DNA of 64,000 nucleotides from Ralstonia soli (GTDB lineage: Bacteria > Pseudomonadota > Gammaproteobacteria > Burkholderiales > Burkholderiaceae), in NCBI RefSeq assembly GCF_023955655.1, contig NZ_JAMXHT010000008.1, positions 124,001-188,000 on the forward strand. Reading direction: 5' to 3'. Under the pieces are notes generated by a model. The model saw only the letters and a program-made list of their open reading frames with translations, ran no database searches and was not told where the DNA came from. The position numbers and the translations under genes were made by a program. Below, in pieces: positions 1 to 64,000 of the stretch. Each line of letters starts with the position of its first letter. The first letter of the stretch is position 1.

Positions 1-83
1 TGTGGATGGGTGCCATCTTAATGGGTGGATGCTGTTGCAGATTTCGCGTCTGGCTAAAGGGGGCTTCTTTTGGTGCCCCCCCC

Positions 84-115
84 ACAAAACACGAAGGGCC
101 GACAAAAGCCGGCCC
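84..115 (-). terminator. Weak terminator-like hairpin after the M20 gene
   Basis: On the minus strand, just past the stop of the M20 hydrolase gene, a 6-bp stem (GGGCCG/CGGCCC, plus positions 96-101 and 110-115) is followed by a T-rich run. The stem is short, so this is only a candidate intrinsic terminator. I see nothing else in bases 1-141. Confidence 0.35.
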
Positions 116-141
116 CACGCAAAACCTCAAACCGCAACCAA

Positions 142-1416
142 TCAACCGCCCAACAACTCCGCCACAGCGCAGCCAACTACCACCGTCGCGCCGCGCAGAT
201 CATTCAATCGCAGGTTCTCATCCGTGTTGTGCCCACGCGCTTCCATCAACGTGCGTGGGCCGGCGCCGTATAGCACGGTCGGCACACCGTGCGCCGTGTA
301 GTGGCGCGCATCGGTGTACAGCGGCACGCCATGCACCGGAACCTCACCGCCGAATACTGCCTGCACGTTGCGCTTCAACGCACCGATCAGGGTCTCCACC
401 CCCGGCAGTTCGGCCAACGGCTGCGCCAGGATGATGCGCTCTACCGACACCTCGATCCCGGGCCGCTCAGCCGCAGCACGCTCGATCACGGCACGCAGTT
501 CGCCTTCGGCATCGCGCCCGGCCTCTTCGGGAATCATGCGGCGGTCGATACGGAACGTCACCAGATCCGGCACGACGTTGGTGTTGATGCCGCCTTGGAT
601 GAGACCGACATTGAGCGTCGCGTGGTCGATGCCGGGCACGGCGGATTTGCGCGTTGCCAGTTCTGCGCGATATGCATACACGGCCTGCAGGATGTGCGTG
701 GCCGCTTCAATCGCATCGATGCCCGTGTGCGGCATGGCAGCGTGCGCCTGCTTGCCGCGCACCGTCACCTGCACGTGCAGGCAGCCGTTGTGCGCCGAGG
801 TGATGCCGTATGCAAAGCCGGCCGAGATGGCGTAGTCCGGCTTGGTCAGGCCCTGATCCAGCAGCCACTTCGGGCCGATGTCACCGCCGGTTTCTTCGTC
901 GTACGTGAAATGCAGTTCGATGGTGCCGTTGAGCTTGGCGCCGCGCTTTTCAGCGTCGATCAGCGCGAGTAGCGCCCACGTGTAGGTGACGAAATCCGAT
1001 TTGGACACGGCCACGCCACGGCCGAACATGGTGGGGCCGTGTTCGGTCTCGACAATCTCGCCGCCGTACGGGTCGTGCGTCCAGCCCAGGCCGGGCGGAA
1101 CAACGTCGCCGTGCGCGTTCATGGCCACAGTGGGGCCGCCGCTGCCGAACGTGTGCCGCACGATCAGGTTGGTGACGCTGACCATGCCGACGGCGCGCAC
1201 TTGCGCCTCGGGCACGGGATGCGCCTCGACCGTCAAGCCCAGCGCCTCCAGCAGCGCCTTGGCGCGCGCCGCATGCGGTGCACAGTCGCCGGACGGGTTG
1301 TCCGACGGCACCTTCACCAGCTCGCGCAGAAATTCGATCTGCTGCGGGTGCGCGGCCTCGACAAACGCGCGGATGTCCGCGCCGATGCCGGGGTTGGCGA
1401 GTTGAGCCTGAGTCAT
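142..1416 (-). CDS. M20-family metallo-hydrolase (ArgE/DapE-like) with altered metal site
   Basis: A 424-residue cytoplasmic protein of the M20/M25/M40 hydrolase family, which usually cleaves amide bonds of acylated amino acids or dipeptides. Visible motifs: AHGDVVPPG (His102, Asp104), YDEETGG (Glu174-Glu175, the usual catalytic pair) and GHNTDEN (His396). The stretch that normally reads GRGxxDxK is GRGVAVSK, so the metal-bridging Asp is Val137; the Glu usually found in the GEP motif is replaced near Gly200. The start follows an AGGGAGA ribosome site. It lies 93 bp downstream of allA on the same strand, suggesting a role with ureide or purine-nitrogen breakdown, but it is not a recognisable allantoate amidohydrolase. 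The substrate is unknown. Confidence 0.85.
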   Translation of the reverse strand: MTQAQLANPGIGADIRAFVEAAHPQQIEFLRELVKVPSDNPSGDCAPHAARAKALLEALGLTVEAHPVPEAQVRAVGMVSVTNLIVRHTFGSGGPTVAMNAHGDVVPPGLGWTHDPYGGEIVETEHGPTMFGRGVAVSKSDFVTYTWALLALIDAEKRGAKLNGTIELHFTYDEETGGDIGPKWLLDQGLTKPDYAISAGFAYGITSAHNGCLHVQVTVRGKQAHAAMPHTGIDAIEAATHILQAVYAYRAELATRKSAVPGIDHATLNVGLIQGGINTNVVPDLVTFRIDRRMIPEEAGRDAEGELRAVIERAAAERPGIEVSVERIILAQPLAELPGVETLIGALKRNVQAVFGGEVPVHGVPLYTDARHYTAHGVPTVLYGAGPRTLMEARGHNTDENLRLNDLRGATVVVGCAVAELLGG

Positions 1417-1462
1417 GTCGATGTCTCCCTGTTGTCGGGGGATGGGTGTTGAATGTGACTGA

Positions 1463-1481
1463 GCCCCCGTTGTGCGGGGGC
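1463..1481. other. GC-rich hairpin between allA and the M20 gene
   Basis: A perfect 7-bp stem (GCCCCCG/CGGGGGC) with a 5-nt loop sits in the short gap between allA and the M20 gene. There is no T-run, so it may stabilise or attenuate the message rather than end it. Confidence 0.4.
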
Positions 1482-1509
1482 CCAGGGTGGTCGCCGATGA
1501 AGGGGACGC

Positions 1510-2037
1510 TTACTTGGCGGCTTGCATCGCCTCTTCGGTCAACCACACCGATTCAGGCAGATCCTGCTCGTCGCAGTTATGGCCTTCGCCGCCGCGGTCG
1601 ATGACGAGGAAGTCGCTCACCTCGCCCAAGGCCAGCAGCGGGTGATGCCACACGCCGCGCGCATAGTTCACGCCCTGCCAGCCGCGCGAGACGAACGCGC
1701 GCAGCTTGGACGGATCGAGATCGCCCGCCGGTGCCACGACCACCAGGTACGGCTTGTCGTTCTGCGGGATGAAGGCCTGGCTGCCACGCGGGTGGCGCTC
1801 CAGCATCTTGATCTCGAACGGCAGCGACCGCGGCTGGCCACGGAACAGGTTGATCAGCGCCCGGCCGCCCTCGCCTACATCCACGTTGGCGAGGTCATGA
1901 AAGCGGATGGTCGTGCCCTGGTTGATGGGGAACTGCTTGGCGCCTTCCAGTTCGATTACGTCGCCGAACGGCGCGAAGGCTTCGCGCGTGAGCGGCTCGA
2001 TGGTCAGCGCAACGCGCGTCACAGTGTCTTGGCTCAT
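1510..2037 (-). CDS. allA: Ureidoglycolate lyase
   Basis: A 175-residue cupin-fold enzyme that splits ureidoglycolate into glyoxylate and urea, the last step of allantoate use after allantoicase. The recognisable family stretches are [11 protein letters not shown] near the N-terminus, [12 protein letters not shown], and the central [17 protein letters not shown] followed by [13 protein letters not shown]. The chosen ATG overlaps the stop of alc (ATGA), a sign of translational coupling; a longer open frame upstream only overlaps alc out of frame. The glyoxylate product feeds the gcl cluster about 6 kb away. Confidence 0.93.
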
Positions 2038-3044
2038 TCCAGCACCCCCCACAGGCGCAGACGCGACACACCGCCGTCCGGGAACATGTTGAAGCGCACG
2101 TGCGTAACGAGCCCCAAGTCGGCGATTTCCGCCTCGTAGTAGTGCTGCAGATCCATCTGCAGCTTCTGCTCGGGCAGCAGCGTCTGCCAGAACATCGCCT
2201 GCGTCTTCAGCGAGCTGTCGGTGCCCCCCACCACGCGCGCAGCCTGGATGGAAACGCGGTCGGCAAAGTTGCCCTTGAAGTGCGCGGTGTCGACTTCGAT
2301 CTTGCGGATGCGGCCCGGCTGCGCCAGCGCGATCACGCACCAGTCGTTGCCCGGTTCGCGGCGGCGGCGCGTTTCCCAGCCGTCGCCCATGTTCACGCCG
2401 CGGCCCGGCATCAGCATGCGCGAGGCCGGCCCGAAGTGTTCGTTGTTGGCTTCGACCACGTAGGCGCCGTTTTCCATGGCGGCCAGGTCGAACAGCTTGG
2501 TGCGGTCAGCGCCCTTCCAGTCGACTTGCGGCTGGCCGTAGACGCGCAAGCGCGCGATGCCGCCATCCGGGAAGATGTTCACGCGCAGGTGCGTGAAGGC
2601 GCCGGTGTTGGTCACGGCCACGTAGGCGTGGCTGTTGCCTTGCAGCGTGGTCGACGGAACGATTTCGGTCCACTGCGTGGCATCGGTCGGCTCGCCGTCC
2701 GGCAGGTAGGCGGCTTCAATGGACGCGGCCGGCGGGAAGTTGCCGGTGAAATGGCTGGTGTCGATATCGACGCCCTTCACGACGCCCGGGCGTGCCAGGC
2801 GGACGATGCAGTGGTCATAGCCGCCGTTGCGGCGACGGCGCGTCTCCCAGCCGTCCATCCACTTGCCGTGGTCGTCGTACTTGCCGGGGATGAAGACGGC
2901 CGGCTCGGGATTAAGCATGCGGTCTTTCGGTGCGAAGAATTCGTCGGTCGCGAACGTGGCTACGGCGCCCAGGCGCGGATCGGCCAGGTTCGGGTAGCGG
3001 CGGGTGAATTCTGGGGCGTTCGGATCGAGCGTAGGCAGCGCCAT
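2034..3044 (-). CDS. alc: Allantoicase
   Basis: A 336-residue allantoicase (allantoate amidinohydrolase), which converts allantoate to ureidoglycolate and urea. The protein is a duplication: two jelly-roll halves each carry a WETRRRR signature ([16 protein letters not shown] in the first, [15 protein letters not shown] in the second) and a matching [14 protein letters not shown] / [14 protein letters not shown] stretch. The ATG at 3044 is preceded by AAGGAG at good spacing; the upstream in-frame extension lacks family similarity. First gene of the alc-allA-M20 operon, divergent from dctA. Confidence 0.95.
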
Positions 3045-3220
3045 GGGAAAACTCCTTGGTGTTTGTCTCTGGATGTTATACGGCAGGCCCATCGAACAAA
3101 AACGCCGAGTAAGAACATTCGAAACTGTGGCGATGGGAACGCCGGAAGTGCAGCGTGGATGCTGGAAGCACAAGGCTTCGCGGGACTGCATGAACCGATG
3201 CTAGCATGTGAATTCAAAAA

Positions 3221-3249
3221 TTGCATACAAAAATTGGATCGCCTATGAT
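3221..3249 (+). promoter_or_regulatory. Predicted dctA promoter with overlapping GntR-type operator
   Basis: In the 334-bp gap between alc and dctA, TTGCATACAA (3221-3230) is one base off a TTGTATACAA palindrome of the kind bound by FCD-type GntR regulators. Its first six bases can act as a -35 hexamer, with a 17-bp spacer to TATGAT (3244-3249), a 5/6 match to the -10 consensus. The product of the GntR gene just downstream of dctA is the obvious candidate ligand-responsive repressor. The rest of the gap shows no gene. Confidence 0.5.
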
Positions 3250-3378
3250 GCCGTCATCGCTCGACAATCCGCGACAACAATTTGTTGCGGCACGATGCGC
3301 AAAACAAAGCCGTGACGACAATCGCAACAGACGATCCCGCAGGGCTTGAGACACCTGAAATCCAAAGGAGGATTCACC

Positions 3379-4719
3379 ATGCAACGCTTTACGCGCCCGT
3401 TGTTCGGGCAGGTTTTGATTGCTCTGGCAATCGGCATCGCGCTGGGCATCTGGGTGCCGGAATTTGCACAGAAGCTGCAGCCGCTCGGCGACGGTTTCCT
3501 CAAGCTCATCAAGATGCTGATCGCGCCGATCGTGTTTTCGGTGGTGGTGGTGGGGATCTGCGGCGCGGGCGAGCTGAAGAAGGTCGGGCGCGTGGGCGGC
3601 AAGGCCGTCCTCTACTTCGAGGTGGTCACGACGATTGCGCTGGCGCTGGGTATTGGGCTGGCGTATCTGGTCGGGCCGGGCCACGGCATGAACGTGGATC
3701 CGAAATCGCTCGACCCGGCTGCCATGGCGTCGTACATGAACACCGCCAAGCAGGTGGAATCGACCGGCGTGGCGGCGTTCTTCCTCAAGCTGATTCCCGA
3801 TACGTTCGTCAGCGGCTTTGTGAAGGGCGACATCCTGCAGGTGCTGCTGGTGTCGATCCTGTTCGGCTGCTCGCTGTCGCTGCTGGGTGAGCGCACCAAG
3901 CCGCTCGTCAGCCTGATCGACCAGCTCTCGCACGTGCTGTTCCGCATGATGGCGGTGATCATCCGCCTGGCACCGCTGGGCGTGCTGGGTGCGGTGGCCT
4001 TCACCGTGGGCAAGTACGGCGCGGGCTCGCTCAAGCAGCTCGGCTTCCTGGTGCTGCTGTTCTACGCAGCGGTGGTGATCTTCGTGGTGGTGGTGCTGGG
4101 CGGCATCCTGAAGCTGGCTGGCTTCAACATCTTCAAACTGATCCGCTTCCTGCGCGCCGAGCTGCTGGTGGTGCTGGGCACGGCATCGTCCGATGCGGTG
4201 CTGCCGTCCATCATGAACAAGCTCGAGAAGATGGGCATCAAGCGCTCGGTGGTGGGCCTTGTCATTCCGACCGGCTACTCGTTCAACCTCGATGCGTTCT
4301 CGATCTACCTGACGCTGGCCGCCGTATTCATCGCGCAGGCGACCAACACGCCGCTGGCTTTCCAAGACCTGCTGCTGATCCTGGGTGTGGCGCTGATCAC
4401 CTCCAAGGGCGCGCACGGCATTCCGGGTTCGGCCATCGTGATCCTGGCGGCCACGCTGTCGGTCATCCCGGCCATTCCGGCGGTGGGCCTGGTGCTGGTG
4501 CTCTCCGTCGACTGGTTCATCGGGATTGCCCGTGCGCTGGGCAACCTGATCGGCAACTGCGTGGCCACGGTGGTGATTGCCGCGTGGGAGAAGGACATCG
4601 ACCGCGTGCGCGCCAATGCGGTGCTCGACGGCAAGATCGACATCACCGAGGAAGGCGAGGCGATTGCGCACGGTCAAGGCGTGGCAGCACCGGCTGCACA
4701 CACGCTGCCGCATGCCTGA
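3379..4719 (+). CDS. dctA: C4-dicarboxylate/H+ symporter, DctA-like (DAACS family)
   Basis: A 446-residue inner-membrane carrier of the dicarboxylate/amino acid:cation symporter family, importing succinate, malate, fumarate or a related acid. Family marks: start MQRFTRPLFGQVLIALAIGI, first-repeat IKMLIAPIVFSVVVVGI, the serine-rich hairpin loop GTASSDAVLPSIMNKLE, and IPTGYSFNLDAFSIYLTLA. About eight membrane spans plus two re-entrant loops are expected. The ATG at 3379 has a strong AAAGGAGG site; an upstream in-frame ATG at 3346 lacks one. Followed after 37 bp by its probable GntR regulator. Confidence 0.88.
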   Translation: MQRFTRPLFGQVLIALAIGIALGIWVPEFAQKLQPLGDGFLKLIKMLIAPIVFSVVVVGICGAGELKKVGRVGGKAVLYFEVVTTIALALGIGLAYLVGPGHGMNVDPKSLDPAAMASYMNTAKQVESTGVAAFFLKLIPDTFVSGFVKGDILQVLLVSILFGCSLSLLGERTKPLVSLIDQLSHVLFRMMAVIIRLAPLGVLGAVAFTVGKYGAGSLKQLGFLVLLFYAAVVIFVVVVLGGILKLAGFNIFKLIRFLRAELLVVLGTASSDAVLPSIMNKLEKMGIKRSVVGLVIPTGYSFNLDAFSIYLTLAAVFIAQATNTPLAFQDLLLILGVALITSKGAHGIPGSAIVILAATLSVIPAIPAVGLVLVLSVDWFIGIARALGNLIGNCVATVVIAAWEKDIDRVRANAVLDGKIDITEEGEAIAHGQGVAAPAAHTLPHA

Positions 4720-4756
4720 AGCGGCCCTCCTGTCGGACGGCGGTAAAATCGGCACC

Positions 4757-5452
4757 ATGACTGAAACCACCGCCGCCGACATCTCCTCCGAAGGCATCGC
4801 CGACGACATCGCCCAGGCGATCGTCGCGCATCGGCTGCCCCCGGGCACCAAGCTGCGTGAAGAGGCGCTGGCGAAGGTCTACGGCGTGAGCCGCACCAAG
4901 ATTCGGGCGGCGCTGCTGATGCTGGCCAAAGACAAGCTGATCCGCATGGAGCCGGACCGCGGCGCGTTCGTGGCCAAGCCCGACGAGACCGAGGCGCGCG
5001 AGGTGTTTGCCGTGCGCCGCGTGCTGGAGGTGGCGCTGGTGCGCGAGTTCATCGCGAAAGCCACCCCCGCCGATTACAAGCGACTGGAAAAGCACCTGGC
5101 CGAAGAACACCGGGCGGCGGCAAGCGGCAGCCTCGCCGACGTGCCGCGCCGCAACCGCATGATGGCGGACTTCCACCTGTTGATGGCCGATGTGGTCGGC
5201 AACAGCGTGCTCAAGGAAATGCTGCGTGAGCTTTCCGCGCGCAGCTCGGTCATCACGATGATGTACCAGTCCACCTATGACGCCGTGCGCTCGTCCGACG
5301 AGCACACCGCCTTCCTGGAGGCCGCCAAGCGCGGCGACGTGGAAGGCGCCATCGCCCTGATGGAAGAACACATGGCGCACACCGAGTCTTCGCTCAAGTT
5401 CGAATCGCCGGGTGGCCGCGCAACGGATCTCGTTGCCGCGCTCCTCGCCTGA
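4757..5452 (+). CDS. GntR-family regulator, FCD (FadR) subfamily
   Basis: A 231-residue transcription factor. Residues about 10-75 form the winged helix (LPPGTKLREEALAKVYGVSR, then RAALLMLAKDKLIRMEPDRG), and the rest is an all-helical FCD ligand domain with metal-binding acidic and His positions (RNRMMADFHLLMADVVGN, DEHTAFLEAAKRGD, HMAHTE). Genes like this usually control neighbouring catabolic or transport genes in response to an organic acid. It follows dctA closely, and an operator-like palindrome lies at 3221-3230. Start ATG 4757 chosen because the winged helix begins soon after. Confidence 0.88.
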   Translation: MTETTAADISSEGIADDIAQAIVAHRLPPGTKLREEALAKVYGVSRTKIRAALLMLAKDKLIRMEPDRGAFVAKPDETEAREVFAVRRVLEVALVREFIAKATPADYKRLEKHLAEEHRAAASGSLADVPRRNRMMADFHLLMADVVGNSVLKEMLRELSARSSVITMMYQSTYDAVRSSDEHTAFLEAAKRGDVEGAIALMEEHMAHTESSLKFESPGGRATDLVAALLA

Positions 5453-5460
5453 TACGCGTC

Positions 5461-6045
5461 GTGCCGACGTACACGCTGCGCGCGCCTGTCTCAGCCGAGC
5501 TGGACATCAAGAAAAGCCGCTTCATCGGATGGGCCGTGCCGGTTGAAGACCGGGCCGCGGCCATGGAGGTCATCGCCCGCTTGCGCGCGGAGCACCCGAC
5601 GGCCACGCACGTCTGCTGGGCGCTGCTGGCGGGCGGGCAATCCGGCATGTCCGATGACGGCGAACCCTCCGGCACGGCTGGCCGTCCGATTCTGGAAGTG
5701 CTGCGCCATCACGACCTGGATGGCACGCTGGGCGCCGTGGTGCGCTACTTCGGCGGCGTGAAGCTCGGCGCGGGTGGCCTCGTGCGCGCCTATACCGATG
5801 CCATCGCCACCGCCCTCATGCAGGCCGAGCGCGTGGAGCGCATCGCCAGCACCACGCTCACCCTCGCCACCGACTACGCGGACGAGGCGCGCATCCGACG
5901 CTGGATTGACGACGGCGGGTATGCGCTTGTCGATGCCGCCTACGACGCGGGCGTCACGCTGACTGTGCGACTGCCTGTGACGGACGAGGCGCAGGCGCGG
6001 GTTGCATTGCGGGATCTGACACAGGGGCGTGTGTCGATCACCTAG
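5461..6045 (+). CDS. IMPACT/YigZ family protein
   Basis: A 194-residue protein of the UPF0029/IMPACT family (E. coli YigZ, eukaryotic IMPACT). The signature GEPSGTAGRPILEVL, followed by GAVVRYFGGVKLGAGGLVRAY, is clear. A ferredoxin-like C-terminal half follows. Translation starts at GTG, eight bases after the GntR stop, so it is probably cotranscribed. The exact biochemical role is unsettled; the eukaryotic relative modulates the GCN pathway. Confidence 0.9.
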   Translation: MPTYTLRAPVSAELDIKKSRFIGWAVPVEDRAAAMEVIARLRAEHPTATHVCWALLAGGQSGMSDDGEPSGTAGRPILEVLRHHDLDGTLGAVVRYFGGVKLGAGGLVRAYTDAIATALMQAERVERIASTTLTLATDYADEARIRRWIDDGGYALVDAAYDAGVTLTVRLPVTDEAQARVALRDLTQGRVSIT

Positions 6046-6048
6046 CGC

Positions 6049-6507
6049 TTAATGTGCGGGAGCAGGCGGCGCGGCGAGCGCGGGGCCAGGGCAACACGGG
6101 TCAGGACAGTCCGGCTGGAAGACCACGTAGACAGCGGTCGGCATTTTGGGAATGGCACCCTCGCGTTGCACCGCGCGCAGACGCGTATCGGCTTCGGACA
6201 ACTCCACCTTGTCGCCATCGATCCCAACAGCGGCCAGGACGGCCTGGATGCTTCTGAGGCGTAGAACCGCCAGTTCCGAGTCGGTGGCGGGCTCGGGCGC
6301 TTCCCGCAAGCTCACCCGATACTTGCCGCCGCTGCGGAAATCTTCCTTGAGTTGCGAGTCCCAGTCCGCCAGCTTCAGGATTTCGGTGGTGGGCAGCGCT
6401 GACTCGCCGGGCGGGAACACCAGTGGATGCTCAAACCCGGTCGTTGTGCACGCCAGCACGGAGGTGCTGAACATGAGGGCACCGACCACTGCAGTTGTGC
6501 GTAGCAT
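6049..6507 (-). CDS. Small exported protein, OmpA-C-like remnant suspected
   Basis: A 152-residue protein that I do not recognise as a named family. The first 20 residues form a signal peptide ending VLAC, a poor but possible lipobox. The middle, ELAVLRLRSIQAVLAAVG and the following IDGDKVELSEADTRL, resembles the helix-strand of OmpA-like peptidoglycan-binding domains (sequence xxRRAxxVxxxLxxxGI), but key residues are missing. The C-terminus is rich in Cys and Pro (DCPDPCCPG). It converges with the IMPACT-family gene with only 3 bp between stops. Confidence 0.6.
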   Translation of the reverse strand: MLRTTAVVGALMFSTSVLACTTTGFEHPLVFPPGESALPTTEILKLADWDSQLKEDFRSGGKYRVSLREAPEPATDSELAVLRLRSIQAVLAAVGIDGDKVELSEADTRLRAVQREGAIPKMPTAVYVVFQPDCPDPCCPGPALAAPPAPAH

Positions 6508-6585
6508 CTTCCGTCTCCGGTCGTGAGCACGTCCCCACTATGCGCCGGATGGCGCGCCGAGGCACCCTCATCCGTTCGGTACCGC

Positions 6586-7497
6586 TCACCCCGCGCGCGA
6601 CCAGTACCCCGGCTGTGCAAACACCGTCTTCAGGTGCTCGATAAAGAACCGGATCTTCGCCGGCACCGGCCGCTGCTGCGGGTACACGGCGAGGATGTCG
6701 TAGTCGGGCAGCGCGTAGTCGTCCAGCACCGTCATCAGCGCACCCGATTCCAACTCGGGCTGGATTTCCCAGGTGGAACGCCAGCCGAGGCCCAGGCCCT
6801 CGCCCATCCAGCGGTGCAGCAGTTCGCCGTCGTTGCAGTCGAGGTTGCCGCTCACTTTCACGGTGACGGCCTTGCCGTTCTGCTGAAAGTACCAGCCGCG
6901 CTGCTGGCCGCCCTGCAGGTTGAAGGCGAGGCAGTTGTGACGCTCGAGGTCATCCAGCGTGCGCGGCACGCCGTGCTTGGCAAAGTACGCGGGCGTGCCG
7001 CACACGACGCGCTTGTTCGACGCCAGGCGGATCGCCACGAAGTTCGGGTCGATCGCCCCACCGATGCGGATGCCCACGTCGTAGCCCTCGCGCACCAGGT
7101 CGACCACGCGGTCGGTCAGGTTGAACGAGCAGCGCACATCGGGGTTGGCGCGCAGGAAGTCCGGCGCGTGCGGCGCAACATGCTTGCGACCGAACGCGGC
7201 CGGTGCGGACACGATCAGGTGGCCCGTCGCCTTGTGGCGGCCTTCGGCCACCAGCAGCTCGGCGCGGTCCAGTTCGCCCAGTGCCTTCTTGCACTGCTCC
7301 ATGAACACCGCGCCCTGCTCGGTCACGGCAATGCGGCGCGTGGACCGGTGCAGCAGCTTCACACCCAGGCGGGCTTCCAGCGCGTTGATGCGCCGGCCGA
7401 TCATGACGGGCGTCACGTCCTGCGTGAGCGCGGCGGCGGCCATGCTGCCGTGCTCCACCACGGCGATGAACGCTTCGATCTGCTTGAGCTTGTCCAT
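6586..7497 (-). CDS. LysR-family regulator, likely of the gcl cluster
   Basis: A 303-residue LysR-type regulator: N-terminal helix-turn-helix (IEAFIAVVEHGSMAAAA and INALEARLGVKLLHRSTRR, residues about 5-55), then a periplasmic-binding-protein-like effector domain (LIVSAPAAFGRKHVAPHAPD onward). It is divergent from gcl across a 347-bp gap, the classic LysR layout, so control of glyoxylate genes is likely but inferred. Confidence 0.9.
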   Translation of the reverse strand: MDKLKQIEAFIAVVEHGSMAAAALTQDVTPVMIGRRINALEARLGVKLLHRSTRRIAVTEQGAVFMEQCKKALGELDRAELLVAEGRHKATGHLIVSAPAAFGRKHVAPHAPDFLRANPDVRCSFNLTDRVVDLVREGYDVGIRIGGAIDPNFVAIRLASNKRVVCGTPAYFAKHGVPRTLDDLERHNCLAFNLQGGQQRGWYFQQNGKAVTVKVSGNLDCNDGELLHRWMGEGLGLGWRSTWEIQPELESGALMTVLDDYALPDYDILAVYPQQRPVPAKIRFFIEHLKTVFAQPGYWSRAG

Positions 7498-7844
7498 TCC
7501 ATCATTCCAGTTCGCAATGTCTGACCATTTTAGTGAGCATTCCGTACCTGGATTGCCACTTTCTCGCGCATATCACCTGTGACGAATGGAAAAAATCGGG
7601 ATTGGCGATGTGATCGATAACCACGCACCGATGCGAGTTTTTGCGACGCACCAAATCACCCAGCAATGGCTTTACCACGGGCATTTGCAGCATCTTCGCT
7701 GCCTGGGTATTGCTGCAGCACGCAAAATATTTCGATACGTGGAGTTAGCAATCAACTGACGAAATCAGCGTTTATCCATATCGGCATGCGGGAATAGGAT
7801 CACCTCAAAGCAATCCCACCCTTCCCCTTTCCTGGAGACACACC
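7498..7844. promoter_or_regulatory. LysR/gcl divergent control region
   Basis: This 347-bp gap separates the LysR gene from gcl and must contain both promoters. It is more AT-rich than its surroundings. I could not single out a convincing T-N11-A operator or promoter hexamers by eye. A GGAG ribosome site lies about ten bases before gcl. Confidence 0.5.
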
Positions 7845-9620
7845 ATGCCGAAGATGAGAGCGATTGATGCCGCAGTTGCGGTGATGGAAAAAGAAGGCAT
7901 CACCACCGCCTTCGGCGTGCCTGGTGCCGCCATCAACCCGTTGTACTCGGCCCTGCGTAAGGCCGGCAACATCAGCCACGTGCTGGCCCGCCACGTTGAG
8001 GGCGCCTCGCACATGGCCGAGGGCTACACCCGTGCCGAACCGGGCAACATCGGCGTGTGTATCGGCACCTCGGGCCCGGCGGGCACGGACATGATCACCG
8101 GCCTGTACTCGGCCTGGGCAGATTCGATTCCCATCCTCTGCATCACCGGCCAGGCGCCGCGCGCCCGTCTGTACAAGGAAGACTTCCAGGCTGTCGACAT
8201 CGAGTCGATCGCCAAGCCGGTCACCAAGTGGGCCGTCACCGTTCGCGAACCGGCCCTGGTGCCGCGCGTGTTCCAGCAGGCATTCCACCTGATGCGTTCG
8301 GGCCGTCCGGGCCCGGTGCTGATCGACCTGCCGTTCGACGTGCAAGTCGCCGAGATCGAGTTCGACCCCGACACCTACAGCCCGCTGCCGGTCTACAAGC
8401 CCGCGGCCACGCGTGCCCAGGCCGAGCGCGCCATCGAGATGCTGTGCGAAGCCGAGCGCCCGCTGCTGGTGTGCGGCGGCGGCGTGATCAACGCCGATGC
8501 GGCCAAGCTGATGGTCGAGTTTGCCGAGCTGGTGAACGTGCCCGTGGTTCCGACCCTGATGGGCTGGGGCGTGCTGGCTGATGACCACCCGCTCAACGCC
8601 GGCATGGTCGGCCTGCAAACGTCGCACCGCTACGGCAACGCCACGCTGCTCGCTTCGGACTTCGTGTTCGGTATCGGCAACCGCTGGGCCAACCGCCACA
8701 CCGGCAGCGTCGAGGTGTACACGAAGGGCCGCAAGTTCGTGCACGTCGACATCGAACCGACCCAGATTGGCCGCGTGTTCGGCCCCGACCTGGGCATCGT
8801 GTCGGACGCCAAGGCTGCATTGGAGAAGTTCATTGAAGTCGCCCGCGAGCTGAAGGCCGCCGGCAAGCTGCCGTGCCGCAAGAGCTGGAACGCTGACGTG
8901 CAGAAGCGCAAGCGCACGATGCTGCGTCGCTCGGACTTCGACAACGTGCCCATCAAGCCGCAGCGCGTGTACCGCGAGATGAACCAGTACTTCCCGCGCG
9001 ACGTGCGTTACGTGAGCACGATCGGTCTGTCGCAGATCGCCGCTGCGCAGTTCCTGTCGGTCAACCAGCCGCGCCACTGGATCAACTGCGGCCAGGCAGG
9101 CCCGCTGGGCTGGACGATTCCTGCCGCGATCGGCGTGAAGGTGGCTTCGCCCAACAGCGACGTCGTCGCCATCTCGGGTGACTACGACTTCCAGTTCATG
9201 ATCGAAGAAATGGCGGTGGCCGCGCAGTTCAAGGTGCCGTACATCCACGTGGTGGTGAACAACTCGTACCTGGGCCTGATCCGCCAGGCGCAGCGCAACT
9301 TCGACATGGACTACTGCGTCCAGCTCGCCTTCGACAACGTCAACTCGCCGGAAGTGAACGGCTACGGCGTGGACCACGTGAAGGTCGTGGAAGGCCTGGG
9401 TTGCAAGGCGATCCGCGTGTTCAAGCCGGAAGACATCGAACCCGCATTCGCACAGGCCCGCAAGCTGATGGCCGAGTTCTCGGTGCCGGTGATGGTGGAA
9501 GTGATTCTCGAGCGCGTGACCAACATCGCGATGGGCACGGAGATCGACAACGTGGTCGAGTTTGAAGAGGTGCTCGACCTGGAAGACACCGTCACGGAAG
9601 CCGAAGGCGCCACCGCATAA
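7845..9620 (+). CDS. gcl: Glyoxylate carboligase (tartronate-semialdehyde synthase)
   Basis: A 591-residue thiamine-diphosphate enzyme that condenses two glyoxylates to tartronate semialdehyde and CO2. It follows E. coli Gcl closely from the first residues ([20 protein letters not shown]). Val51 in [12 protein letters not shown] replaces the Glu that nearly all ThDP enzymes use to activate the cofactor; this Val is the hallmark of true Gcl. The ThDP/Mg motif [19 protein letters not shown] and the expected NNSYLGLIR are present near residues 445-480. First gene of the glyoxylate-to-glycerate set. Confidence 0.97.
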
Positions 9621-9662
9621 AGACGGCGCGTCTGTCCCTCACCGATCCGATAAGGAGAAAAC

Positions 9663-10445
9663 ATGACAAAGCTGGCAGCCAACCTGACCATGCTCTTCAA
9701 CGAGCAGGCGTTCCTCGACCGCTTCGAAGCCGCCGCTCGCGCGGGCTTCCGCGGTGTGGAGTTCCTGTTCCCCTACGCGTTCCATGCAGACCAGATTGCT
9801 GATCGCCTGAACCGCTTCCAGCTCGACCTGGTCCTGCACAACCTGCCGGCCGGCAACTGGGACGGTGGCGAGCGCGGCATCGCCGTGCTGCCCGATCGCG
9901 TGGGCGAGTTTCAGGAAGGCGTGGGTGAAGCGATCAAGTACGCCAAGGTGCTCGGCGTCAAGCAACTCAACTGCCTGGTGGGCATTCGCCCCGAAGGCGT
10001 GAGCGAAGACGTTGCACGCAAGACGCTGGTGGAGAACCTGAAGTTTGCAGCGAAGGCACTGAAGGCCGAGAAGATTGATCTGCTGGTCGAGCCGATCAAT
10101 ACGTTCGACATTCCTGGCTTCTACCTGAACCGCACGCAGCAGGCGCTGGACCTCATCAACGACGTGGATGCGTCCAACCTGTACGTGCAGTACGACATCT
10201 ATCACATGCAACGGATGGAGGGCGAAGTGGCGAACACGCTGAAGCGCCATCTGGACAAGATCAAGCATGTGCAGCTGGCGGACAACCCGGGGCGTAATGA
10301 GCCGGGGACTGGCGAGATCAACTACCAGTTCTTGTTCCGTTGGCTGGATGAGATTGGGTACAAGGGCTGGGTGGGGTGTGAGTACAAGCCTAAGGCTGGG
10401 ACGGTTGAAGGTCTTGGCTGGCGTGAGGCTCACCAGGTGGCTTGA
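9663..10445 (+). CDS. hyi: Hydroxypyruvate isomerase
   Basis: A 260-residue TIM-barrel enzyme interconverting hydroxypyruvate and tartronate semialdehyde. Family stretches: KLAANLTMLFNE, HNLPAGNWDGGERGIA, the metal-site region LLVEPINTFDIPGF, and YVQYDIYHMQRMEG. It has its own AAGGAG site 42 bp after gcl. The last 100 bases are strongly G-rich on the coding strand with unusual codons (GGG, TTG), unlike the rest of the gene, just before a compound repeat element. Confidence 0.95.
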   Translation: MTKLAANLTMLFNEQAFLDRFEAAARAGFRGVEFLFPYAFHADQIADRLNRFQLDLVLHNLPAGNWDGGERGIAVLPDRVGEFQEGVGEAIKYAKVLGVKQLNCLVGIRPEGVSEDVARKTLVENLKFAAKALKAEKIDLLVEPINTFDIPGFYLNRTQQALDLINDVDASNLYVQYDIYHMQRMEGEVANTLKRHLDKIKHVQLADNPGRNEPGTGEINYQFLFRWLDEIGYKGWVGCEYKPKAGTVEGLGWREAHQVA

Positions 10446-10473
10446 GCTTTTTGTCTGGTTTGGTTTTTGCCCC

Positions 10474-10685
10474 GGTGGTGCATCCCTTGTTTCATCCCCT
10501 GCCGGGGCTGACTCACTTTTCTTTGTCTTGCCAAAGAAAAGTAAGCAAAAGAAAGGCGCGCCCGAGATGGCGAAAGACTCCTTGAATTTATGTCGCAGGG
10601 AGGGGAAGGGAAAAACTCGCTTCGCTCAGACAGTTTCCCTTCCTTTTTCCTCCCTGCAACAGAAATTCAAGGCGCCATCAAGGGC
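10474..10685 (+). repeat. Compound palindrome 1, left module
   Basis: A module of about 210 bp, starting 28 bp after hyi. In order it holds: a small CCCC/GGGG hairpin; a second hairpin with 11-bp arms ACTTTTCTTTG and CAAAGAAAAGT around TCTTGC; the conserved spacer GGCGCGCCCGAGATGGC; and a long hairpin whose outer arms carry CTTGAATTT and AAATTCAAG and whose tip is ACTCGCTTCGCTCAGACAG. Seven related modules occur in the window. Short open frames in it are artefacts. Confidence 0.92.
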
Positions 10686-10810
10686 TCCAACGGCCAAACA
10701 GTCGGTTCATTAGTGCAGTAGTAAGAGCAGTTGCAGGTCACGCAGCAAAACAGCAATCAAGAGCCAGACAGAGCGACAGGACATGCAGACCTACGGTTTG
10801 CTTTTCCCTT

Positions 10811-11022
10811 GCCCTAGATGGCGCCTTGAATTTGTGTAAGCGGGCCGGAAAAAGAACGGGAACTGTCTAAGCGAAGCGAGTTTTCCCGTTCTCCGCCCGG
10901 TTACACAAATTCAAGGAGGGTGTCGCCATCTCGGGCGCGCCTTTCTTTGCTTACTTTCTTTGGCAAGACAAAGAAAGTGAGTCGCCCCCGGCAGGGGGTG
11001 AAAGGGAGTGGACCACCAAGGC
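10811..11022 (-). repeat. Compound palindrome 1, right module
   Basis: Inverted copy of the module at 10474-10685, so the pair forms one large inverted repeat around a 125-bp unrelated core. The long hairpin here has different inner arms (AACGGGAA against TTTTCCCGTT) but the same tip in reverse (CTGTCTAAGCGAAGCGAG). It ends with GTGGACCACCAAGG, the mirror of the left module's start, 50 bp before glxR. Together with the left module it fills the 627-bp hyi-glxR gap. Confidence 0.92.
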
Positions 11023-11072
11023 CCAATCCAACAACCGACGAACCAACATTCAAACCAAGGAGATCCCTCACC

Positions 11073-11984
11073 ATGGCAAACGCACTCAACCTCGGTTTCA
11101 TCGGCCTCGGCATCATGGGCGCCCCCATGGCCGGCCACCTGCGCGCCGCTGGCCACACGCTGTTCGTGCACGACGTGAACCCGGCCCCGGCCGCACTGGT
11201 GGAAGCCGGTGTGACGGTCTGCACAAGCGCCGAGGAAGTTGCCAAGCGCGCCGACATCATCTTCATCATGGTGCCGGACACCCCGCACGTTGAAGCCGTG
11301 CTGTTCAGCGAGAAGGGCGTTGCCAAGGCGCTGAAGGACGCAGGCAAGGACGCTGCTGCCAACAAGATCGTGGTCGACATGAGCTCGATCTCGCCGATCG
11401 CCACGAAGGACTTTGCCGCACGCATCAACAAGACCGGTGCCCAATACCTGGACGCTCCGGTGTCGGGTGGCGAAGTGGGCGCGAAGGCGGCCTCGCTGAC
11501 GATCATGGTCGGCGGTGACCAAGCTGCATTCGACCGTGTCACGCCGCTGTTCCAGCTGATGGGCAAGAACATCACGCTGGTGGGCGGCAACGGCGACGGC
11601 CAGACCACCAAGGTGGCCAACCAGATCATCGTGGCGCTGAACATCCAGGCCGTGTCGGAAGCCCTGCTGTTTGCCTCGAAGGCCGGTGCCGACCCCGCAA
11701 AGGTGCGTCAGGCGCTGATGGGCGGCTTCGCCAACTCGCGCATTCTGGAAGTGCACGGCGAGCGCATGGTCAAGCGTACGTTCGACCCGGGCTTCCGCAT
11801 CGAACTGCACCAGAAGGACCTGAACCTGGCCCTGCAAGGCGCCAAGGCACTGGGCGTGGCCCTGCCGAACACCGCGACCGCGCAAGAGCTGTTCAACACC
11901 TGCGCCGCCAACGGCATGGGCAAGCAAGATCACTCGGCACTGTGCCGCGCGATCGAGATCATGTCGAACCACGAGATCGCCTAA
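11073..11984 (+). CDS. glxR: 2-hydroxy-3-oxopropionate (tartronate semialdehyde) reductase
   Basis: A 303-residue beta-hydroxyacid dehydrogenase that reduces tartronate semialdehyde to D-glycerate with NAD(P)H. It has the N-terminal Rossmann motif GFIGLGIMGAPMAGHL, the substrate-loop signature DAPVSGGEVGA and the catalytic Lys region GQTTKVANQ. The ATG at 11073 is chosen for its AAGGAGA site and because the Rossmann fold starts at once; the longer open frame upstream runs into repeat DNA. Its 5' flank is markedly C-rich. Confidence 0.95.
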   Translation: MANALNLGFIGLGIMGAPMAGHLRAAGHTLFVHDVNPAPAALVEAGVTVCTSAEEVAKRADIIFIMVPDTPHVEAVLFSEKGVAKALKDAGKDAAANKIVVDMSSISPIATKDFAARINKTGAQYLDAPVSGGEVGAKAASLTIMVGGDQAAFDRVTPLFQLMGKNITLVGGNGDGQTTKVANQIIVALNIQAVSEALLFASKAGADPAKVRQALMGGFANSRILEVHGERMVKRTFDPGFRIELHQKDLNLALQGAKALGVALPNTATAQELFNTCAANGMGKQDHSALCRAIEIMSNHEIA

Positions 11985-12049
11985 GCCGTACCTTGCCGCC
12001 GCCTTCGGGTGGCGGCAGTTTCGTTTGAGCTGTCCCCACGCTTTCTGCC

Positions 12050-13369
12050 ATGCACAACGACTCTTCCGCTCAGGCCGCCTTGCGCGCCGCCCTGCCCAAC
12101 CCGTCGCCGCGCGCGCTGCTGCACGGCTTGTTTGATACCGCGGTGGCTGCTGTCAGTGCTGCACAGTGCCTGCCCGCGTTTCTGCCGGAACCCCCGCGTG
12201 GCCGCACCATCGTCATTGGTGCCGGCAAAGGTGCTGCGGCGATGGCCGAAGCCGTGGAGCAACACTGGACGGGCGAACTGTCGGGCCTGGTCGTCACGCG
12301 CTATGAGCATGGCCGTACGCCCGGCACGCAAGGCCGCATTGAAGTCGTGGAAGCCTCGCACCCGGTGCCCGATGCGGCCGGCCAACGTGCCGCGCAACGC
12401 ATGGTCGAACTGCTCAAGGGCCTGACGGAAGACGACCTCGTGCTGTGCCTGATCTCGGGCGGCGGCTCGGCCCTGCTGGCCGCACCGGCCGAAGGCCTGA
12501 CGCTGGCCGACAAGCAGACGGTCAACCGCGCGCTGCTCAAGAGCGGCGCGAGCATCGGCGAGATGAACTGCGTGCGCAAGCACCTCTCGTCGATCAAGGG
12601 TGGGCGCCTGGCACTGGCCTGCGCACCGGCGCGCGTGGAGACGCTGCTGATCTCCGACATCCCCGGCGATGATCCGACGCTCATCGCCAGCGGCCCGACG
12701 CTGCCGGATGCGACCACCTGCGCGGATGCGCTGGCCGTCATCAACAAATACGGCATCGACGTGCCGGAAGCGGTGCGCCGTCATCTGGAAACCGGCGCGG
12801 GCGAAACGCCCAAGCCCGGCGATGCGCGCTTCGAAGGCCATCGCAGCCATGTCATCGCAACGGCGCAGGATGCGCTGGAAGCGGCTGCCGCACAGGCACG
12901 CGCACTCGGTTACGAAGCGCACATCCTGTCGGACAGCATCGAAGGCGAAGCGCGTGATGTGGCCGAAGTGCATGCCGGCATCGTGCGGCAGATCGTGGCG
13001 CGCAATCAGCCGTTCACCAAGCCGTGCGTGATTCTGTCGGGCGGTGAAACCACCGTCACCGTGCGTGGCAACGGGCGCGGTGGCCGCAATGCCGAGTTCC
13101 TGCTCGCGCTGGGCGTGGCGCTGGACGGCCTGCCGGGCGTGCATGCGATTGCTTGCGATACCGATGGCATCGATGGCTCGGAAGACAACGCTGGGGCGAT
13201 TCTTACGCCGGACAGTCTTGCTCGTGCCGAGGCGCTGGGCCTGAAGCCGAAGCAGCTGCTCGACAACAACGATGGGTATGGGTTCTTTGATGCGCTCGGC
13301 GATTTGATTGTTACCAAGCCGACTCGGACGAATGTGAATGACTTTCGGGCGATTTTGATTACTGGGTGA
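12050..13369 (+). CDS. ttuD: Glycerate 2-kinase / hydroxypyruvate reductase, MOFRL family
   Basis: A 439-residue member of the glycerate kinase type 2 (GckA/TtuD, MOFRL) family. Members phosphorylate D-glycerate to 2-phosphoglycerate; some were first named hydroxypyruvate reductase. Motifs: IVIGAGKGAAAMAEAVE, CLISGGGSALLAAP, SDIPGDDPTLIASGPT, and the MOFRL stretch ILSGGETTVTVRGNGRGGRN then CDTDGIDGSEDNAG. It lies 65 bp after glxR, probably in the same transcript. The last 100 bases are G/T-rich next to the repeat element. Confidence 0.92.
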   Translation: MHNDSSAQAALRAALPNPSPRALLHGLFDTAVAAVSAAQCLPAFLPEPPRGRTIVIGAGKGAAAMAEAVEQHWTGELSGLVVTRYEHGRTPGTQGRIEVVEASHPVPDAAGQRAAQRMVELLKGLTEDDLVLCLISGGGSALLAAPAEGLTLADKQTVNRALLKSGASIGEMNCVRKHLSSIKGGRLALACAPARVETLLISDIPGDDPTLIASGPTLPDATTCADALAVINKYGIDVPEAVRRHLETGAGETPKPGDARFEGHRSHVIATAQDALEAAAAQARALGYEAHILSDSIEGEARDVAEVHAGIVRQIVARNQPFTKPCVILSGGETTVTVRGNGRGGRNAEFLLALGVALDGLPGVHAIACDTDGIDGSEDNAGAILTPDSLARAEALGLKPKQLLDNNDGYGFFDALGDLIVTKPTRTNVNDFRAILITG

Positions 13370-13393
13370 GGTTGGATGAGGGATGGATTGAGG

Positions 13394-13607
13394 TTGGTGG
13401 TCCATCCCTTGTTTCATCCCCTGCCGGGGCTGACTCACTTTTCTTTGTCTTGCCAAAGAAAAGTAAGCAAAAGAAAGGCGCGCCCGAGATGGCGAAAGCC
13501 TCCTTGAATTTCTGTCGCAAGGAGGGGAAGGGGAAAACTCGCTGCGCTCAGACAGTTCCCCTTCCTTGATCCTCCTTGCAACAGAAATTCAAGGCGCCAT
13601 CAAGGGC
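13394..13607 (+). repeat. Compound palindrome 2, left module
   Basis: Same module as 10474-10685, beginning 24 bp after ttuD with TTGGTGGTCCATCCC. The second hairpin again has 11-bp arms; the long hairpin tip is ACTCGCTGCGCTCAGACAG with inner arms GGGGAA and TTCCCC. Confidence 0.92.
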
Positions 13608-13629
13608 AAGGAACGGCCACACCGTCGCG

Positions 13630-14130
13630 GAGCCCTCGGCACTGGCTCTGTGAGTCCCGGTGTTAGCGCTTTGAGAGTCGACGCCGGCTCTTTGAGAGCC
13701 AGCATCGGCTCTCGGAGTCCCGACGCTGACGCTTTGAGACTCGGCGCTGGCTCTCCTGAGTCCCGATGTTGGCTCTTTGGGAGTCAACGCTGGCTCCTGG
13801 AGTCCCGACGCTGATGCTTTGAGACTCAGCGCGGGCTCTCTTGAGTCCCGATGTTGGCTCTTTGAGAGTCAACGCCGGCTCTTGGAGTCCCGACGCTGAT
13901 GCTTTGAGCCTCAGTGCTGGCTCTCCTGAGTCCCGATGTTGGCTCTTTGAGAGTCAACGCCGGCTCTTGGAGTCCCGACGCTGATGCTTTGAGACTCGGC
14001 ACTGGCTCTGTGAGTCCCGGTGTTAGCGCTTTGAGAGTCGACGCCGGCTCTTTGAGAGCCAGAACTGGAGTTTTGGGAGTCAGCATCGACTCTTGGAGTC
14101 CTTGCACCGACGCTTTGAGTGTCGATAGGA
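13630..14130 (+). repeat. Array of about 24 degenerate 21-bp repeats inside palindrome 2
   Basis: The core between the two modules is a tandem array of units starting GAG and ending GCTTT or GGCTCT, such as GAGTCCCGACGCTGATGCTTT. Units are 21 bp, every fourth often 22 bp, giving an 84-85-bp higher-order repeat: matching units start at 13758, 13843, 13928 and 14012. Because 21 is a multiple of three, several frames stay open and look like seven-residue protein repeats, but there is no credible start or ribosome site, so I do not call a gene. Confidence 0.88.
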
Positions 14131-14181
14131 ACAAGAAACACAGCGCCACGGGGCAGCCCACAGATGGTGTGGTCGTACCCT

Positions 14182-14393
14182 GCCCTAGATGGCGCCTTGA
14201 ATTTGTGTAAGCGGGCGGAAACAAGAAGGAGGCTGTTTGAGCGCAGCGAGTTTGCCTCCTTCTCCGCCCGGTTACACAAATTCAAGGAGGGGGTCGCCAT
14301 CTCGGGCGCGCCTTTCTTTGCTTACTTTCTTTGGCAAGACAAAGAAAGTGAGTCGCCCCCGGCAGGGGGTGAAAGGGAGTGGACCACCAAGGC
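14182..14393 (-). repeat. Compound palindrome 2, right module
   Basis: Inverted partner of 13394-13607, ending in GTGGACCACCAAGGCC about 30 bp before pyk. The long-hairpin inner arms are AAGGAGGC and GCCTCCTT, unlike the left partner, but fully complementary to each other. The 1054-bp ttuD-pyk gap consists almost wholly of this element. Confidence 0.92.
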
Positions 14394-14423
14394 CCAAACA
14401 GCAACACACCGGAACAACACATC

Positions 14424-15899
14424 ATGCGCCGCTTCCGCAACACCAAAATCCTCGCCACCCTCGGCCCCGCCAGCAGCGACAAAGACACCATCCGCGCCCT
14501 CGTCGACGCGGGCGCAGACGTCTTCCGCCTGAACTTCAGCCACGGCTCGCACGAAGACCACCGCAAGCGCTACGACACCGTGCGCGCGGTGGAAGCCGAG
14601 ACCGGCCGCCCCATCGGCATCCTCGCTGACATGCAAGGCCCGAAGCTGCGCATCGGTACGTTTGCCGAAGGCCGTGTCGTGCTCAAGCACGGCGAGCGCT
14701 TCGTGCTCGACCGCGACCCCACGCCGGGCGATGTCACCCGCGTGCACCTGCCGCACCCCGAGCTGTACGCGGCGGCCGCGCCCGGCCAATCGCTGCTGCT
14801 GGATGACGGCAAGATCCGCCTGGCCGTGGAAGCCGCCGACCCGACGGCCATCGTCACGCGCGTGGTCGACGGTGGCCCGCTGTCGGACCGCAAGGGCGTG
14901 AACGTGCCCGACGCGGTGATCCCCATTCCCGCGCTCACCGAGAAAGACCTGCGCGATCTGGACTTCGCGCTGTCGCTGGGGGTGGACTGGATTGCGCTGT
15001 CGTTCGTGCAGCGCGCCGAAGACGTGATCGCCGCGCGCGAGATCATCGGCGACCGCGCAGGCCTGCTCTCCAAGATCGAGAAGCCCGCCGCGCTGCTGCA
15101 CCTGGAAGACATCGTGCAGGCCTCCGATGCGCTGATGGTGGCACGCGGTGACCTGGGCGTGGAGCTGCCGCCCGAGCGCGTGCCCGGCGTGCAGAAGCGC
15201 ATCCTGCGCATCGCGCGCCAGCACGGCAAGCCGGTGGTCGTGGCCACGCAGATGCTCGAATCGATGATCGAGGCGCCGGTGCCGACGCGCGCCGAAGCGT
15301 CCGACGTGGCCACCGCCGTGTACGACGGCACCGACGCCGTGATGCTCTCGGCCGAATCGGCCAGCGGCAAGCACCCGGTGGCGGCGGTCAGCATCATGAA
15401 CCGCATCATTGCCGAGACCGAGCGCGATCCGCTGTACCGCAACCTGATCGACGCGCAGCACCAGGCCCCGCTGCCGACGCGCCAGGACGCCATCTGCGCG
15501 GCCCTGCGCGACGTGACGCACATCCTGGGCGCGGTGGCCACCGTCACCTACACGTCCAGCGGCAAGACGAGCCTGCGCGCCGCCCGCGAGCGGCCGCTGG
15601 CACCCATCGTCAGCATCACGCCGCGCCTGGATACGGCGCGCCGCCTGGCGATCGTCTGGGGTGTGCACAGCACCGTCAGCCCGGACGTGAGCAGCGTGGA
15701 CGAGATGGTAGACGCCGCCTGCCGCGCGGCCGCGCGCGAAGGCTTTGCCGCTGCGGGCGACCACATCGCCATCACGGCGGGCATGCCGTTCGGTCAGGCA
15801 GGTTCGACCAACCTGCTGCGCCTGGCTGAAATCTGGCCGCAGACACTGTCGACGGCACAAGCGGACACCAGCTCGCAGATCGAGCCGGCAGCGGTCTGA
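14424..15899 (+). CDS. pyk: Pyruvate kinase
   Basis: A 491-residue pyruvate kinase (phosphoenolpyruvate + ADP to pyruvate + ATP). Visible: KILATLGPASSD at the N-terminus, FRLNFSHGSHEDH, the active-site LLSKIEKPAALLHLEDIV with catalytic Lys, ARGDLGVELPPE, and TQMLESMIEAPVPTRAE. Start chosen at MRRFRNTK, where family similarity begins; the open frame continues 45 bp upstream into the repeat. Its position after gcl-hyi-glxR-ttuD suggests a dedicated path from glyoxylate-derived 2-phosphoglycerate to pyruvate. The first 60 coding-strand bases are strongly C-rich. Confidence 0.95.
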   Translation: MRRFRNTKILATLGPASSDKDTIRALVDAGADVFRLNFSHGSHEDHRKRYDTVRAVEAETGRPIGILADMQGPKLRIGTFAEGRVVLKHGERFVLDRDPTPGDVTRVHLPHPELYAAAAPGQSLLLDDGKIRLAVEAADPTAIVTRVVDGGPLSDRKGVNVPDAVIPIPALTEKDLRDLDFALSLGVDWIALSFVQRAEDVIAAREIIGDRAGLLSKIEKPAALLHLEDIVQASDALMVARGDLGVELPPERVPGVQKRILRIARQHGKPVVVATQMLESMIEAPVPTRAEASDVATAVYDGTDAVMLSAESASGKHPVAAVSIMNRIIAETERDPLYRNLIDAQHQAPLPTRQDAICAALRDVTHILGAVATVTYTSSGKTSLRAARERPLAPIVSITPRLDTARRLAIVWGVHSTVSPDVSSVDEMVDAACRAAAREGFAAAGDHIAITAGMPFGQAGSTNLLRLAEIWPQTLSTAQADTSSQIEPAAV

Positions 15900-15909
15900 C
15901 GCCGGTTCG

Positions 15910-17424
15910 TCAGACCACCTTGGAGTAACGCGGCACGGGCAGCGGCACTGCCGCCATGCCTGTGCCAGCGTTGGCTTCACGCGCGTCTTCTGCCATCTGC
16001 GCGGCCTGCATCGCAGCGCGCAGGTGCGCATCAAACACCATGGCGATGCGTCGTACCAGCAGCCGCCCTTGCGGCGTGATGACGATGCGCTCGTCGCCCA
16101 CCTTCAACAGCCCAGCCGCTTCCAGCGGCACCAGCGCGGCAAGCTCGTCGGCGAAGGTGGACTTGAAATCCAACCCGTGGCGGGCGCCGAATGCGCGCAT
16201 GTCCAGTTCGAACCCGCACATCAGCTCGCCGATCAGCGCGCGGCGCACATGGTCGTCCGGCGTGAGCGACATGCCGCGCAGCACCGCCAGTTCCCCCGCA
16301 TCGATGCGCGCGTAATACGCGTCGAGATCCTTTTCGTTCTGCGCATACACATCGCCCACGCGGCTGATGGCGGACACGCCAAAGGCCAGCAGGTCACAGT
16401 CGGCGTGCGTGGAGTAGCCCTGGAAGTTGCGCTGCAGCCGCCCCTCGCGCTGCGCGATGGCGAGCGCATCGTCGGGCCGCGCAAAGTGGTCCATGCCGAT
16501 GTACACGTAGCCTTCGGCGACCAGGCGCTCCACCGTCATCGCCAGCAGGTCGAGCTTCTCGTCGGCCGTCGGCAGCGTGAGGATGTCGATGCGGCGCTGC
16601 GGCTTGAACAAGTGCGGCAGGTGCGCGTAGCTGTAGACGGACAGCCGGTCCGGCGCCATCTCAAGCACGCGGTCCAGCGTGGCATAGAACGTCTCGGTGC
16701 GCTGATGCGGCAGGCCGTAGATCAGGTCGAAGCTGATCGATTCGAAGCCCATGCGGCGCGCGGTGTCGACCACGCGGCGCGTTTCTTCCACGCTCTGCGT
16801 GCGGTGGATGGCACGCTGCACATCGGGGTCAAAGTCCTGAATGCCGAGGCTTGCGCGGTTGAAGCCGATCTCGGCCAGCACGGCGAGCGTGGCGGCGTCA
16901 GCGTGGCGCGGGTCAAGCTCGACGGAGATCTCGCCATCGCTGGCCAGGTCGAAATGCTGGCGTGTGGCGGCCATCACCGCACGCATCTCGTCATGCGCGA
17001 GGAAGGTGGGTGTGCCGCCGCCCCAGTGCAGCTGCGTCACGCGGCGCAGCGGGCCGATCTGCTCGGCCACCAAGGCCATCTCGCGCGCCAGCGTCTGCAC
17101 GTAGCGGGCGCTGCGGGAGCGGTCTTTGGTGATGACCTTGTTGCAGCCGCAGTAGTAGCAGAGGTTCGCGCAGAACGGCAGGTGCATGTACAGCGACAGC
17201 GGCGCATGCAGCGCGGGCGCAATGGCGGCGCGGCGGTGCAGTGCGGCGAGGTAATCGGCGTTGTCGAACCCGGTGTGGAAGCGGTCTGCCGTCGGGTACG
17301 AGGTATAGCGCGGGCCGTGCGTGTCAAAGCGCTGCGCGAGCGCGCGCACCTGCGGCGCAGACCAGCGGAAGTCGGTGTCGTTGGCGGCGGACGGAACGTC
17401 GGCCGGCTTGGTAAAAGGGAACAT
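15910..17424 (-). CDS. hemN: Oxygen-independent coproporphyrinogen III oxidase
   Basis: A 504-residue radical-SAM enzyme that decarboxylates coproporphyrinogen III to protoporphyrinogen IX without oxygen. The 4Fe-4S ligands are Cys85, Cys89 and Cys92 ([13 protein letters not shown]); [10 protein letters not shown] is the next family motif, and the HemN C-terminal domain follows. I prefer the ATG at 17424 over 17454: the FNR-like site and its -10 box upstream would put the transcript start near 17447, excluding the longer form. Convergent with pyk, stops 10 bp apart. Confidence 0.94.
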
Positions 17425-17452
17425 GGTGCGGGTGTGGCGAGGGCGATGGTCC

Positions 17453-17494
17453 ATCCTAAAACCGCCCTGTCAGCGCCGCGTTGACGTGCGTCAA
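17453..17494 (-). promoter_or_regulatory. FNR/ANR-type class II promoter of hemN
   Basis: TTGACGTGCGTCAA (17481-17494) is a perfect TTGAC-N4-GTCAA dyad, close to the FNR consensus TTGAT-N4-ATCAA. On the minus strand, exactly 22 bases separate it from TAGGAT (17458-17453), a 4/6 match to the -10 box. A site centred at -41.5 gives exactly this spacing in FNR class II promoters. Oxygen-limited induction fits an oxygen-independent enzyme. Confidence 0.6.
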
Positions 17495-17669
17495 CGTCGA
17501 TCGACGCCAGTTCAAACGCCTCGCCCCCCTCCGTTGGGAGGGAGCCAACTTCACCGATCTGTCACGTTCCGCCCCCTAACATCGACGATCGGCGTCATGG
17601 TCTGGATGCGCAGGCCACTACGACAACACCACAACGCACGCCGTCGACTCGTCTTTTGGGGGAAGCACC

Positions 17670-18782
17670 ATGTGGCAGACACTGGCACGCCGCAGCGCCC
17701 ATGCGCTGGCCTGTGCGGCCGCCGCCGTGACGCTGGCGGCCCAGGCACAGGGCAACGCGCCGTTCGTGGTCGGGCAACTGGTCGAACGCGGCGGCGCGCA
17801 GGCCGACTACGCGCGTGATTTCATGGCCGGCGCCAAGGTCGCGTTCGATGCCGCCAACCAGGGCGGCGGCATCAAGGGCCGGCGCATCAGCCTCGTGCGG
17901 CGCGAAGCCGCGCAGAACGAGGCCGTGCCGCAGGCCGTGGACATGATTGAGCGCGACCGCGTGGAAGTGCTGTTCGGCGTGAGCGAGCGCCTGCTGCCCG
18001 CGCTGGCCGCGTCACCGGAAATCACGCGGCGCAATGTGCCGCTGCTTGCGCCGCTCTCGGGCGCCACGTCAGCGTCCGACAACGTGCTCTTCATCCGCCC
18101 CGACTACGACCACGAGATCATCGCCGCGCACAACCGGCTGCGGCAGTTCGGCATGCGGCGCATTGCGCTGGTCACCGCCTCGGGCTTCGACCCGCAGCTC
18201 GGCGCGCGCCTGCGAAGCGCGCTGGCTGGCACGGCACCGGCCAAGGGCGAGGCTGCCGAGGTGCTGGATCTCTACACCCTCACCGGCGAACCGGGTGAAC
18301 TGGCCGCACGCATTGCGCCCACCAAGCCCACGGCCGTCATCGTGGCCGGCGACACCCTCACCTACGCCGGTGTTGGACGCGCGCTCGCGCAGCAGGGGTG
18401 GTATGGCTTTCTGGTCGGGCTGTCGTCAGTGAACCCGCTGGTGGCCAGGGAGATTCTTGGCAGCGGCTACAGCGGCGGGATGCTGCTCGCGCAGACGGTG
18501 CCCAATGCGGCCAGCGGCAACACCAAGGTCGCGCGTGAGCACATGGCGCGCATGAAGCAATTTCTCGATGAGCCGCCTTCTGCTGCGACGTTGTCGGGGT
18601 ATATCGCCGCGACGTATCTGATTCAGGCGATGAATGCGGCCGGGGGGAAGGTGGCGGGGGCTGAACTGCGGCGGGCGCTGCAGGCTCGGGTGGATGTTGG
18701 TGGCTTTACTTTGGACTTCACGCGCGGGAATCGCGGGAGTGAGTTTGTGGATCTGAATTACATCCAGGGGGTTGGGAATTAG
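17670..18782 (+). CDS. Periplasmic substrate-binding protein, Leu/Ile/Val-type (orphan)
   Basis: A 370-residue exported protein of the Peripla_BP_6 family. A signal peptide (cleavage likely after LAAQAQG, about residue 28) precedes FVVGQLVERGGAQADYARD and two Rossmann-like lobes (VLFGVSERLLPALAAS, RRIALVTASGFDPQLGARLR, AVIVAGDTLTYAG). No permease or ATPase gene lies nearby, so it may serve a distant ABC transporter or a sensor. The ligand cannot be told. The final 150 bp are unusually G-rich next to a repeat element. Confidence 0.8.
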   Translation: MWQTLARRSAHALACAAAAVTLAAQAQGNAPFVVGQLVERGGAQADYARDFMAGAKVAFDAANQGGGIKGRRISLVRREAAQNEAVPQAVDMIERDRVEVLFGVSERLLPALAASPEITRRNVPLLAPLSGATSASDNVLFIRPDYDHEIIAAHNRLRQFGMRRIALVTASGFDPQLGARLRSALAGTAPAKGEAAEVLDLYTLTGEPGELAARIAPTKPTAVIVAGDTLTYAGVGRALAQQGWYGFLVGLSSVNPLVAREILGSGYSGGMLLAQTVPNAASGNTKVAREHMARMKQFLDEPPSAATLSGYIAATYLIQAMNAAGGKVAGAELRRALQARVDVGGFTLDFTRGNRGSEFVDLNYIQGVGN

Positions 18783-18792
18783 GGTTTTTATG

Positions 18793-19003
18793 TTGGTGGT
18801 GCATCCCTTGTTTCATCCCCTGCCGGGGCTGACTCACTTTCTTTGTCTTGCCAAAGAAAGTAAGCAAAGAAAGGCGCGCCCGATGCGGCGACCCACTCCT
18901 TGAATTTCTGTCGCAAGGAGGGAGGGGAGGCAAACTCGCTTCGCTCAGACAGCCTCCCCTCTTTTTCCTCCTTGCAACAGAAATTCAAGGCGCCGCATAG
19001 GGC
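18793..19003 (+). repeat. Compound palindrome 3, left module
   Basis: Another module, 10 bp after the binding-protein gene. Differences from palindromes 1 and 2 are paired: the second hairpin has 10-bp arms ACTTTCTTTG and CAAAGAAAGT, and the outer stem of the long hairpin is GCGGCG with CGCCGC instead of GATGGCG with CGCCATC. The tip ACTCGCTTCGCTCAGACAG is unchanged. Confidence 0.92.
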
Positions 19004-19053
19004 CTGAAAGTCAAAGGCCAAAACCAAACCCTTGGTGCGCGAGCCCAAACGAC

Positions 19054-19095
19054 AAGGCCAACCTCGCGATGGGTTGGCCTTTGTTTTTGTCTTTT
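19054..19095 (+). terminator. Intrinsic terminator in the core of palindrome 3
   Basis: A 9-bp stem AAGGCCAAC / GTTGGCCTT (19054-19062, 19073-19081) is followed by TGTTTTTGTCTTTTG. It would stop transcripts leaving the upstream binding-protein gene. The same hairpin is found in the core of palindrome 4. Confidence 0.65.
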
Positions 19096-19103
19096 GACGT
19101 TGA

Positions 19104-19318
19104 GCCCTTGATGGCGCCTTGAATTTTCGTAACCGGGCGGAAAAAAGATGGGGAACTGTCTGAGCGCAGCGAGTTTTCCCCATCTCCGCCCGGTTACGAA
19201 AATTCAAGGGATGGGTCGCCATCTCGGGCGCGCCTTTCTTTTGCTTACTTTTCTTTGGCAAGACAAAGAAAAGTGAGTCGGTCCCGGCAGGGAACGAAAG
19301 GGAGGCGGACCACAAGCC
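19104..19318 (-). repeat. Compound palindrome 3, right module
   Basis: Inverted partner of 18793-19003, ending 9 bp before the rep stop codon. The small hairpin is TCCC/GGGA here rather than CCCC/GGGG, another paired change, and the long-hairpin inner arms are GATGGGGAA and TTCCCCATC. The gap lies between convergent genes. Confidence 0.92.
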
Positions 19319-19327
19319 CAAAAACCA

Positions 19328-21448
19328 TCAGGAAACCACAGGCTTCTTAGCCGACAACAACCCCTTCAGCGCACCAAGCCGATCCTTAGGCGACATCGCC
19401 GGCATCGAGTCCTCGGGCGTCGGCCCAGCATCATCACCAAGCTTCATCTCAGCGATATACCGCGAAGGCTCACACACAACCGTTTCCCGCGCCCGCTTGC
19501 GCTTCTTGCACCAACTGATATGCAGGCTGCGCTGCGCCCGCGTAATCCCCACATACATCAACCGCCGCTCTTCCTCGATCTTCTCGTCGGTCAGGTCATC
19601 GTCTTCACGGCAGTGCGGGAGGATGCCCTCCTCCACGCCCACCAGGAACACGTGCGGATACTCCAGCCCCTTGCTCGCATGCAGCGTTGAGAGCCGCACC
19701 GCGTCCGGGTCCTCTTCCTTGCCTTCGAGCATGCTGATCAGCGCGATGGTCTGCGTGAGTTCGAGCAGATTCTTGCCGGTGTCCATCAACCCATCCGCGT
19801 TGTCGAAGCCGGTGGCCTCTTCAGCGTCGTCTTTCTCCGGCTTGGTGCCCTTGCGCTTGAGCCAGTCGAGAAACTCCAGCACGTTGGTCCACTTGTTCTG
19901 GGCCTGGCGCTCGTCGTAGGTGTCGTACAGGTAGGCCTCGTAGTGGATGCCTTCCATCATCTCGTCGAGCAGCGTGGCGGCTGGCTCCTTCGCAGCGCGG
20001 TCCGACAGCCGCACGATGAATTCGCAGAACACGCGCAACGGCTCCAGCTGGCGCGCCGCGAGTTGCGCCTCGATGCCGCCCATCATCGCCGCCTCGAACA
20101 ATGACACCTTGGCCTGCCCGGCGAAGGCGCCCAGCACTTCCAGCGTCGCATTGCCCACGCCGCGCTTGGGCGTGGTGATGGCGCGGATGAAGGCAGGGTC
20201 GTCATCCGCGTTGGCGATCAGGCGCAGGTACGCGCACAGATCCTTGATCTCGGCCTTGTCGAAAAAGCTCTGCCCGCCCGAGAGCACATAGGGGATGCGC
20301 TCGCGCCGCAGAATCTGCTCGAACAGCCGCGCCTGGAAATTGCCGCGATACAGGATCGCGTAATCCCGGAACTGGGCGCGGCGCTCAAACTTGTGCGCGG
20401 AGAGCTTGAAGACGACGCTCTCGGCTTCGTGCTCTTCGTCGTTGGCGCTGGTCACGTTGATGGCATCGCCCATGCCGTGCTCGCTCCACAGCGTCTTCTC
20501 GAACAGCTTCGGGTTCTGGGCGATCACCGCGTTGGCGGCATTCAGGATGCGCACCGTGGAGCGGTAGTTCTGCTCCAGCTTGATCACCTTCAGGTTCGGG
20601 AAATCCGTCTGCAGCAGCTTGAGGTTGTCGAGCGTGGCGCCGCGCCAGCCGTAGATGGCCTGGTCGTCGTCGCCCACCGCCGTGAAGGCCGGCGCACGCA
20701 GGTGCGAGCCGCCCGCCAGCAGCTTGAGCAACTGGTACTGGCAGGCGTTGGTGTCTTGGTATTCGTCGACGAGGAAGTAGCGCAGGCGGTTCTGCCACTT
20801 CAGGCGCACTTCCTCATTGCGCGCGAACAGCTCGGCGGGCAGGCGGATCAGATCGTCGAAGTCCACCGCCTGATACGCGTGCAGCGTGGCGACGTAGTTG
20901 CGGTAGACCAGCGCGGCCTGGTGATCATCGACGTTGTTGTTGGCCAGCGCCTCGGCAATCGCCGTTTCCGGATCGACGAGGCCGTTCTTCCACAGCGAGA
21001 TCGTGCTCTGCACGCGGCGGATCAGTTGCTTATCGGTGGTTGCCAGCTGCTCCTGGATCATGCCGAAGCAATCGTCCGAATCCATGATCGAAAAGCGCGG
21101 CTTGAGGCCCACGTGCTCGGCCTCGGCCCGCAGAATCTGCACGCCCAGCGAGTGGAACGTGCACACCGTCAGCTGCTTGATGGGGATGCGCTTGCCGTCT
21201 TCGCGCGTCTTGCCTTCCATCAGCTTGGCCACGCGCTCCTGCATTTCCTTGGCCGCCTTGTTGGTGAAGGTGACCGCGGCGATGTGCTTGGGCTCGAAGC
21301 CCTTGTCCAGGATCAGGTGCGCGATCTTCTGCGTGATCACGCGCGTCTTGCCCGACCCCGCCCCGGCCAGCACCAGGCACGGGCCATCAAGGAAGTGCAC
21401 ACCTTCGGATTGGGCAGCATTGAGCCCGTGGGCGAGACCAGAAGACAT
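19328..21448 (-). CDS. rep: ATP-dependent DNA helicase Rep (UvrD/Rep superfamily 1)
   Basis: A 706-residue 3'-5' DNA helicase that helps forks pass protein roadblocks and works with PriA-type restart. Helicase motifs in order: Walker A AGAGSGKTRVITQ (about residue 30), TFTNKAAKEM, VDEYQDTN (motif II), GDDDQAIYGWRGA, EQNYRSTVRILN, LSTLHASKGLEYPHVFL and RRLMYVGITRA. The length suits Rep. The 3' end of the gene, next to palindrome 3, is A/C-rich on the plus strand with codon choice unlike the rest. Confidence 0.94.
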   Translation of the reverse strand: MSSGLAHGLNAAQSEGVHFLDGPCLVLAGAGSGKTRVITQKIAHLILDKGFEPKHIAAVTFTNKAAKEMQERVAKLMEGKTREDGKRIPIKQLTVCTFHSLGVQILRAEAEHVGLKPRFSIMDSDDCFGMIQEQLATTDKQLIRRVQSTISLWKNGLVDPETAIAEALANNNVDDHQAALVYRNYVATLHAYQAVDFDDLIRLPAELFARNEEVRLKWQNRLRYFLVDEYQDTNACQYQLLKLLAGGSHLRAPAFTAVGDDDQAIYGWRGATLDNLKLLQTDFPNLKVIKLEQNYRSTVRILNAANAVIAQNPKLFEKTLWSEHGMGDAINVTSANDEEHEAESVVFKLSAHKFERRAQFRDYAILYRGNFQARLFEQILRRERIPYVLSGGQSFFDKAEIKDLCAYLRLIANADDDPAFIRAITTPKRGVGNATLEVLGAFAGQAKVSLFEAAMMGGIEAQLAARQLEPLRVFCEFIVRLSDRAAKEPAATLLDEMMEGIHYEAYLYDTYDERQAQNKWTNVLEFLDWLKRKGTKPEKDDAEEATGFDNADGLMDTGKNLLELTQTIALISMLEGKEEDPDAVRLSTLHASKGLEYPHVFLVGVEEGILPHCREDDDLTDEKIEEERRLMYVGITRAQRSLHISWCKKRKRARETVVCEPSRYIAEMKLGDDAGPTPEDSMPAMSPKDRLGALKGLLSAKKPVVS

Positions 21449-21686
21449 GGGGGACAGGCAGGAAACATCAGGCGGGAAGGCACAGCGGAGGGCGATGGTA
21501 GCACGCGGGGGTGGCGTCGCTCACCGCCTGCGTCCAGCTCGATCCGGATCGGCATTTTCTTGGTGATTCCGAGCCGATCGCGAGGTCGGTTCTCCCTGTT
21601 TTATGCCGAATATTTCCCCCTGATAGGCGCCTAAACTGATTGACCGACCACACAGCAGCGCTTGGCTCAAAGCAGAAAGGGGTTGG

Positions 21687-21727
21687 TTGACTTCCGTCAA
21701 ATGGAGAAACCTGAATTGACGGATTTT
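21687..21727 (+). promoter_or_regulatory. TTGAC-N4-GTCAA dyad and hairpin upstream of the adhesin gene
   Basis: TTGACTTCCGTCAA (21687-21700) has the same dyad as the hemN site. Its right half, CCGTCAA, also pairs with TTGACGG (21716-21722), followed by ATTTTT, so the stretch could be an FNR-like site, a terminator-like hairpin, or both. It lies 270 bp before the adhesin start. Nothing else is evident in the 523-bp rep-adhesin gap, which is AT-rich. Confidence 0.35.
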
Positions 21728-21971
21728 TGGAATTTATTGTGTCGCCTCGCGCCTGCCTGATGCGTTGCGGCACACGTGGCTTACAACGTCGCCGACACGC
21801 ATCCGCCACCCACGGCATCAGAGCTTTCTGATTTTTTGGTTTCCATCATTCATTGCGATTTGCACGCAACTCCACGGAACTCCTCGCGCGATTTGTCCAG
21901 ACTCCGCCACCGCCAATCATGCATTTGAATTGGCACCGAATTCCAATTTGATATCCGCAGGGGTGATGGAC

Positions 21972-24896
21972 ATGAACAAAGCGTATCGGGTCGTCTTCAA
22001 CAAGGCGAGCGGTGTATGGATGGCGGTTTCGGAAATTGCACGTGGGCGTGGGAAGGGACGTGCAGTGGTGCGGGCGGTCAGCACGGTGTTGGTTGCCGGT
22101 GTGGCGACGATTTTGGCACCTAGCGCGGCGGCTCAACTCGTGGTGCAAGATCCGTTTTCGAATAACATCGAGATTGGTGGCAATACCGGCGGGAACGTCG
22201 TTGATTTTTCGCCAACAGGTTCTGGAACTCGCAAATTGACGGGGATTTCTGACGGCACCGCTAATACTGACGCCGTTAGCTATCGACAGCTCGCGCGCGC
22301 CACAGGTGCAATAGCTGATTTCTTTGGGGGGGGCGCTTCGATTAATCCAGTAGACGGGCGCTTGAGTACCGCACCAACGTACAAATTGGATACAGATCCC
22401 TCAGACCTGACGACGCCTGTTAATCCAGATGGCACGCAATCGTATAGCAACGTTGGCGGCGCTCTTGGCAACCTGAACAACCGCATCAAAAGCAACGCTG
22501 CTGGCATCGCCAACAACACCACCAACATCACCAACATCACCAACGGCACGGCCGGTATGGTTCAGCAAGCTGCGCCCGGTGCGGACATCACCGTGGCGAA
22601 AGATACGGATGGTGCCGCAGTGAATTTCGCGGGCAAGGATGCCACGACGGGTGCCACCATCAACCGCAAGCTGACCAACGTGGCCGACGGTGAAAACGCA
22701 ACCGATGCCGTCAACCTCGGTCAATTGGAGCGGGCCACGGGTGCCGCCGGCAAATATGTTGCATACAACGCTGTCGACCAGACCACCCCGGCGTCGGCAA
22801 CAGGCGGCGATGCACTTGCAGTGGGGGGAAGCAGCCAGGCAATCGGCAAGGCTTCCACCGCACTCGGCGCGGGAGCTGGTGCGAGCGGCGGCGGCAGCGT
22901 GGCCGTGGGCAACAACGCTGGGGCGGGTGCCGCAGGGGCTGTGGCCATTGGCCAATTCGCCTCGACCAACTTTGCATCGACCGTCGCCATCGGTACGGGT
23001 GCCGAAATCGGTGCCAAGGATGCCGTTGCCATCGGTGCAAACAGCTTCGTTTCTGACGCGGCAGAAAACTCCGTCGCACTGGGCGCTGGCTCGATGGCCG
23101 ACCGCGCATCCACGGTGTCGGTAGGCTCGGCTGGCAAGGAGCGCCAGATCACGAATGTCGCCGCCGGCACGGCCGATACCGATGCCGCCAATGTCGGCCA
23201 GGTCAACGCGGTAAAAGCGGTGGCGAACAACTCCGTCCAATACGACGCTGCCGGCAACACCATCACCCTCGCGAATCCGGCGACTGGCACGGGCCCCGTC
23301 CAGATCAAGAACGTGGCGGCCGGCACGGACAGCACTGACGCCGTCAACTTCGGTCAGCTCAGCGCCGCCAATGCCCTCAACGCAGCCAATGCCACAGCCG
23401 TGTCGGATGCATTGGGTGGCGGCTCGACCATCGGTGCGGACGGCAAGATGACCTCGCCGACCTACGTGCTGAGCCCCGACCCCATCTCGGGCAAAGACAC
23501 GTTCCACAATGTGGGCGATGCGCTGACAAGCTTGAACAACAACATCGTCAGCAATGCCGAGACGATCGGCAAGCTGGATGGACTGGCTGTCAAGTACGAC
23601 ACCGACGCCACGGGTGCCAAGCTGAACTCCGTCACGCTCGACAGCGGCAGCAGCACGGATGGCGTCGCCCTCCATAACGTTGCCAAGGGCGATGTGGCCA
23701 AGGACAGCAAGGACGCCGTCAACGGTGGCCAACTGTTCGACGTCAAGAGCGCGGCTGAACAGGCCGCCACCAAGGCGAACAACTCCGTCCAGTACGACGC
23801 TGCCGGCAACACCATCACCCTCACGAACCCGGCGACTGGCACGGGCCCCGTGCAGATCAAGAACGTGGCGGCCGGCACGGACGACACCGACGCCGTGAAC
23901 GTCAAGCAACTCAAAGACGCAGGCCTGGTGGGCAATGATGGCAAATTGGCCAATGCTGTGACATACGACAGCGATAAGAAGGACAGCGTTACGCTGGGTG
24001 GCCTGAAGGACGACGGCACGGGCGCCATGGTTCCGGCAACGGCACCGGTCAAGCTGTCGAACATCGCCAATGGCGTGAATGCCAACGACGCCGTCAACTT
24101 CAGCCAGCTCAATGGCGTGGGCAGCGCGTTGGGCGGTGGTGCTGGGTTCAACAATGGTGTGTGGACCGGCCCGACCTACACCTTCCGCAATGGCGACCAG
24201 TCGACCAATGTGGGCGATGCACTCTCGAAGTTGGATAACCGCGTTTTCACCCTGGAAGGCACCATCGGCAGCAGCGTCGGCGGCGGTGGCGCTGCCAACG
24301 ACAAGTTCTCCGGTAGCGGTGCAAACAACGGCAATCCCGGCCAGAAGGAGCAAGCCGTAGCATCGGGTGCCTACGCCACGGCATCAGGCGCCAACGCGGT
24401 TGCCAAGGGCCAAAACTCCACTGCGACGGGTGCCAATGCCCAGGCAAACGCAGCGAACAGCGTCGCCTTGGGTGCCGGCTCGATCGCGGATACGGCCAAC
24501 ACGGTGTCCGTCGGCTCCGTTGGCAACGAACGCGCCATTACCAACGTCGCGGAAGGCATGAACCCCACCGATGCGGTGAACAAGGCACAAATGGATCGCG
24601 AAATTGCAGGCGTGCAAAACAGCGTCGGCAACCTGCAAAACCAAGTCGGCCAGATCGACAGCAAGGTCAACCGCGTAGGCGCCATGAGCGCGGCCATGTC
24701 CACGATGATGGCGAGCGCGGCTGGTCTGCAGACCGACAACCGCATGGCCATCGGTACGGGTCTGTACCGCGGCCAGACCGCCCTGGCGATCGGCTACCAG
24801 CGCAAGGTCGGCGCGCGCGCGACGGTCACGATCGGCGGCTCGACCGCGGGCGGCAGCGAGTACAACGTCGGCGTGGGCGCAGGCTACGGCTGGTAA
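21972..24896 (+). CDS. Trimeric autotransporter adhesin (YadA-like, type Vc)
   Basis: A 974-residue outer-membrane adhesin. It starts with an extended signal peptide region (MNKAYRVVFNKASGVWMAVS), then a hydrophobic core with cleavage likely after PSAAA (residue 54). The passenger alternates YadA-head-type repeats (NSVALGAGSMADRAS, AVAIGANSFVSD) with neck motifs ending DAVNxxQL. The last 75 residues are the anchor: a short coiled coil (VGNLQNQVGQIDSKVNRVGA) and four strands ending in Trp (GVGAGYGW). The open frame extends upstream, but the MNK start has the right signature and a GGGG ribosome-site core eight bases away. Confidence 0.94.
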   Translation: MNKAYRVVFNKASGVWMAVSEIARGRGKGRAVVRAVSTVLVAGVATILAPSAAAQLVVQDPFSNNIEIGGNTGGNVVDFSPTGSGTRKLTGISDGTANTDAVSYRQLARATGAIADFFGGGASINPVDGRLSTAPTYKLDTDPSDLTTPVNPDGTQSYSNVGGALGNLNNRIKSNAAGIANNTTNITNITNGTAGMVQQAAPGADITVAKDTDGAAVNFAGKDATTGATINRKLTNVADGENATDAVNLGQLERATGAAGKYVAYNAVDQTTPASATGGDALAVGGSSQAIGKASTALGAGAGASGGGSVAVGNNAGAGAAGAVAIGQFASTNFASTVAIGTGAEIGAKDAVAIGANSFVSDAAENSVALGAGSMADRASTVSVGSAGKERQITNVAAGTADTDAANVGQVNAVKAVANNSVQYDAAGNTITLANPATGTGPVQIKNVAAGTDSTDAVNFGQLSAANALNAANATAVSDALGGGSTIGADGKMTSPTYVLSPDPISGKDTFHNVGDALTSLNNNIVSNAETIGKLDGLAVKYDTDATGAKLNSVTLDSGSSTDGVALHNVAKGDVAKDSKDAVNGGQLFDVKSAAEQAATKANNSVQYDAAGNTITLTNPATGTGPVQIKNVAAGTDDTDAVNVKQLKDAGLVGNDGKLANAVTYDSDKKDSVTLGGLKDDGTGAMVPATAPVKLSNIANGVNANDAVNFSQLNGVGSALGGGAGFNNGVWTGPTYTFRNGDQSTNVGDALSKLDNRVFTLEGTIGSSVGGGGAANDKFSGSGANNGNPGQKEQAVASGAYATASGANAVAKGQNSTATGANAQANAANSVALGAGSIADTANTVSVGSVGNERAITNVAEGMNPTDAVNKAQMDREIAGVQNSVGNLQNQVGQIDSKVNRVGAMSAAMSTMMASAAGLQTDNRMAIGTGLYRGQTALAIGYQRKVGARATVTIGGSTAGGSEYNVGVGAGYGW
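23223..23330 (+). repeat. 108-bp near-identical repeat in the adhesin, copy 1
   Basis: Encodes the stretch NNSVQYDAAGNTITL through VQIKNVAAGTD of the adhesin stalk. It matches 23775-23882 with only a few base differences, at a spacing of 552 bp (184 codons). Recombination between them would shorten or lengthen the stalk in frame. Confidence 0.85.
23775..23882 (+). repeat. 108-bp near-identical repeat in the adhesin, copy 2
   Basis: Second copy of the repeat at 23223-23330, in the same frame and orientation. The two copies differ mainly at third codon positions (CAA/CAG, GCG/ACG). Confidence 0.85.
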
Positions 24897-24921
24897 GTTC
24901 GCAGCGTTGACTGGCTGAAAG

Positions 24922-24963
24922 CGGACGGGCGCGCACCTCACGGGCGCGTCCGTTTCTCTTTAG
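24922..24963 (+). terminator. Probable terminator after the adhesin gene
   Basis: An imperfect stem (CGGACG with CGTCCG plus inner CGC pairs, with a GG bulge) is followed by TTTCTCTTT, 25 bp after the adhesin stop. Confidence 0.5.
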
Positions 24964-25128
24964 GCATCAAAGTCCAGGATGACCGCACTCGTTTGCTCCC
25001 CCCGCTTTGCCCCGGACGCGTTACACGGCTTACCCGCGGTTACACGACGGCCGTAAGCGCGCCGGCAATCCGGCTCGTTATAGACGGGACAGCGGCTGAA
25101 TCGGTCAGCCGCGCACCGGAGAGACACC

Positions 25129-25455
25129 ATGAACCGCCTCGTCAAGATCCTGGCCGTTAGCGCCGTCGCCCTGTCCGCCACCACCGGCGCCTTTGCCCAG
25201 ACGCAATGGCAGAAGGATCACCCGCGCCGCGCCGAAGTGAACCACCGCCTCGCCAACCAGAACAAGCGCATCCACAACGAAGTGAAGGAAGGCGAGATCA
25301 CCAAGGGCCAGGCCAAGGCGCTGCACAAAGAAGACCGTCAGATCCGCCAGGAAGAACGCGACATGGCAGCCCAGAATGGCGGCCACATTACCAAGCAGGA
25401 ACAGCGCACCCTGAACCAGCAGGAAAACAAGGTGAGCCGCCAGATCGGCAACTGA
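25129..25455 (+). CDS. Small secreted basic, Gln-rich protein
   Basis: A 108-residue exported protein of unknown function. The signal peptide MNRLVKILAVSAVALSATTG ends in AFAQ (cleavage after about residue 23). The mature part is highly charged, helical and Gln/Lys/Arg-rich (NQNKRIHNEVKEGEITKGQA, then KEDRQIRQEERDMAAQNGG), with no Cys. Similar small proteins are common in Burkholderiales; no mechanism is known to me. A strong terminator follows. Confidence 0.8.
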   Translation: MNRLVKILAVSAVALSATTGAFAQTQWQKDHPRRAEVNHRLANQNKRIHNEVKEGEITKGQAKALHKEDRQIRQEERDMAAQNGGHITKQEQRTLNQQENKVSRQIGN

Positions 25456-25490
25456 TCACCGGCTTCCAACAACCCGCTTCTGTACACCTG

Positions 25491-25548
25491 GGCCACACCC
25501 AGAGGCATGGCGTTATGCCGGGCCTCGTCGGGTGTGGCCGATTTTTTT
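25491..25548 (+). terminator. Strong intrinsic terminator
   Basis: Ten-bp arms GGCCACACCC and GGGTGTGGCC enclose a second hairpin (GAGGC/GCCTC with inner GGCAT/ATGCC), followed by seven T. It ends the small secreted-protein gene and insulates the riboswitch leader. Confidence 0.85.
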
Positions 25549-25620
25549 GCGGCATACCTGCCAAAAAGCGCCATCCATTAGTCCTGATTGACAATCCCAG
25601 CCCCCTTCCGTACATTCCGC

Positions 25621-25853
25621 CCATCCATCCGGGAGAGCGTGCCCGCCGCACACGGCAAGGCACCGCCGAAGGGGTAGCACCCGAAAACTCTCAGGCATCC
25701 AGGACCGGGTGGATCGGCCAGACATGCGTCTGACCGCACTCTGGAGAGCTGGCGCCGCACGACCACTGCGGGCGCCCACCGAAGGGGCTCACGAACGGCG
25801 CGCACCGCTATGCGCACCGCTTCGCAATCTCTCAGGTACCAAGGACAGAGGGG
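25621..25853 (+). ncRNA. Tandem glycine riboswitch (gcvT leader)
   Basis: Two consecutive glycine aptamers precede gcvT. Aptamer 1 (about 25621-25713) has the closing stem CCATCCGG / CCGGGTGG, GGGAGAGCG, CCGAAGGGGTAGCACCCG and AACTCTCAGGCATCCAGGACC. Aptamer 2 (about 25737-25853) repeats the pattern: TCTGGAGAGC, CACCGAAGGGGCTCACG and AATCTCTCAGGTACCAAGGA. Glycine binding to such tandems normally switches on glycine cleavage genes. Confidence 0.95.
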
Positions 25854-25919
25854 CCATCCGCGTAGCTTGATTCTTCATGGCGTCACCATGGGGCATCAGG
25901 CTGCGCGGGTGGCCTTTTT
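25852..25919 (+). terminator. Riboswitch expression-platform terminator
   Basis: Directly after aptamer 2, the arms at 25852-25866 (GGCCATCCGCGTAGC) and 25900-25914 (GCTGCGCGGGTGGCC) form a 15-bp stem with two G-U pairs, followed by TTTTTGCTTTT. The stem starts at the base of aptamer 2, so ligand-dependent folding could decide between termination and read-through into gcvT. Confidence 0.75.
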
Positions 25920-25985
25920 GCTTTTCTGGTCCCGATCCATGCGCCGCGCTCAGGCCACCGGCGGCGCACTCAGCCGAGAGATTCC

Positions 25986-27113
25986 ATGACGCTCCAACAC
26001 ACGCCGCTCAATGCCATCCACCGCTCGCTGGGCGCCCGCATGGTCGACTTTGGCGGCTGGGACATGCCCGTCAACTACGGCTCCCAGATCGAAGAACACC
26101 ACGCCGTGCGCCAAGACGCCGGCATCTTCGACGTCTCGCACATGTGCGTGGTCGACCTCACCGGCGCGCGTGTGCGCGATTTCCTGCGTGGGCTGCTCGC
26201 CAACAACGTCGACAAGCTGCAGACCCCGGGCAAGGCGCTCTACAGCTGCATGCTCAACCCCAAGGGCGGCGTGATCGACGACCTGATCGTCTACTTCTTC
26301 CGTGAAGACTGGTTCCGCCTGGTGGTCAACGCCGGCACCGCACCGACCGACCTCGAGTGGATCGTCGCGCAGAACGAAGCGGCCGGCACGGGCGTGACCA
26401 TCACCCCGCGCCGCTCGGACAACAACGCGGGCGCCGAGCCGCTGGGCATCCTCGCGGTGCAAGGCCCGAACGCCCGCGCCAAGACCTACGCCGCGCTGCC
26501 CGGCACGCAAGCCGTGGGCGAGGCGCTCAAGCCGTTCAATGCAGGCTTCGTCACCGTGGAAAACGTGGGCGAGATCATGGTCGCGCGCACCGGCTACACC
26601 GGTGAAGACGGCTTCGAACTGGTGGTGCCCGCCGCGCAGATCGCCGGCGTGTGGGAACGCCTGCTGCAAGCCGGCGTGCGCCCGGCCGGCCTCGGCGCGC
26701 GCGATACGCTGCGCCTGGAAGCCGGCATGAACCTCTACGGCCAGGACATGGACGAGCAGGTCTCGCCGCTCGACGCGGGCCTCGCCTGGACGGTCGACCT
26801 GCAAAGCGAACGCGACTTCACCGGCAAGGCGGCGCTGCAGGCCGGCGGCCAGCGCGAGCAGTTCGTCGGCCTGATCCTGCGCGACAAGGGCGGCGTGCTG
26901 CGCGCCCACCAGAAGGTCATCACCGCTTCCGGTGACGGCGAGATCACCAGCGGCACGTTCAGCCCGAGCCTGTCGCTGTCCATCGCGCTGGCGCGCCTGC
27001 CCAAGGATGTGGCAGTCGGCACCGACGTGCAGGTCGAGATCCGCGACCGCAAGTTGACCGCGACTGTGGTTAAACTGCCGTTCGTGCGCAATGGCAAGGC
27101 GCTGGTCAGCTGA
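25986..27113 (+). CDS. gcvT: Glycine cleavage system T protein (aminomethyltransferase)
   Basis: A 375-residue T protein, which takes the aminomethyl group from lipoylated GcvH and passes the one-carbon unit to tetrahydrofolate, releasing ammonia. Motifs: [48 protein letters not shown], and [20 protein letters not shown]. First gene of gcvT-gcvH-gcvP-sdaA, under the tandem glycine riboswitch. Confidence 0.97.
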
Positions 27114-27157
27114 CCCCCCCGAATTCCAATCATTCCAATCTTCCGGAGAACCCTTTC

Positions 27158-27538
27158 ATGAGCAACTTTCCTGCTGATCTGAAGTACACCGAACACGACG
27201 AGTGGGTCCGCGTTGAAGCCGACGGCACGCTGACCATCGGCATCACCGACTTCGCGCAAGATGCGCTCGGCGACATCGTCTTTCTGGATCTGCCGGAAGC
27301 CGGCCGCGCCGTGTCCAAGGATGAAGCGATCGCCGTGGTGGAATCGGTGAAGGCCGCTTCGGACATTTACGCACCGGTGTCGGGCGAGATCGTCGCCAAG
27401 AATGAGGATGCTGGCAGCGCGCCCGAATCCGTCAACGCCGATGCCTACGCGGCGTGGCTGTTCAAGATCAAGCCGACCAACGCCGACGACGTGAACGCCC
27501 TGATGTCGGCCGAGCAGTACGCTGCCACGAAAGGCTAA
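27158..27538 (+). CDS. gcvH: Glycine cleavage system H protein
   Basis: A 126-residue lipoyl carrier shuttling the aminomethyl group between GcvP, GcvT and the L protein. The lipoylated residue is Lys65 in [18 protein letters not shown]. It lies 44 bp after gcvT with a CGGAGAA ribosome site. Confidence 0.97.
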
Positions 27539-27550
27539 GCCACACCTCAA

Positions 27551-27582
27551 GCCGATGCGCCTCACCTGCGCATCGGCTTTTT
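27551..27582 (+). terminator. Terminator-like hairpin between gcvH and gcvP
   Basis: A perfect 10-bp stem GCCGATGCGC / GCGCATCGGC with a 7-nt loop is followed by five T, within the operon. It would terminate part of the transcripts and lower GcvP relative to GcvT and GcvH. Confidence 0.75.
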
Positions 27583-27604
27583 CTGTTTGATTCGAGCCCT
27601 TGCC

Positions 27605-30544
<2,940 letters not shown>

Positions 30545-30580
30545 AGGCGACCCTGGCGCCAAACCGCGCCAAGCGTCTTG

Positions 30581-30609
30581 ACGGCCGCCTCGTACCCCGG
30601 GGCGGCCGT
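30581..30609 (+). terminator. Hairpin between gcvP and sdaA
   Basis: A 9-bp stem ACGGCCGCC / GGCGGCCGT with an 11-nt loop 36 bp after gcvP. The following T-run is weak (TTTGC), so termination would be partial at best. Confidence 0.45.
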
Positions 30610-30690
30610 TTGCATCTGAACAACCCGTGCGCGGGCGGCCACGACCCGACTCGCGCGCTTTATCCCCACGCGCCCCCGGAGGCCTACCCC

Positions 30691-32067
30691 ATGGCTGTTT
30701 CCGTTTTCGACCTCTTCAAGATCGGCATTGGCCCGTCCAGCTCACACACCGTCGGCCCGATGCGCGCCGCGCTGATGTTCGCCACGGCGCTCGAAACTGA
30801 TGGGCTGATGCCGCAAGTGGCCAGTGTGCGCGTGGAGCTGTACGGCTCGCTCGGCGCAACCGGCAAGGGCCACGGCACCGATCGCGGCGTGATCCTCGGC
30901 CTGATGGGCGAGGCACCGGACACCATCGACCCCGACACGATCGAAGCCAAGCTGGCCGAGTTGCGTAAATCGCAGTCCCTGTCGCTGCTGGGCCGCCATG
31001 CCGTGCGCTTTACCGAGAAGGAGCACATCGCCTTCTACCGCCGCGAAGCGATGGCCGAGCACCCGAACGGGATGAAGTTCCACGCCTTCGACGCAGCGGG
31101 CGAGCGGCTGCGCGAGGCGCGCTACCTGTCGGTCGGTGGCGGCTTTGTCGTCACGGCCGGGGCACCGAATACGCAGGTGCTGTCCGCGCATGACCAGTTG
31201 CCGCACCCGTTCCGCAGCGGCAAGGAACTGCTGGCGATGTGCGAATCGACCGGCAAATCCATCGCCCGCCTGATGTTGGAGAACGAGCTGGTCTGGCGCA
31301 CCGAAGCCGAAGTGCGCGCGGGCCTGCTCAACATCTGGCACGTGATGCAGGCGTGCGTGGCGCGCGGCTGCCGCACCGAGGGTGAACTGCCGGGCCCGTT
31401 CCATGTGCGTCGCCGCGCCGCTGAGTTGTATTCACGACTCACGGTGCAAGCCGAGCGCACGCTGTCCGACCCGCTGTCGGTGATCGACTGGGTGAACCTG
31501 TATGCGATTGCCGTGAACGAAGAGAACGCAGCGGGCGGGCGCGTGGTTACAGCGCCGACCAACGGCGCGGCGGGCATCATCCCGGCAGTGCTGCATTACT
31601 ACGACCGCTTCGTGCCCGGTGCGAACGACAGCGGCGTGGTGGATTTCCTGCTCACCGCCGGTGCGATCGGCATGTTGTACAAGATGAATGCTTCCATCTC
31701 CGGCGCGGAAGTCGGCTGTCAGGGCGAAGTGGGTGTCGCATGTTCGATGGCCGCCGGTGCGCTGGCTGCCGTGCAAGGCGGCACGCCCGAGCAAGTCGAG
31801 AACGCGGCCGAGATCGGTATGGAGCACAACCTTGGCCTGACGTGTGACCCGGTGGGCGGGCTGGTGCAGATTCCGTGTATTGAGCGTAATGCGATGGCGT
31901 CGGTGAAGGCCGTGAATGCGGCGCGCATGGCGTTGCGCGGGGATGGCACGCACTATGTGTCGCTCGACTCCGTCATCAAGACGATGCGGGAGACGGGGGC
32001 GGATATGAAGACGAAGTACAAGGAGACAGCGCGGGGTGGGTTGGCTGTCAATATCGTGGAGTGCTGA
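30691..32067 (+). CDS. sdaA: L-serine ammonia-lyase (serine deaminase)
   Basis: A 458-residue single-chain iron-sulfur serine dehydratase converting L-serine to pyruvate and ammonia. N-terminal beta domain: [21 protein letters not shown]-terminal catalytic domain: [38 protein letters not shown] and [20 protein letters not shown], with the cluster cysteines in these motifs. In the gcv context it removes serine made from glycine. Start ATG 30691 follows GGAGG; an upstream TTG frame has no family similarity. The last 60 bases are very G-rich (29 G, 9 C in 31981-32040). Confidence 0.95.
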
Positions 32068-32083
32068 GCTTCTGGATTTGTGT

Positions 32084-32294
32084 TGTTGGTGCATCCCTTG
32101 TTTCATCCCCTGCCGGGGCTGACTCACTTTCTTTGTCTTGCCAAAGAAAGTAAGCAAAGAAAGGCGCGCCCGATGCGGCGACCCACTCCTTGAATTTCTG
32201 TCGCAAGGAGGGAGGGGAAGCAAACTCGCTGCGCTCAGACAAGCCTCCCCTCTTTTTCCTCCTTGCAACAGAAATTCAAGGCGCCGCATAGGGC
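32084..32294 (+). repeat. Compound palindrome 4, left module
   Basis: Module starting 17 bp after sdaA, nearly identical to 18793-19003 (10-bp second hairpin, GCGGCG/CGCCGC outer stem, tip ACTCGCTGCGCTCAGACA). Palindromes 3 and 4 are clearly closer to each other than to 1 and 2. Confidence 0.92.
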
Positions 32295-32338
32295 CTGAAA
32301 GTCAAAAGCCAAACCCTCGAAGCGCCAGCGCAAACGAC

Positions 32339-32378
32339 AAGGCCAACCTCGCGATGGGTTGGCCTTTGTCTTTTGTCC
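32339..32378 (+). terminator. Intrinsic terminator in the core of palindrome 4
   Basis: The same AAGGCCAAC / GTTGGCCTT stem as in palindrome 3 (32339-32347, 32358-32366) is followed by TGTCTTTTGTCCTTT. It probably ends the gcv-sdaA transcript. Confidence 0.6.
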
Positions 32379-32390
32379 TTTGACGTTCCT

Positions 32391-32604
32391 GCCCTTGATG
32401 GCGCCTTGGATTTTTGTTGCGGGGAGGATAAAGAAGGGAGGCTTGTCTGAGCGTAGCGAGTTTGCCTCCCTTCCCTCCCCGCGACACAAATCCAAGGGGA
32501 AGTCGCCATCTCGGGCGCGCATTTCTTTGCTTACTTTCTTTGGGCAAGACCAAAGAAAGTGAGTCAGCCCCGGCAGGGGATGAAACGGGGGATGCACCAC
32601 AAGC
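32391..32604 (-). repeat. Compound palindrome 4, right module
   Basis: Inverted partner of 32084-32294. Paired variation: the second hairpin has an enlarged 8-nt loop, GGCAAGAC reading the plus strand, between intact 10-bp arms; the long-hairpin outer arms carry TTGGATTT with AAATCCAA rather than TTGAATTT with AAATTCAA. It ends with GATGCACCACAAG, 96 bp before the OPT gene. Confidence 0.92.
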
Positions 32605-32659
32605 AAAAAATTAGAGGAGGCACAAAAAAAACCAACAAACCACCCCATCCCTCCCCTCC

Positions 32660-32665
32660 TATAAT
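32660..32665 (+). promoter_or_regulatory. Possible -10 box of the OPT gene
   Basis: A perfect TATAAT lies 34 bp before the OPT start, in an A/C-rich stretch just outside palindrome 4. No good -35 hexamer is visible at 16-18 bp upstream. Confidence 0.35.
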
Positions 32666-32699
32666 CCGCGCCACAAGAACCCTTTAGGAGCCCCGCAGG

Positions 32700-34751
32700 A
32701 TGCAACCTCTCCATCCTCCCAAGCACATTCCGGCAGCGACCCTGCCGGAGCTGACGCTGCGCGGCATGATCCTCGGTGCCATCATCACCGTGATCTTCAC
32801 CGCATCCAACGTGTACCTCGGCCTGAAAGTGGGCCTGACATTTTCTTCGGCGATTCCCGCAGCGGTGATCTCGATGGCGGTGCTGCGCATGCTCGGCGGC
32901 ACGAACATCCTCGAGAACAACATGGTGCAGACGCAAGCGTCTGCGGCCGGGACGCTGTCTTCGATCATCTTCATCCTGCCGGGCCTGGTGATGATCGGGC
33001 ACTGGCAAGGTTTTCCGTTCTGGCAAACGTTCGGCGTGTGCATGGCCGGCGGCATGCTGGGCGTGGTGTTCACGATCCCGCTGCGCCACGCGATGGTGGT
33101 GCAGAGTGATCTGCCCTACCCCGAAGGCGTGGCTGCGGCGGAAATCCTGCGCGTGGGCAGCGGCCACTCGGCGGACGGTGCAGACACCGATGACGATGCC
33201 GTGCCCGCCGCCACCGGCATGCGCGATCTCGCCGCGGGCGGCATCGTCGCGGCCATCGTGGCGTTTGCAACCAGCGGCCTGCGCGTGCTGGGCGAAGGCG
33301 CGAGCTGGTGGTTCGCGGCCGGCGCATCGGTGGTGCGATTGCCGTTGGGCTTTTCAACGGCGCTGCTCGGCGCGGGTTACCTGATCGGCCTGGTGGCCGG
33401 GCTGGCAATGCTGGTGGGCCTGATCATCGCTTGGGGCATCGCGGTGCCCTACCTGACTTCCATCACGCCGATGCCGGCGGGCAAGGCGCTCGCCGCATTC
33501 GGCACCGATGTGTGGCGCACGCAGGTGCGCTTCATTGGCGCGGGCGTGATCGCCGTGGCGGCGGTGTGGACACTGGGCACGCTGATCGGCCCCGTGGTGC
33601 AGGGCGTGAAGCGCTCGTTCGGCAGCCTGCGCCCGCAAGGCGACGCCAAACAGCGTACCGACCAGGACATGGCGCCGCGCTGGATTCTGCTCGTCACGCT
33701 GGCGATGGTGGTGGTGCTGGTGATCACCTTCGCAGCGTTCCTCGCGCCGACCATGCTGTCGGCCGGCTCACGCTGGACGCTGATCACCTGCGCGGTGATC
33801 TTCGCGGTGGTGTTCGGCTTCCTGGTGGCAGCGGCGTGCGGCTATATGGCCGGGCTGATCGGCTCGTCGTCGAGCCCGATTTCGGGCATCGGCATCATCG
33901 CCATCACCTTGGTGTCGCTGCTGTTGTTGGCCATTGGCGCGAACAATGGCCTGATGGGTTCGCCGGAAGCGAGCAAGCTGGGCATCGCGCTGGCGATCTT
34001 CACGACGTCGGCCGTGGTGGCCGTGGCGACCATCTCCAACGACAACCTGCAGGATCTGAAGACCGGCTGGCTGGTCGGGGCTACGCCGTGGCGCCAGCAG
34101 GTGGCGCTGCTGATCGGCTGCGTGGCGGGGGCAGCGGTCATCTCGCCGGTGCTGGAGCTGCTCTACAACGCATACGGCTTCCCGGGTGCGCTGCCGCGCG
34201 CCGGCATGGATGCGGCCCAGGCGCTGTCCGCACCGCAAGCCACGCTCATGACGGCGATTGCCACCGGCATCTTCACGCACAAGCTGGAGTGGAACATGGT
34301 GATTGCGGGCATCGTGATCGGTGCCATCCTCATCGCCATCGACTGGGTATTGAAGCGCCGCGGCGGCGTGGCACGGCTGCCCGTGCTGGCCGTGGGCATC
34401 GGCATCTATCTGCCGCCGACCATCAGTACGGTGCTGGTGACCGGCGCGGTGCTGGCGTGGGTCATCGAGAAGATGCTTGCCAAGCGCGCACAAGCTGCAG
34501 GCGTGCCGGTCGAGCGTTATGCCGAGGTGCCGAACCGCCACGGCGTGCTGCTGGCTTCGGGCCTGATCGTGGGCGAGAGCCTGGTCGGCGTGGTGATGGC
34601 GGCCATCATTGGCAGCACGAGCAGCGATGCGCCGCTGGCGATTGTGGGCGCGTCGTTTGAAGGCACGGCGCAATGGCTTGGGCTGATCGTGTTCGCCTTG
34701 GTATGCTGGGCGTTCGCGCGCCGCGTGCTGGCGGTGCGCCCGACACACTAA
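32700..34751 (+). CDS. Oligopeptide transporter, OPT family
   Basis: A 683-residue polytopic inner-membrane protein of the OPT superfamily (about 15 membrane spans), which takes up oligopeptides or metal chelates by proton coupling. Family marks: ELTLRGMILGAIITVIFTAS, NVYLGLKVGLTFSSAIPAAV, NNMVQTQASAAGTLSS and SDLPYPEGVAAAEIL. The ATG follows AGGAGCCCC. The gene is followed after 17 bp by a GNAT gene. The substrate is not predictable. Confidence 0.92.
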   Translation: MQPLHPPKHIPAATLPELTLRGMILGAIITVIFTASNVYLGLKVGLTFSSAIPAAVISMAVLRMLGGTNILENNMVQTQASAAGTLSSIIFILPGLVMIGHWQGFPFWQTFGVCMAGGMLGVVFTIPLRHAMVVQSDLPYPEGVAAAEILRVGSGHSADGADTDDDAVPAATGMRDLAAGGIVAAIVAFATSGLRVLGEGASWWFAAGASVVRLPLGFSTALLGAGYLIGLVAGLAMLVGLIIAWGIAVPYLTSITPMPAGKALAAFGTDVWRTQVRFIGAGVIAVAAVWTLGTLIGPVVQGVKRSFGSLRPQGDAKQRTDQDMAPRWILLVTLAMVVVLVITFAAFLAPTMLSAGSRWTLITCAVIFAVVFGFLVAAACGYMAGLIGSSSSPISGIGIIAITLVSLLLLAIGANNGLMGSPEASKLGIALAIFTTSAVVAVATISNDNLQDLKTGWLVGATPWRQQVALLIGCVAGAAVISPVLELLYNAYGFPGALPRAGMDAAQALSAPQATLMTAIATGIFTHKLEWNMVIAGIVIGAILIAIDWVLKRRGGVARLPVLAVGIGIYLPPTISTVLVTGAVLAWVIEKMLAKRAQAAGVPVERYAEVPNRHGVLLASGLIVGESLVGVVMAAIIGSTSSDAPLAIVGASFEGTAQWLGLIVFALVCWAFARRVLAVRPTH

Positions 34752-34768
34752 CGTTCCAACGCCTCACC

Positions 34769-35284
34769 ATGCTGCTCCGCGACGCTACGCAAGCCGATCT
34801 GCCGGCCATCCTCGCCATCTACAACGATGTGATCGCCACCTCCAACGCGGTCTACACCGAAGCCCTGGCCACGCTGGAAGACCGCACCGCGTGGCTGGCC
34901 CTGCGCGCCACGCAGGGTTATCCGGTACTGGTGGCTGAGGAGGATGGGCAGGTCGCAGGCTTTGCGTCGTTTGGGGATTTCCGACCGTATCCGGGCTTTC
35001 GGACCACGGTCGAACACTCGGTGCACATTCACCGCGACTGGCGCGGCAAGGGTCTTGGCAGCCTGCTGACCGAAGCGCTGTGCGAACGCGCCGCGGCGAT
35101 CGGCAAGCATGTGATGGTCGGCGCCATCGACGGTGCCAACGCGGGCTCGATCCGCATGCACGAAAAGCTCGGCTTCAAAGAGGTGGGCCGCATGCCCGAG
35201 GCGGCCATCAAGCGCGGCCAGTGGCTCGACCTCGTCTTCATGCAGCGCATGCTCGAAGCACCGGGCACGGTCGGCAACGACTGA
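34769..35284 (+). CDS. GNAT N-acetyltransferase, phosphinothricin-acetyltransferase-like
   Basis: A 171-residue acetyl-CoA-dependent acetyltransferase. It resembles Pat/Bar/YncA-type enzymes: MLLRDATQADLPAILAIYND, GFASFGDFRPYPGFRTTVEH, the CoA loop HRDWRGKGLGSLLTEALCE, and HEKLGFKEVGRMPEA. Such enzymes acetylate methionine sulfone, phosphinothricin or similar amines. Start chosen at MLLRD, where the domain begins; a longer frame overlaps the OPT gene. Confidence 0.88.
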   Translation: MLLRDATQADLPAILAIYNDVIATSNAVYTEALATLEDRTAWLALRATQGYPVLVAEEDGQVAGFASFGDFRPYPGFRTTVEHSVHIHRDWRGKGLGSLLTEALCERAAAIGKHVMVGAIDGANAGSIRMHEKLGFKEVGRMPEAAIKRGQWLDLVFMQRMLEAPGTVGND

Positions 35285-35300
35285 CCGTTCCGCCGATGCC

Positions 35301-36434
35301 TTATGCAGGCTGCGTAGCAGCCTGCGTCCATCGCCCGCAACCGCGTCGTACGGTCTCGTGCAGGTTGCGGGTTTCGCGCTGCGCCGCGCGGATCCACTCG
35401 GCATCCGCATCGCGCGCCTCCACCACCTCGCGCACCATGTCGAGCGCGCCTTCGGACGACAGCGCCTCGGCGTGCGTCGAGAGCACCTTGCTCGTCTCCA
35501 GAATGTGATCGGCCAGCGCGCCACGGCTGCCGGTGGCGGGGTCGACGTATTCGCCCGCCAGCCCGAAGCGGCACGCTTGGAATCGGTTGAACGTGTAGAC
35601 GAGGTAATCGTCTTCCACCGGCGTGAACGGGCGATCGAGCAGCAGCCAGCGGCCCAGCGCCTGGATGTAGGCGGCGATGGCGGCGGCGCGCTCAACGGTG
35701 AGCGGGGTGTCCATCACGCGCACTTCGATCGTGCCGAATTCGGGCTTGGGGCGGATGTCCCAGTAGAAGTCCTTCATGCTTTCGATCACGCCGGTGGCGT
35801 GCATCTTGTTGAAGTACGCAATGAAGGCATCCCACGTGAGCACGAACGGCGCGCGGCCCGACATCGGGAAGGCGCTGACCGAATTCATGCGTGCCGAGGC
35901 AAACCCGGTATCCACCCCCTGCACGAACGGCGACGACGCGGCCAGCGCAATGAAGTGCGGCACGTAGCGCGACATGGCGTGCAGCAGGTACAGCGCGTCG
36001 TCGGGATTCGGGCAGCCAATGTGCACGTGCTGGCCGAACACGGTGAACTGCTTGGCCAGATAACCGTACAGATCCGAGATGTACTGATAGCGCGGCGACT
36101 GCGAAATCTGCCGCTGGCTCCACTGCTGGAACGGATGCGTGCCGCCGCCGCAGATGCCGATGTTCAGCGCCGTGGCGGCATCGGCCATGCGGTCGCGCAT
36201 CTCGCGCAGTTGCCACAACGCCTCATCGTGGCTGTGGCAGATGCCGGTGGAGATTTCGATCATCGAATCGGTGATCTCCGGCTTGATGTCGCCGGGGTAC
36301 TCCTTGCCTTTGAGCATGCGCAGCAAGTCTGGCGACGCGGAGGCGAGGTCGTAGTCGTGGCGATTGACGAGCTGCAGCTCCAGCTCGACGCCAAACGTGA
36401 GGGCTTCGGATTTCGAGAACGGTTCGAGGGACAT
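35301..36434 (-). CDS. ybdK: YbdK-type carboxylate-amine ligase (glutamate-cysteine ligase 2 family)
   Basis: A 377-residue ATP-dependent ligase of the GCS2/YbdK family, with weak gamma-glutamylcysteine synthetase activity in E. coli. Visible: [72 protein letters not shown] and [19 protein letters not shown]. The gene follows the antiporter gene by only 5 bp on the same strand, suggesting cotranscription and perhaps thiol- or stress-linked ion control, as in Kef systems; that link is inference. Confidence 0.92.
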
Positions 36435-36439
36435 GGGGC

Positions 36440-37663
36440 TTAGTGCCTCCCTTCGTCTTGGCGCACCTCACCGGCCCAGCGCAGCGAACGCGCGGTCAGG
36501 ATGGGCGCAGCAATTTGCTGGATCGCCAGCGTGCACAGGATGATGGCCGCCAGCGGACCGCCGGTCTGTGGATACAGCGCTGCCGTATCGTGCATCAGCA
36601 ACCATGACAATCCCGACATCGGCCCGAGCGCCAGGCCCAGGGCCACGCTCTGCCGCATCGACAGGCCCGTGAACGAGCCCAGCGCCGTCGTGGCCGCCAG
36701 TTTGGCAATGAAGCGCGACAGCACCAGCGCCACCGCCGCCACACCGCCGATCATCCAGTCCGACGCCCGCAGCGGCAGGCCGAGTGACACGATCATCACC
36801 ACGATCAGGATGCTGCCCGCGCTGCCGAAGTGCGACGGCCACACGCGCGGGTGGTCGTCCTGGTGCTTGAACACCACGCCCGCCAGCAGCAGCGTGAGCG
36901 GCACCGACAGTTTGAGCAGCTTGGCCATCGCCAGTGCAAACAGCACCAGGCCCACCAGCACCAGGAACGCGTAGTGATCATCACCCGCCATGCGGTGGTA
37001 CAGCGCATGGCCCACCTTGCCGACCACCCAGGCCAGAAGCACGGAGCCTGCCAGCAAATACAGCGGGTGGATCAGGGCGGCGGCCCAGTGGCCGTATTCG
37101 CTGTGCAGCCAGCCGGCCGTAAGAGGCGCCAGCACGCTCGCATAGATGCTGTTGAGCGCGCCCAGCGAAAGCAGCCGCTCCGTCACCTGGCCTTCCGCGC
37201 GCAACTCGTTCTTGAGCTGCAGCAGCACCGTGGGGGACGTAGCCACCGCGATGGCGCCCGCGGCCACCGCCACCGGCGCCGCCACGCCAAACACCTGCAG
37301 CACCCAGGTCACCAGGCCCCAGGTCAGCAGGCTCTCGAACCCACTGGTGAGCAGCAGCCAGCGATTGGCCCGCAGCCACTCGAACGAGAGCCGATGCCCC
37401 AGTTCGAACAGCGCCAGCGCCAGCGCCATCTCAATGAGGATTTGGGTCTGGTCGAGCATGTCGGCGTCGATCAGCGGGCGGCCGAGCACACCGGCCACCA
37501 GCCCCGCCAACGCATAACCGACGATGCGTGGCAGCTTGAGCGCCACGCGGGCGAACTCGCCACACAGCGCCGCGCCGACCAGCGCCAGCCCGATCCAGAA
37601 CAGGCCACCAGGTTCCGGCGGCCACGAAGGGAAGAGATCGTGAAGTCCTGTCATGGCCGACAT
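36440..37663 (-). CDS. Cation/proton antiporter (CPA2/Kef-like), membrane domain only
   Basis: A 407-residue inner-membrane Na+/H+-exchanger-family protein with about 12 spans (for example [53 protein letters not shown]). It lacks the C-terminal RCK/TrkA-N domain of KefB/KefC. Coupled to ybdK downstream. Confidence 0.85.
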
Positions 37664-37804
37664 GGTACCCGAAGCACCCCAGCCGAAAAGTCAGCCAAGC
37701 ACTGACACGCAATAAGACTGCGTTACACGATGTTTAAACGGAGATGGGCGAAAATTATCGTTAATTGCGGCATTCGCGTGTGTTGGCGACAAGTCGCGGC
37801 CAAA

Positions 37805-37833
37805 GAAAAAACCGCCCTTCGGGGCGGTTTTTT
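37805..37833 (-). terminator. Bidirectional terminator after the binding-protein gene
   Basis: A 7-bp stem ACCGCCC/GGGCGGT with a TTCG loop, flanked by A-run and T-run. It ends the minus-strand gene starting at 38996 and would also work in the other direction. Confidence 0.9.
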
Positions 37834-37862
37834 CTCCAACCAACGGCTGAGAGACGTTCGGC

Positions 37863-38996
37863 TTACTTGCCGCCCACGCTCTCCAGCGGTGCCCACTTGC
37901 CGCCGGTAACCTTGTAGACGGTGATACCGCCATCCTTCAGGTCGCCTTTGTCGTCGTAGGCGTAATGCTTGGCGGTCACGCCTTGCATGTTGGTGGCGGC
38001 CAGGATCGGCAGGTACTTGCCCGGGTCCGAGGAACCGGCCTTCACCATGGCTTGCATCAGCGCCATGGCGCCGTCGTAGGCGTACGGCGAGTACGTCTGC
38101 ACCGGCGTGCCAAAACGCTTCTCATAACGGGCCTTGTAGCCCGCGCCGCCCGGCATCTGCTCCAGCGGCAGGCCGGCCAGCGAGCACACCACGCCTTCAG
38201 CCGCCTGTGCGCCTGCCAGCTTGATGAAGTCGTCGGTCTTGGACATTTCGCCCGACATCAGCGTCGACTTCATGCCCAGTTCGCGCATCTGCTTGACCAG
38301 CGGGGCCGATTGGCCTTCCGCGCCGCCGTAGAAAACGGCGTCCGGCTTCTTGGCCTTGATCTGCGTAAGGATCGACTTGAAGTCGGAGGCCTTGTCGTTG
38401 GTGAACTCGCGACGCACGATGGTGGCGCCGGCAGCCTTGGCGGCCTTCTCGAACTCGTCCGCCAGACCCTGGCCGTAGGCCGTGCGGTCATCGATGATGG
38501 CGATGTTCTTGTAGCCCAGCTTCTTGACGGCGTACGTGCCGACCACCGAGCCCTGCTGGGTGTCGGAGGTCATCATGCGGAACGTCGTCTTGTAGCCTTG
38601 CTTGGTGTACTCAGGCGCCGTCGCCATGGCGATTTCTGCGATGCCGGCGTTGTTGTAGATGCGCGAGGCCGGGATGGTGGTGCCCGAGTTGAAGTGGCCC
38701 AGCATGCCCTTGATGCCGTTGTCCACCAGCTTCTGTGCGACGGTGGTGCCCGTCTTCGGGTCAGCCTGGTCGTCTTCCGACACCAGCTGGAACTTGACGT
38801 CCTTGCCGGCGATCTTCGGCTTGGTGGCGTTGAACTCTTCCACCGCCAGCGTCAGGCCGTTCTGCATGTCCTTGCCGTACTGGGCTTGAGGACCGGTCAT
38901 CGGGCCGGCGTAACCGAGCTTGATGACTTCCTGGGCCGATGCTGCACTCCCCAGCGCGCACAGTGCGGCCGCCAGACACAGTTGCTTCAATTTCAT
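37863..38996 (-). CDS. Branched-chain amino acid-type ABC substrate-binding protein
   Basis: A 377-residue periplasmic protein close to LivJ/LivK. Signal peptide MKLKQLCLAAALCALGSAAS, cleavage after ASA; then VIKLGYAGPMTGPQAQYGKD, IKGMLGHFNSGTTIPASRIY, KKLGYKNIAIIDDRTAYGQG and FYGGAEGQSAPLVKQM. The ATG at 38996 has AGGAG upstream; the open frame extends 36 bp further without a signal-peptide fit. No transporter genes are adjacent; a strong terminator follows, so it is expressed alone, as often seen for abundant binding proteins. Confidence 0.9.
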   Translation of the reverse strand: MKLKQLCLAAALCALGSAASAQEVIKLGYAGPMTGPQAQYGKDMQNGLTLAVEEFNATKPKIAGKDVKFQLVSEDDQADPKTGTTVAQKLVDNGIKGMLGHFNSGTTIPASRIYNNAGIAEIAMATAPEYTKQGYKTTFRMMTSDTQQGSVVGTYAVKKLGYKNIAIIDDRTAYGQGLADEFEKAAKAAGATIVRREFTNDKASDFKSILTQIKAKKPDAVFYGGAEGQSAPLVKQMRELGMKSTLMSGEMSKTDDFIKLAGAQAAEGVVCSLAGLPLEQMPGGAGYKARYEKRFGTPVQTYSPYAYDGAMALMQAMVKAGSSDPGKYLPILAATNMQGVTAKHYAYDDKGDLKDGGITVYKVTGGKWAPLESVGGK

Positions 38997-39126
38997 TTGT
39001 GCGTCTCCTAGTTCAAACGCAATTTGGATCAATAGCGCGACGGGATCACCGTCGCCCTCCTCCCGCTTCGCATTCCACCCGCACCCGTCGTGTGGGTGAA
39101 ACCGCGAATCCTGCTCGTGCTCCCCG

Positions 39127-42100
39127 TCAGCCGATGGTCATCAGGCTGGCGTTGCCACCCGCTGCAGCCGTGTTGACCGACAGCGATCGCTCGATCAGCA
39201 GGCGCTCCAGCGCCAGCCCTTCCCCGCCGTGCGGCAGGCCCTGTACGCCCACGATCGGGCCGGCACGCCGTGCCAACCCTTCGCAGATGGCGCGCAGATG
39301 GTCCGAATCGCCGTGGTGCAGCACCGCATCAAACACCGCTTCGTCGGTCGACCCGACCACGCGGACGCGCGATTGTACTGCCGCCGGCAGGCCACGCAGT
39401 ACCGCTTCGATGGCAGGGTTTTCCTGCACGACAGCCGTACTGCCGACCGCCAGAACCGCTGCCAATTGGCGCAGCCAGTCGGCCGGATCAGCCGCCACGC
39501 ACAGCACCGCTTCGCGCGGCAGCAGCGTATAGGTATTGCGCTCGCCGGTCGGGCCCGGCAGCGTGGCCGTGGCACCGGTGGCCGATGCAGCGGCCAGGCG
39601 GTCGCACAACGCAGCCAGTTCAGGCGACTGCTTGCGCGCCCAATCGGCCAGCGCATCGAACGGCGCCAGCAGCGCACGGCGCGCATCGGTATCGACGTCC
39701 GTACCCGTGCCTGCGGTCAGCTGCAGCGCGGTGCGCATGCCGTCCTGCGGGCACGTCGACAGCAGGCGCAGCAGATACAGCGGGCCGCCTGCCTTCGGGC
39801 CGGTGCCCGACAGGCCTTCGCCGCCGAACGGCTGCACCCCCACCACGGCGCCGACGATATTGCGGTTCACATACAGGTTGCCGACATGCGCGCGGTCCAC
39901 CACGTGTGCGATGGTCTCGTCAATGCGCGTGTGGATGCCCAGCGTCAGGCCGTAGCCCGTGCCGTTGATCTGCTCGATCAGCTTGGTGAGGCCCGCGTTG
40001 TCACCGGAGCGCTTCCAGCGCACCACGTGCAGCACCGGGCCGAAGATTTCGCGCGTGAGGTCCGACAGGCTGTCGAGTTCGATCACCGTCGGCGGCACGA
40101 AGGTGCCGTGTGCGCACGCATCGGGCACGGGTGCCTGATGCACGCGGCGGCCCTTGGCACGCATGGCTTCGATATGGCCGACGATGTTGTCGCGCGCTTC
40201 GGCGTCGATCACCGGGCCGACATCCGTGGCAAGGCGGTCCGGATTGCCCATCGCCAGTTCGGCCATGCCGCCCTTGAGCATCGCGAGCACGCGGTCGGCC
40301 ACATCGTCCTGCAGGCACAGCACGCGCAGTGCGGAACAACGCTGGCCCGCTGAATCGAACGCGGACGACAGCACATCCGCCACCACCTGCTCGGCCAGCG
40401 CGGACGAGTCCACGATCATCGCGTTCTGGCCGCCGGTTTCGGCAATCAGGGGGATCGGCGCGCCGTTGGCATCCAGGCGGCCGGCCAGCGTGCGCTGCAA
40501 AATGCGCGCGACTTCGGTGGAGCCCGTGAACATCACACCCTTGGTGCGCGTGTCTTTCACCAGTGCGGCACCAACGGTCTCGCCGCGGCCCGGCAGCAGT
40601 TGCACGGCACCGGCAGGTACGCCGGCTTCGCGCAGGATGCGCACGGCTTGGGCGGCGATCAGCGGGGTCTGCTCGGCGGGCTTGGCCAGTACCGGGTTGC
40701 CGGCGGCCAGCGCGGCGCTCACCTGACCGGTGAAGATTGCCAGCGGGAAGTTCCACGGGCTGATGCAGACCACCGGGCCCAGCGGGCGGTGCGTGTCGTT
40801 GGAGAACCCGCCGCGCACCTGTGCCGCGTAGTAGCGCAGGAAGTCCACGGCTTCACGCACTTCGGCGATGGCGTTGGACAGCGTCTTGCCCGCCTCGCGG
40901 ATGATCAGCCCCATCAGGTGCTGCATCTCGCCTTCCATCAGATCGGCGGCGCGATCGAGCAGCGCGGCACGCGCTTCGGGCGGCGTGGCTTGCCAGATCG
41001 GGGCGGCGGCCGTCGCGGCAGCGAGCGCGGCATCGACATCCGCTTCGGTGGCTTCCGTCACGTGGCCCACCACATCGCGCAGGTCCGACGGATTGCGCAC
41101 AGGTTGCGGCGTGCCACCGACGTACGGTGCATCGCCGATGGTCGGCGCGGCATTCCACACGGTGCTCGTGCTGGCCAGCAGCGCGGACGATAGCGACGCC
41201 AGGCGCTGCTCATTCGCCAGGTCGATACCGGCCGAGTTGGCACGGACATCGCCATACAGGTGGCGTGGCAGCGGAATCTTCGGATGCGGCAGGCCGAGCG
41301 TGCCTTCCTCGGCGTGCATCTTCTCCACCACGGCCACCGGATCGGCGACGAGGTCGTCCAGCGGAATCGCCTCGTCCGCAATGCGGTTCACGAACGAGGT
41401 GTTGGCGCCGTTTTCGAGCAGACGGCGCACGAGGTAGGCCAGCAGTGTTTCGTGCGTGCCGACCGGCGCGTAGATGCGGCACGGGCGGTTCAGCTTGCCC
41501 GGCTTGTTGCCGACGACCTGCTCGTACAGCGGCTCGCCCATGCCGTGCAGGCACTGGAATTCGTACTGGCCGGGGTAGTAGTTCTGGCCAGCCATCTGGT
41601 AGATCGCGGCCAGCGTGTGCGCGTTGTGCGTGGCGAACTGCGGGAAGATCGCATCCGGCGCCGCCAGCAGCTTGCGCGCGCACGCCAGGTACGACACATC
41701 CGTGTAGACCTTGCGCGTGTAGACCGGGTAACCCTCCAGGCCCTCGACCTGGGCGCGCTTGACCTCGCTGTCCCAGTAGGCGCCCTTCACCAGGCGGATC
41801 ATCAGGCGGTGCTTGCTGCGGCGGGCCAGGTCGATGATGAAGTCGAGCACGAACGGGCAGCGCTTCTGATAGCCCTGCACCACGAAGCCGATGCCGTTCC
41901 AGCCAGCCAGCTCGGGCGCAAAGCACAGGCGCTCCAGCAGATCGAGCGACAGCTCCAGGCGGTCAGCCTCTTCCGCATCGATGTTGATGCCGATGTCGTA
42001 CTCGCGGGCCAGCATCGCCAGGCTCTTCACGCGCGGGTACAGCTCGTTGATCGTGCGGTCGTATTGCGCACGGCTATAACGCGGGTGCAGCGCCGACAGC

Positions 42101-43098
42101 TTGATCGAAATGCCCGGCCCTTCGTAGATGCCCCGACCGCCCGAGGCCTGCCCGATCGCGCGGATGGCCTGCTCGTACGACGCGAGATAGCGCTGCGCGT
42201 CTTCCTCCGTCATGGCGGCCTCGCCGAGCATGTCGTAGGAGTAGCGGAAGCCTTCGGCCTCGAACTTGCGCGCGTTGGCCAGCGCTTCGGAAATGGTTTC
42301 GCCGGTGACGAACTGCTCGCCCATCAGGCGCATCGCCATGTCCACGCCCTTGCGGATCAGCGGCTCGCCGCTCTTGCCGATGATGCGCGTGAGCGCCTTG
42401 GAGAGCCCCGCTTCGTTGTGCGTGGCGACCAGCTTGCCCGTGAGCAGCAGCCCCCAGGTGGCGGCGTTGACGAACAGCGACGGGCTCTGGCCCAGGTGCG
42501 AGTGCCAGTTGCCGTTGCTGATCTTGTCGCGGATGAGCGCGTCGCGCGTGGCTTTGTCGGGGATGCGCAGCAGCGCTTCGGCCAGGCACATCAGCGCCAC
42601 GCCTTCCTGGCTCGACAGGGAGAATTCTTGGATGAGGCCTTGGACGAGGCCTTCACGGCCCGTGCCGGCCTTTTGCGCACGCAGCTTGCCGGCGAGGTTG
42701 TGAGCAAGTTGCTTGGCGTCCGAAGCGAGCGCACCCGGCAAGCGGGCCTGCTCCAGCAGCATCGGAATGGCTTCGGTTTCCGGCCGGCGATACGCGGCCG
42801 TGATGGCAGCGCGCAGCACCGACTGCGGTTGCACGCTCTGCGCGAATTCGAGGAACGGTTGCACCGCAGGTTCGTCACCCTCGTGCACATCCGAGACGGC
42901 GGCGGCAGCGGACGGGAGGCCATCCGCCGCCGTGCCGTTTGTTTCAGTTGGCAGCTGCCCCCGCTCCACTTGATCCAGATACGTGAAGATCGCCTGCTTG
43001 ATCAGCCAGTGCGGCGTGCGGTCAATGGACTGTGCAACGCGCTTGAGGCGTTCACGCGAAGCGTCGTCCAGCTTGACCCCGAGGGTGGTTGTAGCCAT
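39127..43098 (-). CDS. putA: Trifunctional PutA: proline dehydrogenase, P5C dehydrogenase and repressor
   Basis: A 1323-residue enzyme oxidising proline to glutamate at the membrane. Residues 1-47 are a ribbon-helix-helix DNA-binding domain (TTLGVKLDDASRERLKRVAQ, then TPHWLIKQAIFTYLDQVERG), so this PutA also represses transcription. The FAD proline dehydrogenase barrel follows (GRGIYEGPGISIKLSALHPR, INIDAEEADRLELSLDLLER), then the aldehyde dehydrogenase with catalytic Cys in FDSAGQRCSALRVL, and the conserved C-terminal domain (VGVQGLPHGGEGLALERLL). ATG 43098 gives the normal N-terminus; the longer open frame runs into its control region. Confidence 0.97.
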   Translation of the reverse strand: MATTTLGVKLDDASRERLKRVAQSIDRTPHWLIKQAIFTYLDQVERGQLPTETNGTAADGLPSAAAAVSDVHEGDEPAVQPFLEFAQSVQPQSVLRAAITAAYRRPETEAIPMLLEQARLPGALASDAKQLAHNLAGKLRAQKAGTGREGLVQGLIQEFSLSSQEGVALMCLAEALLRIPDKATRDALIRDKISNGNWHSHLGQSPSLFVNAATWGLLLTGKLVATHNEAGLSKALTRIIGKSGEPLIRKGVDMAMRLMGEQFVTGETISEALANARKFEAEGFRYSYDMLGEAAMTEEDAQRYLASYEQAIRAIGQASGGRGIYEGPGISIKLSALHPRYSRAQYDRTINELYPRVKSLAMLAREYDIGINIDAEEADRLELSLDLLERLCFAPELAGWNGIGFVVQGYQKRCPFVLDFIIDLARRSKHRLMIRLVKGAYWDSEVKRAQVEGLEGYPVYTRKVYTDVSYLACARKLLAAPDAIFPQFATHNAHTLAAIYQMAGQNYYPGQYEFQCLHGMGEPLYEQVVGNKPGKLNRPCRIYAPVGTHETLLAYLVRRLLENGANTSFVNRIADEAIPLDDLVADPVAVVEKMHAEEGTLGLPHPKIPLPRHLYGDVRANSAGIDLANEQRLASLSSALLASTSTVWNAAPTIGDAPYVGGTPQPVRNPSDLRDVVGHVTEATEADVDAALAAATAAAPIWQATPPEARAALLDRAADLMEGEMQHLMGLIIREAGKTLSNAIAEVREAVDFLRYYAAQVRGGFSNDTHRPLGPVVCISPWNFPLAIFTGQVSAALAAGNPVLAKPAEQTPLIAAQAVRILREAGVPAGAVQLLPGRGETVGAALVKDTRTKGVMFTGSTEVARILQRTLAGRLDANGAPIPLIAETGGQNAMIVDSSALAEQVVADVLSSAFDSAGQRCSALRVLCLQDDVADRVLAMLKGGMAELAMGNPDRLATDVGPVIDAEARDNIVGHIEAMRAKGRRVHQAPVPDACAHGTFVPPTVIELDSLSDLTREIFGPVLHVVRWKRSGDNAGLTKLIEQINGTGYGLTLGIHTRIDETIAHVVDRAHVGNLYVNRNIVGAVVGVQPFGGEGLSGTGPKAGGPLYLLRLLSTCPQDGMRTALQLTAGTGTDVDTDARRALLAPFDALADWARKQSPELAALCDRLAAASATGATATLPGPTGERNTYTLLPREAVLCVAADPADWLRQLAAVLAVGSTAVVQENPAIEAVLRGLPAAVQSRVRVVGSTDEAVFDAVLHHGDSDHLRAICEGLARRAGPIVGVQGLPHGGEGLALERLLIERSLSVNTAAAGGNASLMTIG

Positions 43099-43178
43099 GT
43101 GGGTTCCTTTACCAGAGCTGCCAGTGCCAAAGCTTGTGGCCGGCAAACGGAGCGGATAATACGCCCGCGCGAACAGAA

Positions 43179-43230
43179 GGTGCAACCTAGTAGAACCCCT
43201 TGCTTCTAATGGGCTAATTTTGGTGCAACC
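43179..43230 (-). promoter_or_regulatory. Two predicted PutA autoregulatory operators
   Basis: GGTGCAACC occurs twice, at 43179-43187 and 43222-43230, 43 bp apart, in the 202-bp gap between priA and putA. On the putA coding strand both read GGTTGCACC and contain GTTGCA, the hexamer bound by the ribbon-helix-helix domain of E. coli PutA. Autorepression by the adjacent gene product is the natural reading. Confidence 0.7.
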
Positions 43231-43300
43231 GCACATGGTTTTGGGGCGACAACCGGGGGGCCTTTCCCCTCGCCGGGGCGGGGATGCACCCCACAAGGCC

Positions 43301-45598
43301 CTAGATCCGCAGCGGATCAATCTCCAGTTGCCACCGCACGCCTTTGACGGTCTTGCCGATCTCGGCAAAACCCTCAGTCCAGGCCGTCAGCAGCTTTTGC
43401 AGGGCGCCCCGGGACGCGCTCTCCACCAGCAATTGCGCGCGTTCGCGGTTGGCCAGCCGCACCATCGTCATCGGCACCGGGTCATGCAGGAAAACCGTCG
43501 CGCCCAGTTCTGCGGCGAGGGATTCTCCGGCCGCGCGGGCCTCGCCGAGGAACGCCAGCGCGCGCGCCACCTCCTTGTGCTCGGCAGTGAGCAACGCCTG
43601 ATAGGCAAACGGCGGCAGCCCGGCCTGCTTGCGCTCGCGCAGCAGTTGCCGCGCGAACCCGCCGTAGTCGTGCCGAACCAGCGCCTGCAGCGCCGGCGCA
43701 TCCGGATAGCGCGTCTGGATCAGCACTTCGCCCGCCAGCCCGGCACGGCCGGCGCGCCCCGCCACCTGCATCAGCGAGGCAAACAGATGTTCACCGGCCC
43801 GGAAGTCATGGGAGAACAGCGAAGGATCCGGCCCTACCACGCCCACCAGCGTCACGCGCTGGAAGTCATGCCCCTTGGCGACCATCTGCGTGCCGATCAG
43901 GATGTCGACGCTGCCCTCGTGCACGGTGTCGAACAGCGCTTCGGCGCTGCCCTTGCGGCGGGTGGAATCGGCGTCGATGCGCGCCACGCGCGCCTGGGGA
44001 AACAGTGCACCGAGCGTCTCTTCGATACGCTGTGTGCCGCGCCCCAGCGGGGCGATATCGACGTTGCCGCAGTCGGGGCAGTGATGCGGAATGCGCGATT
44101 CGTACCCGCAATGGTGGCAGCGCAGGCGCCGCTCCGGCTTGTGCAGCACCAGGTACGCAGAGCAGCGCGGGCAGCCCGACAGCCAACCGCAAGAGTCGCA
44201 CGACAGCACCGGCGCATAGCCGCGGCGGTTGAGGAACAGCAGGCTCTGCTCGCCGCGTGCGAGGCGGTCGGCAATCGCGTCGACCAGCGGCTTGGACAAT
44301 CCATCGCGGATCTCCCGCCCCGCGCGGCGCTCCAGGTTCAGGTCGATGAGCGACACGCGCGGCAACACCGCCTCGGCCTGCGCGCGCTGCGAGAGCGTCA
44401 GGCGCACGGTGGCGCCCTGCTCGGCACGCCACCAGGTTTCCAGTGACGGCGTGGCCGAACCCAGCACGACGGGGATGTTGCGCTGCTTGGCGCGCCACAG
44501 CGCCAGGTCGCGCGCGGAGTAGCGCAAGCCTTCCTGCTGCTTGTAGGACGTGTCGTGCTCTTCGTCGACGAGGATGAGCGCCAGGTTCGGCAGCGACGCC
44601 AGCATCGCCAGCCGCGTACCGAGCACGATGCGCGCCTCGCCGCGATGGGCGGCGAGCCAGTTCAGCGCGCGCGGCTGCTCCGCCAGGCCGCTGTGCAGCG
44701 CAGCCATGGGTACGCCGGGAAAACGCGCCGCAATGCGCGCCTCCAGCTGCGGCGTGAGGTTGATCTCGGGCACCAGCATCAGCACCTGCGCGGCGGAGTC
44801 GCGCGCCAGGGCGTCGGCGATGGCGTGCAGGTAGACCTCGGTCTTGCCGCTGCCGGTCACGCCGTAGAGCAGGAACGGGCTGAAGGCCCCGCTCGCTCCA
44901 CCCTGCGCAATCGCGGCCACGGCGGCGGCCTGCTCGGTATTCAGGGCGGGTGCGACAGACGGTTCGGGCAATTCCAGCGGTTGCGGCAGTAGCGCCTTCG
45001 GCCGCAGTTCGGCGCGCAGCCAACCCACCGCCGCCCAGTCACGCAGCTTGGCCACGGCCTGCCCGTGCAGGGCGACGGCGGCGCTGGTGGACAGTTCACC
45101 GTCGCCGGTCAGCGCTTCGGCCAGGCGCATGGCGCCCGTGGCGCGCTTCGGGACGCTGTCCAGCAACGCCACCCGCGCCGGCTCAAACATCACGTAGACG
45201 GTTTCGGTGGCCTGGCGCGCGAGGTTGTCCCAACTGCCAGGCGTGCGCCATAGCGGTGGCAGCGCCGGCAACGTCACTTCGCCCAGCGCCCGGTGGTAGT
45301 AACCAGCGGCAAATTCGGCCAGGGCGCGCCATTCAGCGTCGAGTGGCGGGACCCAATCGAGCACGCGTTCGACGTCGCGCAGCTTGCCTTGCGGCACCTC
45401 GGTCGTAGCGGCGGTGTCGATCACCAGTGCCACGACGCGCCGGTTGCCGAACGGCACCACCACCAGTTGCCCGGGCAACACCGGCTGCGCGCAACGGTAG
45501 TCGAACACCGCATCGAGCGGCGTATCGATCACCACCCGCGCAATGGCGGCCGACGCCCGGGCATCAGGAAACGCGGCGTCGACGTGGGTGGTGGTCAT
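43301..45598 (-). CDS. priA: Primosomal protein N' (replication-restart helicase PriA)
   Basis: A 765-residue 3'-5' helicase that reloads the replisome at stalled forks. N-terminal 3'-DNA-binding domain (DTPLDAVFDYRCAQPVLPGQ), Walker A YGVTGSGKTEVYL, DEEH box in LILVDEEHDTSYKQQEG, then the zinc module with eight Cys (LSCDSCGWLSGCPRCSAYL, LRCHHCGYE, HHCPDCGN). The ATG at 45598 suits the family N-terminus. Confidence 0.96.
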   Translation of the reverse strand: MTTTHVDAAFPDARASAAIARVVIDTPLDAVFDYRCAQPVLPGQLVVVPFGNRRVVALVIDTAATTEVPQGKLRDVERVLDWVPPLDAEWRALAEFAAGYYHRALGEVTLPALPPLWRTPGSWDNLARQATETVYVMFEPARVALLDSVPKRATGAMRLAEALTGDGELSTSAAVALHGQAVAKLRDWAAVGWLRAELRPKALLPQPLELPEPSVAPALNTEQAAAVAAIAQGGASGAFSPFLLYGVTGSGKTEVYLHAIADALARDSAAQVLMLVPEINLTPQLEARIAARFPGVPMAALHSGLAEQPRALNWLAAHRGEARIVLGTRLAMLASLPNLALILVDEEHDTSYKQQEGLRYSARDLALWRAKQRNIPVVLGSATPSLETWWRAEQGATVRLTLSQRAQAEAVLPRVSLIDLNLERRAGREIRDGLSKPLVDAIADRLARGEQSLLFLNRRGYAPVLSCDSCGWLSGCPRCSAYLVLHKPERRLRCHHCGYESRIPHHCPDCGNVDIAPLGRGTQRIEETLGALFPQARVARIDADSTRRKGSAEALFDTVHEGSVDILIGTQMVAKGHDFQRVTLVGVVGPDPSLFSHDFRAGEHLFASLMQVAGRAGRAGLAGEVLIQTRYPDAPALQALVRHDYGGFARQLLRERKQAGLPPFAYQALLTAEHKEVARALAFLGEARAAGESLAAELGATVFLHDPVPMTMVRLANRERAQLLVESASRGALQKLLTAWTEGFAEIGKTVKGVRWQLEIDPLRI

Positions 45599-45779
45599 GC
45601 GAAGCGCAAACGGTTGAATTGCAAAGGGATTGTTGCGATGCGGCGGCGAATCCTGCACCCGGTAAAAGCGTCCTGCCCATCTCACCTTGCCTCCACAGCC
45701 TTTGCCGTGGCGGGCGCGATGTTCAAGTATTACTTGAGGTTTGTGCCTTGGCGCCCTGATGCGGGATCAGTTTTCCGGC

Positions 45780-45981
45780 CTGTCCACACAACCTGTGGAT
45801 AACTTTGTTGAAAAGTCGGCCGCTACGTCTGCGAAGGCCGATATGTCCAGCGTTTTTCTAGCTTGCACGATTTCCGCGCACGCGGCTTTCTTTCAAAAAA
45901 ATCAAACACTTATGCGTTGAATGCGCACAGGCCTTTCTGCTGCGCCGCGAAAAAAACAAGCCGCGACAGCTTTGTGCATAA
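45780..45981. promoter_or_regulatory. DnaA-box cluster between priA and hemE
   Basis: The 584-bp priA-hemE gap is AT-rich. It holds two exact matches to the DnaA box TTATNCACA on the minus strand (plus sequence TGTGGATAA at 45794-45802 and TGTGCATAA at 45973-45981) and a 7/9 match CTGTCCACA at 45780-45788. A dispersed inverted repeat ACTTATGC / GCATAAGT (45908-45915, 45976-45983) overlaps the last box. No convincing gene lies here. Confidence 0.5.
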
Positions 45982-45995
45982 GTCAAGTCTTGACA

Positions 45996-46044
45996 GGCAG
46001 GGTGCGCACAAAAAGGTGCGAAATAAATCGCTTGACACCCTGCC
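45996..46044. repeat. Inverted repeat near the hemE 3' end
   Basis: GGCAGGGTG (45996-46004) and CACCCTGCC (46036-46044) are perfect 9-bp inverted copies separated by 31 bp of AT-rich DNA; each is bordered by TTGACA. It may be a regulator site or a hairpin; there is no T-run for termination. Confidence 0.5.
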
Positions 46045-46182
46045 CGGGCCAGTTTGGGCCACCGGCACGCAAGTAGTCACTCACCCTGTGCGCACCAAAG
46101 CGGCGAGGATTCCACCCGTGCCCTTGGCTTCACGCACCGTGGTGGCTCAATTCAAACGCTATCGCACTGCAGCATGAAACTG

Positions 46183-47277
46183 TTACGCGGCCTTTGCCCG
46201 CAGCGCACGGCTGAAGGCGTGCACTTCGTCCACCAGCACCGTCACCGCTTCGGGCGGGGTGAACTGCGAAATGCCGTGGCCCAGGTTGAAGACGTGGCCG
46301 TCGCTGTCGCCGCTAGCGGCGTAGTCTTCCAGCACGCGGCGCGCCTGTGCGCGAATCGCCTCCGGCTCGGCAAACAGCACGGTCGGGTCCAGGTTGCCTT
46401 GCAAGGCGACGCGGCCGCCGGTGCGCTGGCGAGCGAGCTGCAGGTTGACCGTCCAGTCCACGCCCAGCGCATCGGCGCCGGTTTCGGCCATGGCTTCGAG
46501 CCACAGGCCGCCGCCCTTGGTGAACAGGATGACCGGCACGCGCTGGCCATCGGCGCCCGGGCGGATGCCTTCCACCACGCGCTGCATGTAGGCCAGCGAG
46601 AACTCGTGATAGATGCCGTCGGCCAGCGCGCCGCCCCAGGTGTCGAACACCTGCACGGCCTGGGCACCGGCATCGATCTGCGCGTTCAGGTAGTCGATCA
46701 CGGCCTGCGCGTTGATCTCCAGGATGCGGTGCATCAGGTCCGGGCGCGCATAGAGCATCGACTTGACGGTGCGGAAGTCGTCCGAGCCGCCGCCTTCGAC
46801 CATGTAGCAGGCCAGCGTCCAGGGGCTGCCCGAGAAGCCGATGAGCGGCACGCGCTGGCGGCTGTCCTGCACCAGCGCGCGGCGGATTTCGGCTACCGCG
46901 TCGAACACGTATTGCAGTTGGGACATGTCCGGCACCGACAGCGCCGCCACGTCGGCTTCCGAGCGCACGGGCTTGGCAAAGCGCGGGCCCTCGCCCTGCG
47001 CGAACGACAGGCCCAAGCCCATGGCATCGGGCACGGTCAGGATGTCGGAGAAGAGGATCGCCGCGTCGAGCGGGTAACGGTCCAGCGGCTGCAGTGTCAC
47101 TTCCGTCGCGTACGCCGGGGACTTGGCCAGCCCGAGGAAACTGCCCGCACGGGCGCGCGTGGCGTTGTACTCAGGCAGGTAGCGGCCAGCCTGGCGCATC
47201 AGCCACAGCGGCGTGTACTCGGTGGGCTGGCGGCGCAGGGCGCGCAGGAAGGTGTCGTTGGCGAGCGGTGCGGACAT
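46183..47277 (-). CDS. hemE: Uroporphyrinogen decarboxylase
   Basis: A 364-residue heme-pathway enzyme converting uroporphyrinogen III to coproporphyrinogen III. Signature motifs: [20 protein letters not shown] and [36 protein letters not shown] near the C-terminus. Start at [11 protein letters not shown] (47277), normal for the family; an in-frame extension upstream shows no similarity. Its product is the substrate class used by HemN at 15.9-17.4 kb. Confidence 0.96.
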
Positions 47278-47359
47278 GGCGATGGTCTCTTCAGGAGGGC
47301 GCCATTGTAAGGGATGGTGTTTTGATCCCGCCCTGATCCACACCAATACCCGGCACAGC

Positions 47360-47839
47360 TCACGGCACCTTGTGGGTATCCCCCGCGCGCTGCGGCGGCA
47401 GCTTGATCGCCATCGACTTGAAATCCGTGCTGGTGGTCAACGTTCCATGCACCACGCCGTGCGGAATGACGATCAGGTCCCCCGCCCGCACCTCGCGCGG
47501 TGCGTTGTCGAGCCAGACGGTGGCTGTGCCCGACATCACGTACTGGATTTCGTCCGAGTAGGTATGCGTGTGCTTGGCCACGGTGCCCACCTGGATGCCC
47601 ACCGTGCCGTTGGCCGTGGCGACCAGGGTCTTGGTGCGCAGCGTGCCCATCTCGGCGATGACGGGGCCGATGTCCTCCGCAGACATGCCGCCCATGTTGG
47701 CGATCTGCGGCGTGAGCGGCGGCGGCGCAGCGGCGGCCGCCGCCGGTGCGGAGGCCTGTGCCAACGCTCCGGCGCAACCGGTCAATGCAACGGCGGCGCA
47801 AACCGCGCGTACGACAGCAACAGGACGATGGCGATGCAT
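47360..47839 (-). CDS. Exported cupin-domain protein, probable lipoprotein
   Basis: A 159-residue protein with a signal peptide ending in the lipobox LTGC (Cys22), an Ala/Pro-rich linker and a single cupin barrel ([20 protein letters not shown], then [18 protein letters not shown]). The His and Glu residues HTHTYSDE plus the later His are the usual metal ligands. Function unknown. It lies just upstream of hemE on the same strand. Confidence 0.82.
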
Positions 47840-48026
47840 GGGGCCCTCCTCATGACGCGGCCGCCGTCAGGGCGCGGCGATCCGTGTGGCGTATGCGTGG
47901 CGATTGTCGCATCGGCGCGTGGGCACCGAGACCTAGGGCGATTCCCGAGCGCCCGGCGCCCGCCAACCGGCTCACCTATAGTGGACGACGCCCATCCGAC
48001 TGCAAACACATCTGAAGGAGCCCGGT

Positions 48027-48374
48027 ATGACACACAAGGGAAGCTGCCACTGCGGACGCGTCGCCTTCGAAGTCGAAGGCCATCCCGAGGGCGCCATGGC
48101 GTGCAACTGCTCGATCTGCCAGCGCAAGGGGTCACTGCTGTGGTTCGTGCCCCGCGACAAGGTGAAGCTGCTCACGCCCGAGGCCAACGCCAGCACCTAC
48201 ATCTTCAACAAGCACGTGATCAACCACCGCTTCTGCCCGAACTGCGGCATCCACCCGTATGCCGAAGGCGTGATGCCCGACGGCGCGCCAATGATCGCGG
48301 TCAACATCCGCTGCCTGGAAGACATCGACCTGGACAGCGTGCCCGTCAAGCATTTCAACGGGCGTGCGATGTAA
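48027..48374 (+). CDS. GFA-family zinc protein (glutathione-dependent formaldehyde-activating fold)
   Basis: A 115-residue protein of the GFA/Mss4-like family. Zinc-binding cysteines: CHCG at residues 7-9, CNCSICQRKG, and FCPNCGIHPY. Some members speed S-hydroxymethylglutathione formation, but most small ones have no proven role. Ribosome site GAAGGAG directly upstream. Confidence 0.9.
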   Translation: MTHKGSCHCGRVAFEVEGHPEGAMACNCSICQRKGSLLWFVPRDKVKLLTPEANASTYIFNKHVINHRFCPNCGIHPYAEGVMPDGAPMIAVNIRCLEDIDLDSVPVKHFNGRAM

Positions 48375-48385
48375 CTTCGCGCCGC

Positions 48386-50188
48386 TTAGCCCGCACGCAG
48401 CTTGAACAGCCCCACCGTGCGCGCCAGGCCATGCGCCTGCTCGTTGAGCATCGACGAGGCGGCGGTCGACTGCTCCACCAGCGCGGCGTTCTGCTGCGTG
48501 GCCTGATCCATCTCGGCGACGCTGCGATCGATCTGGCTGATGCCGGCGCTCTGCTCGTGCATCGCGCCGTCGATCTCGCCGATGATGCGGGCGACGCGTT
48601 CGATACCCTGCACGATCTCCTGCATTGTCGCGCCGGCGGCCTGCACACGCTGGGCGCCGGTCTTCACGCTGGCCTCCGATGACTGGATCAGGTCCTTGAT
48701 CTCGCGCGCGGCGGTGGCGCTGCGCTGGGCGAGCGTGCGCACCTCGCCGGCCACCACGGCAAAGCCGCGGCCGTTGTCGCCGGCACGGGCAGCTTCCACC
48801 GCGGCATTCAGCGCGAGGATGTTGGTCTGGAACGCGATGCTGTCGATCACGCCGATGATCTCGGTGATGCGTGCCGACGACCTGGCGATCTCGTCCATCG
48901 TGCTGACCGCGCTGGAGACGACCTCGCCGCCGCGCGTTGCCGCATCGCTGGCATCGCTGGCCAGGCGCGTGGCTTGCACGGCCGCATCGGCGGAGTTCTT
49001 CACGCTGGTGGTCAGCTCGGTGAGCGCGGCGGAGGTTTCCTGCAGGTTGCTGGCCGAGGCTTCCGTGCGGTTGGACAAGTCACGGTTGCCCATCTCGATC
49101 TCGCCGGTAGCCGACTTCATGTTGTCGACGCCGGCGCGCACTTCCAGCAGCACCTCGCCGATCTTGTCGATGAAGGTGTTGAACGACGCGCTGATCTGCG
49201 CGACCTCGTCGTTGCCGACCACGGGCAGGCGGTGGGTGAGATCGCCGCCGCCGGCGCCGATGGTGTCCATTGCATCGCGCACCTGCGAGAGGCGGCGGAA
49301 CGACTGCGAGGTGAAGAACGCAGCGATGCCCACGGCGGCCAGCGTCAGCAGCACCATGGCGACGCCCAGCGCCTTGACGACGTTGCGCAAACCGGCGGTG
49401 GCCTCGGCCTTGTCCAGCGCAATCACGAGATACCAGTCGGTGCCCTGCACGGCCTGCGCCTTGAGCAGCTTGGCGGCGCCGCCCAGCTCCACTTCCAGCG
49501 GCGCGGCGGCCTTGGCCAGGTTGGCGAGTGCGTCGGCGTTGAGCGATGCCGCCATGTCGGTCGCCGGCTTGAGCATCAGTTTTGCGTCGGGGTGGGCGAT
49601 CACCTGGCCGTCCTTGGCGACCACGAAGGCGAGGCTCGACGGCGTCGGGTGGACCGCCGCCACCACTTCGCGCACGCCATCGAGCGGCACGGCGCCCGAC
49701 AACGCGCCCGTGGCCTCGCCACCCTTCATGAGCGGCGCGGCAAACGACACGTACGGCACACCGGTCGACACGTCGCCATAAGGCTTGGTGACGAGCAGCT
49801 GGCCCGCGGCAATCGCCTGCTTGTACCAGGGGCGCGACGTCGGGTCGTAGTCCTTGGGCGTGGTGCTGCTGGTGGAGATGAACGACTTGTCGGCCCAGCC
49901 GATCGTGATGATGGGGAAGCCGTTGGCGTTGCCCATCTGCTTGCCGAAGCCTTGCGGGTCGCCCTGCTCGATCACGCCGGCGGTGGCCTTGACGGCCTGC
50001 GCCTTGGCCGCGACCCATTTGTCGATGGCCAGCGTGTTGCCGCTGGCGATGGCGGCGAGGTTCTGGTCGATGGTTTCCATCGTGTTGGTGCGCACAATGG
50101 AATACGTGGCGGCGCCAGACAGCGCCAGTGCACCGATCACGGTGGCCGACGAGATGAGGAGAATGCGGGTGCGGAGGGAGGAGATCAT
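48386..50188 (-). CDS. Methyl-accepting chemotaxis protein with dCache-type sensor
   Basis: A 600-residue chemoreceptor: N-terminal membrane span ([20 protein letters not shown]), a periplasmic double-Cache domain of about 250 residues ([20 protein letters not shown] is the typical Cache strand), second span ([19 protein letters not shown], about residue 290), HAMP, and the signalling hairpin with [20 protein letters not shown] and [20 protein letters not shown]. Cache receptors usually sense amino or organic acids. Ligand unknown; no CheA-binding pentapeptide tail for CheR is evident (ends FKLRAG). Confidence 0.93.
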
Positions 50189-50445
50189 GATTCTTCTAGG
50201 TGGAACGTCCTGCGTGAATCTGACTGCGTACGGTGCGTGCCGTAGCGCCCTCCAGAACCGACTGCCGGCTGTCGGGGGCCACCCAACCAGCTACGGCAGC
50301 GCCCGCCCGAACTTGAGGCGGCAGTGCCCGTCCTCCCGCAGCGGCACGCCGAACACGGTGTAAGACATCTCGGCGTCTGCCCCGATTGCCGCCTCAATAC
50401 CGTTTGCAGTACCGTCGCTGGCATCATTCGCCGGAGCCGCGTGCC

Positions 50446-51393
50446 ATGGCCGTGCTGTTCACCATCCTGAAGATTGCCGTCGTGGTCGTGCTGGTGTCGT
50501 CTCTGGCCGAAGCGATCGTGCTCTCGCTACGCAACGGATGGGGCAGCTACGACTGGAAGGCCGCCGGCGTGTCGGTGGTGGATTTCCTGGTACGCGAGTA
50601 CCCACTGCGCTGGCTGCTGCCGGTGGCCTTCTGGGTGAACGGCCTGGACTGGGTCTACCAGCACCGCCTCTGGACCCTGCCGATGGACCACTGGACCGGC
50701 TGGGCCGCCTGCTTTCTCGGCCAGGAGTTCTGCTACTACTGGTACCACCGGGCCGCGCACCGCGTGCGCTGGTTCTGGTGCACGCACGCCATCCACCATT
50801 CGCCGAATGACCTGAACCTCTCGGCCGCCTACCGCTTCGGCTGGACGGGCCGGCTGACCGGCACGCTGGCGTTCTTCGCGCTGGCGCCGCTGCTGGGCAT
50901 GCCGCCGCGCATCGTGCTGATGCTGCTGTCGCTGAACCTGCTGTACCAGTTCTGGATTCACGCCACCTGGATCCCGCGCCTCGGCCCGCTGGAATGGGTG
51001 CTCAACACGCCGTCGGCGCATCGCGTGCACCACGCCTCCAACCTCGAATACCTCGACGGCAACTACGGCGGCGTGCTGATCGTGTTCGACCGACTGTTCG
51101 GCACGTACATCCCCGAACGCCGCGATGTGCCCTGCCGCTACGGCCTCGTGCATCCGATGCGCACGTACAACCTGCTGACGATCGAGTTCGCGCACTGGCG
51201 TGCGCTGTGGCAAGACCTGAAGACGGCCCGCTCGGCCCGCGACGTGGTCGGCTACCTGCTTCGCCCGCCAGGCTGGCGGCCCGACGGCAACGGCGAGACC
51301 ACGGAGGAATTACGCCGGCGTGCCGCAACGGCCAGCGCGTTCGCGCCACCCGAGCCGTCCGGACCGGGCGCGGAAGCCGTTGTGTCTTCGTGA
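50446..51393 (+). CDS. Sterol desaturase / fatty acid hydroxylase family membrane protein
   Basis: A 315-residue integral membrane di-iron oxygenase. The His clusters are HRAAH, HAIHHS and HRVHHAS plus a further HATW, as in the FA_hydroxylase family; four or more spans are likely. Bacterial members hydroxylate lipids such as carotenoids, hopanoids or fatty acids. Start at MAVLFT (50446) with a GGAG upstream. The substrate is not inferable from neighbours. Confidence 0.9.
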   Translation: MAVLFTILKIAVVVVLVSSLAEAIVLSLRNGWGSYDWKAAGVSVVDFLVREYPLRWLLPVAFWVNGLDWVYQHRLWTLPMDHWTGWAACFLGQEFCYYWYHRAAHRVRWFWCTHAIHHSPNDLNLSAAYRFGWTGRLTGTLAFFALAPLLGMPPRIVLMLLSLNLLYQFWIHATWIPRLGPLEWVLNTPSAHRVHHASNLEYLDGNYGGVLIVFDRLFGTYIPERRDVPCRYGLVHPMRTYNLLTIEFAHWRALWQDLKTARSARDVVGYLLRPPGWRPDGNGETTEELRRRAATASAFAPPEPSGPGAEAVVSS

Positions 51394-51473
51394 CACCCCC
51401 TCCTTCCGCATACGAGGCAGCGCGAAAGGTTTCTGCTAGCCTCGATCCGTCCATCCTCACGCTTTCCACGACC

Positions 51474-51950
51474 ATGCCGATCGCCTTCCCACGTTCGTGG
51501 CGCCTTGCCGCCGCGATGGCTACGCTGCTGCTTGCCTGTCACGGCACCGCATTCGCCGCCCCTACCGTGACAGATCTGCCCGTCAAGCTCGGTGACTCCG
51601 TCGACGACGTCAAGCGCGCGCTGGGCACCACGCTCGATCCCGAGCCGATGGATCAGCCCAACCCGGCGTTGCCCAAGAAGAAGCAGCTGCGCCTGAAGAC
51701 CAAGGGTATCTGGGTGTTCTTCGAGAAGGACCGCGTGACGACCTATCGCGTGGATGCGCCCTTCAAGGGCAGCGTAGGCGGCGTCCATGTCGGCGACGAC
51801 GTCGTTACGCTCACCAAGGCCCTCGGCAATCCGGTCAAAACGGGAACATTCGCCAACAGGACCACCTACACGTACTACTTTGACGACGTCACGACGACGA
51901 CCTTCCTGCTGAACAACGACGAAGTGGAAACCATCCTCTTCATCAAGTAA
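51474..51950 (+). CDS. Exported protein with duplicated SmpA/OmlA-like motif
   Basis: A 158-residue secreted or periplasmic protein. Signal peptide to about residue 29 (ACHGTAFAA). The mature part holds two similar motifs, LPVKLGDSVDDVKRALGTT and GVHVGDDVVTLTKALGNP, the pattern seen in SmpA/OmlA/BamE-like folds where GxxxxDVxxxLG recurs. Function unknown; not essential-looking BamE, which is a lipoprotein. Confidence 0.75.
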   Translation: MPIAFPRSWRLAAAMATLLLACHGTAFAAPTVTDLPVKLGDSVDDVKRALGTTLDPEPMDQPNPALPKKKQLRLKTKGIWVFFEKDRVTTYRVDAPFKGSVGGVHVGDDVVTLTKALGNPVKTGTFANRTTYTYYFDDVTTTTFLLNNDEVETILFIK

Positions 51951-51989
51951 GCCACGGAGCAGAACGCAGGGGCCCGTCCCGCTCCTGCT

Positions 51990-52871
51990 TCACGGCAGGC
52001 GCAGCGTCTGCGCCAGATGCCCATACACCACCGCAATGCGCCGCAGGTGGCGCGATTCCGGATGCGTCAGCAGCCACAGCTCTGACTGGTTGGCATCCGC
52101 CAGATCCCGCAGCGTCACCAGATCGCCGCGCGCCTGCGCCATCACGATCGGCAGGATACCGACGCCCATCCCCATGCCCACCATCTCGGCCGCAATCTGC
52201 AGGCTGTTGACGAAGTACGTGGGCATGACCTTCGGGAAATGCCGCTTGCGCCAGCTGACGGACGGGTGCTCCGGAATCGCGTCGTCGATGGCGATCCACG
52301 GCGGGCGGCCGGCTTCCACGTCTGCGTAGGTGACACCGCTGGTGCGCCCGGCATAGAGCCCTACACGGATCGAGCCGATATGCTTGCCCACCAGATGCTG
52401 CGGCGGGCGGCGCGTGGCCCGCACGGCAATGTCGGCATCGCGCCGGGTCAGGCTGGCCAGCTCGTTGCCTACGCGCAGGTCGTAGTTCAGGTTCGGGTGC
52501 TGGGCCTGCAGCACCTTCAACGCGGGCGCGACCAGGCCGACGAGGATGGTGTCCGTGGTGGTGATGCGCACCGTGCCCGACACCTGGTCCGGCGCCGCAT
52601 GCACCGCCGAGCGCGCGGCTTCCAGTGCCGACTCCACCTGCTCGGCCTGCTCTGCCAGCAAGTGCGCCAGCTCCCCCGCCAGATACCCCGTGCGTGAACG
52701 CGCAAACAGCGATTGCCCCAGCCCGCGCTCGATGCGCTGCAAAGACCGGAACACCGTGGACGCATCCACGCCCAGCCGCTCACCCGCAGCCGCCAGCGTG
52801 CCGGTGCGCACCATCGCAAGCACGATCTCCAGGTCGGCTGCGCTCAGGCTGTATTGCGTTTTTGCAAGCAT
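51990..52871 (-). CDS. LysR-family regulator, divergent from a GST gene
   Basis: A 293-residue LysR regulator: HTH in SAADLEIVLAMVRTGTLAAA then VDASTVFRSLQRIERGLGQS, effector domain from about residue 93 (VSGTVRITTTDTILVGLVAP). Divergent from the glutathione transferase gene with a 112-bp gap, so it is likely its regulator. Confidence 0.9.
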   Translation of the reverse strand: MLAKTQYSLSAADLEIVLAMVRTGTLAAAGERLGVDASTVFRSLQRIERGLGQSLFARSRTGYLAGELAHLLAEQAEQVESALEAARSAVHAAPDQVSGTVRITTTDTILVGLVAPALKVLQAQHPNLNYDLRVGNELASLTRRDADIAVRATRRPPQHLVGKHIGSIRVGLYAGRTSGVTYADVEAGRPPWIAIDDAIPEHPSVSWRKRHFPKVMPTYFVNSLQIAAEMVGMGMGVGILPIVMAQARGDLVTLRDLADANQSELWLLTHPESRHLRRIAVVYGHLAQTLRLP

Positions 52872-52983
52872 GGTTTTCTATCTCGCCTATTTCATTGGCA
52901 TACGCGCAATCCTACAGTGTTGATACCGCCACCGCGGCGCAACGCCGTCTGCGGCATTCCCAACCTGTCTGGACACAACGATC

Positions 52984-53613
52984 ATGAAGCTCTACTACTC
53001 CGCCGGCGCCTGCTCGCTGGCCGTGCACATCGCCCTGCGTGAAGTGGGCGCGCAGTTTGACCTGACCGCCGTTGACCTCACCAAGCACCTCACCGCCGAC
53101 GGCACGGATTTCTATTCGATCTCGCCGCGCGGCTACGTGCCGCTGCTGGAGCTGTCGGACGGCTCGCGCCACACCGAAGCCGCCGCGCTGCTGCAGTACG
53201 TGGCCGACCTCGACCCGGCGCATGCCCTGATCGGCAAGCCCGGCAGCGCGCAGCGCCTGGCCGTGATCGAGTGGCTGACCTTCGTCAGCACCGAGCTGCA
53301 CAAGGGCTTCGGCCCGCTCTGGTACAAGGACACGCCCGAAGCCACGCGCCAGGGCGCCAAGGACAAGCTCGCCAAGCGCTTTGCCGAACTCGACGCGCGC
53401 CTCGCCAAGCAGCCGTACCTGGCCGACACCTACAGCGTGGCCGACGCCTATGCCTTCACGGTGCTGAACTGGTCCAACTTCCTGGCGCTGCCGATGACGG
53501 CGTACCCGAACGTGCAGGCGTACATGGCCCGCGTGAGCGCACGGCCGCAGGTGCAAGCAGCGTTGAAGGCGGAAGGGTTGGTCAAGGCCGACGCCGCCAG
53601 CGCCGTCGCCTGA
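52984..53613 (+). CDS. gstA: Glutathione S-transferase, beta class (GstA-like)
   Basis: A 209-residue bacterial GST. Thioredoxin-like N-terminus MKLYYSAGACSLAVHIALRE with the Cys10 typical of beta-class enzymes, SPRGYVPLLELSDG, then the all-helical domain with SVADAYAFTVLNWSNFL. Conjugates glutathione to electrophiles and protects against oxidants. Probably controlled by the divergent LysR gene. Confidence 0.92.
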   Translation: MKLYYSAGACSLAVHIALREVGAQFDLTAVDLTKHLTADGTDFYSISPRGYVPLLELSDGSRHTEAAALLQYVADLDPAHALIGKPGSAQRLAVIEWLTFVSTELHKGFGPLWYKDTPEATRQGAKDKLAKRFAELDARLAKQPYLADTYSVADAYAFTVLNWSNFLALPMTAYPNVQAYMARVSARPQVQAALKAEGLVKADAASAVA

Positions 53614-53793
53614 CACGTGGGCATGCGGGGTCGGCGGGCTAGCAACGTCGCCGATCCCCCACCCGACTCCGCCCAACGTTTGCGGAACGTCTTACAACAG
53701 CTCCGCATGTCGTAAGGCGCGCCCATCCGGCGTTGCGCGTCACACGTCGCTACAATCGCGGCTTTGCGTCTTCTGCCGTCCGCAGGTTTTCCC

Positions 53794-54855
53794 ATGTTCA
53801 AGCACGTTGTTCTCGCCCTGGCGGTTGCCGCTGCGGGCTTGCCCGTTCTCGCCCGCGCGGAAGTGCGCGGCGCGGGGTCGACGGCCGCTGCGCCGGTCTA
53901 TCGCGTCTGGTCGGCCGGGTATGCCGCGTCGTCGGGGGTGGCGCTCAACTATGACGCCGTGGGGTCAGGAGAAGGCCTGAAGCGCATTCGTGCCGGTTCG
54001 GTGGATTTTGGTGCATCGGACGTGCCGCTCTCCGCCGCCGATGCGGCCAAGGCGGGGCTCGTCTGCGTGCCGTCGGTGGTGACGGGCGCGGTGCCGTTCG
54101 TGAACGTGCCGGGCGTACCGCGCGGGCAGCTCAAGCTGACGGGCGAACTGCTGGCGCAGATCTTCCTCGGCAAGGTCGAGAGCTGGGACGCGCCCGAACT
54201 GCGGGCGCTGAACCCCGGCATGACGCTGCCCAAGCTGAAGATCCGACCGGTGGTGCGGGCCGATGGCTCGGGCACGACGTATCACTTCACCGATTACCTG
54301 GGCGCCGTCAGCCCTGACTGGAAGCGCGCCTACGGCACCCAGTCGACCGTCAACTGGCCCGCGGGTTTCACTGCCGCCAAGGGCAGCGGCGATGTGGTCA
54401 AGGCCGTGCAGACCACCTCCGGCGCCATCGGTTATGTCGACTACAACTATGTCCTCGACAACGATCTGAACGCCGTGCAGCTGCGCAACTTCGCGGGCCG
54501 GTTCGTCAGCGCGCAGGTCGGCGGCTTCCGCGAAGCCGTGGTGCAGAGCGCATGGAACCGCAAGGGCGATTTCACCGCGCCGCTGGTCAACCTGCCGGGC
54601 GCAGAGACGTGGCCCATCACCATGGGCACCTTCATCGTCGTGCCGGCCGTGAGCCAGTCCGGCCCGCGCACGCTGGCCGCGCTGAAGTTTCTGACGTGGG
54701 GCTACTTCCACGGCGACGAACTGGCTGCGCGTGCCAAATTCGTGCCGCTGCCCGAGCGCGTGCAGGCGATTGCGTACCGTGAACTGGCGCGCGTGACGGA
54801 TGCGTCGGGCACGACTATCGGCCTGCAGAGCATGCCGGCAAGCTGGGGCAAATAA
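53794..54855 (+). CDS. PstS-like phosphate-binding periplasmic protein (orphan)
   Basis: A 353-residue exported protein of the PstS family: signal peptide ending LARA (about residue 22), then EVRGAGSTAAAPVYRVW, the phosphate-site serine and loop DFGASDVPLS, RADGSGTTYHFTDYLG and TTSGAIGYVDYNYV. No pstCAB genes follow, so it may be an accessory phosphate scavenger or have another oxyanion ligand. Confidence 0.87.
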   Translation: MFKHVVLALAVAAAGLPVLARAEVRGAGSTAAAPVYRVWSAGYAASSGVALNYDAVGSGEGLKRIRAGSVDFGASDVPLSAADAAKAGLVCVPSVVTGAVPFVNVPGVPRGQLKLTGELLAQIFLGKVESWDAPELRALNPGMTLPKLKIRPVVRADGSGTTYHFTDYLGAVSPDWKRAYGTQSTVNWPAGFTAAKGSGDVVKAVQTTSGAIGYVDYNYVLDNDLNAVQLRNFAGRFVSAQVGGFREAVVQSAWNRKGDFTAPLVNLPGAETWPITMGTFIVVPAVSQSGPRTLAALKFLTWGYFHGDELAARAKFVPLPERVQAIAYRELARVTDASGTTIGLQSMPASWGK

Positions 54856-55037
54856 GCAGCAGATGGATAATGCCGGCGCAGTTTTTGCCCCGGCAACCGC
54901 GCCGTTTTGATGCTGGGCAGACGCCCGTCGAAAGCTTTGCAACAGGGGTAGATTGTTTCAGCGAGTTTCCTATAGTGGTCACTCGCCGCGCAAAGTCGCC
55001 CCGCGCGTCACTGCCAGAGCAACAACGGGAAGCAGAC

Positions 55038-55241
55038 ATGGGTACCGCCATCGCAGATCAGGACGAGCAGATCGACCAGATCGCCCACGACACCGGCGCG
55101 CCGGCCGACCTCGTGCGCGCCCAGTACATCGAAACCATGCGCATCTTGGCCGCCGATGCGCGCGTGCACGACTATCTCGCGCTGTTCGTCGCGCGCCGCG
55201 TGATGGCCGCCTTCCGCCCGCGCCGCACACCGCCGCGCTGA
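55038..55241 (+). CDS. Small DUF3562-type protein
   Basis: A 67-residue protein matching the DUF3562 pattern I know from Burkholderiales: IDQIAHDTGAPADLVRAQYI then LAADARVHDYLALFVARRVM. Function unknown. The ATG has GGGAAGCAG upstream; earlier in-frame ATG lacks similarity. Confidence 0.75.
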   Translation: MGTAIADQDEQIDQIAHDTGAPADLVRAQYIETMRILAADARVHDYLALFVARRVMAAFRPRRTPPR

Positions 55242-55247
55242 CGCGCG

Positions 55248-56207
55248 TTACTCCCCGCTGATCATCCCGACGAAGGCGTGCGCCGCGCGGCGCATCCATT
55301 CGCGTGCGCGCTCGGCCTCGAACTGGATGCGCGCAAAGCCGTGCGTCATGCCCGACGCCTCGATGGTGATGACCTGGGCGCCGTGCTGCACGAGGTAATC
55401 GGCGTAGCGCAGGCCATCGTCGCGCAGCACATCGTGCGCGGCCACGATGACGACCGTGTCGGGCGGCGTGTGCTTCGGCGGCTGCGCCATCAGGAAGACG
55501 CGTGCGTCCTGCTCCGCAAGCGGCCTGGCGAGTGCGTCAGCGCCGATGAACTTCTCCCAGTACCAACGCATTTCGTCGCGCGTGAGGCCGGGGCCCTGCG
55601 CGAACGCGTTGTAGCTCTCGCTGCCGAACGCCGGCGTGGTGACCGGATACAGCAGGAACTGCGCGTTGACGAGGCCGGGCCGGACCGTTGCATGCACGGC
55701 CTGCGTGGCCTGGACGGCAAGATGGCCCCCGGCACTGTCACCGCCGACCGCGAGAAAGTCCGGGTCGAAGTCGAGTTCGGCGCGTTGCTCGGCCAGATAG
55801 GCCAGCGCATCGCGTGCATCGTCGGCGGGGGCGGGAAACGGATGCTCGGGGGCGAGGCGGTAATCGACGCTGACCACCGCGCAGCCTGTGTCCAGCGCGA
55901 TCAGCGCAGCAAGCATGCGATGCGTCGTGCGCGGCGCGCCCACGACCCAGCCGCCACCGTGGAACCACACCAGCAGGCGCGGCGTGGCTACACCCTGCGG
56001 GCGGAACACGATGGCATCGAGCGTGCGGCCCGCCAGCGGCAGGCTCAGGTCGGACACCTCGATGCCTTCCGGATCGGGCCGGGCGGACAGCGCGGCAATC
56101 GCCTCGAAGCGCGCGCGCTGTGCGCAGGCATCTTCAGGTGGGGGCAGTGCGCCGAATTGCTCGGCAACACGCTGGTAGAACTGCAGGATTTGCGGATCGA
56201 CGGCCAT
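55248..56207 (-). CDS. Alpha/beta hydrolase, hormone-sensitive-lipase family esterase
   Basis: A 319-residue esterase. Oxyanion motif HGGG in LVWFHGGGWVVGAPRTTHRM, nucleophile Ser in VGGDSAGGHLAVQATQ, acid Asp in AAHDVLRDDGLRYADYL and His in SGMTHGFARI complete the triad. HSL-family enzymes hydrolyse short acyl esters. The frame continues to a TTG 18 bp upstream, but the ATG at 56207 is the likelier start. Converges with the DUF3562 gene, stops 6 bp apart. Confidence 0.92.
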   Translation of the reverse strand: MAVDPQILQFYQRVAEQFGALPPPEDACAQRARFEAIAALSARPDPEGIEVSDLSLPLAGRTLDAIVFRPQGVATPRLLVWFHGGGWVVGAPRTTHRMLAALIALDTGCAVVSVDYRLAPEHPFPAPADDARDALAYLAEQRAELDFDPDFLAVGGDSAGGHLAVQATQAVHATVRPGLVNAQFLLYPVTTPAFGSESYNAFAQGPGLTRDEMRWYWEKFIGADALARPLAEQDARVFLMAQPPKHTPPDTVVIVAAHDVLRDDGLRYADYLVQHGAQVITIEASGMTHGFARIQFEAERAREWMRRAAHAFVGMISGE

Positions 56208-56265
56208 GATGTGCGTGGGATGCAATGACCGTCAGAGTGTAGCGCGCGCGGCAATGCGCACGCCG

Positions 56266-56727
56266 TCAGTCCTGGGCGCCGATGCCGAGCCGCCAGTGCT
56301 CGATCTTGGTACAGCGGTCCTGCACGGCCGGAATGCCGGCGTTGCGTGCCACGGCCATCGCCTCGTCGTTCACGATGCCGAGCTGCACCCAGATACCGCC
56401 CACGCGCAGCGCCACGGCCTCCTGCACGACGGGCAGGACCTGCTCGGCGCGACGGAAGATGTCGACCAGGTCGATGCGCTGGCCAGCGGCGGCGAGCGTC
56501 GTGGCGGCTTCGGTCAGCGTGGCGTAGCAGGGCTCGCCGAGCACGTCTTCGCCCGCATGCTGCGGGTTGACGGGCACGATGCGGTAGCCGGCCTGCTGCA
56601 GATAGCGCGCCACGTCATAGCTGGGCCGCGTGGGCCGCGGCGACAGTCCGACCACGGCAATGGTCTTGCCGGACAGCAGCCGGCGCATGGTGGCTTGTTC
56701 GTCGACGTAGGAAGGATTGGCAGACAT
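56266..56727 (-). CDS. CoA-binding-domain protein (YccU-like)
   Basis: A 153-residue Rossmann-fold protein of the CoA-binding family: KTIAVVGLSPRPTRPSYDVA, GYRIVPVNPQHAGEDVLG, VDIFRRAEQVLPVVQEAV, and IWVQLGIVNDEA. CoA binding is known for the family; the cell role is not. Start chosen at MSANPS (56727). Confidence 0.9.
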   Translation of the reverse strand: MSANPSYVDEQATMRRLLSGKTIAVVGLSPRPTRPSYDVARYLQQAGYRIVPVNPQHAGEDVLGEPCYATLTEAATTLAAAGQRIDLVDIFRRAEQVLPVVQEAVALRVGGIWVQLGIVNDEAMAVARNAGIPAVQDRCTKIEHWRLGIGAQD

Positions 56728-56741
56728 GGTGGGTGTTGCGT

Positions 56742-57884
56742 TCAGGTGGTGGGCCGCTTGCATGCGGCGCCCAGATCATCAAGCCGCACGGCGGCGCGGA
56801 ACGCACCCGACGAATACGGCCCCACTTCATACGGCCCGTAATGCACGACGATGCGGTCGCCTTGCAGCGTAAACGGAAACGCGGCGTTACGCAGGTCCTT
56901 CTCCTTGAGCGCACCGCGCGACGCTTCGGGCGCCCCTTCGCGCTTGAGCGCATCGACGAGCTGCGTGTTGAAGCTCTGCAGGCAGGCCGAGGTCGGGTTC
57001 AGCACGTCGGCCAGCGCGATCGGCAGAAAACCCTGCGCGCCACGTCGCCAGTTGCCGCCGGCAAAGCTGTAGTTGCCGTGGGCGCCGCCGCTGTAGGCCC
57101 ACACCATGCGCAGCAGGCTCACGGTGTCGCCCAGGCCGATGGCGCTGATGCGGATGACGCATTCGGTGTCGTACTGGTCGCAGCGGCGGACGCGCAGCGA
57201 CTGCACCAGGGCGTCGATGGCGGCATCGCCGGTGACGGGGTAGCGCTCGGTCAGCCGGGCCTGCCCGGAGGCACTGATGGCTTCCTGATAGCGTGCCGCG
57301 CGCTTGAGCGTGAAGGGCTGGCTGCGGCCGCCATCGCTCCAGGTGCCGGTGGCGGTGGTGCCGTCGACCGAGAGGGCGCCGGAGAGCGTGCCACCCTCGC
57401 GCATGACCGCCTGGCCAGCGGCATCGAGCGCCTCGGCACGCTCACGCCACACGAAGCGGCGTTCGGGCGCGTTGCGGCCTTCGATGGACCAGAAGGCGCG
57501 ACCTTGGGGGCGGTCGTCGTAGGCCTCGCCGGTGAGGGTGTCGGCGACGGGGTCCTTGTCGCCCTCCTGCGCCTTGGGCGGCGGGTCATACACGTTCAGC
57601 CACAGGTTCCAAGCGGGGCTGTCGGCGCCTTTGCCTACCGTGCCTTGCCAGAAAGCGCCGGCAAGACGCTCGTGCTGCTCTTTCGATTTTGCAAGGGGGG
57701 CAATTGGTGCAGAAGCAACAGGCGCGGAGGCGGCCGGGGCACTCGCAGGCAGGGCGGAGGGCGCGGAGGCCGCTTCCGAACCCGCTTGTGCGGCCGCAAC
57801 CCCGCCCAGTGTCCCCATCAAGGTAACAAAAGCCCTGACTCCGATCGATTTCTGCAACACATGGTGCACCGCATGCCTTTGCAT
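56742..57884 (-). CDS. Exported protein with RsiV/DUF3298-like C-terminal domain
   Basis: A 380-residue protein with a signal peptide (to about residue 33, GVAAAQA) and an Ala/Pro/Ser-rich linker. The C-terminal part has the DUF3298 pattern: VSLLRMVWAYSGGAHGNYSF and DRIVVHYGPYEVGPYSSGAF, as in RsiV and lysozyme-inhibitor-like proteins. Possibly a periplasmic binding or inhibitor protein. The CoA-binding gene begins 14 bp after its stop. Confidence 0.78.
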   Translation of the reverse strand: MQRHAVHHVLQKSIGVRAFVTLMGTLGGVAAAQAGSEAASAPSALPASAPAASAPVASAPIAPLAKSKEQHERLAGAFWQGTVGKGADSPAWNLWLNVYDPPPKAQEGDKDPVADTLTGEAYDDRPQGRAFWSIEGRNAPERRFVWRERAEALDAAGQAVMREGGTLSGALSVDGTTATGTWSDGGRSQPFTLKRAARYQEAISASGQARLTERYPVTGDAAIDALVQSLRVRRCDQYDTECVIRISAIGLGDTVSLLRMVWAYSGGAHGNYSFAGGNWRRGAQGFLPIALADVLNPTSACLQSFNTQLVDALKREGAPEASRGALKEKDLRNAAFPFTLQGDRIVVHYGPYEVGPYSSGAFRAAVRLDDLGAACKRPTT

Positions 57885-58270
57885 GCCTCCCTCCTATGAA
57901 CCCGACACGCCCAGACTAGGACACCGGCCGCCGTGCCGCGTTTGTTCAAGCCCGGTCTGCCGAAGCGGCAAATCAGTGGGACTGTGCAAGTGCAGTAGGC
58001 GTTCCCCGAACGGTGTTCCAGCGGGCTCTTTACGTCACCTCGAGCGACGCCTACAGCGCTTGCATTCGATTGCACTCCGACACACTTTGTTACGCCTCAG
58101 GACAGGGCGGTCGCCCACAATGCCTTCGCACCCCAGCGTTTGTGTCCAATTGTTGTGCGCCATGTTGAGCATCGGATGGCCTGCCCGCCGACCCCAGCCA
58201 CAACGACACATTCTCCGGGGCACGGTTACCCCTCCCTTTCGAATTGACCCCTCGAAGGGATTTCCCGTCC

Positions 58271-58303
58271 GCGCGGCGCTCCCCGGCCCGCGCGCTTTTT
58301 TTT
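58271..58303 (+). terminator. Orphan plus-strand terminator in a divergent gap
   Basis: GCGCG (58271-58275) and CGCGC (58291-58295), with more GC pairing inside, are followed directly by eight T. No plus-strand gene lies upstream in the 589-bp gap between the divergent genes, so it ends either a small RNA or an attenuated leader of the DUF6600 gene. I see no other feature in this gap. Confidence 0.65.
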
Positions 58304-58473
58304 GCCTGCGCAATTCGCGCGCCCGCTCACCACACGCCCCGCTTCCGATCCGCTGATCGGCCCATCCCGCTCGGGATACACGCTCTTACAAAGGCAAGTC
58401 GACCCTTCTGCAGCCACCGCGTTAAATGGAGACATCCACGCGGCGCATGCCGCCATAAAAACGAGGGCTCATC

Positions 58474-60897
58474 ATGTCCAATGCCTCCCGTCGTTCTTTC
58501 CGCGCCGGCGTGCGGCTGCCGCAGGTGCTGCGCGCCGTGGGCGTTGCAGCTGTACTGCTCGTCTGCGGTACGCATGCTGCGATGGCCGCCGATCCGGCTT
58601 CACGGGTGGCACGGCTGTCCGACTTCTCGGGCGCGGTGAGCTTCGCGCCCGCCGGCTCCGACGACTGGGCCGGCGCGTCGCTCAACCGCCCGTTCACCAC
58701 CGGCGACCGGCTGTGGTCCGACCAAGGCAGCCGCAGCGAACTGCACGTCGGTTCCACCGCAGTGCGGCTCGGGCAGAACACGGGCGCCACGCTGGTCGAT
58801 CTGGACGACCGCAACACGCAAATCAAGCTCACACAGGGTGCGCTGTCGGTGCGCGTGCGCGCGCTGCCGCCGGATCAAACCGTCGAGATCGATACCCCCA
58901 ACCTCGCCTTCACACCGCAAGCGCCCGGCGAATACCGCCTCGACGTCGCGCCGGATGGCTCCAGCACCACTGTCACCGTCTGGCGTGGCCAGGGCACGGC
59001 CTACGGCGATGACCGCTCCACCCCGCTCGGCGCCGGGCAGCAAGTCCGCTTCGACGGCACGGACCTCGCCGAGGCCGGCGGCACCGACAACCCCGGGCGC
59101 GACGCCTTCGACCGCTGGGCCGAATCGCGCGATGCCCGTGAAGATGCGTCCGTTTCGGCCCGCTACGTTGGCCGCGAAATGACCGGCTACGAAGCCCTCG
59201 ACGACTACGGCACGTGGCGCGAAGAAGACGGCTATGGCGCCGTGTGGGTGCCGCGTGCCGTCCCGGTCGGCTGGGCGCCGTATCGCACCGGACACTGGGC
59301 GTGGGTGGCACCGTGGGGCTGGACGTGGGTCGACGACGCCCCCTGGGGCTTCGCACCGTTCCACTATGGTCGCTGGGCGTACGTCGGCACGACGTGGTGC
59401 TGGGTGCCCGGGCCGGTGGTGCCGCGTCCGGTGTATGCGCCGGCGCTGGTCGGTTTCGTCGGTGGCGGCGGCGGCGGCGGCGTGAGCTGGGGAATCAACA
59501 TCTCGATCGGCTCGCCGGGCGTGGCGTGGTTCCCGCTGGCGCCGGGCGAAGCGTATCGCCCCGTATATGCGGCCAGCCCGACCTACGTGACGAACATCAA
59601 CCGCACGGTGGTGGTCAACAACATCACCGTCAACAAGACCATCATCAACAACAACGTGACCCACATCCGGAACGGGAACCGGGTCACGTACGTTAACGCC
59701 AACAATCCGGCCGCGCTCACGGCTGTGCCCGCCAAAACCTTCGTGAATGGCCAGCCGGTCGGCCCAGCGATGACGCATCTGCGGCCCGAACAGATGCGTG
59801 CACAGATTGCGCATGCGCAGTTCGTGTCGACGCCGGCGCTGGCACCGGTGCGTACCAGCCTGCTGGGCGCGGCCGCCAACGCGGGTCCGCATTCCCAACC
59901 GCCACAGCAGGCGTTTGCGCGACAGGCGATTGCGGTGCGCGCGCCCAGCTTGCCTGCGGGCGGACGCGATGCCCTGGCAGACCGCTTCCGCTCGCAAGGC
60001 GGAACGCTGCCCGGTGTGGGCCCGGCATGGACGGGCGGCAACATGGGAGCACATGTGGCAACGCGTGGCCGCGCCACCGCTGAAGTACCGGCGGCACCGG
60101 TTGCTGCCCAGGCCGCCGGTCTGCGCCTCACGCGCGCCGCCCCCAATGGAGCGGCGTACCCGGTGAACGAACCGGCACGCCCGCCGGAGCAGCGCGGCCC
60201 TGGCGGCGCAATGGGATTGATGGGCTCGCCCAACCCCAACACGCCGAACCCGCAGAACGGACCGCACGGCGCCCAGCGGGAACCTGCCCCACAGGCGCTG
60301 ATGCCGCCGAGCTCGATCAATCGTCCGCGTCCGCAGCCGGGTGCTGGCGCATCGCAAGAACACCCGTGGCAGCCGCCAGCAGCACAGGCACCACAAGCAC
60401 CACCGGGTCCGGCCGGCATGACGACCCGCCCACCACGGCACGAGGGCACGCCTGATGCGCCGCGCGACGAGCGCCGTGCTTTCGAGCCCCATCCACAGCC
60501 ACCGCAAGCCGCCACGCAGACGCCTCAGCCGCAGCGCGGCGCGCAGGAGCCGAATCGTTTCAATGGCAATCCCGCGCCGACGATGCAGGAGCGCCCGCCC
60601 AACGCTCCGCCGCAGATGCGCGCACGCCCCGAGCCGGAACAACGCCCGCCGCAACCGCGCATGGAAGCACCACGTCCTGCGCCGCAACCGCATGTTGTGG
60701 AGATGCGTCCGCCGCAACCCCAGCCGCAGCCGCGTGCACCGGAATTCCATCCGCCGCAGCCACAACCACGCCCGCCGGAAGCGCGGCCGCAACCACCTCA
60801 GCCCCAGGCGCAGCCACCCCGGCAGGAGCACCACGAAGCCCAGCCGCATCCGCAAGGCAACCGTGGCGAGGAACGGCGCGAAGGGGAACACCGCTGA
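58474..60897 (+). CDS. Large exported FecR/DUF6600 protein with Pro/Gln-rich tail
   Basis: An 807-residue exported protein. Signal peptide to about residue 39 (CGTHAAMAAD). Residues about 45-190 are a FecR-like beta domain (VARLSDFSGAVSFAPAGSDD, RSELHVGSTAVRLGQNTGAT). Residues about 215-350 are the Trp/Tyr-rich DUF6600 region (YGAVWVPRAVPVGWAPYRTG, WGWTWVDDAPWGFAPFHYGR). A Gly run and Asn/Val-rich stretch follow, and from about residue 560 an extremely Pro/Gln/Arg-rich disordered tail. Function unknown; cell-envelope association is likely. Confidence 0.88.
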   Translation: MSNASRRSFRAGVRLPQVLRAVGVAAVLLVCGTHAAMAADPASRVARLSDFSGAVSFAPAGSDDWAGASLNRPFTTGDRLWSDQGSRSELHVGSTAVRLGQNTGATLVDLDDRNTQIKLTQGALSVRVRALPPDQTVEIDTPNLAFTPQAPGEYRLDVAPDGSSTTVTVWRGQGTAYGDDRSTPLGAGQQVRFDGTDLAEAGGTDNPGRDAFDRWAESRDAREDASVSARYVGREMTGYEALDDYGTWREEDGYGAVWVPRAVPVGWAPYRTGHWAWVAPWGWTWVDDAPWGFAPFHYGRWAYVGTTWCWVPGPVVPRPVYAPALVGFVGGGGGGGVSWGINISIGSPGVAWFPLAPGEAYRPVYAASPTYVTNINRTVVVNNITVNKTIINNNVTHIRNGNRVTYVNANNPAALTAVPAKTFVNGQPVGPAMTHLRPEQMRAQIAHAQFVSTPALAPVRTSLLGAAANAGPHSQPPQQAFARQAIAVRAPSLPAGGRDALADRFRSQGGTLPGVGPAWTGGNMGAHVATRGRATAEVPAAPVAAQAAGLRLTRAAPNGAAYPVNEPARPPEQRGPGGAMGLMGSPNPNTPNPQNGPHGAQREPAPQALMPPSSINRPRPQPGAGASQEHPWQPPAAQAPQAPPGPAGMTTRPPRHEGTPDAPRDERRAFEPHPQPPQAATQTPQPQRGAQEPNRFNGNPAPTMQERPPNAPPQMRARPEPEQRPPQPRMEAPRPAPQPHVVEMRPPQPQPQPRAPEFHPPQPQPRPPEARPQPPQPQAQPPRQEHHEAQPHPQGNRGEERREGEHR

Positions 60898-60915
60898 CCG
60901 CGCCAGCCGACAGGC

Positions 60916-60951
60916 AAAAAAAAAGCAGCCCTTCGGGGCTGCTTTTTTTTT
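60916..60951. terminator. Bidirectional terminator between DUF6600 gene and atpC
   Basis: A 7-bp stem GCAGCCC/GGGCTGC with TTCG loop, flanked by nine A and nine T, serves both convergent genes and ends the atp operon. Confidence 0.95.
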
Positions 60952-60991
60952 CTGCGCCGGCCGATGACACCAGCCGGCACACACTACTGCC

Positions 60992-61408
60992 TTAGCGCTT
61001 GCGACGCAGACGCGCGATCGCTGCCAGCTGCGCAGCGGCCACAGCCAGTTCACCTTGTGCACGGGCCAGATCCAGGTCGCTGCTTTGATTCTGCAGCGCC
61101 TCTTCGGCCGCACGCTTGGCTTCGTTCGCCTTGGCTTCGTCCAGGTCGTGACCGCGGATTGCGGTATCGGCCAGCACGGTCACCTTCTTCGGCTGCACTT
61201 CGAGAATGCCACCGGCAACGAACACGAACTCTTCGCCGCCGTCTTCCTTCTCGATGCGCACGGCGCCCGGCTTGATGCGCGTGATCAGCGGCGTGTGGCC
61301 GGGCAGAATGCCCAGCTCACCCGCTTCACCCGGCAGTGCCACGAACTTGGCATTGCCGGAGAAGATCTCGTGCTCAGCGCTGACGACGTCTACATGAATG
61401 GTTGCCAT
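60992..61408 (-). CDS. atpC: ATP synthase epsilon subunit
   Basis: A 138-residue central-stalk subunit of F1, coupling rotation and inhibiting ATP hydrolysis. N-terminal beta barrel ([40 protein letters not shown]), then a two-helix C-terminal hairpin ([20 protein letters not shown]). Last gene of the atp operon. Confidence 0.97.
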
Positions 61409-61432
61409 CTCGATTCCTTTGCTCAGAAAAGC

Positions 61433-61459
61433 GGCTTTCTGAATGGACTTCAGAAAGCC
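61433..61459 (-). other. Intercistronic hairpin between atpD and atpC
   Basis: A perfect 9-bp inverted repeat GGCTTTCTG / CAGAAAGCC with a 9-nt loop. No T-run; could tune message stability between subunits. Confidence 0.5.
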
Positions 61460-61499
61460 AGTACTGGCCCTGGCTTACGCGCAAGGCCAGACATCACGC

Positions 61500-62942
<1,443 letters not shown>

Positions 62943-62945
62943 CTA

Positions 62946-63821
62946 TCAGACTGCCGCTGCGCCGCTGACGATTTCGGACAGTTCCTTCGTAATCGCTGCC
63001 TGACGGGTCTTGTTGTAGACCAGTTGCAGTTCGCCGATCACGTTCTTCGCGTTGTCCGAAGCCGCCTTCATCGCCACCATCCGGGCCGATTGCTCGGAGG
63101 CCATGTTCTCGGCCACCGCCTGGTACACCAGCGCCTCGACGTAGCGGATCAGCAGCTCGTCGACCACCGTCTGCGCGTCCGGCTCGTAGATGTAGTCCCA
63201 CGAGTAGGCCTGCTTTTCGGCGTCGCTCTGCGTCAGCTTGTCGGCCGTCAACGGCAGCAGTTGCTCGACCACCGGTTCCTGCCGCATCGTGTTGATGAAG
63301 CGCGTGTACGCGAGGTACACGGCGTCAATCTCACCGGCAGTAAATGCGTCGAGCTGGACCTTGATCGCGCCGATCAGCTTTTCCAGATGCGGCGTGTCGC
63401 CCAGATGCACGACGTTCGAAACAACCTTCGCACCGACGCGGCCCAGGAACTGCGTGCCCTTGGTACCGATGGCGGTGGCTTGCGTCTCGACGCCCTTGTT
63501 CTGCAGGTCGCGCAACTGGTTGGTCACGGCGCGCAGCACGTTGGTGTTCAAGCCACCGCACAGGCCCTTGTCCGTGGTCACCACGATCAGGCCGGCACGC
63601 TTGACGTCGCGCTCCACCATGAACGGGTGCTTGTATTCCGGATTGGCCTGCGCCATGTGCGCAGCCACGTTGCGGATCTTCTCGGCGTACGGGCGGGCAG
63701 CGCGCATCCGTTCCTGCGCCTTGCGCATCTTGGATGCGGCGACCATTTCCATCGCCTTGGTGATCTTGCGCGTGTTTTGCACGCTCTTGATCTTCGTGCG
63801 GATTTCTTTTGTTCCGGCCAT
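62946..63821 (-). CDS. atpG: ATP synthase gamma subunit
   Basis: A 291-residue rotor shaft of F1. N-terminal coiled-coil helix [31 protein letters not shown] and C-terminal helix [20 protein letters not shown] are typical. ATG 63821 has GGAAGAAATGG context; the frame continues 18 bp upstream without support. Confidence 0.97.
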
Positions 63822-63885
63822 TTCTTCCTCTCCGTTCAAACCTGGCTGCGCAGGCTACGCACAGCCAGTTTCGGGAATGACGCGG

Positions 63886-64000
63886 TTAGAACGCGGCGGA
63901 CTTCTTGAAATCCTCGATCGCGGCACGCAGTGCGGCCTCATCGTCCTTCGACAGATCCTTCGTATCTTCGATGCGGTTGATGAGATCGGCGTACTTCGTC
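63886..64000 (-). CDS. atpA: ATP synthase alpha subunit, 3' end only
   Basis: Only the last 37 codons and stop lie in the window; translation ends [10 protein letters not shown], with [20 protein letters not shown] before it, the usual C-terminus of AtpA. The gene continues past the right edge. Confidence 0.93.

What the first reader, a model, noticed from the sequence alone, without database searches (positions are those of the whole stretch)
10381..32700. Mirror-image strand-bias footprint in the genes flanking each palindrome
Hand counts on the plus strand. Left flanks (gene ends): 10381-10440 24 G/12 C; 13321-13370 17 G/7 C; 18721-18780 24 G/9 C; 31981-32040 29 G/9 C. Right flanks: 11021-11080 8 G/22 C; 14401-14460 8 G/27 C; 19321-19380 9 G/23 C; 32641-32700 9 G/28 C. 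Controls away from elements: gcl end 9561-9620 18 G/17 C; gcvT end 27061-27110 17 G/13 C; gcl start 7845-7904 20 G/11 C, opposite to the glxR and pyk starts. The bias reaches into coding DNA and shifts codon choice. Hypothesis: repeated breakage at the palindrome and 5' resection leaves 3' single-stranded tails whose cytosines mutate, depleting C on the left top strand and G on the right.
Basis: partly seen in the sequence, partly recalled or inferred. Interest (0 to 1): 0.85.

Follow-up and report, generated by a model that had tools for sequence, protein, structure and literature searches.

The report
Repeat that skews its neighbours' DNA
A repeated, hairpin-rich DNA element between genes in Ralstonia gradually removes the letter C from one strand of whatever lies beside its outer end; the effect starts when the element arrives and tends to fade when it is lost, but the mechanism is not yet known.

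Summary
All eleven hand counts reproduce. Of 46 full ~210-bp units (14 inverted pairs, 18 single) in the ~851 kb held of this Ralstonia genome, 45 have a G-rich outer flank at 30-130 bp on the strand whose 3' end faces the unit. The skew decays with a 240-bp length; about 1000 gene ends and starts without a unit largely lack it. Fourfold-site C falls from 0.45 to 0.09-0.15, whichever strand codes. The unit causes it: where a gene loss put a unit next to glxR, C was lost 15 times and regained once within 300 nt; where units were lost, C tends to return.

The unit also carries a triplex-like core whose three tracts match in length in 235 of 244 copies. Related elements in three other genera show the same flank skew, 10 of 10 places.

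The parts
10479..10700 (+). left unit of pair 1 (outer tip at the low end; triplex-like core 10515-10556)
10811..11004 (-). right unit of pair 1 (outer tip at the high end)
10178..10478 (+). left footprint: end of hyi, C-poor on the top strand
11005..11305 (+). right footprint: upstream region and start of glxR, G-poor on the top strand; weak inside the coding part
13403..13622 (+). left unit of pair 2
14182..14375 (-). right unit of pair 2
13103..13402 (+). left footprint: end of the gene at 12050-13369 (ttuD-like by position, name not tested)
14376..14676 (+). right footprint: start of pyk
18800..18994 (+). left unit of pair 3
19092..19300 (-). right unit of pair 3
18500..18799 (+). left footprint: end of the gene at 17670-18782
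19301..19601 (+). right footprint: end of the minus-strand rep/uvrD-type helicase gene (19328-21448)
32090..32285 (+). left unit of pair 4
32391..32596 (-). right unit of pair 4 (variant core)
31790..32089 (+). left footprint: end of the gene that stops at 32067
32597..32897 (+). right footprint: upstream region and start of the gene at 32700

Best explanation
Shown: each ~210-bp unit (outer tip, triplex-like core, GGCGCGCC, long hairpin) is a polar cis-acting element. Over about 240 bp outward from its tip, substitution is biased against C on the strand whose 3' end faces the unit, whichever way the genes run. The bias appears where a unit is brought next to a gene and tends to fade where the unit is lost. 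Inferred: the unit's folded DNA repeatedly causes strand-specific processing that starts at the tip, for example a nick or gap on one strand followed by excision and resynthesis, so that mismatches and lesions in the flank are resolved towards one strand. Such a repair bias would make complementary changes move in opposite directions and leave the total rate nearly unchanged. It is not a two-ended break with deamination.
For: One-sided at single units: outer 18 of 18 positive, inner 3 of 18. Same fourfold bias when the coding strand is the C-poor or the other strand. Equal strength in tandem pairs on the gene-end side (0.297) and in convergent pairs (0.299), and no relation to far skew, so neither gene transcription direction nor replication direction sets it (r=0.10, p=0.51, 46 flanks). 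Gain at glxR: 15 C>G/T against 1 reverse in 300 nt, other branches 12 against 8. Loss: G/T>C 47 of 297 near against 30 of 789 far; unit-bearing lineages 23 of 1262 near. Rates near/far G>C x0.28, T>C x0.23, C>G x5.2, C>T x1.7, with the model's equilibrium equal to the present composition. Total divergence not raised. Other genera with different tips show it, 10 of 10 places.
Against: No nick, gap or repair intermediate was observed; the mechanism is inference. The rate pattern fits selection against C just as well. Raised rates of about x5 exceed what removing one strand's errors alone would give (x2). Not every loss relaxes: the pyk start in G013 and the 17670-18782 gene end in G002 and G013 keep full skew. 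Genera without the unit show part of the skew at two gene ends. In the glxR clade, 300-600 nt away also leans the same way (6 against 1).
Confidence: 0.45

Rival explanations
1. Selection on RNA: the unit is a 3'-UTR RNA element read from inner to outer end, and the RNA beyond its tip is kept G-poor, A/C-rich and unstructured, for instance as a Rho loading region that stops read-through or antisense transcription. Selection fades with distance as fewer transcripts reach further.
For: 16 of 18 single units have their inner end behind a gene end; pairs are 11 tandem, 3 convergent, 0 divergent of 14. Hairpin mismatches are G.U-type on the inner-to-outer strand 221 times, on the other 49 times (243 distinct hairpins sharing ancestry). 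Outward strand near the tip is A/C-rich and G-poor. Rates into C fall as selection predicts.
Against: Equal skew on the gene-end side of tandem pairs, where no annotated gene reads outward; G.U asymmetry is the same there, 10 against 1. Reaches the translated first 300 nt of pyk, where a Rho site would be harmful. Needs scaled selection of about 2-3 on single synonymous sites at nearly all 46 flanks (estimated).
Confidence: 0.33
2. Strand-asymmetric biased gene conversion: recombination starting at the tip favours G or T over C in heteroduplex on the 3'-ended strand.
For: Fixation-like rate pattern; decay over hundreds of bases; units switch core type as blocks at 17 of 44 orthologous places, which suggests conversion among units.
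Against: No known conversion bias prefers G and T over C on one strand only (recalled, not searched). Orthologous units are still more alike (0.922) than paralogous ones (0.881).
Confidence: 0.12
3. One reading: two-ended breaks at the palindrome, 5' resection, and deamination of exposed cytosines.
For: Sign of the skew; C>T 11 against C>G 4 in the newly exposed glxR flank.
Against: One-sided at single units; no raised divergence, C/T differences not raised; T>C and G>C suppressed.
Confidence: 0.05
4. Insertion or retention preference: units sit where the skew already exists.
For: Without the unit, the rep/uvrD end has terminal-minus-middle fourfold skew above zero in 12 of 12 family genera examined (+0.02 to +0.53) and the pyk start below zero in 3 of 3.
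Against: Gain and loss inside Ralstonia move the skew in the predicted direction.
Confidence: 0.05

Closest known systems
Intrastrand triplex motifs (BoxC / PIT / TM_ECO; PMC4666352, abstract, passages and sections 15-16 seen)
   Same: Dispersed intergenic repeats with three consecutive tracts that could form an intrastrand triplex, sometimes in inverted pairs, lost by deletions that leave a hairpin
   Different: Core here is A/T-rich and does not fit the G/C-rich TM_ECO pattern; unit has a tip and a long hairpin besides; the words skew, asymmetry and Ralstonia do not occur in that paper
REP / BIME repeats
   Same: Extragenic palindromes, often behind genes, in alternating orientation
   Different: Units are about 210 bp, few (44 core hits) and not 20-40 bp; transposase (RAYT) link not tested; flank skew not known to me for REPs (recalled)
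Replication and transcription strand asymmetry (GC skew)
   Same: G and T exceed C and A on one strand
   Different: Scale 240 bp, centred on an element, independent of gene direction and of far skew
Rho-dependent terminators (recalled)
   Same: Outward strand is C-rich and G-poor after a gene end
   Different: Extends hundreds of bases into coding DNA and is equal on antisense sides; termination not tested

Membership tests
BoxC / PIT / TM_ECO triplex motif | Pattern CCCTCNCCC N3-6 GGGNGAGGG N3 GGGNGAGGG | tested here: not met
   Pattern from PMC4666352 section 16; the core aligned is CTTTCTTTG...CAAAGAAAG...CAAAGAAAGG
Intrastrand triplex motif (general) | Three consecutive compatible tracts | tested here: met
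   Matched run lengths in 235 of 244 copies; both states occur at orthologous places
Intrastrand triplex motif (general) | Folds as a triplex in solution | not testable with these tools
   Needs CD or NMR
REP / BIME | 20-40 bp palindrome, high copy number | tested here: not met
   Units about 200-220 bp, 46 full units in the 851 kb held; 44 core hits in the genome
REP / BIME | Associated RAYT transposase | not tested
   No search made
MITE / mobile repeat | Terminal repeats with target-site duplications and variable position | not tested
   Duplications not examined; most flanks compared had the unit at the same orthologous place in other Ralstonia
Resected double-strand-break hotspot | Footprint on both sides of a single site | tested here: not met
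   Inner flank of single units 3 of 18 positive, mean -0.105
Rho-dependent terminator | C-rich, G-poor transcript region | tested here: met
   Outward strand composition
Rho-dependent terminator | Transcript ends that depend on Rho | not testable with these tools
   Needs 3'-end mapping

The most novel reading that the evidence does not exclude
A non-coding chromosomal element imposes a polar, reversible, strand-specific substitution bias on neighbouring coding DNA by directing local DNA processing or repair outward from its tip: a cis-acting local rewriter of synonymous sites, shared by related elements in several proteobacterial genera.
Probability: 0.45. Interest if true: 0.9.

Novelty: new variant of a known kind. 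Interest (0 to 1): 0.78.

Why it matters
Local strand asymmetry in bacteria is usually put down to replication or transcription. Here a small intergenic repeat sets it, in both coding orientations, and natural gains and losses point to cause. If DNA processing is responsible, these units mark places where one strand is repeatedly exposed or rewritten in living cells. If RNA selection is responsible, they are a readable set of outward transcription-control signals. Either way, synonymous-site and codon-usage analyses near such repeats are biased, and the question can be tested with one reporter beside a unit.

Tried and rejected
Considered and rejected or set aside. (a) A general gene-end or gene-start effect: the 496 ends and 506 starts without a unit do not show it; only small general fourfold effects exist (terminal minus middle +0.044 at 254 ends, -0.096 at 271 starts). 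(b) Polar replication-fork arrest: both flanks of pairs carry the skew and near skew is unrelated to far skew; replication direction itself was not mapped. (c) A known RNA family: on the units Rfam gave only matches below the families' gathering scores (miRNA-type hairpins and one WLE3). (d) The unit's letters in print: six strings searched, 8 papers hold one, 7 listed, all on unrelated subjects by title. Searches showed no report of this footprint among the titles and abstract starts listed (lists capped); only PMC4666352 was opened. (e) A Chi-like GNTGGTGG in the tip as the cause: seen by eye in some tips, not tested; tips of the other genera differ. (f) Parsimony rates (fourfold total 1.13 and 0.96 near, 1.14 far; C>T 6 events within 200 bp) were replaced by ML, since parsimony over-counts common-to-rare changes. 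(g) Whether core or hairpin is needed: of 18 tip-like places without core or loop match, 13 exceed 0.15 (mean 0.274), against 215 of 228 with both; several of the 18 are contig ends, duplicate copies of one place or chance hits, and many may be recent losses.

Rows left out before counts: the 'short/other' class (10 gene ends, 9 above 0.15); outer flanks 150 bp or more away (2 ends and 3 starts, 2 of 5 above 0.15); L259 (G292, AT-rich, no other element feature) left out; G028 (3 hits) not fetched; flank set F44 left out; 4 of 46 units without a clear core not shown. Gene calls come from my own simple ORF caller. One search labelled G019 unit-like by a loose match; its sequence shows no unit and I count it as without. 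In one search some orthologue ends may be misplaced (for G409 and G418 the reading ran on to the next stop).
Full report
1. What was checked. The eleven hand counts are exact. The window is part of a 5.73-Mb genome (G000:C30:124001-188000). A 22-base core pattern has 44 hits in G000. All 15 same-genus relatives drawn have 19-56 hits, and 2 of 25 other family or order genomes have any. In 369 class genomes at two mismatches or fewer, 5 have hits, the own genome included.

2. Anatomy. From outer to inner end a unit reads: a tip (about GTTGGTGGTCCATCCCTTGTTTCATCCCCTGCCGGGG), a triplex-like core (ACTTTCTTTG TCTTGC CAAAGAAAGT AAG CAAAGAAAGG), GGCGCGCC, then GATGGCG...CGCCATC around a long hairpin with the loop ACTCGCTKCGCTYARACA (42 of 46 units shown). 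In the ~851 kb held there are 46 full units at 32 sites: 14 inverted pairs with tips outward and spacers of 83-1536 bp, and 18 single units. Of the 18, 16 have the inner end behind a gene end; pairs are 11 tandem, 3 convergent, 0 divergent, against 485, 124 and 105 for neighbouring genes in the held sequence. The three core tracts have equal run lengths in 235 of 244 copies, (3,3,3) 183 and (4,4,4) 52. At 17 of 44 orthologous places more than one length state occurs, mostly (3,3,3) and (4,4,4), which suggests switching as a block. Orthologous units average 0.922 identity (202 pairs) and paralogous ones 0.881 (1035 pairs). Hairpin mismatches are G.U-type on the inner-to-outer strand 221 times and on the other 49 times over 243 distinct hairpins that share ancestry.

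3. The footprint. At 30-130 bp pair flanks have G 0.41, C 0.18, against 0.33 and 0.33 beyond 3 kb; 45 of 46 outer flanks are positive; decay length 240 bp. Single units have no such skew on the inner side (mean -0.105). Fourfold sites at 50-100 bp: C 0.086, G 0.710, T 0.181, A 0.024 when the coding strand is the oriented top; C 0.151, G 0.626 when it is the bottom; far C 0.45, G 0.45. Noncoding at the closest 25 bp: T 0.457, G 0.357, C 0.127, A 0.058. Gene ends and starts without units largely lack it. Near skew is unrelated to far skew (r=0.10), and in tandem pairs the gene-end flank (0.297) equals convergent pairs (0.299); gene-start flanks are lower (0.218).

4. Cause and reversal. In G004, G006 and G013 the gene between glxR and the second pair (12050-13369 here) is missing, so that the unit follows glxR; G013 has since lost the unit and keeps a short hairpin. 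In the last 300 nt of glxR this clade shows 15 C>G/T events and 1 reverse, other branches 12 and 8. At 300-600 nt it is 6 and 1, others 8 and 12, so a weaker lean reaches there too. Fourfold skew of the last 300 nt is 0.51 (G006), 0.29 (G004) and 0.11 (G013), against -0.12 to +0.21 in 11 other genomes. At six flanks where some lineage lost the unit, G/T>C away from the unit-bearing consensus is 47 of 297 near and 30 of 789 far; in unit-bearing lineages it is 23 of 1262 near and 111 of 4072 far. The lost lineages are about twice as diverged (C>G/T far 0.132 against 0.062), so the corrected excess is about fourfold. By place the near counts G/T>C against C>G/T are 17:0, 2:1, 1:1, 6:4, 10:1 and 11:0. 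Over 14 flanks near-unit fourfold C is 0.115 with the unit and 0.255 without (231 site observations, not independent). At the hyi end the raw skew is 0.21-0.38 with the unit next to it and 0.15-0.22 in the three genomes without. Not every loss relaxes: the pyk start in G013 and the 17670-18782 gene end in G002 and G013 keep full skew, while G001 lost it at the latter.

5. Spectrum. Fourfold divergence near units is 0.27-0.32 within 200 bp and 0.24-0.28 beyond 600 bp. G/T differences rise from about 0.02 to 0.13-0.15 within 100 bp; C/G differences fall there (0.03-0.05 against 0.11); C/T differences do not rise (0.04-0.05 against 0.05-0.06) (147 flank alignments). A non-reversible model on 226 near and 1838 far columns gives near/far rates C>G 3.71/0.72, C>T 1.38/0.82, G>C 0.23/0.81, T>C 1.49/6.60, G>T 0.56/0.12, T>G 2.86/1.38; its equilibrium (C 0.09, G 0.75) is close to the present composition (C 0.115, G 0.700). 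A second rooting gives the same directions. Suppressed change into C is not what added deamination would do; it fits a fixation bias, or a repair bias towards one strand.

6. Generality. At ten places in G019, G152, G165 and G269 (three genera outside Ralstonia by the handles' genus labels) a related core with a different tip has outer skew of 0.31 at 20-60 bp and 0.33 at 60-120 bp, 10 of 10 positive in both bins, and 0.03 at 240-400 bp. One inverted partner in G152 (L254) appears to have runs of six in stem and third tract, read by eye from the letters.

7. Evidence against a purely element-made skew. At the rep/uvrD end, 12 family genera without the unit have terminal-minus-middle fourfold skew from +0.02 to +0.53 (mean 0.30). 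At the pyk start three of three are negative (-0.21 to -0.47). With the unit, G000 reaches +0.79 and -0.85. So a gene-specific part exists at these two places, or other elements once sat there.

8. Mechanism. Shown: polarity, decay, dependence on strand and not on gene, gain and partial reversal, near steady state. Inferred: a strand-specific DNA process starting at the tip; nick- or gap-directed repair bias fits the nearly unchanged total rate and the opposite movement of complementary changes. The close rival is selection for G-poor outward RNA, supported by the placement behind genes and the G.U asymmetry, and weakened by equal skew where no gene reads outward. Two-ended breakage with deamination is disfavoured. 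The tests that would separate these are under next steps.

9. Known kinds. The nearest printed relative I found is the intrastrand triplex motif family (PMC4666352: abstract, passages, sections 15 and 16 seen); its G/C-rich pattern is not met here, and 'skew', 'asymmetr' and 'Ralstonia' have no occurrence in that paper's main text. Nine literature searches listed no report of such a footprint; the library is limited and lists were capped.

Noticed in passing
window 25620-25717 and 25731-25858 +: Two glycine riboswitch aptamers in tandem ahead of the gene at 25986 (gcvT in the finding); both above Rfam's gathering score. Ordinary.
   Followed up: no
units throughout; e.g. window 10515-10556: Run lengths of the two stem arms and of the third tract of the core match in 235 of 244 copies, and both length states occur at the same orthologous places: a hint of selected triplex formation or of conversion among units.
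   Followed up: partly
window 13622-14182 (spacer of pair 2): Spacer is built of diverged short repeats like GGCTCTTTGAGAGTC; similar spacers occur in pairs at G000:C27:125319-126430 and C1:506571-507108.
   Followed up: no
L160 (G013) and other unit-less places: Lost pairs leave a short tip-to-tip hairpin (GGTGGTC...GGACC-like), as expected from deletion of the middle of a palindrome.
   Followed up: partly
L148, L158, L160 (G006, G004, G013): The gene at window 12050-13369 is absent between glxR and pyk in this clade; this deletion made the natural experiment at the glxR end.
   Followed up: yes
G000:C28:383847 (L130), G000:C30:73474 (L136): Tip-only short palindromes without core or hairpin that also have skewed flanks (0.31 and 0.26); whether they are remnants or an older small form is open.
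   Followed up: no
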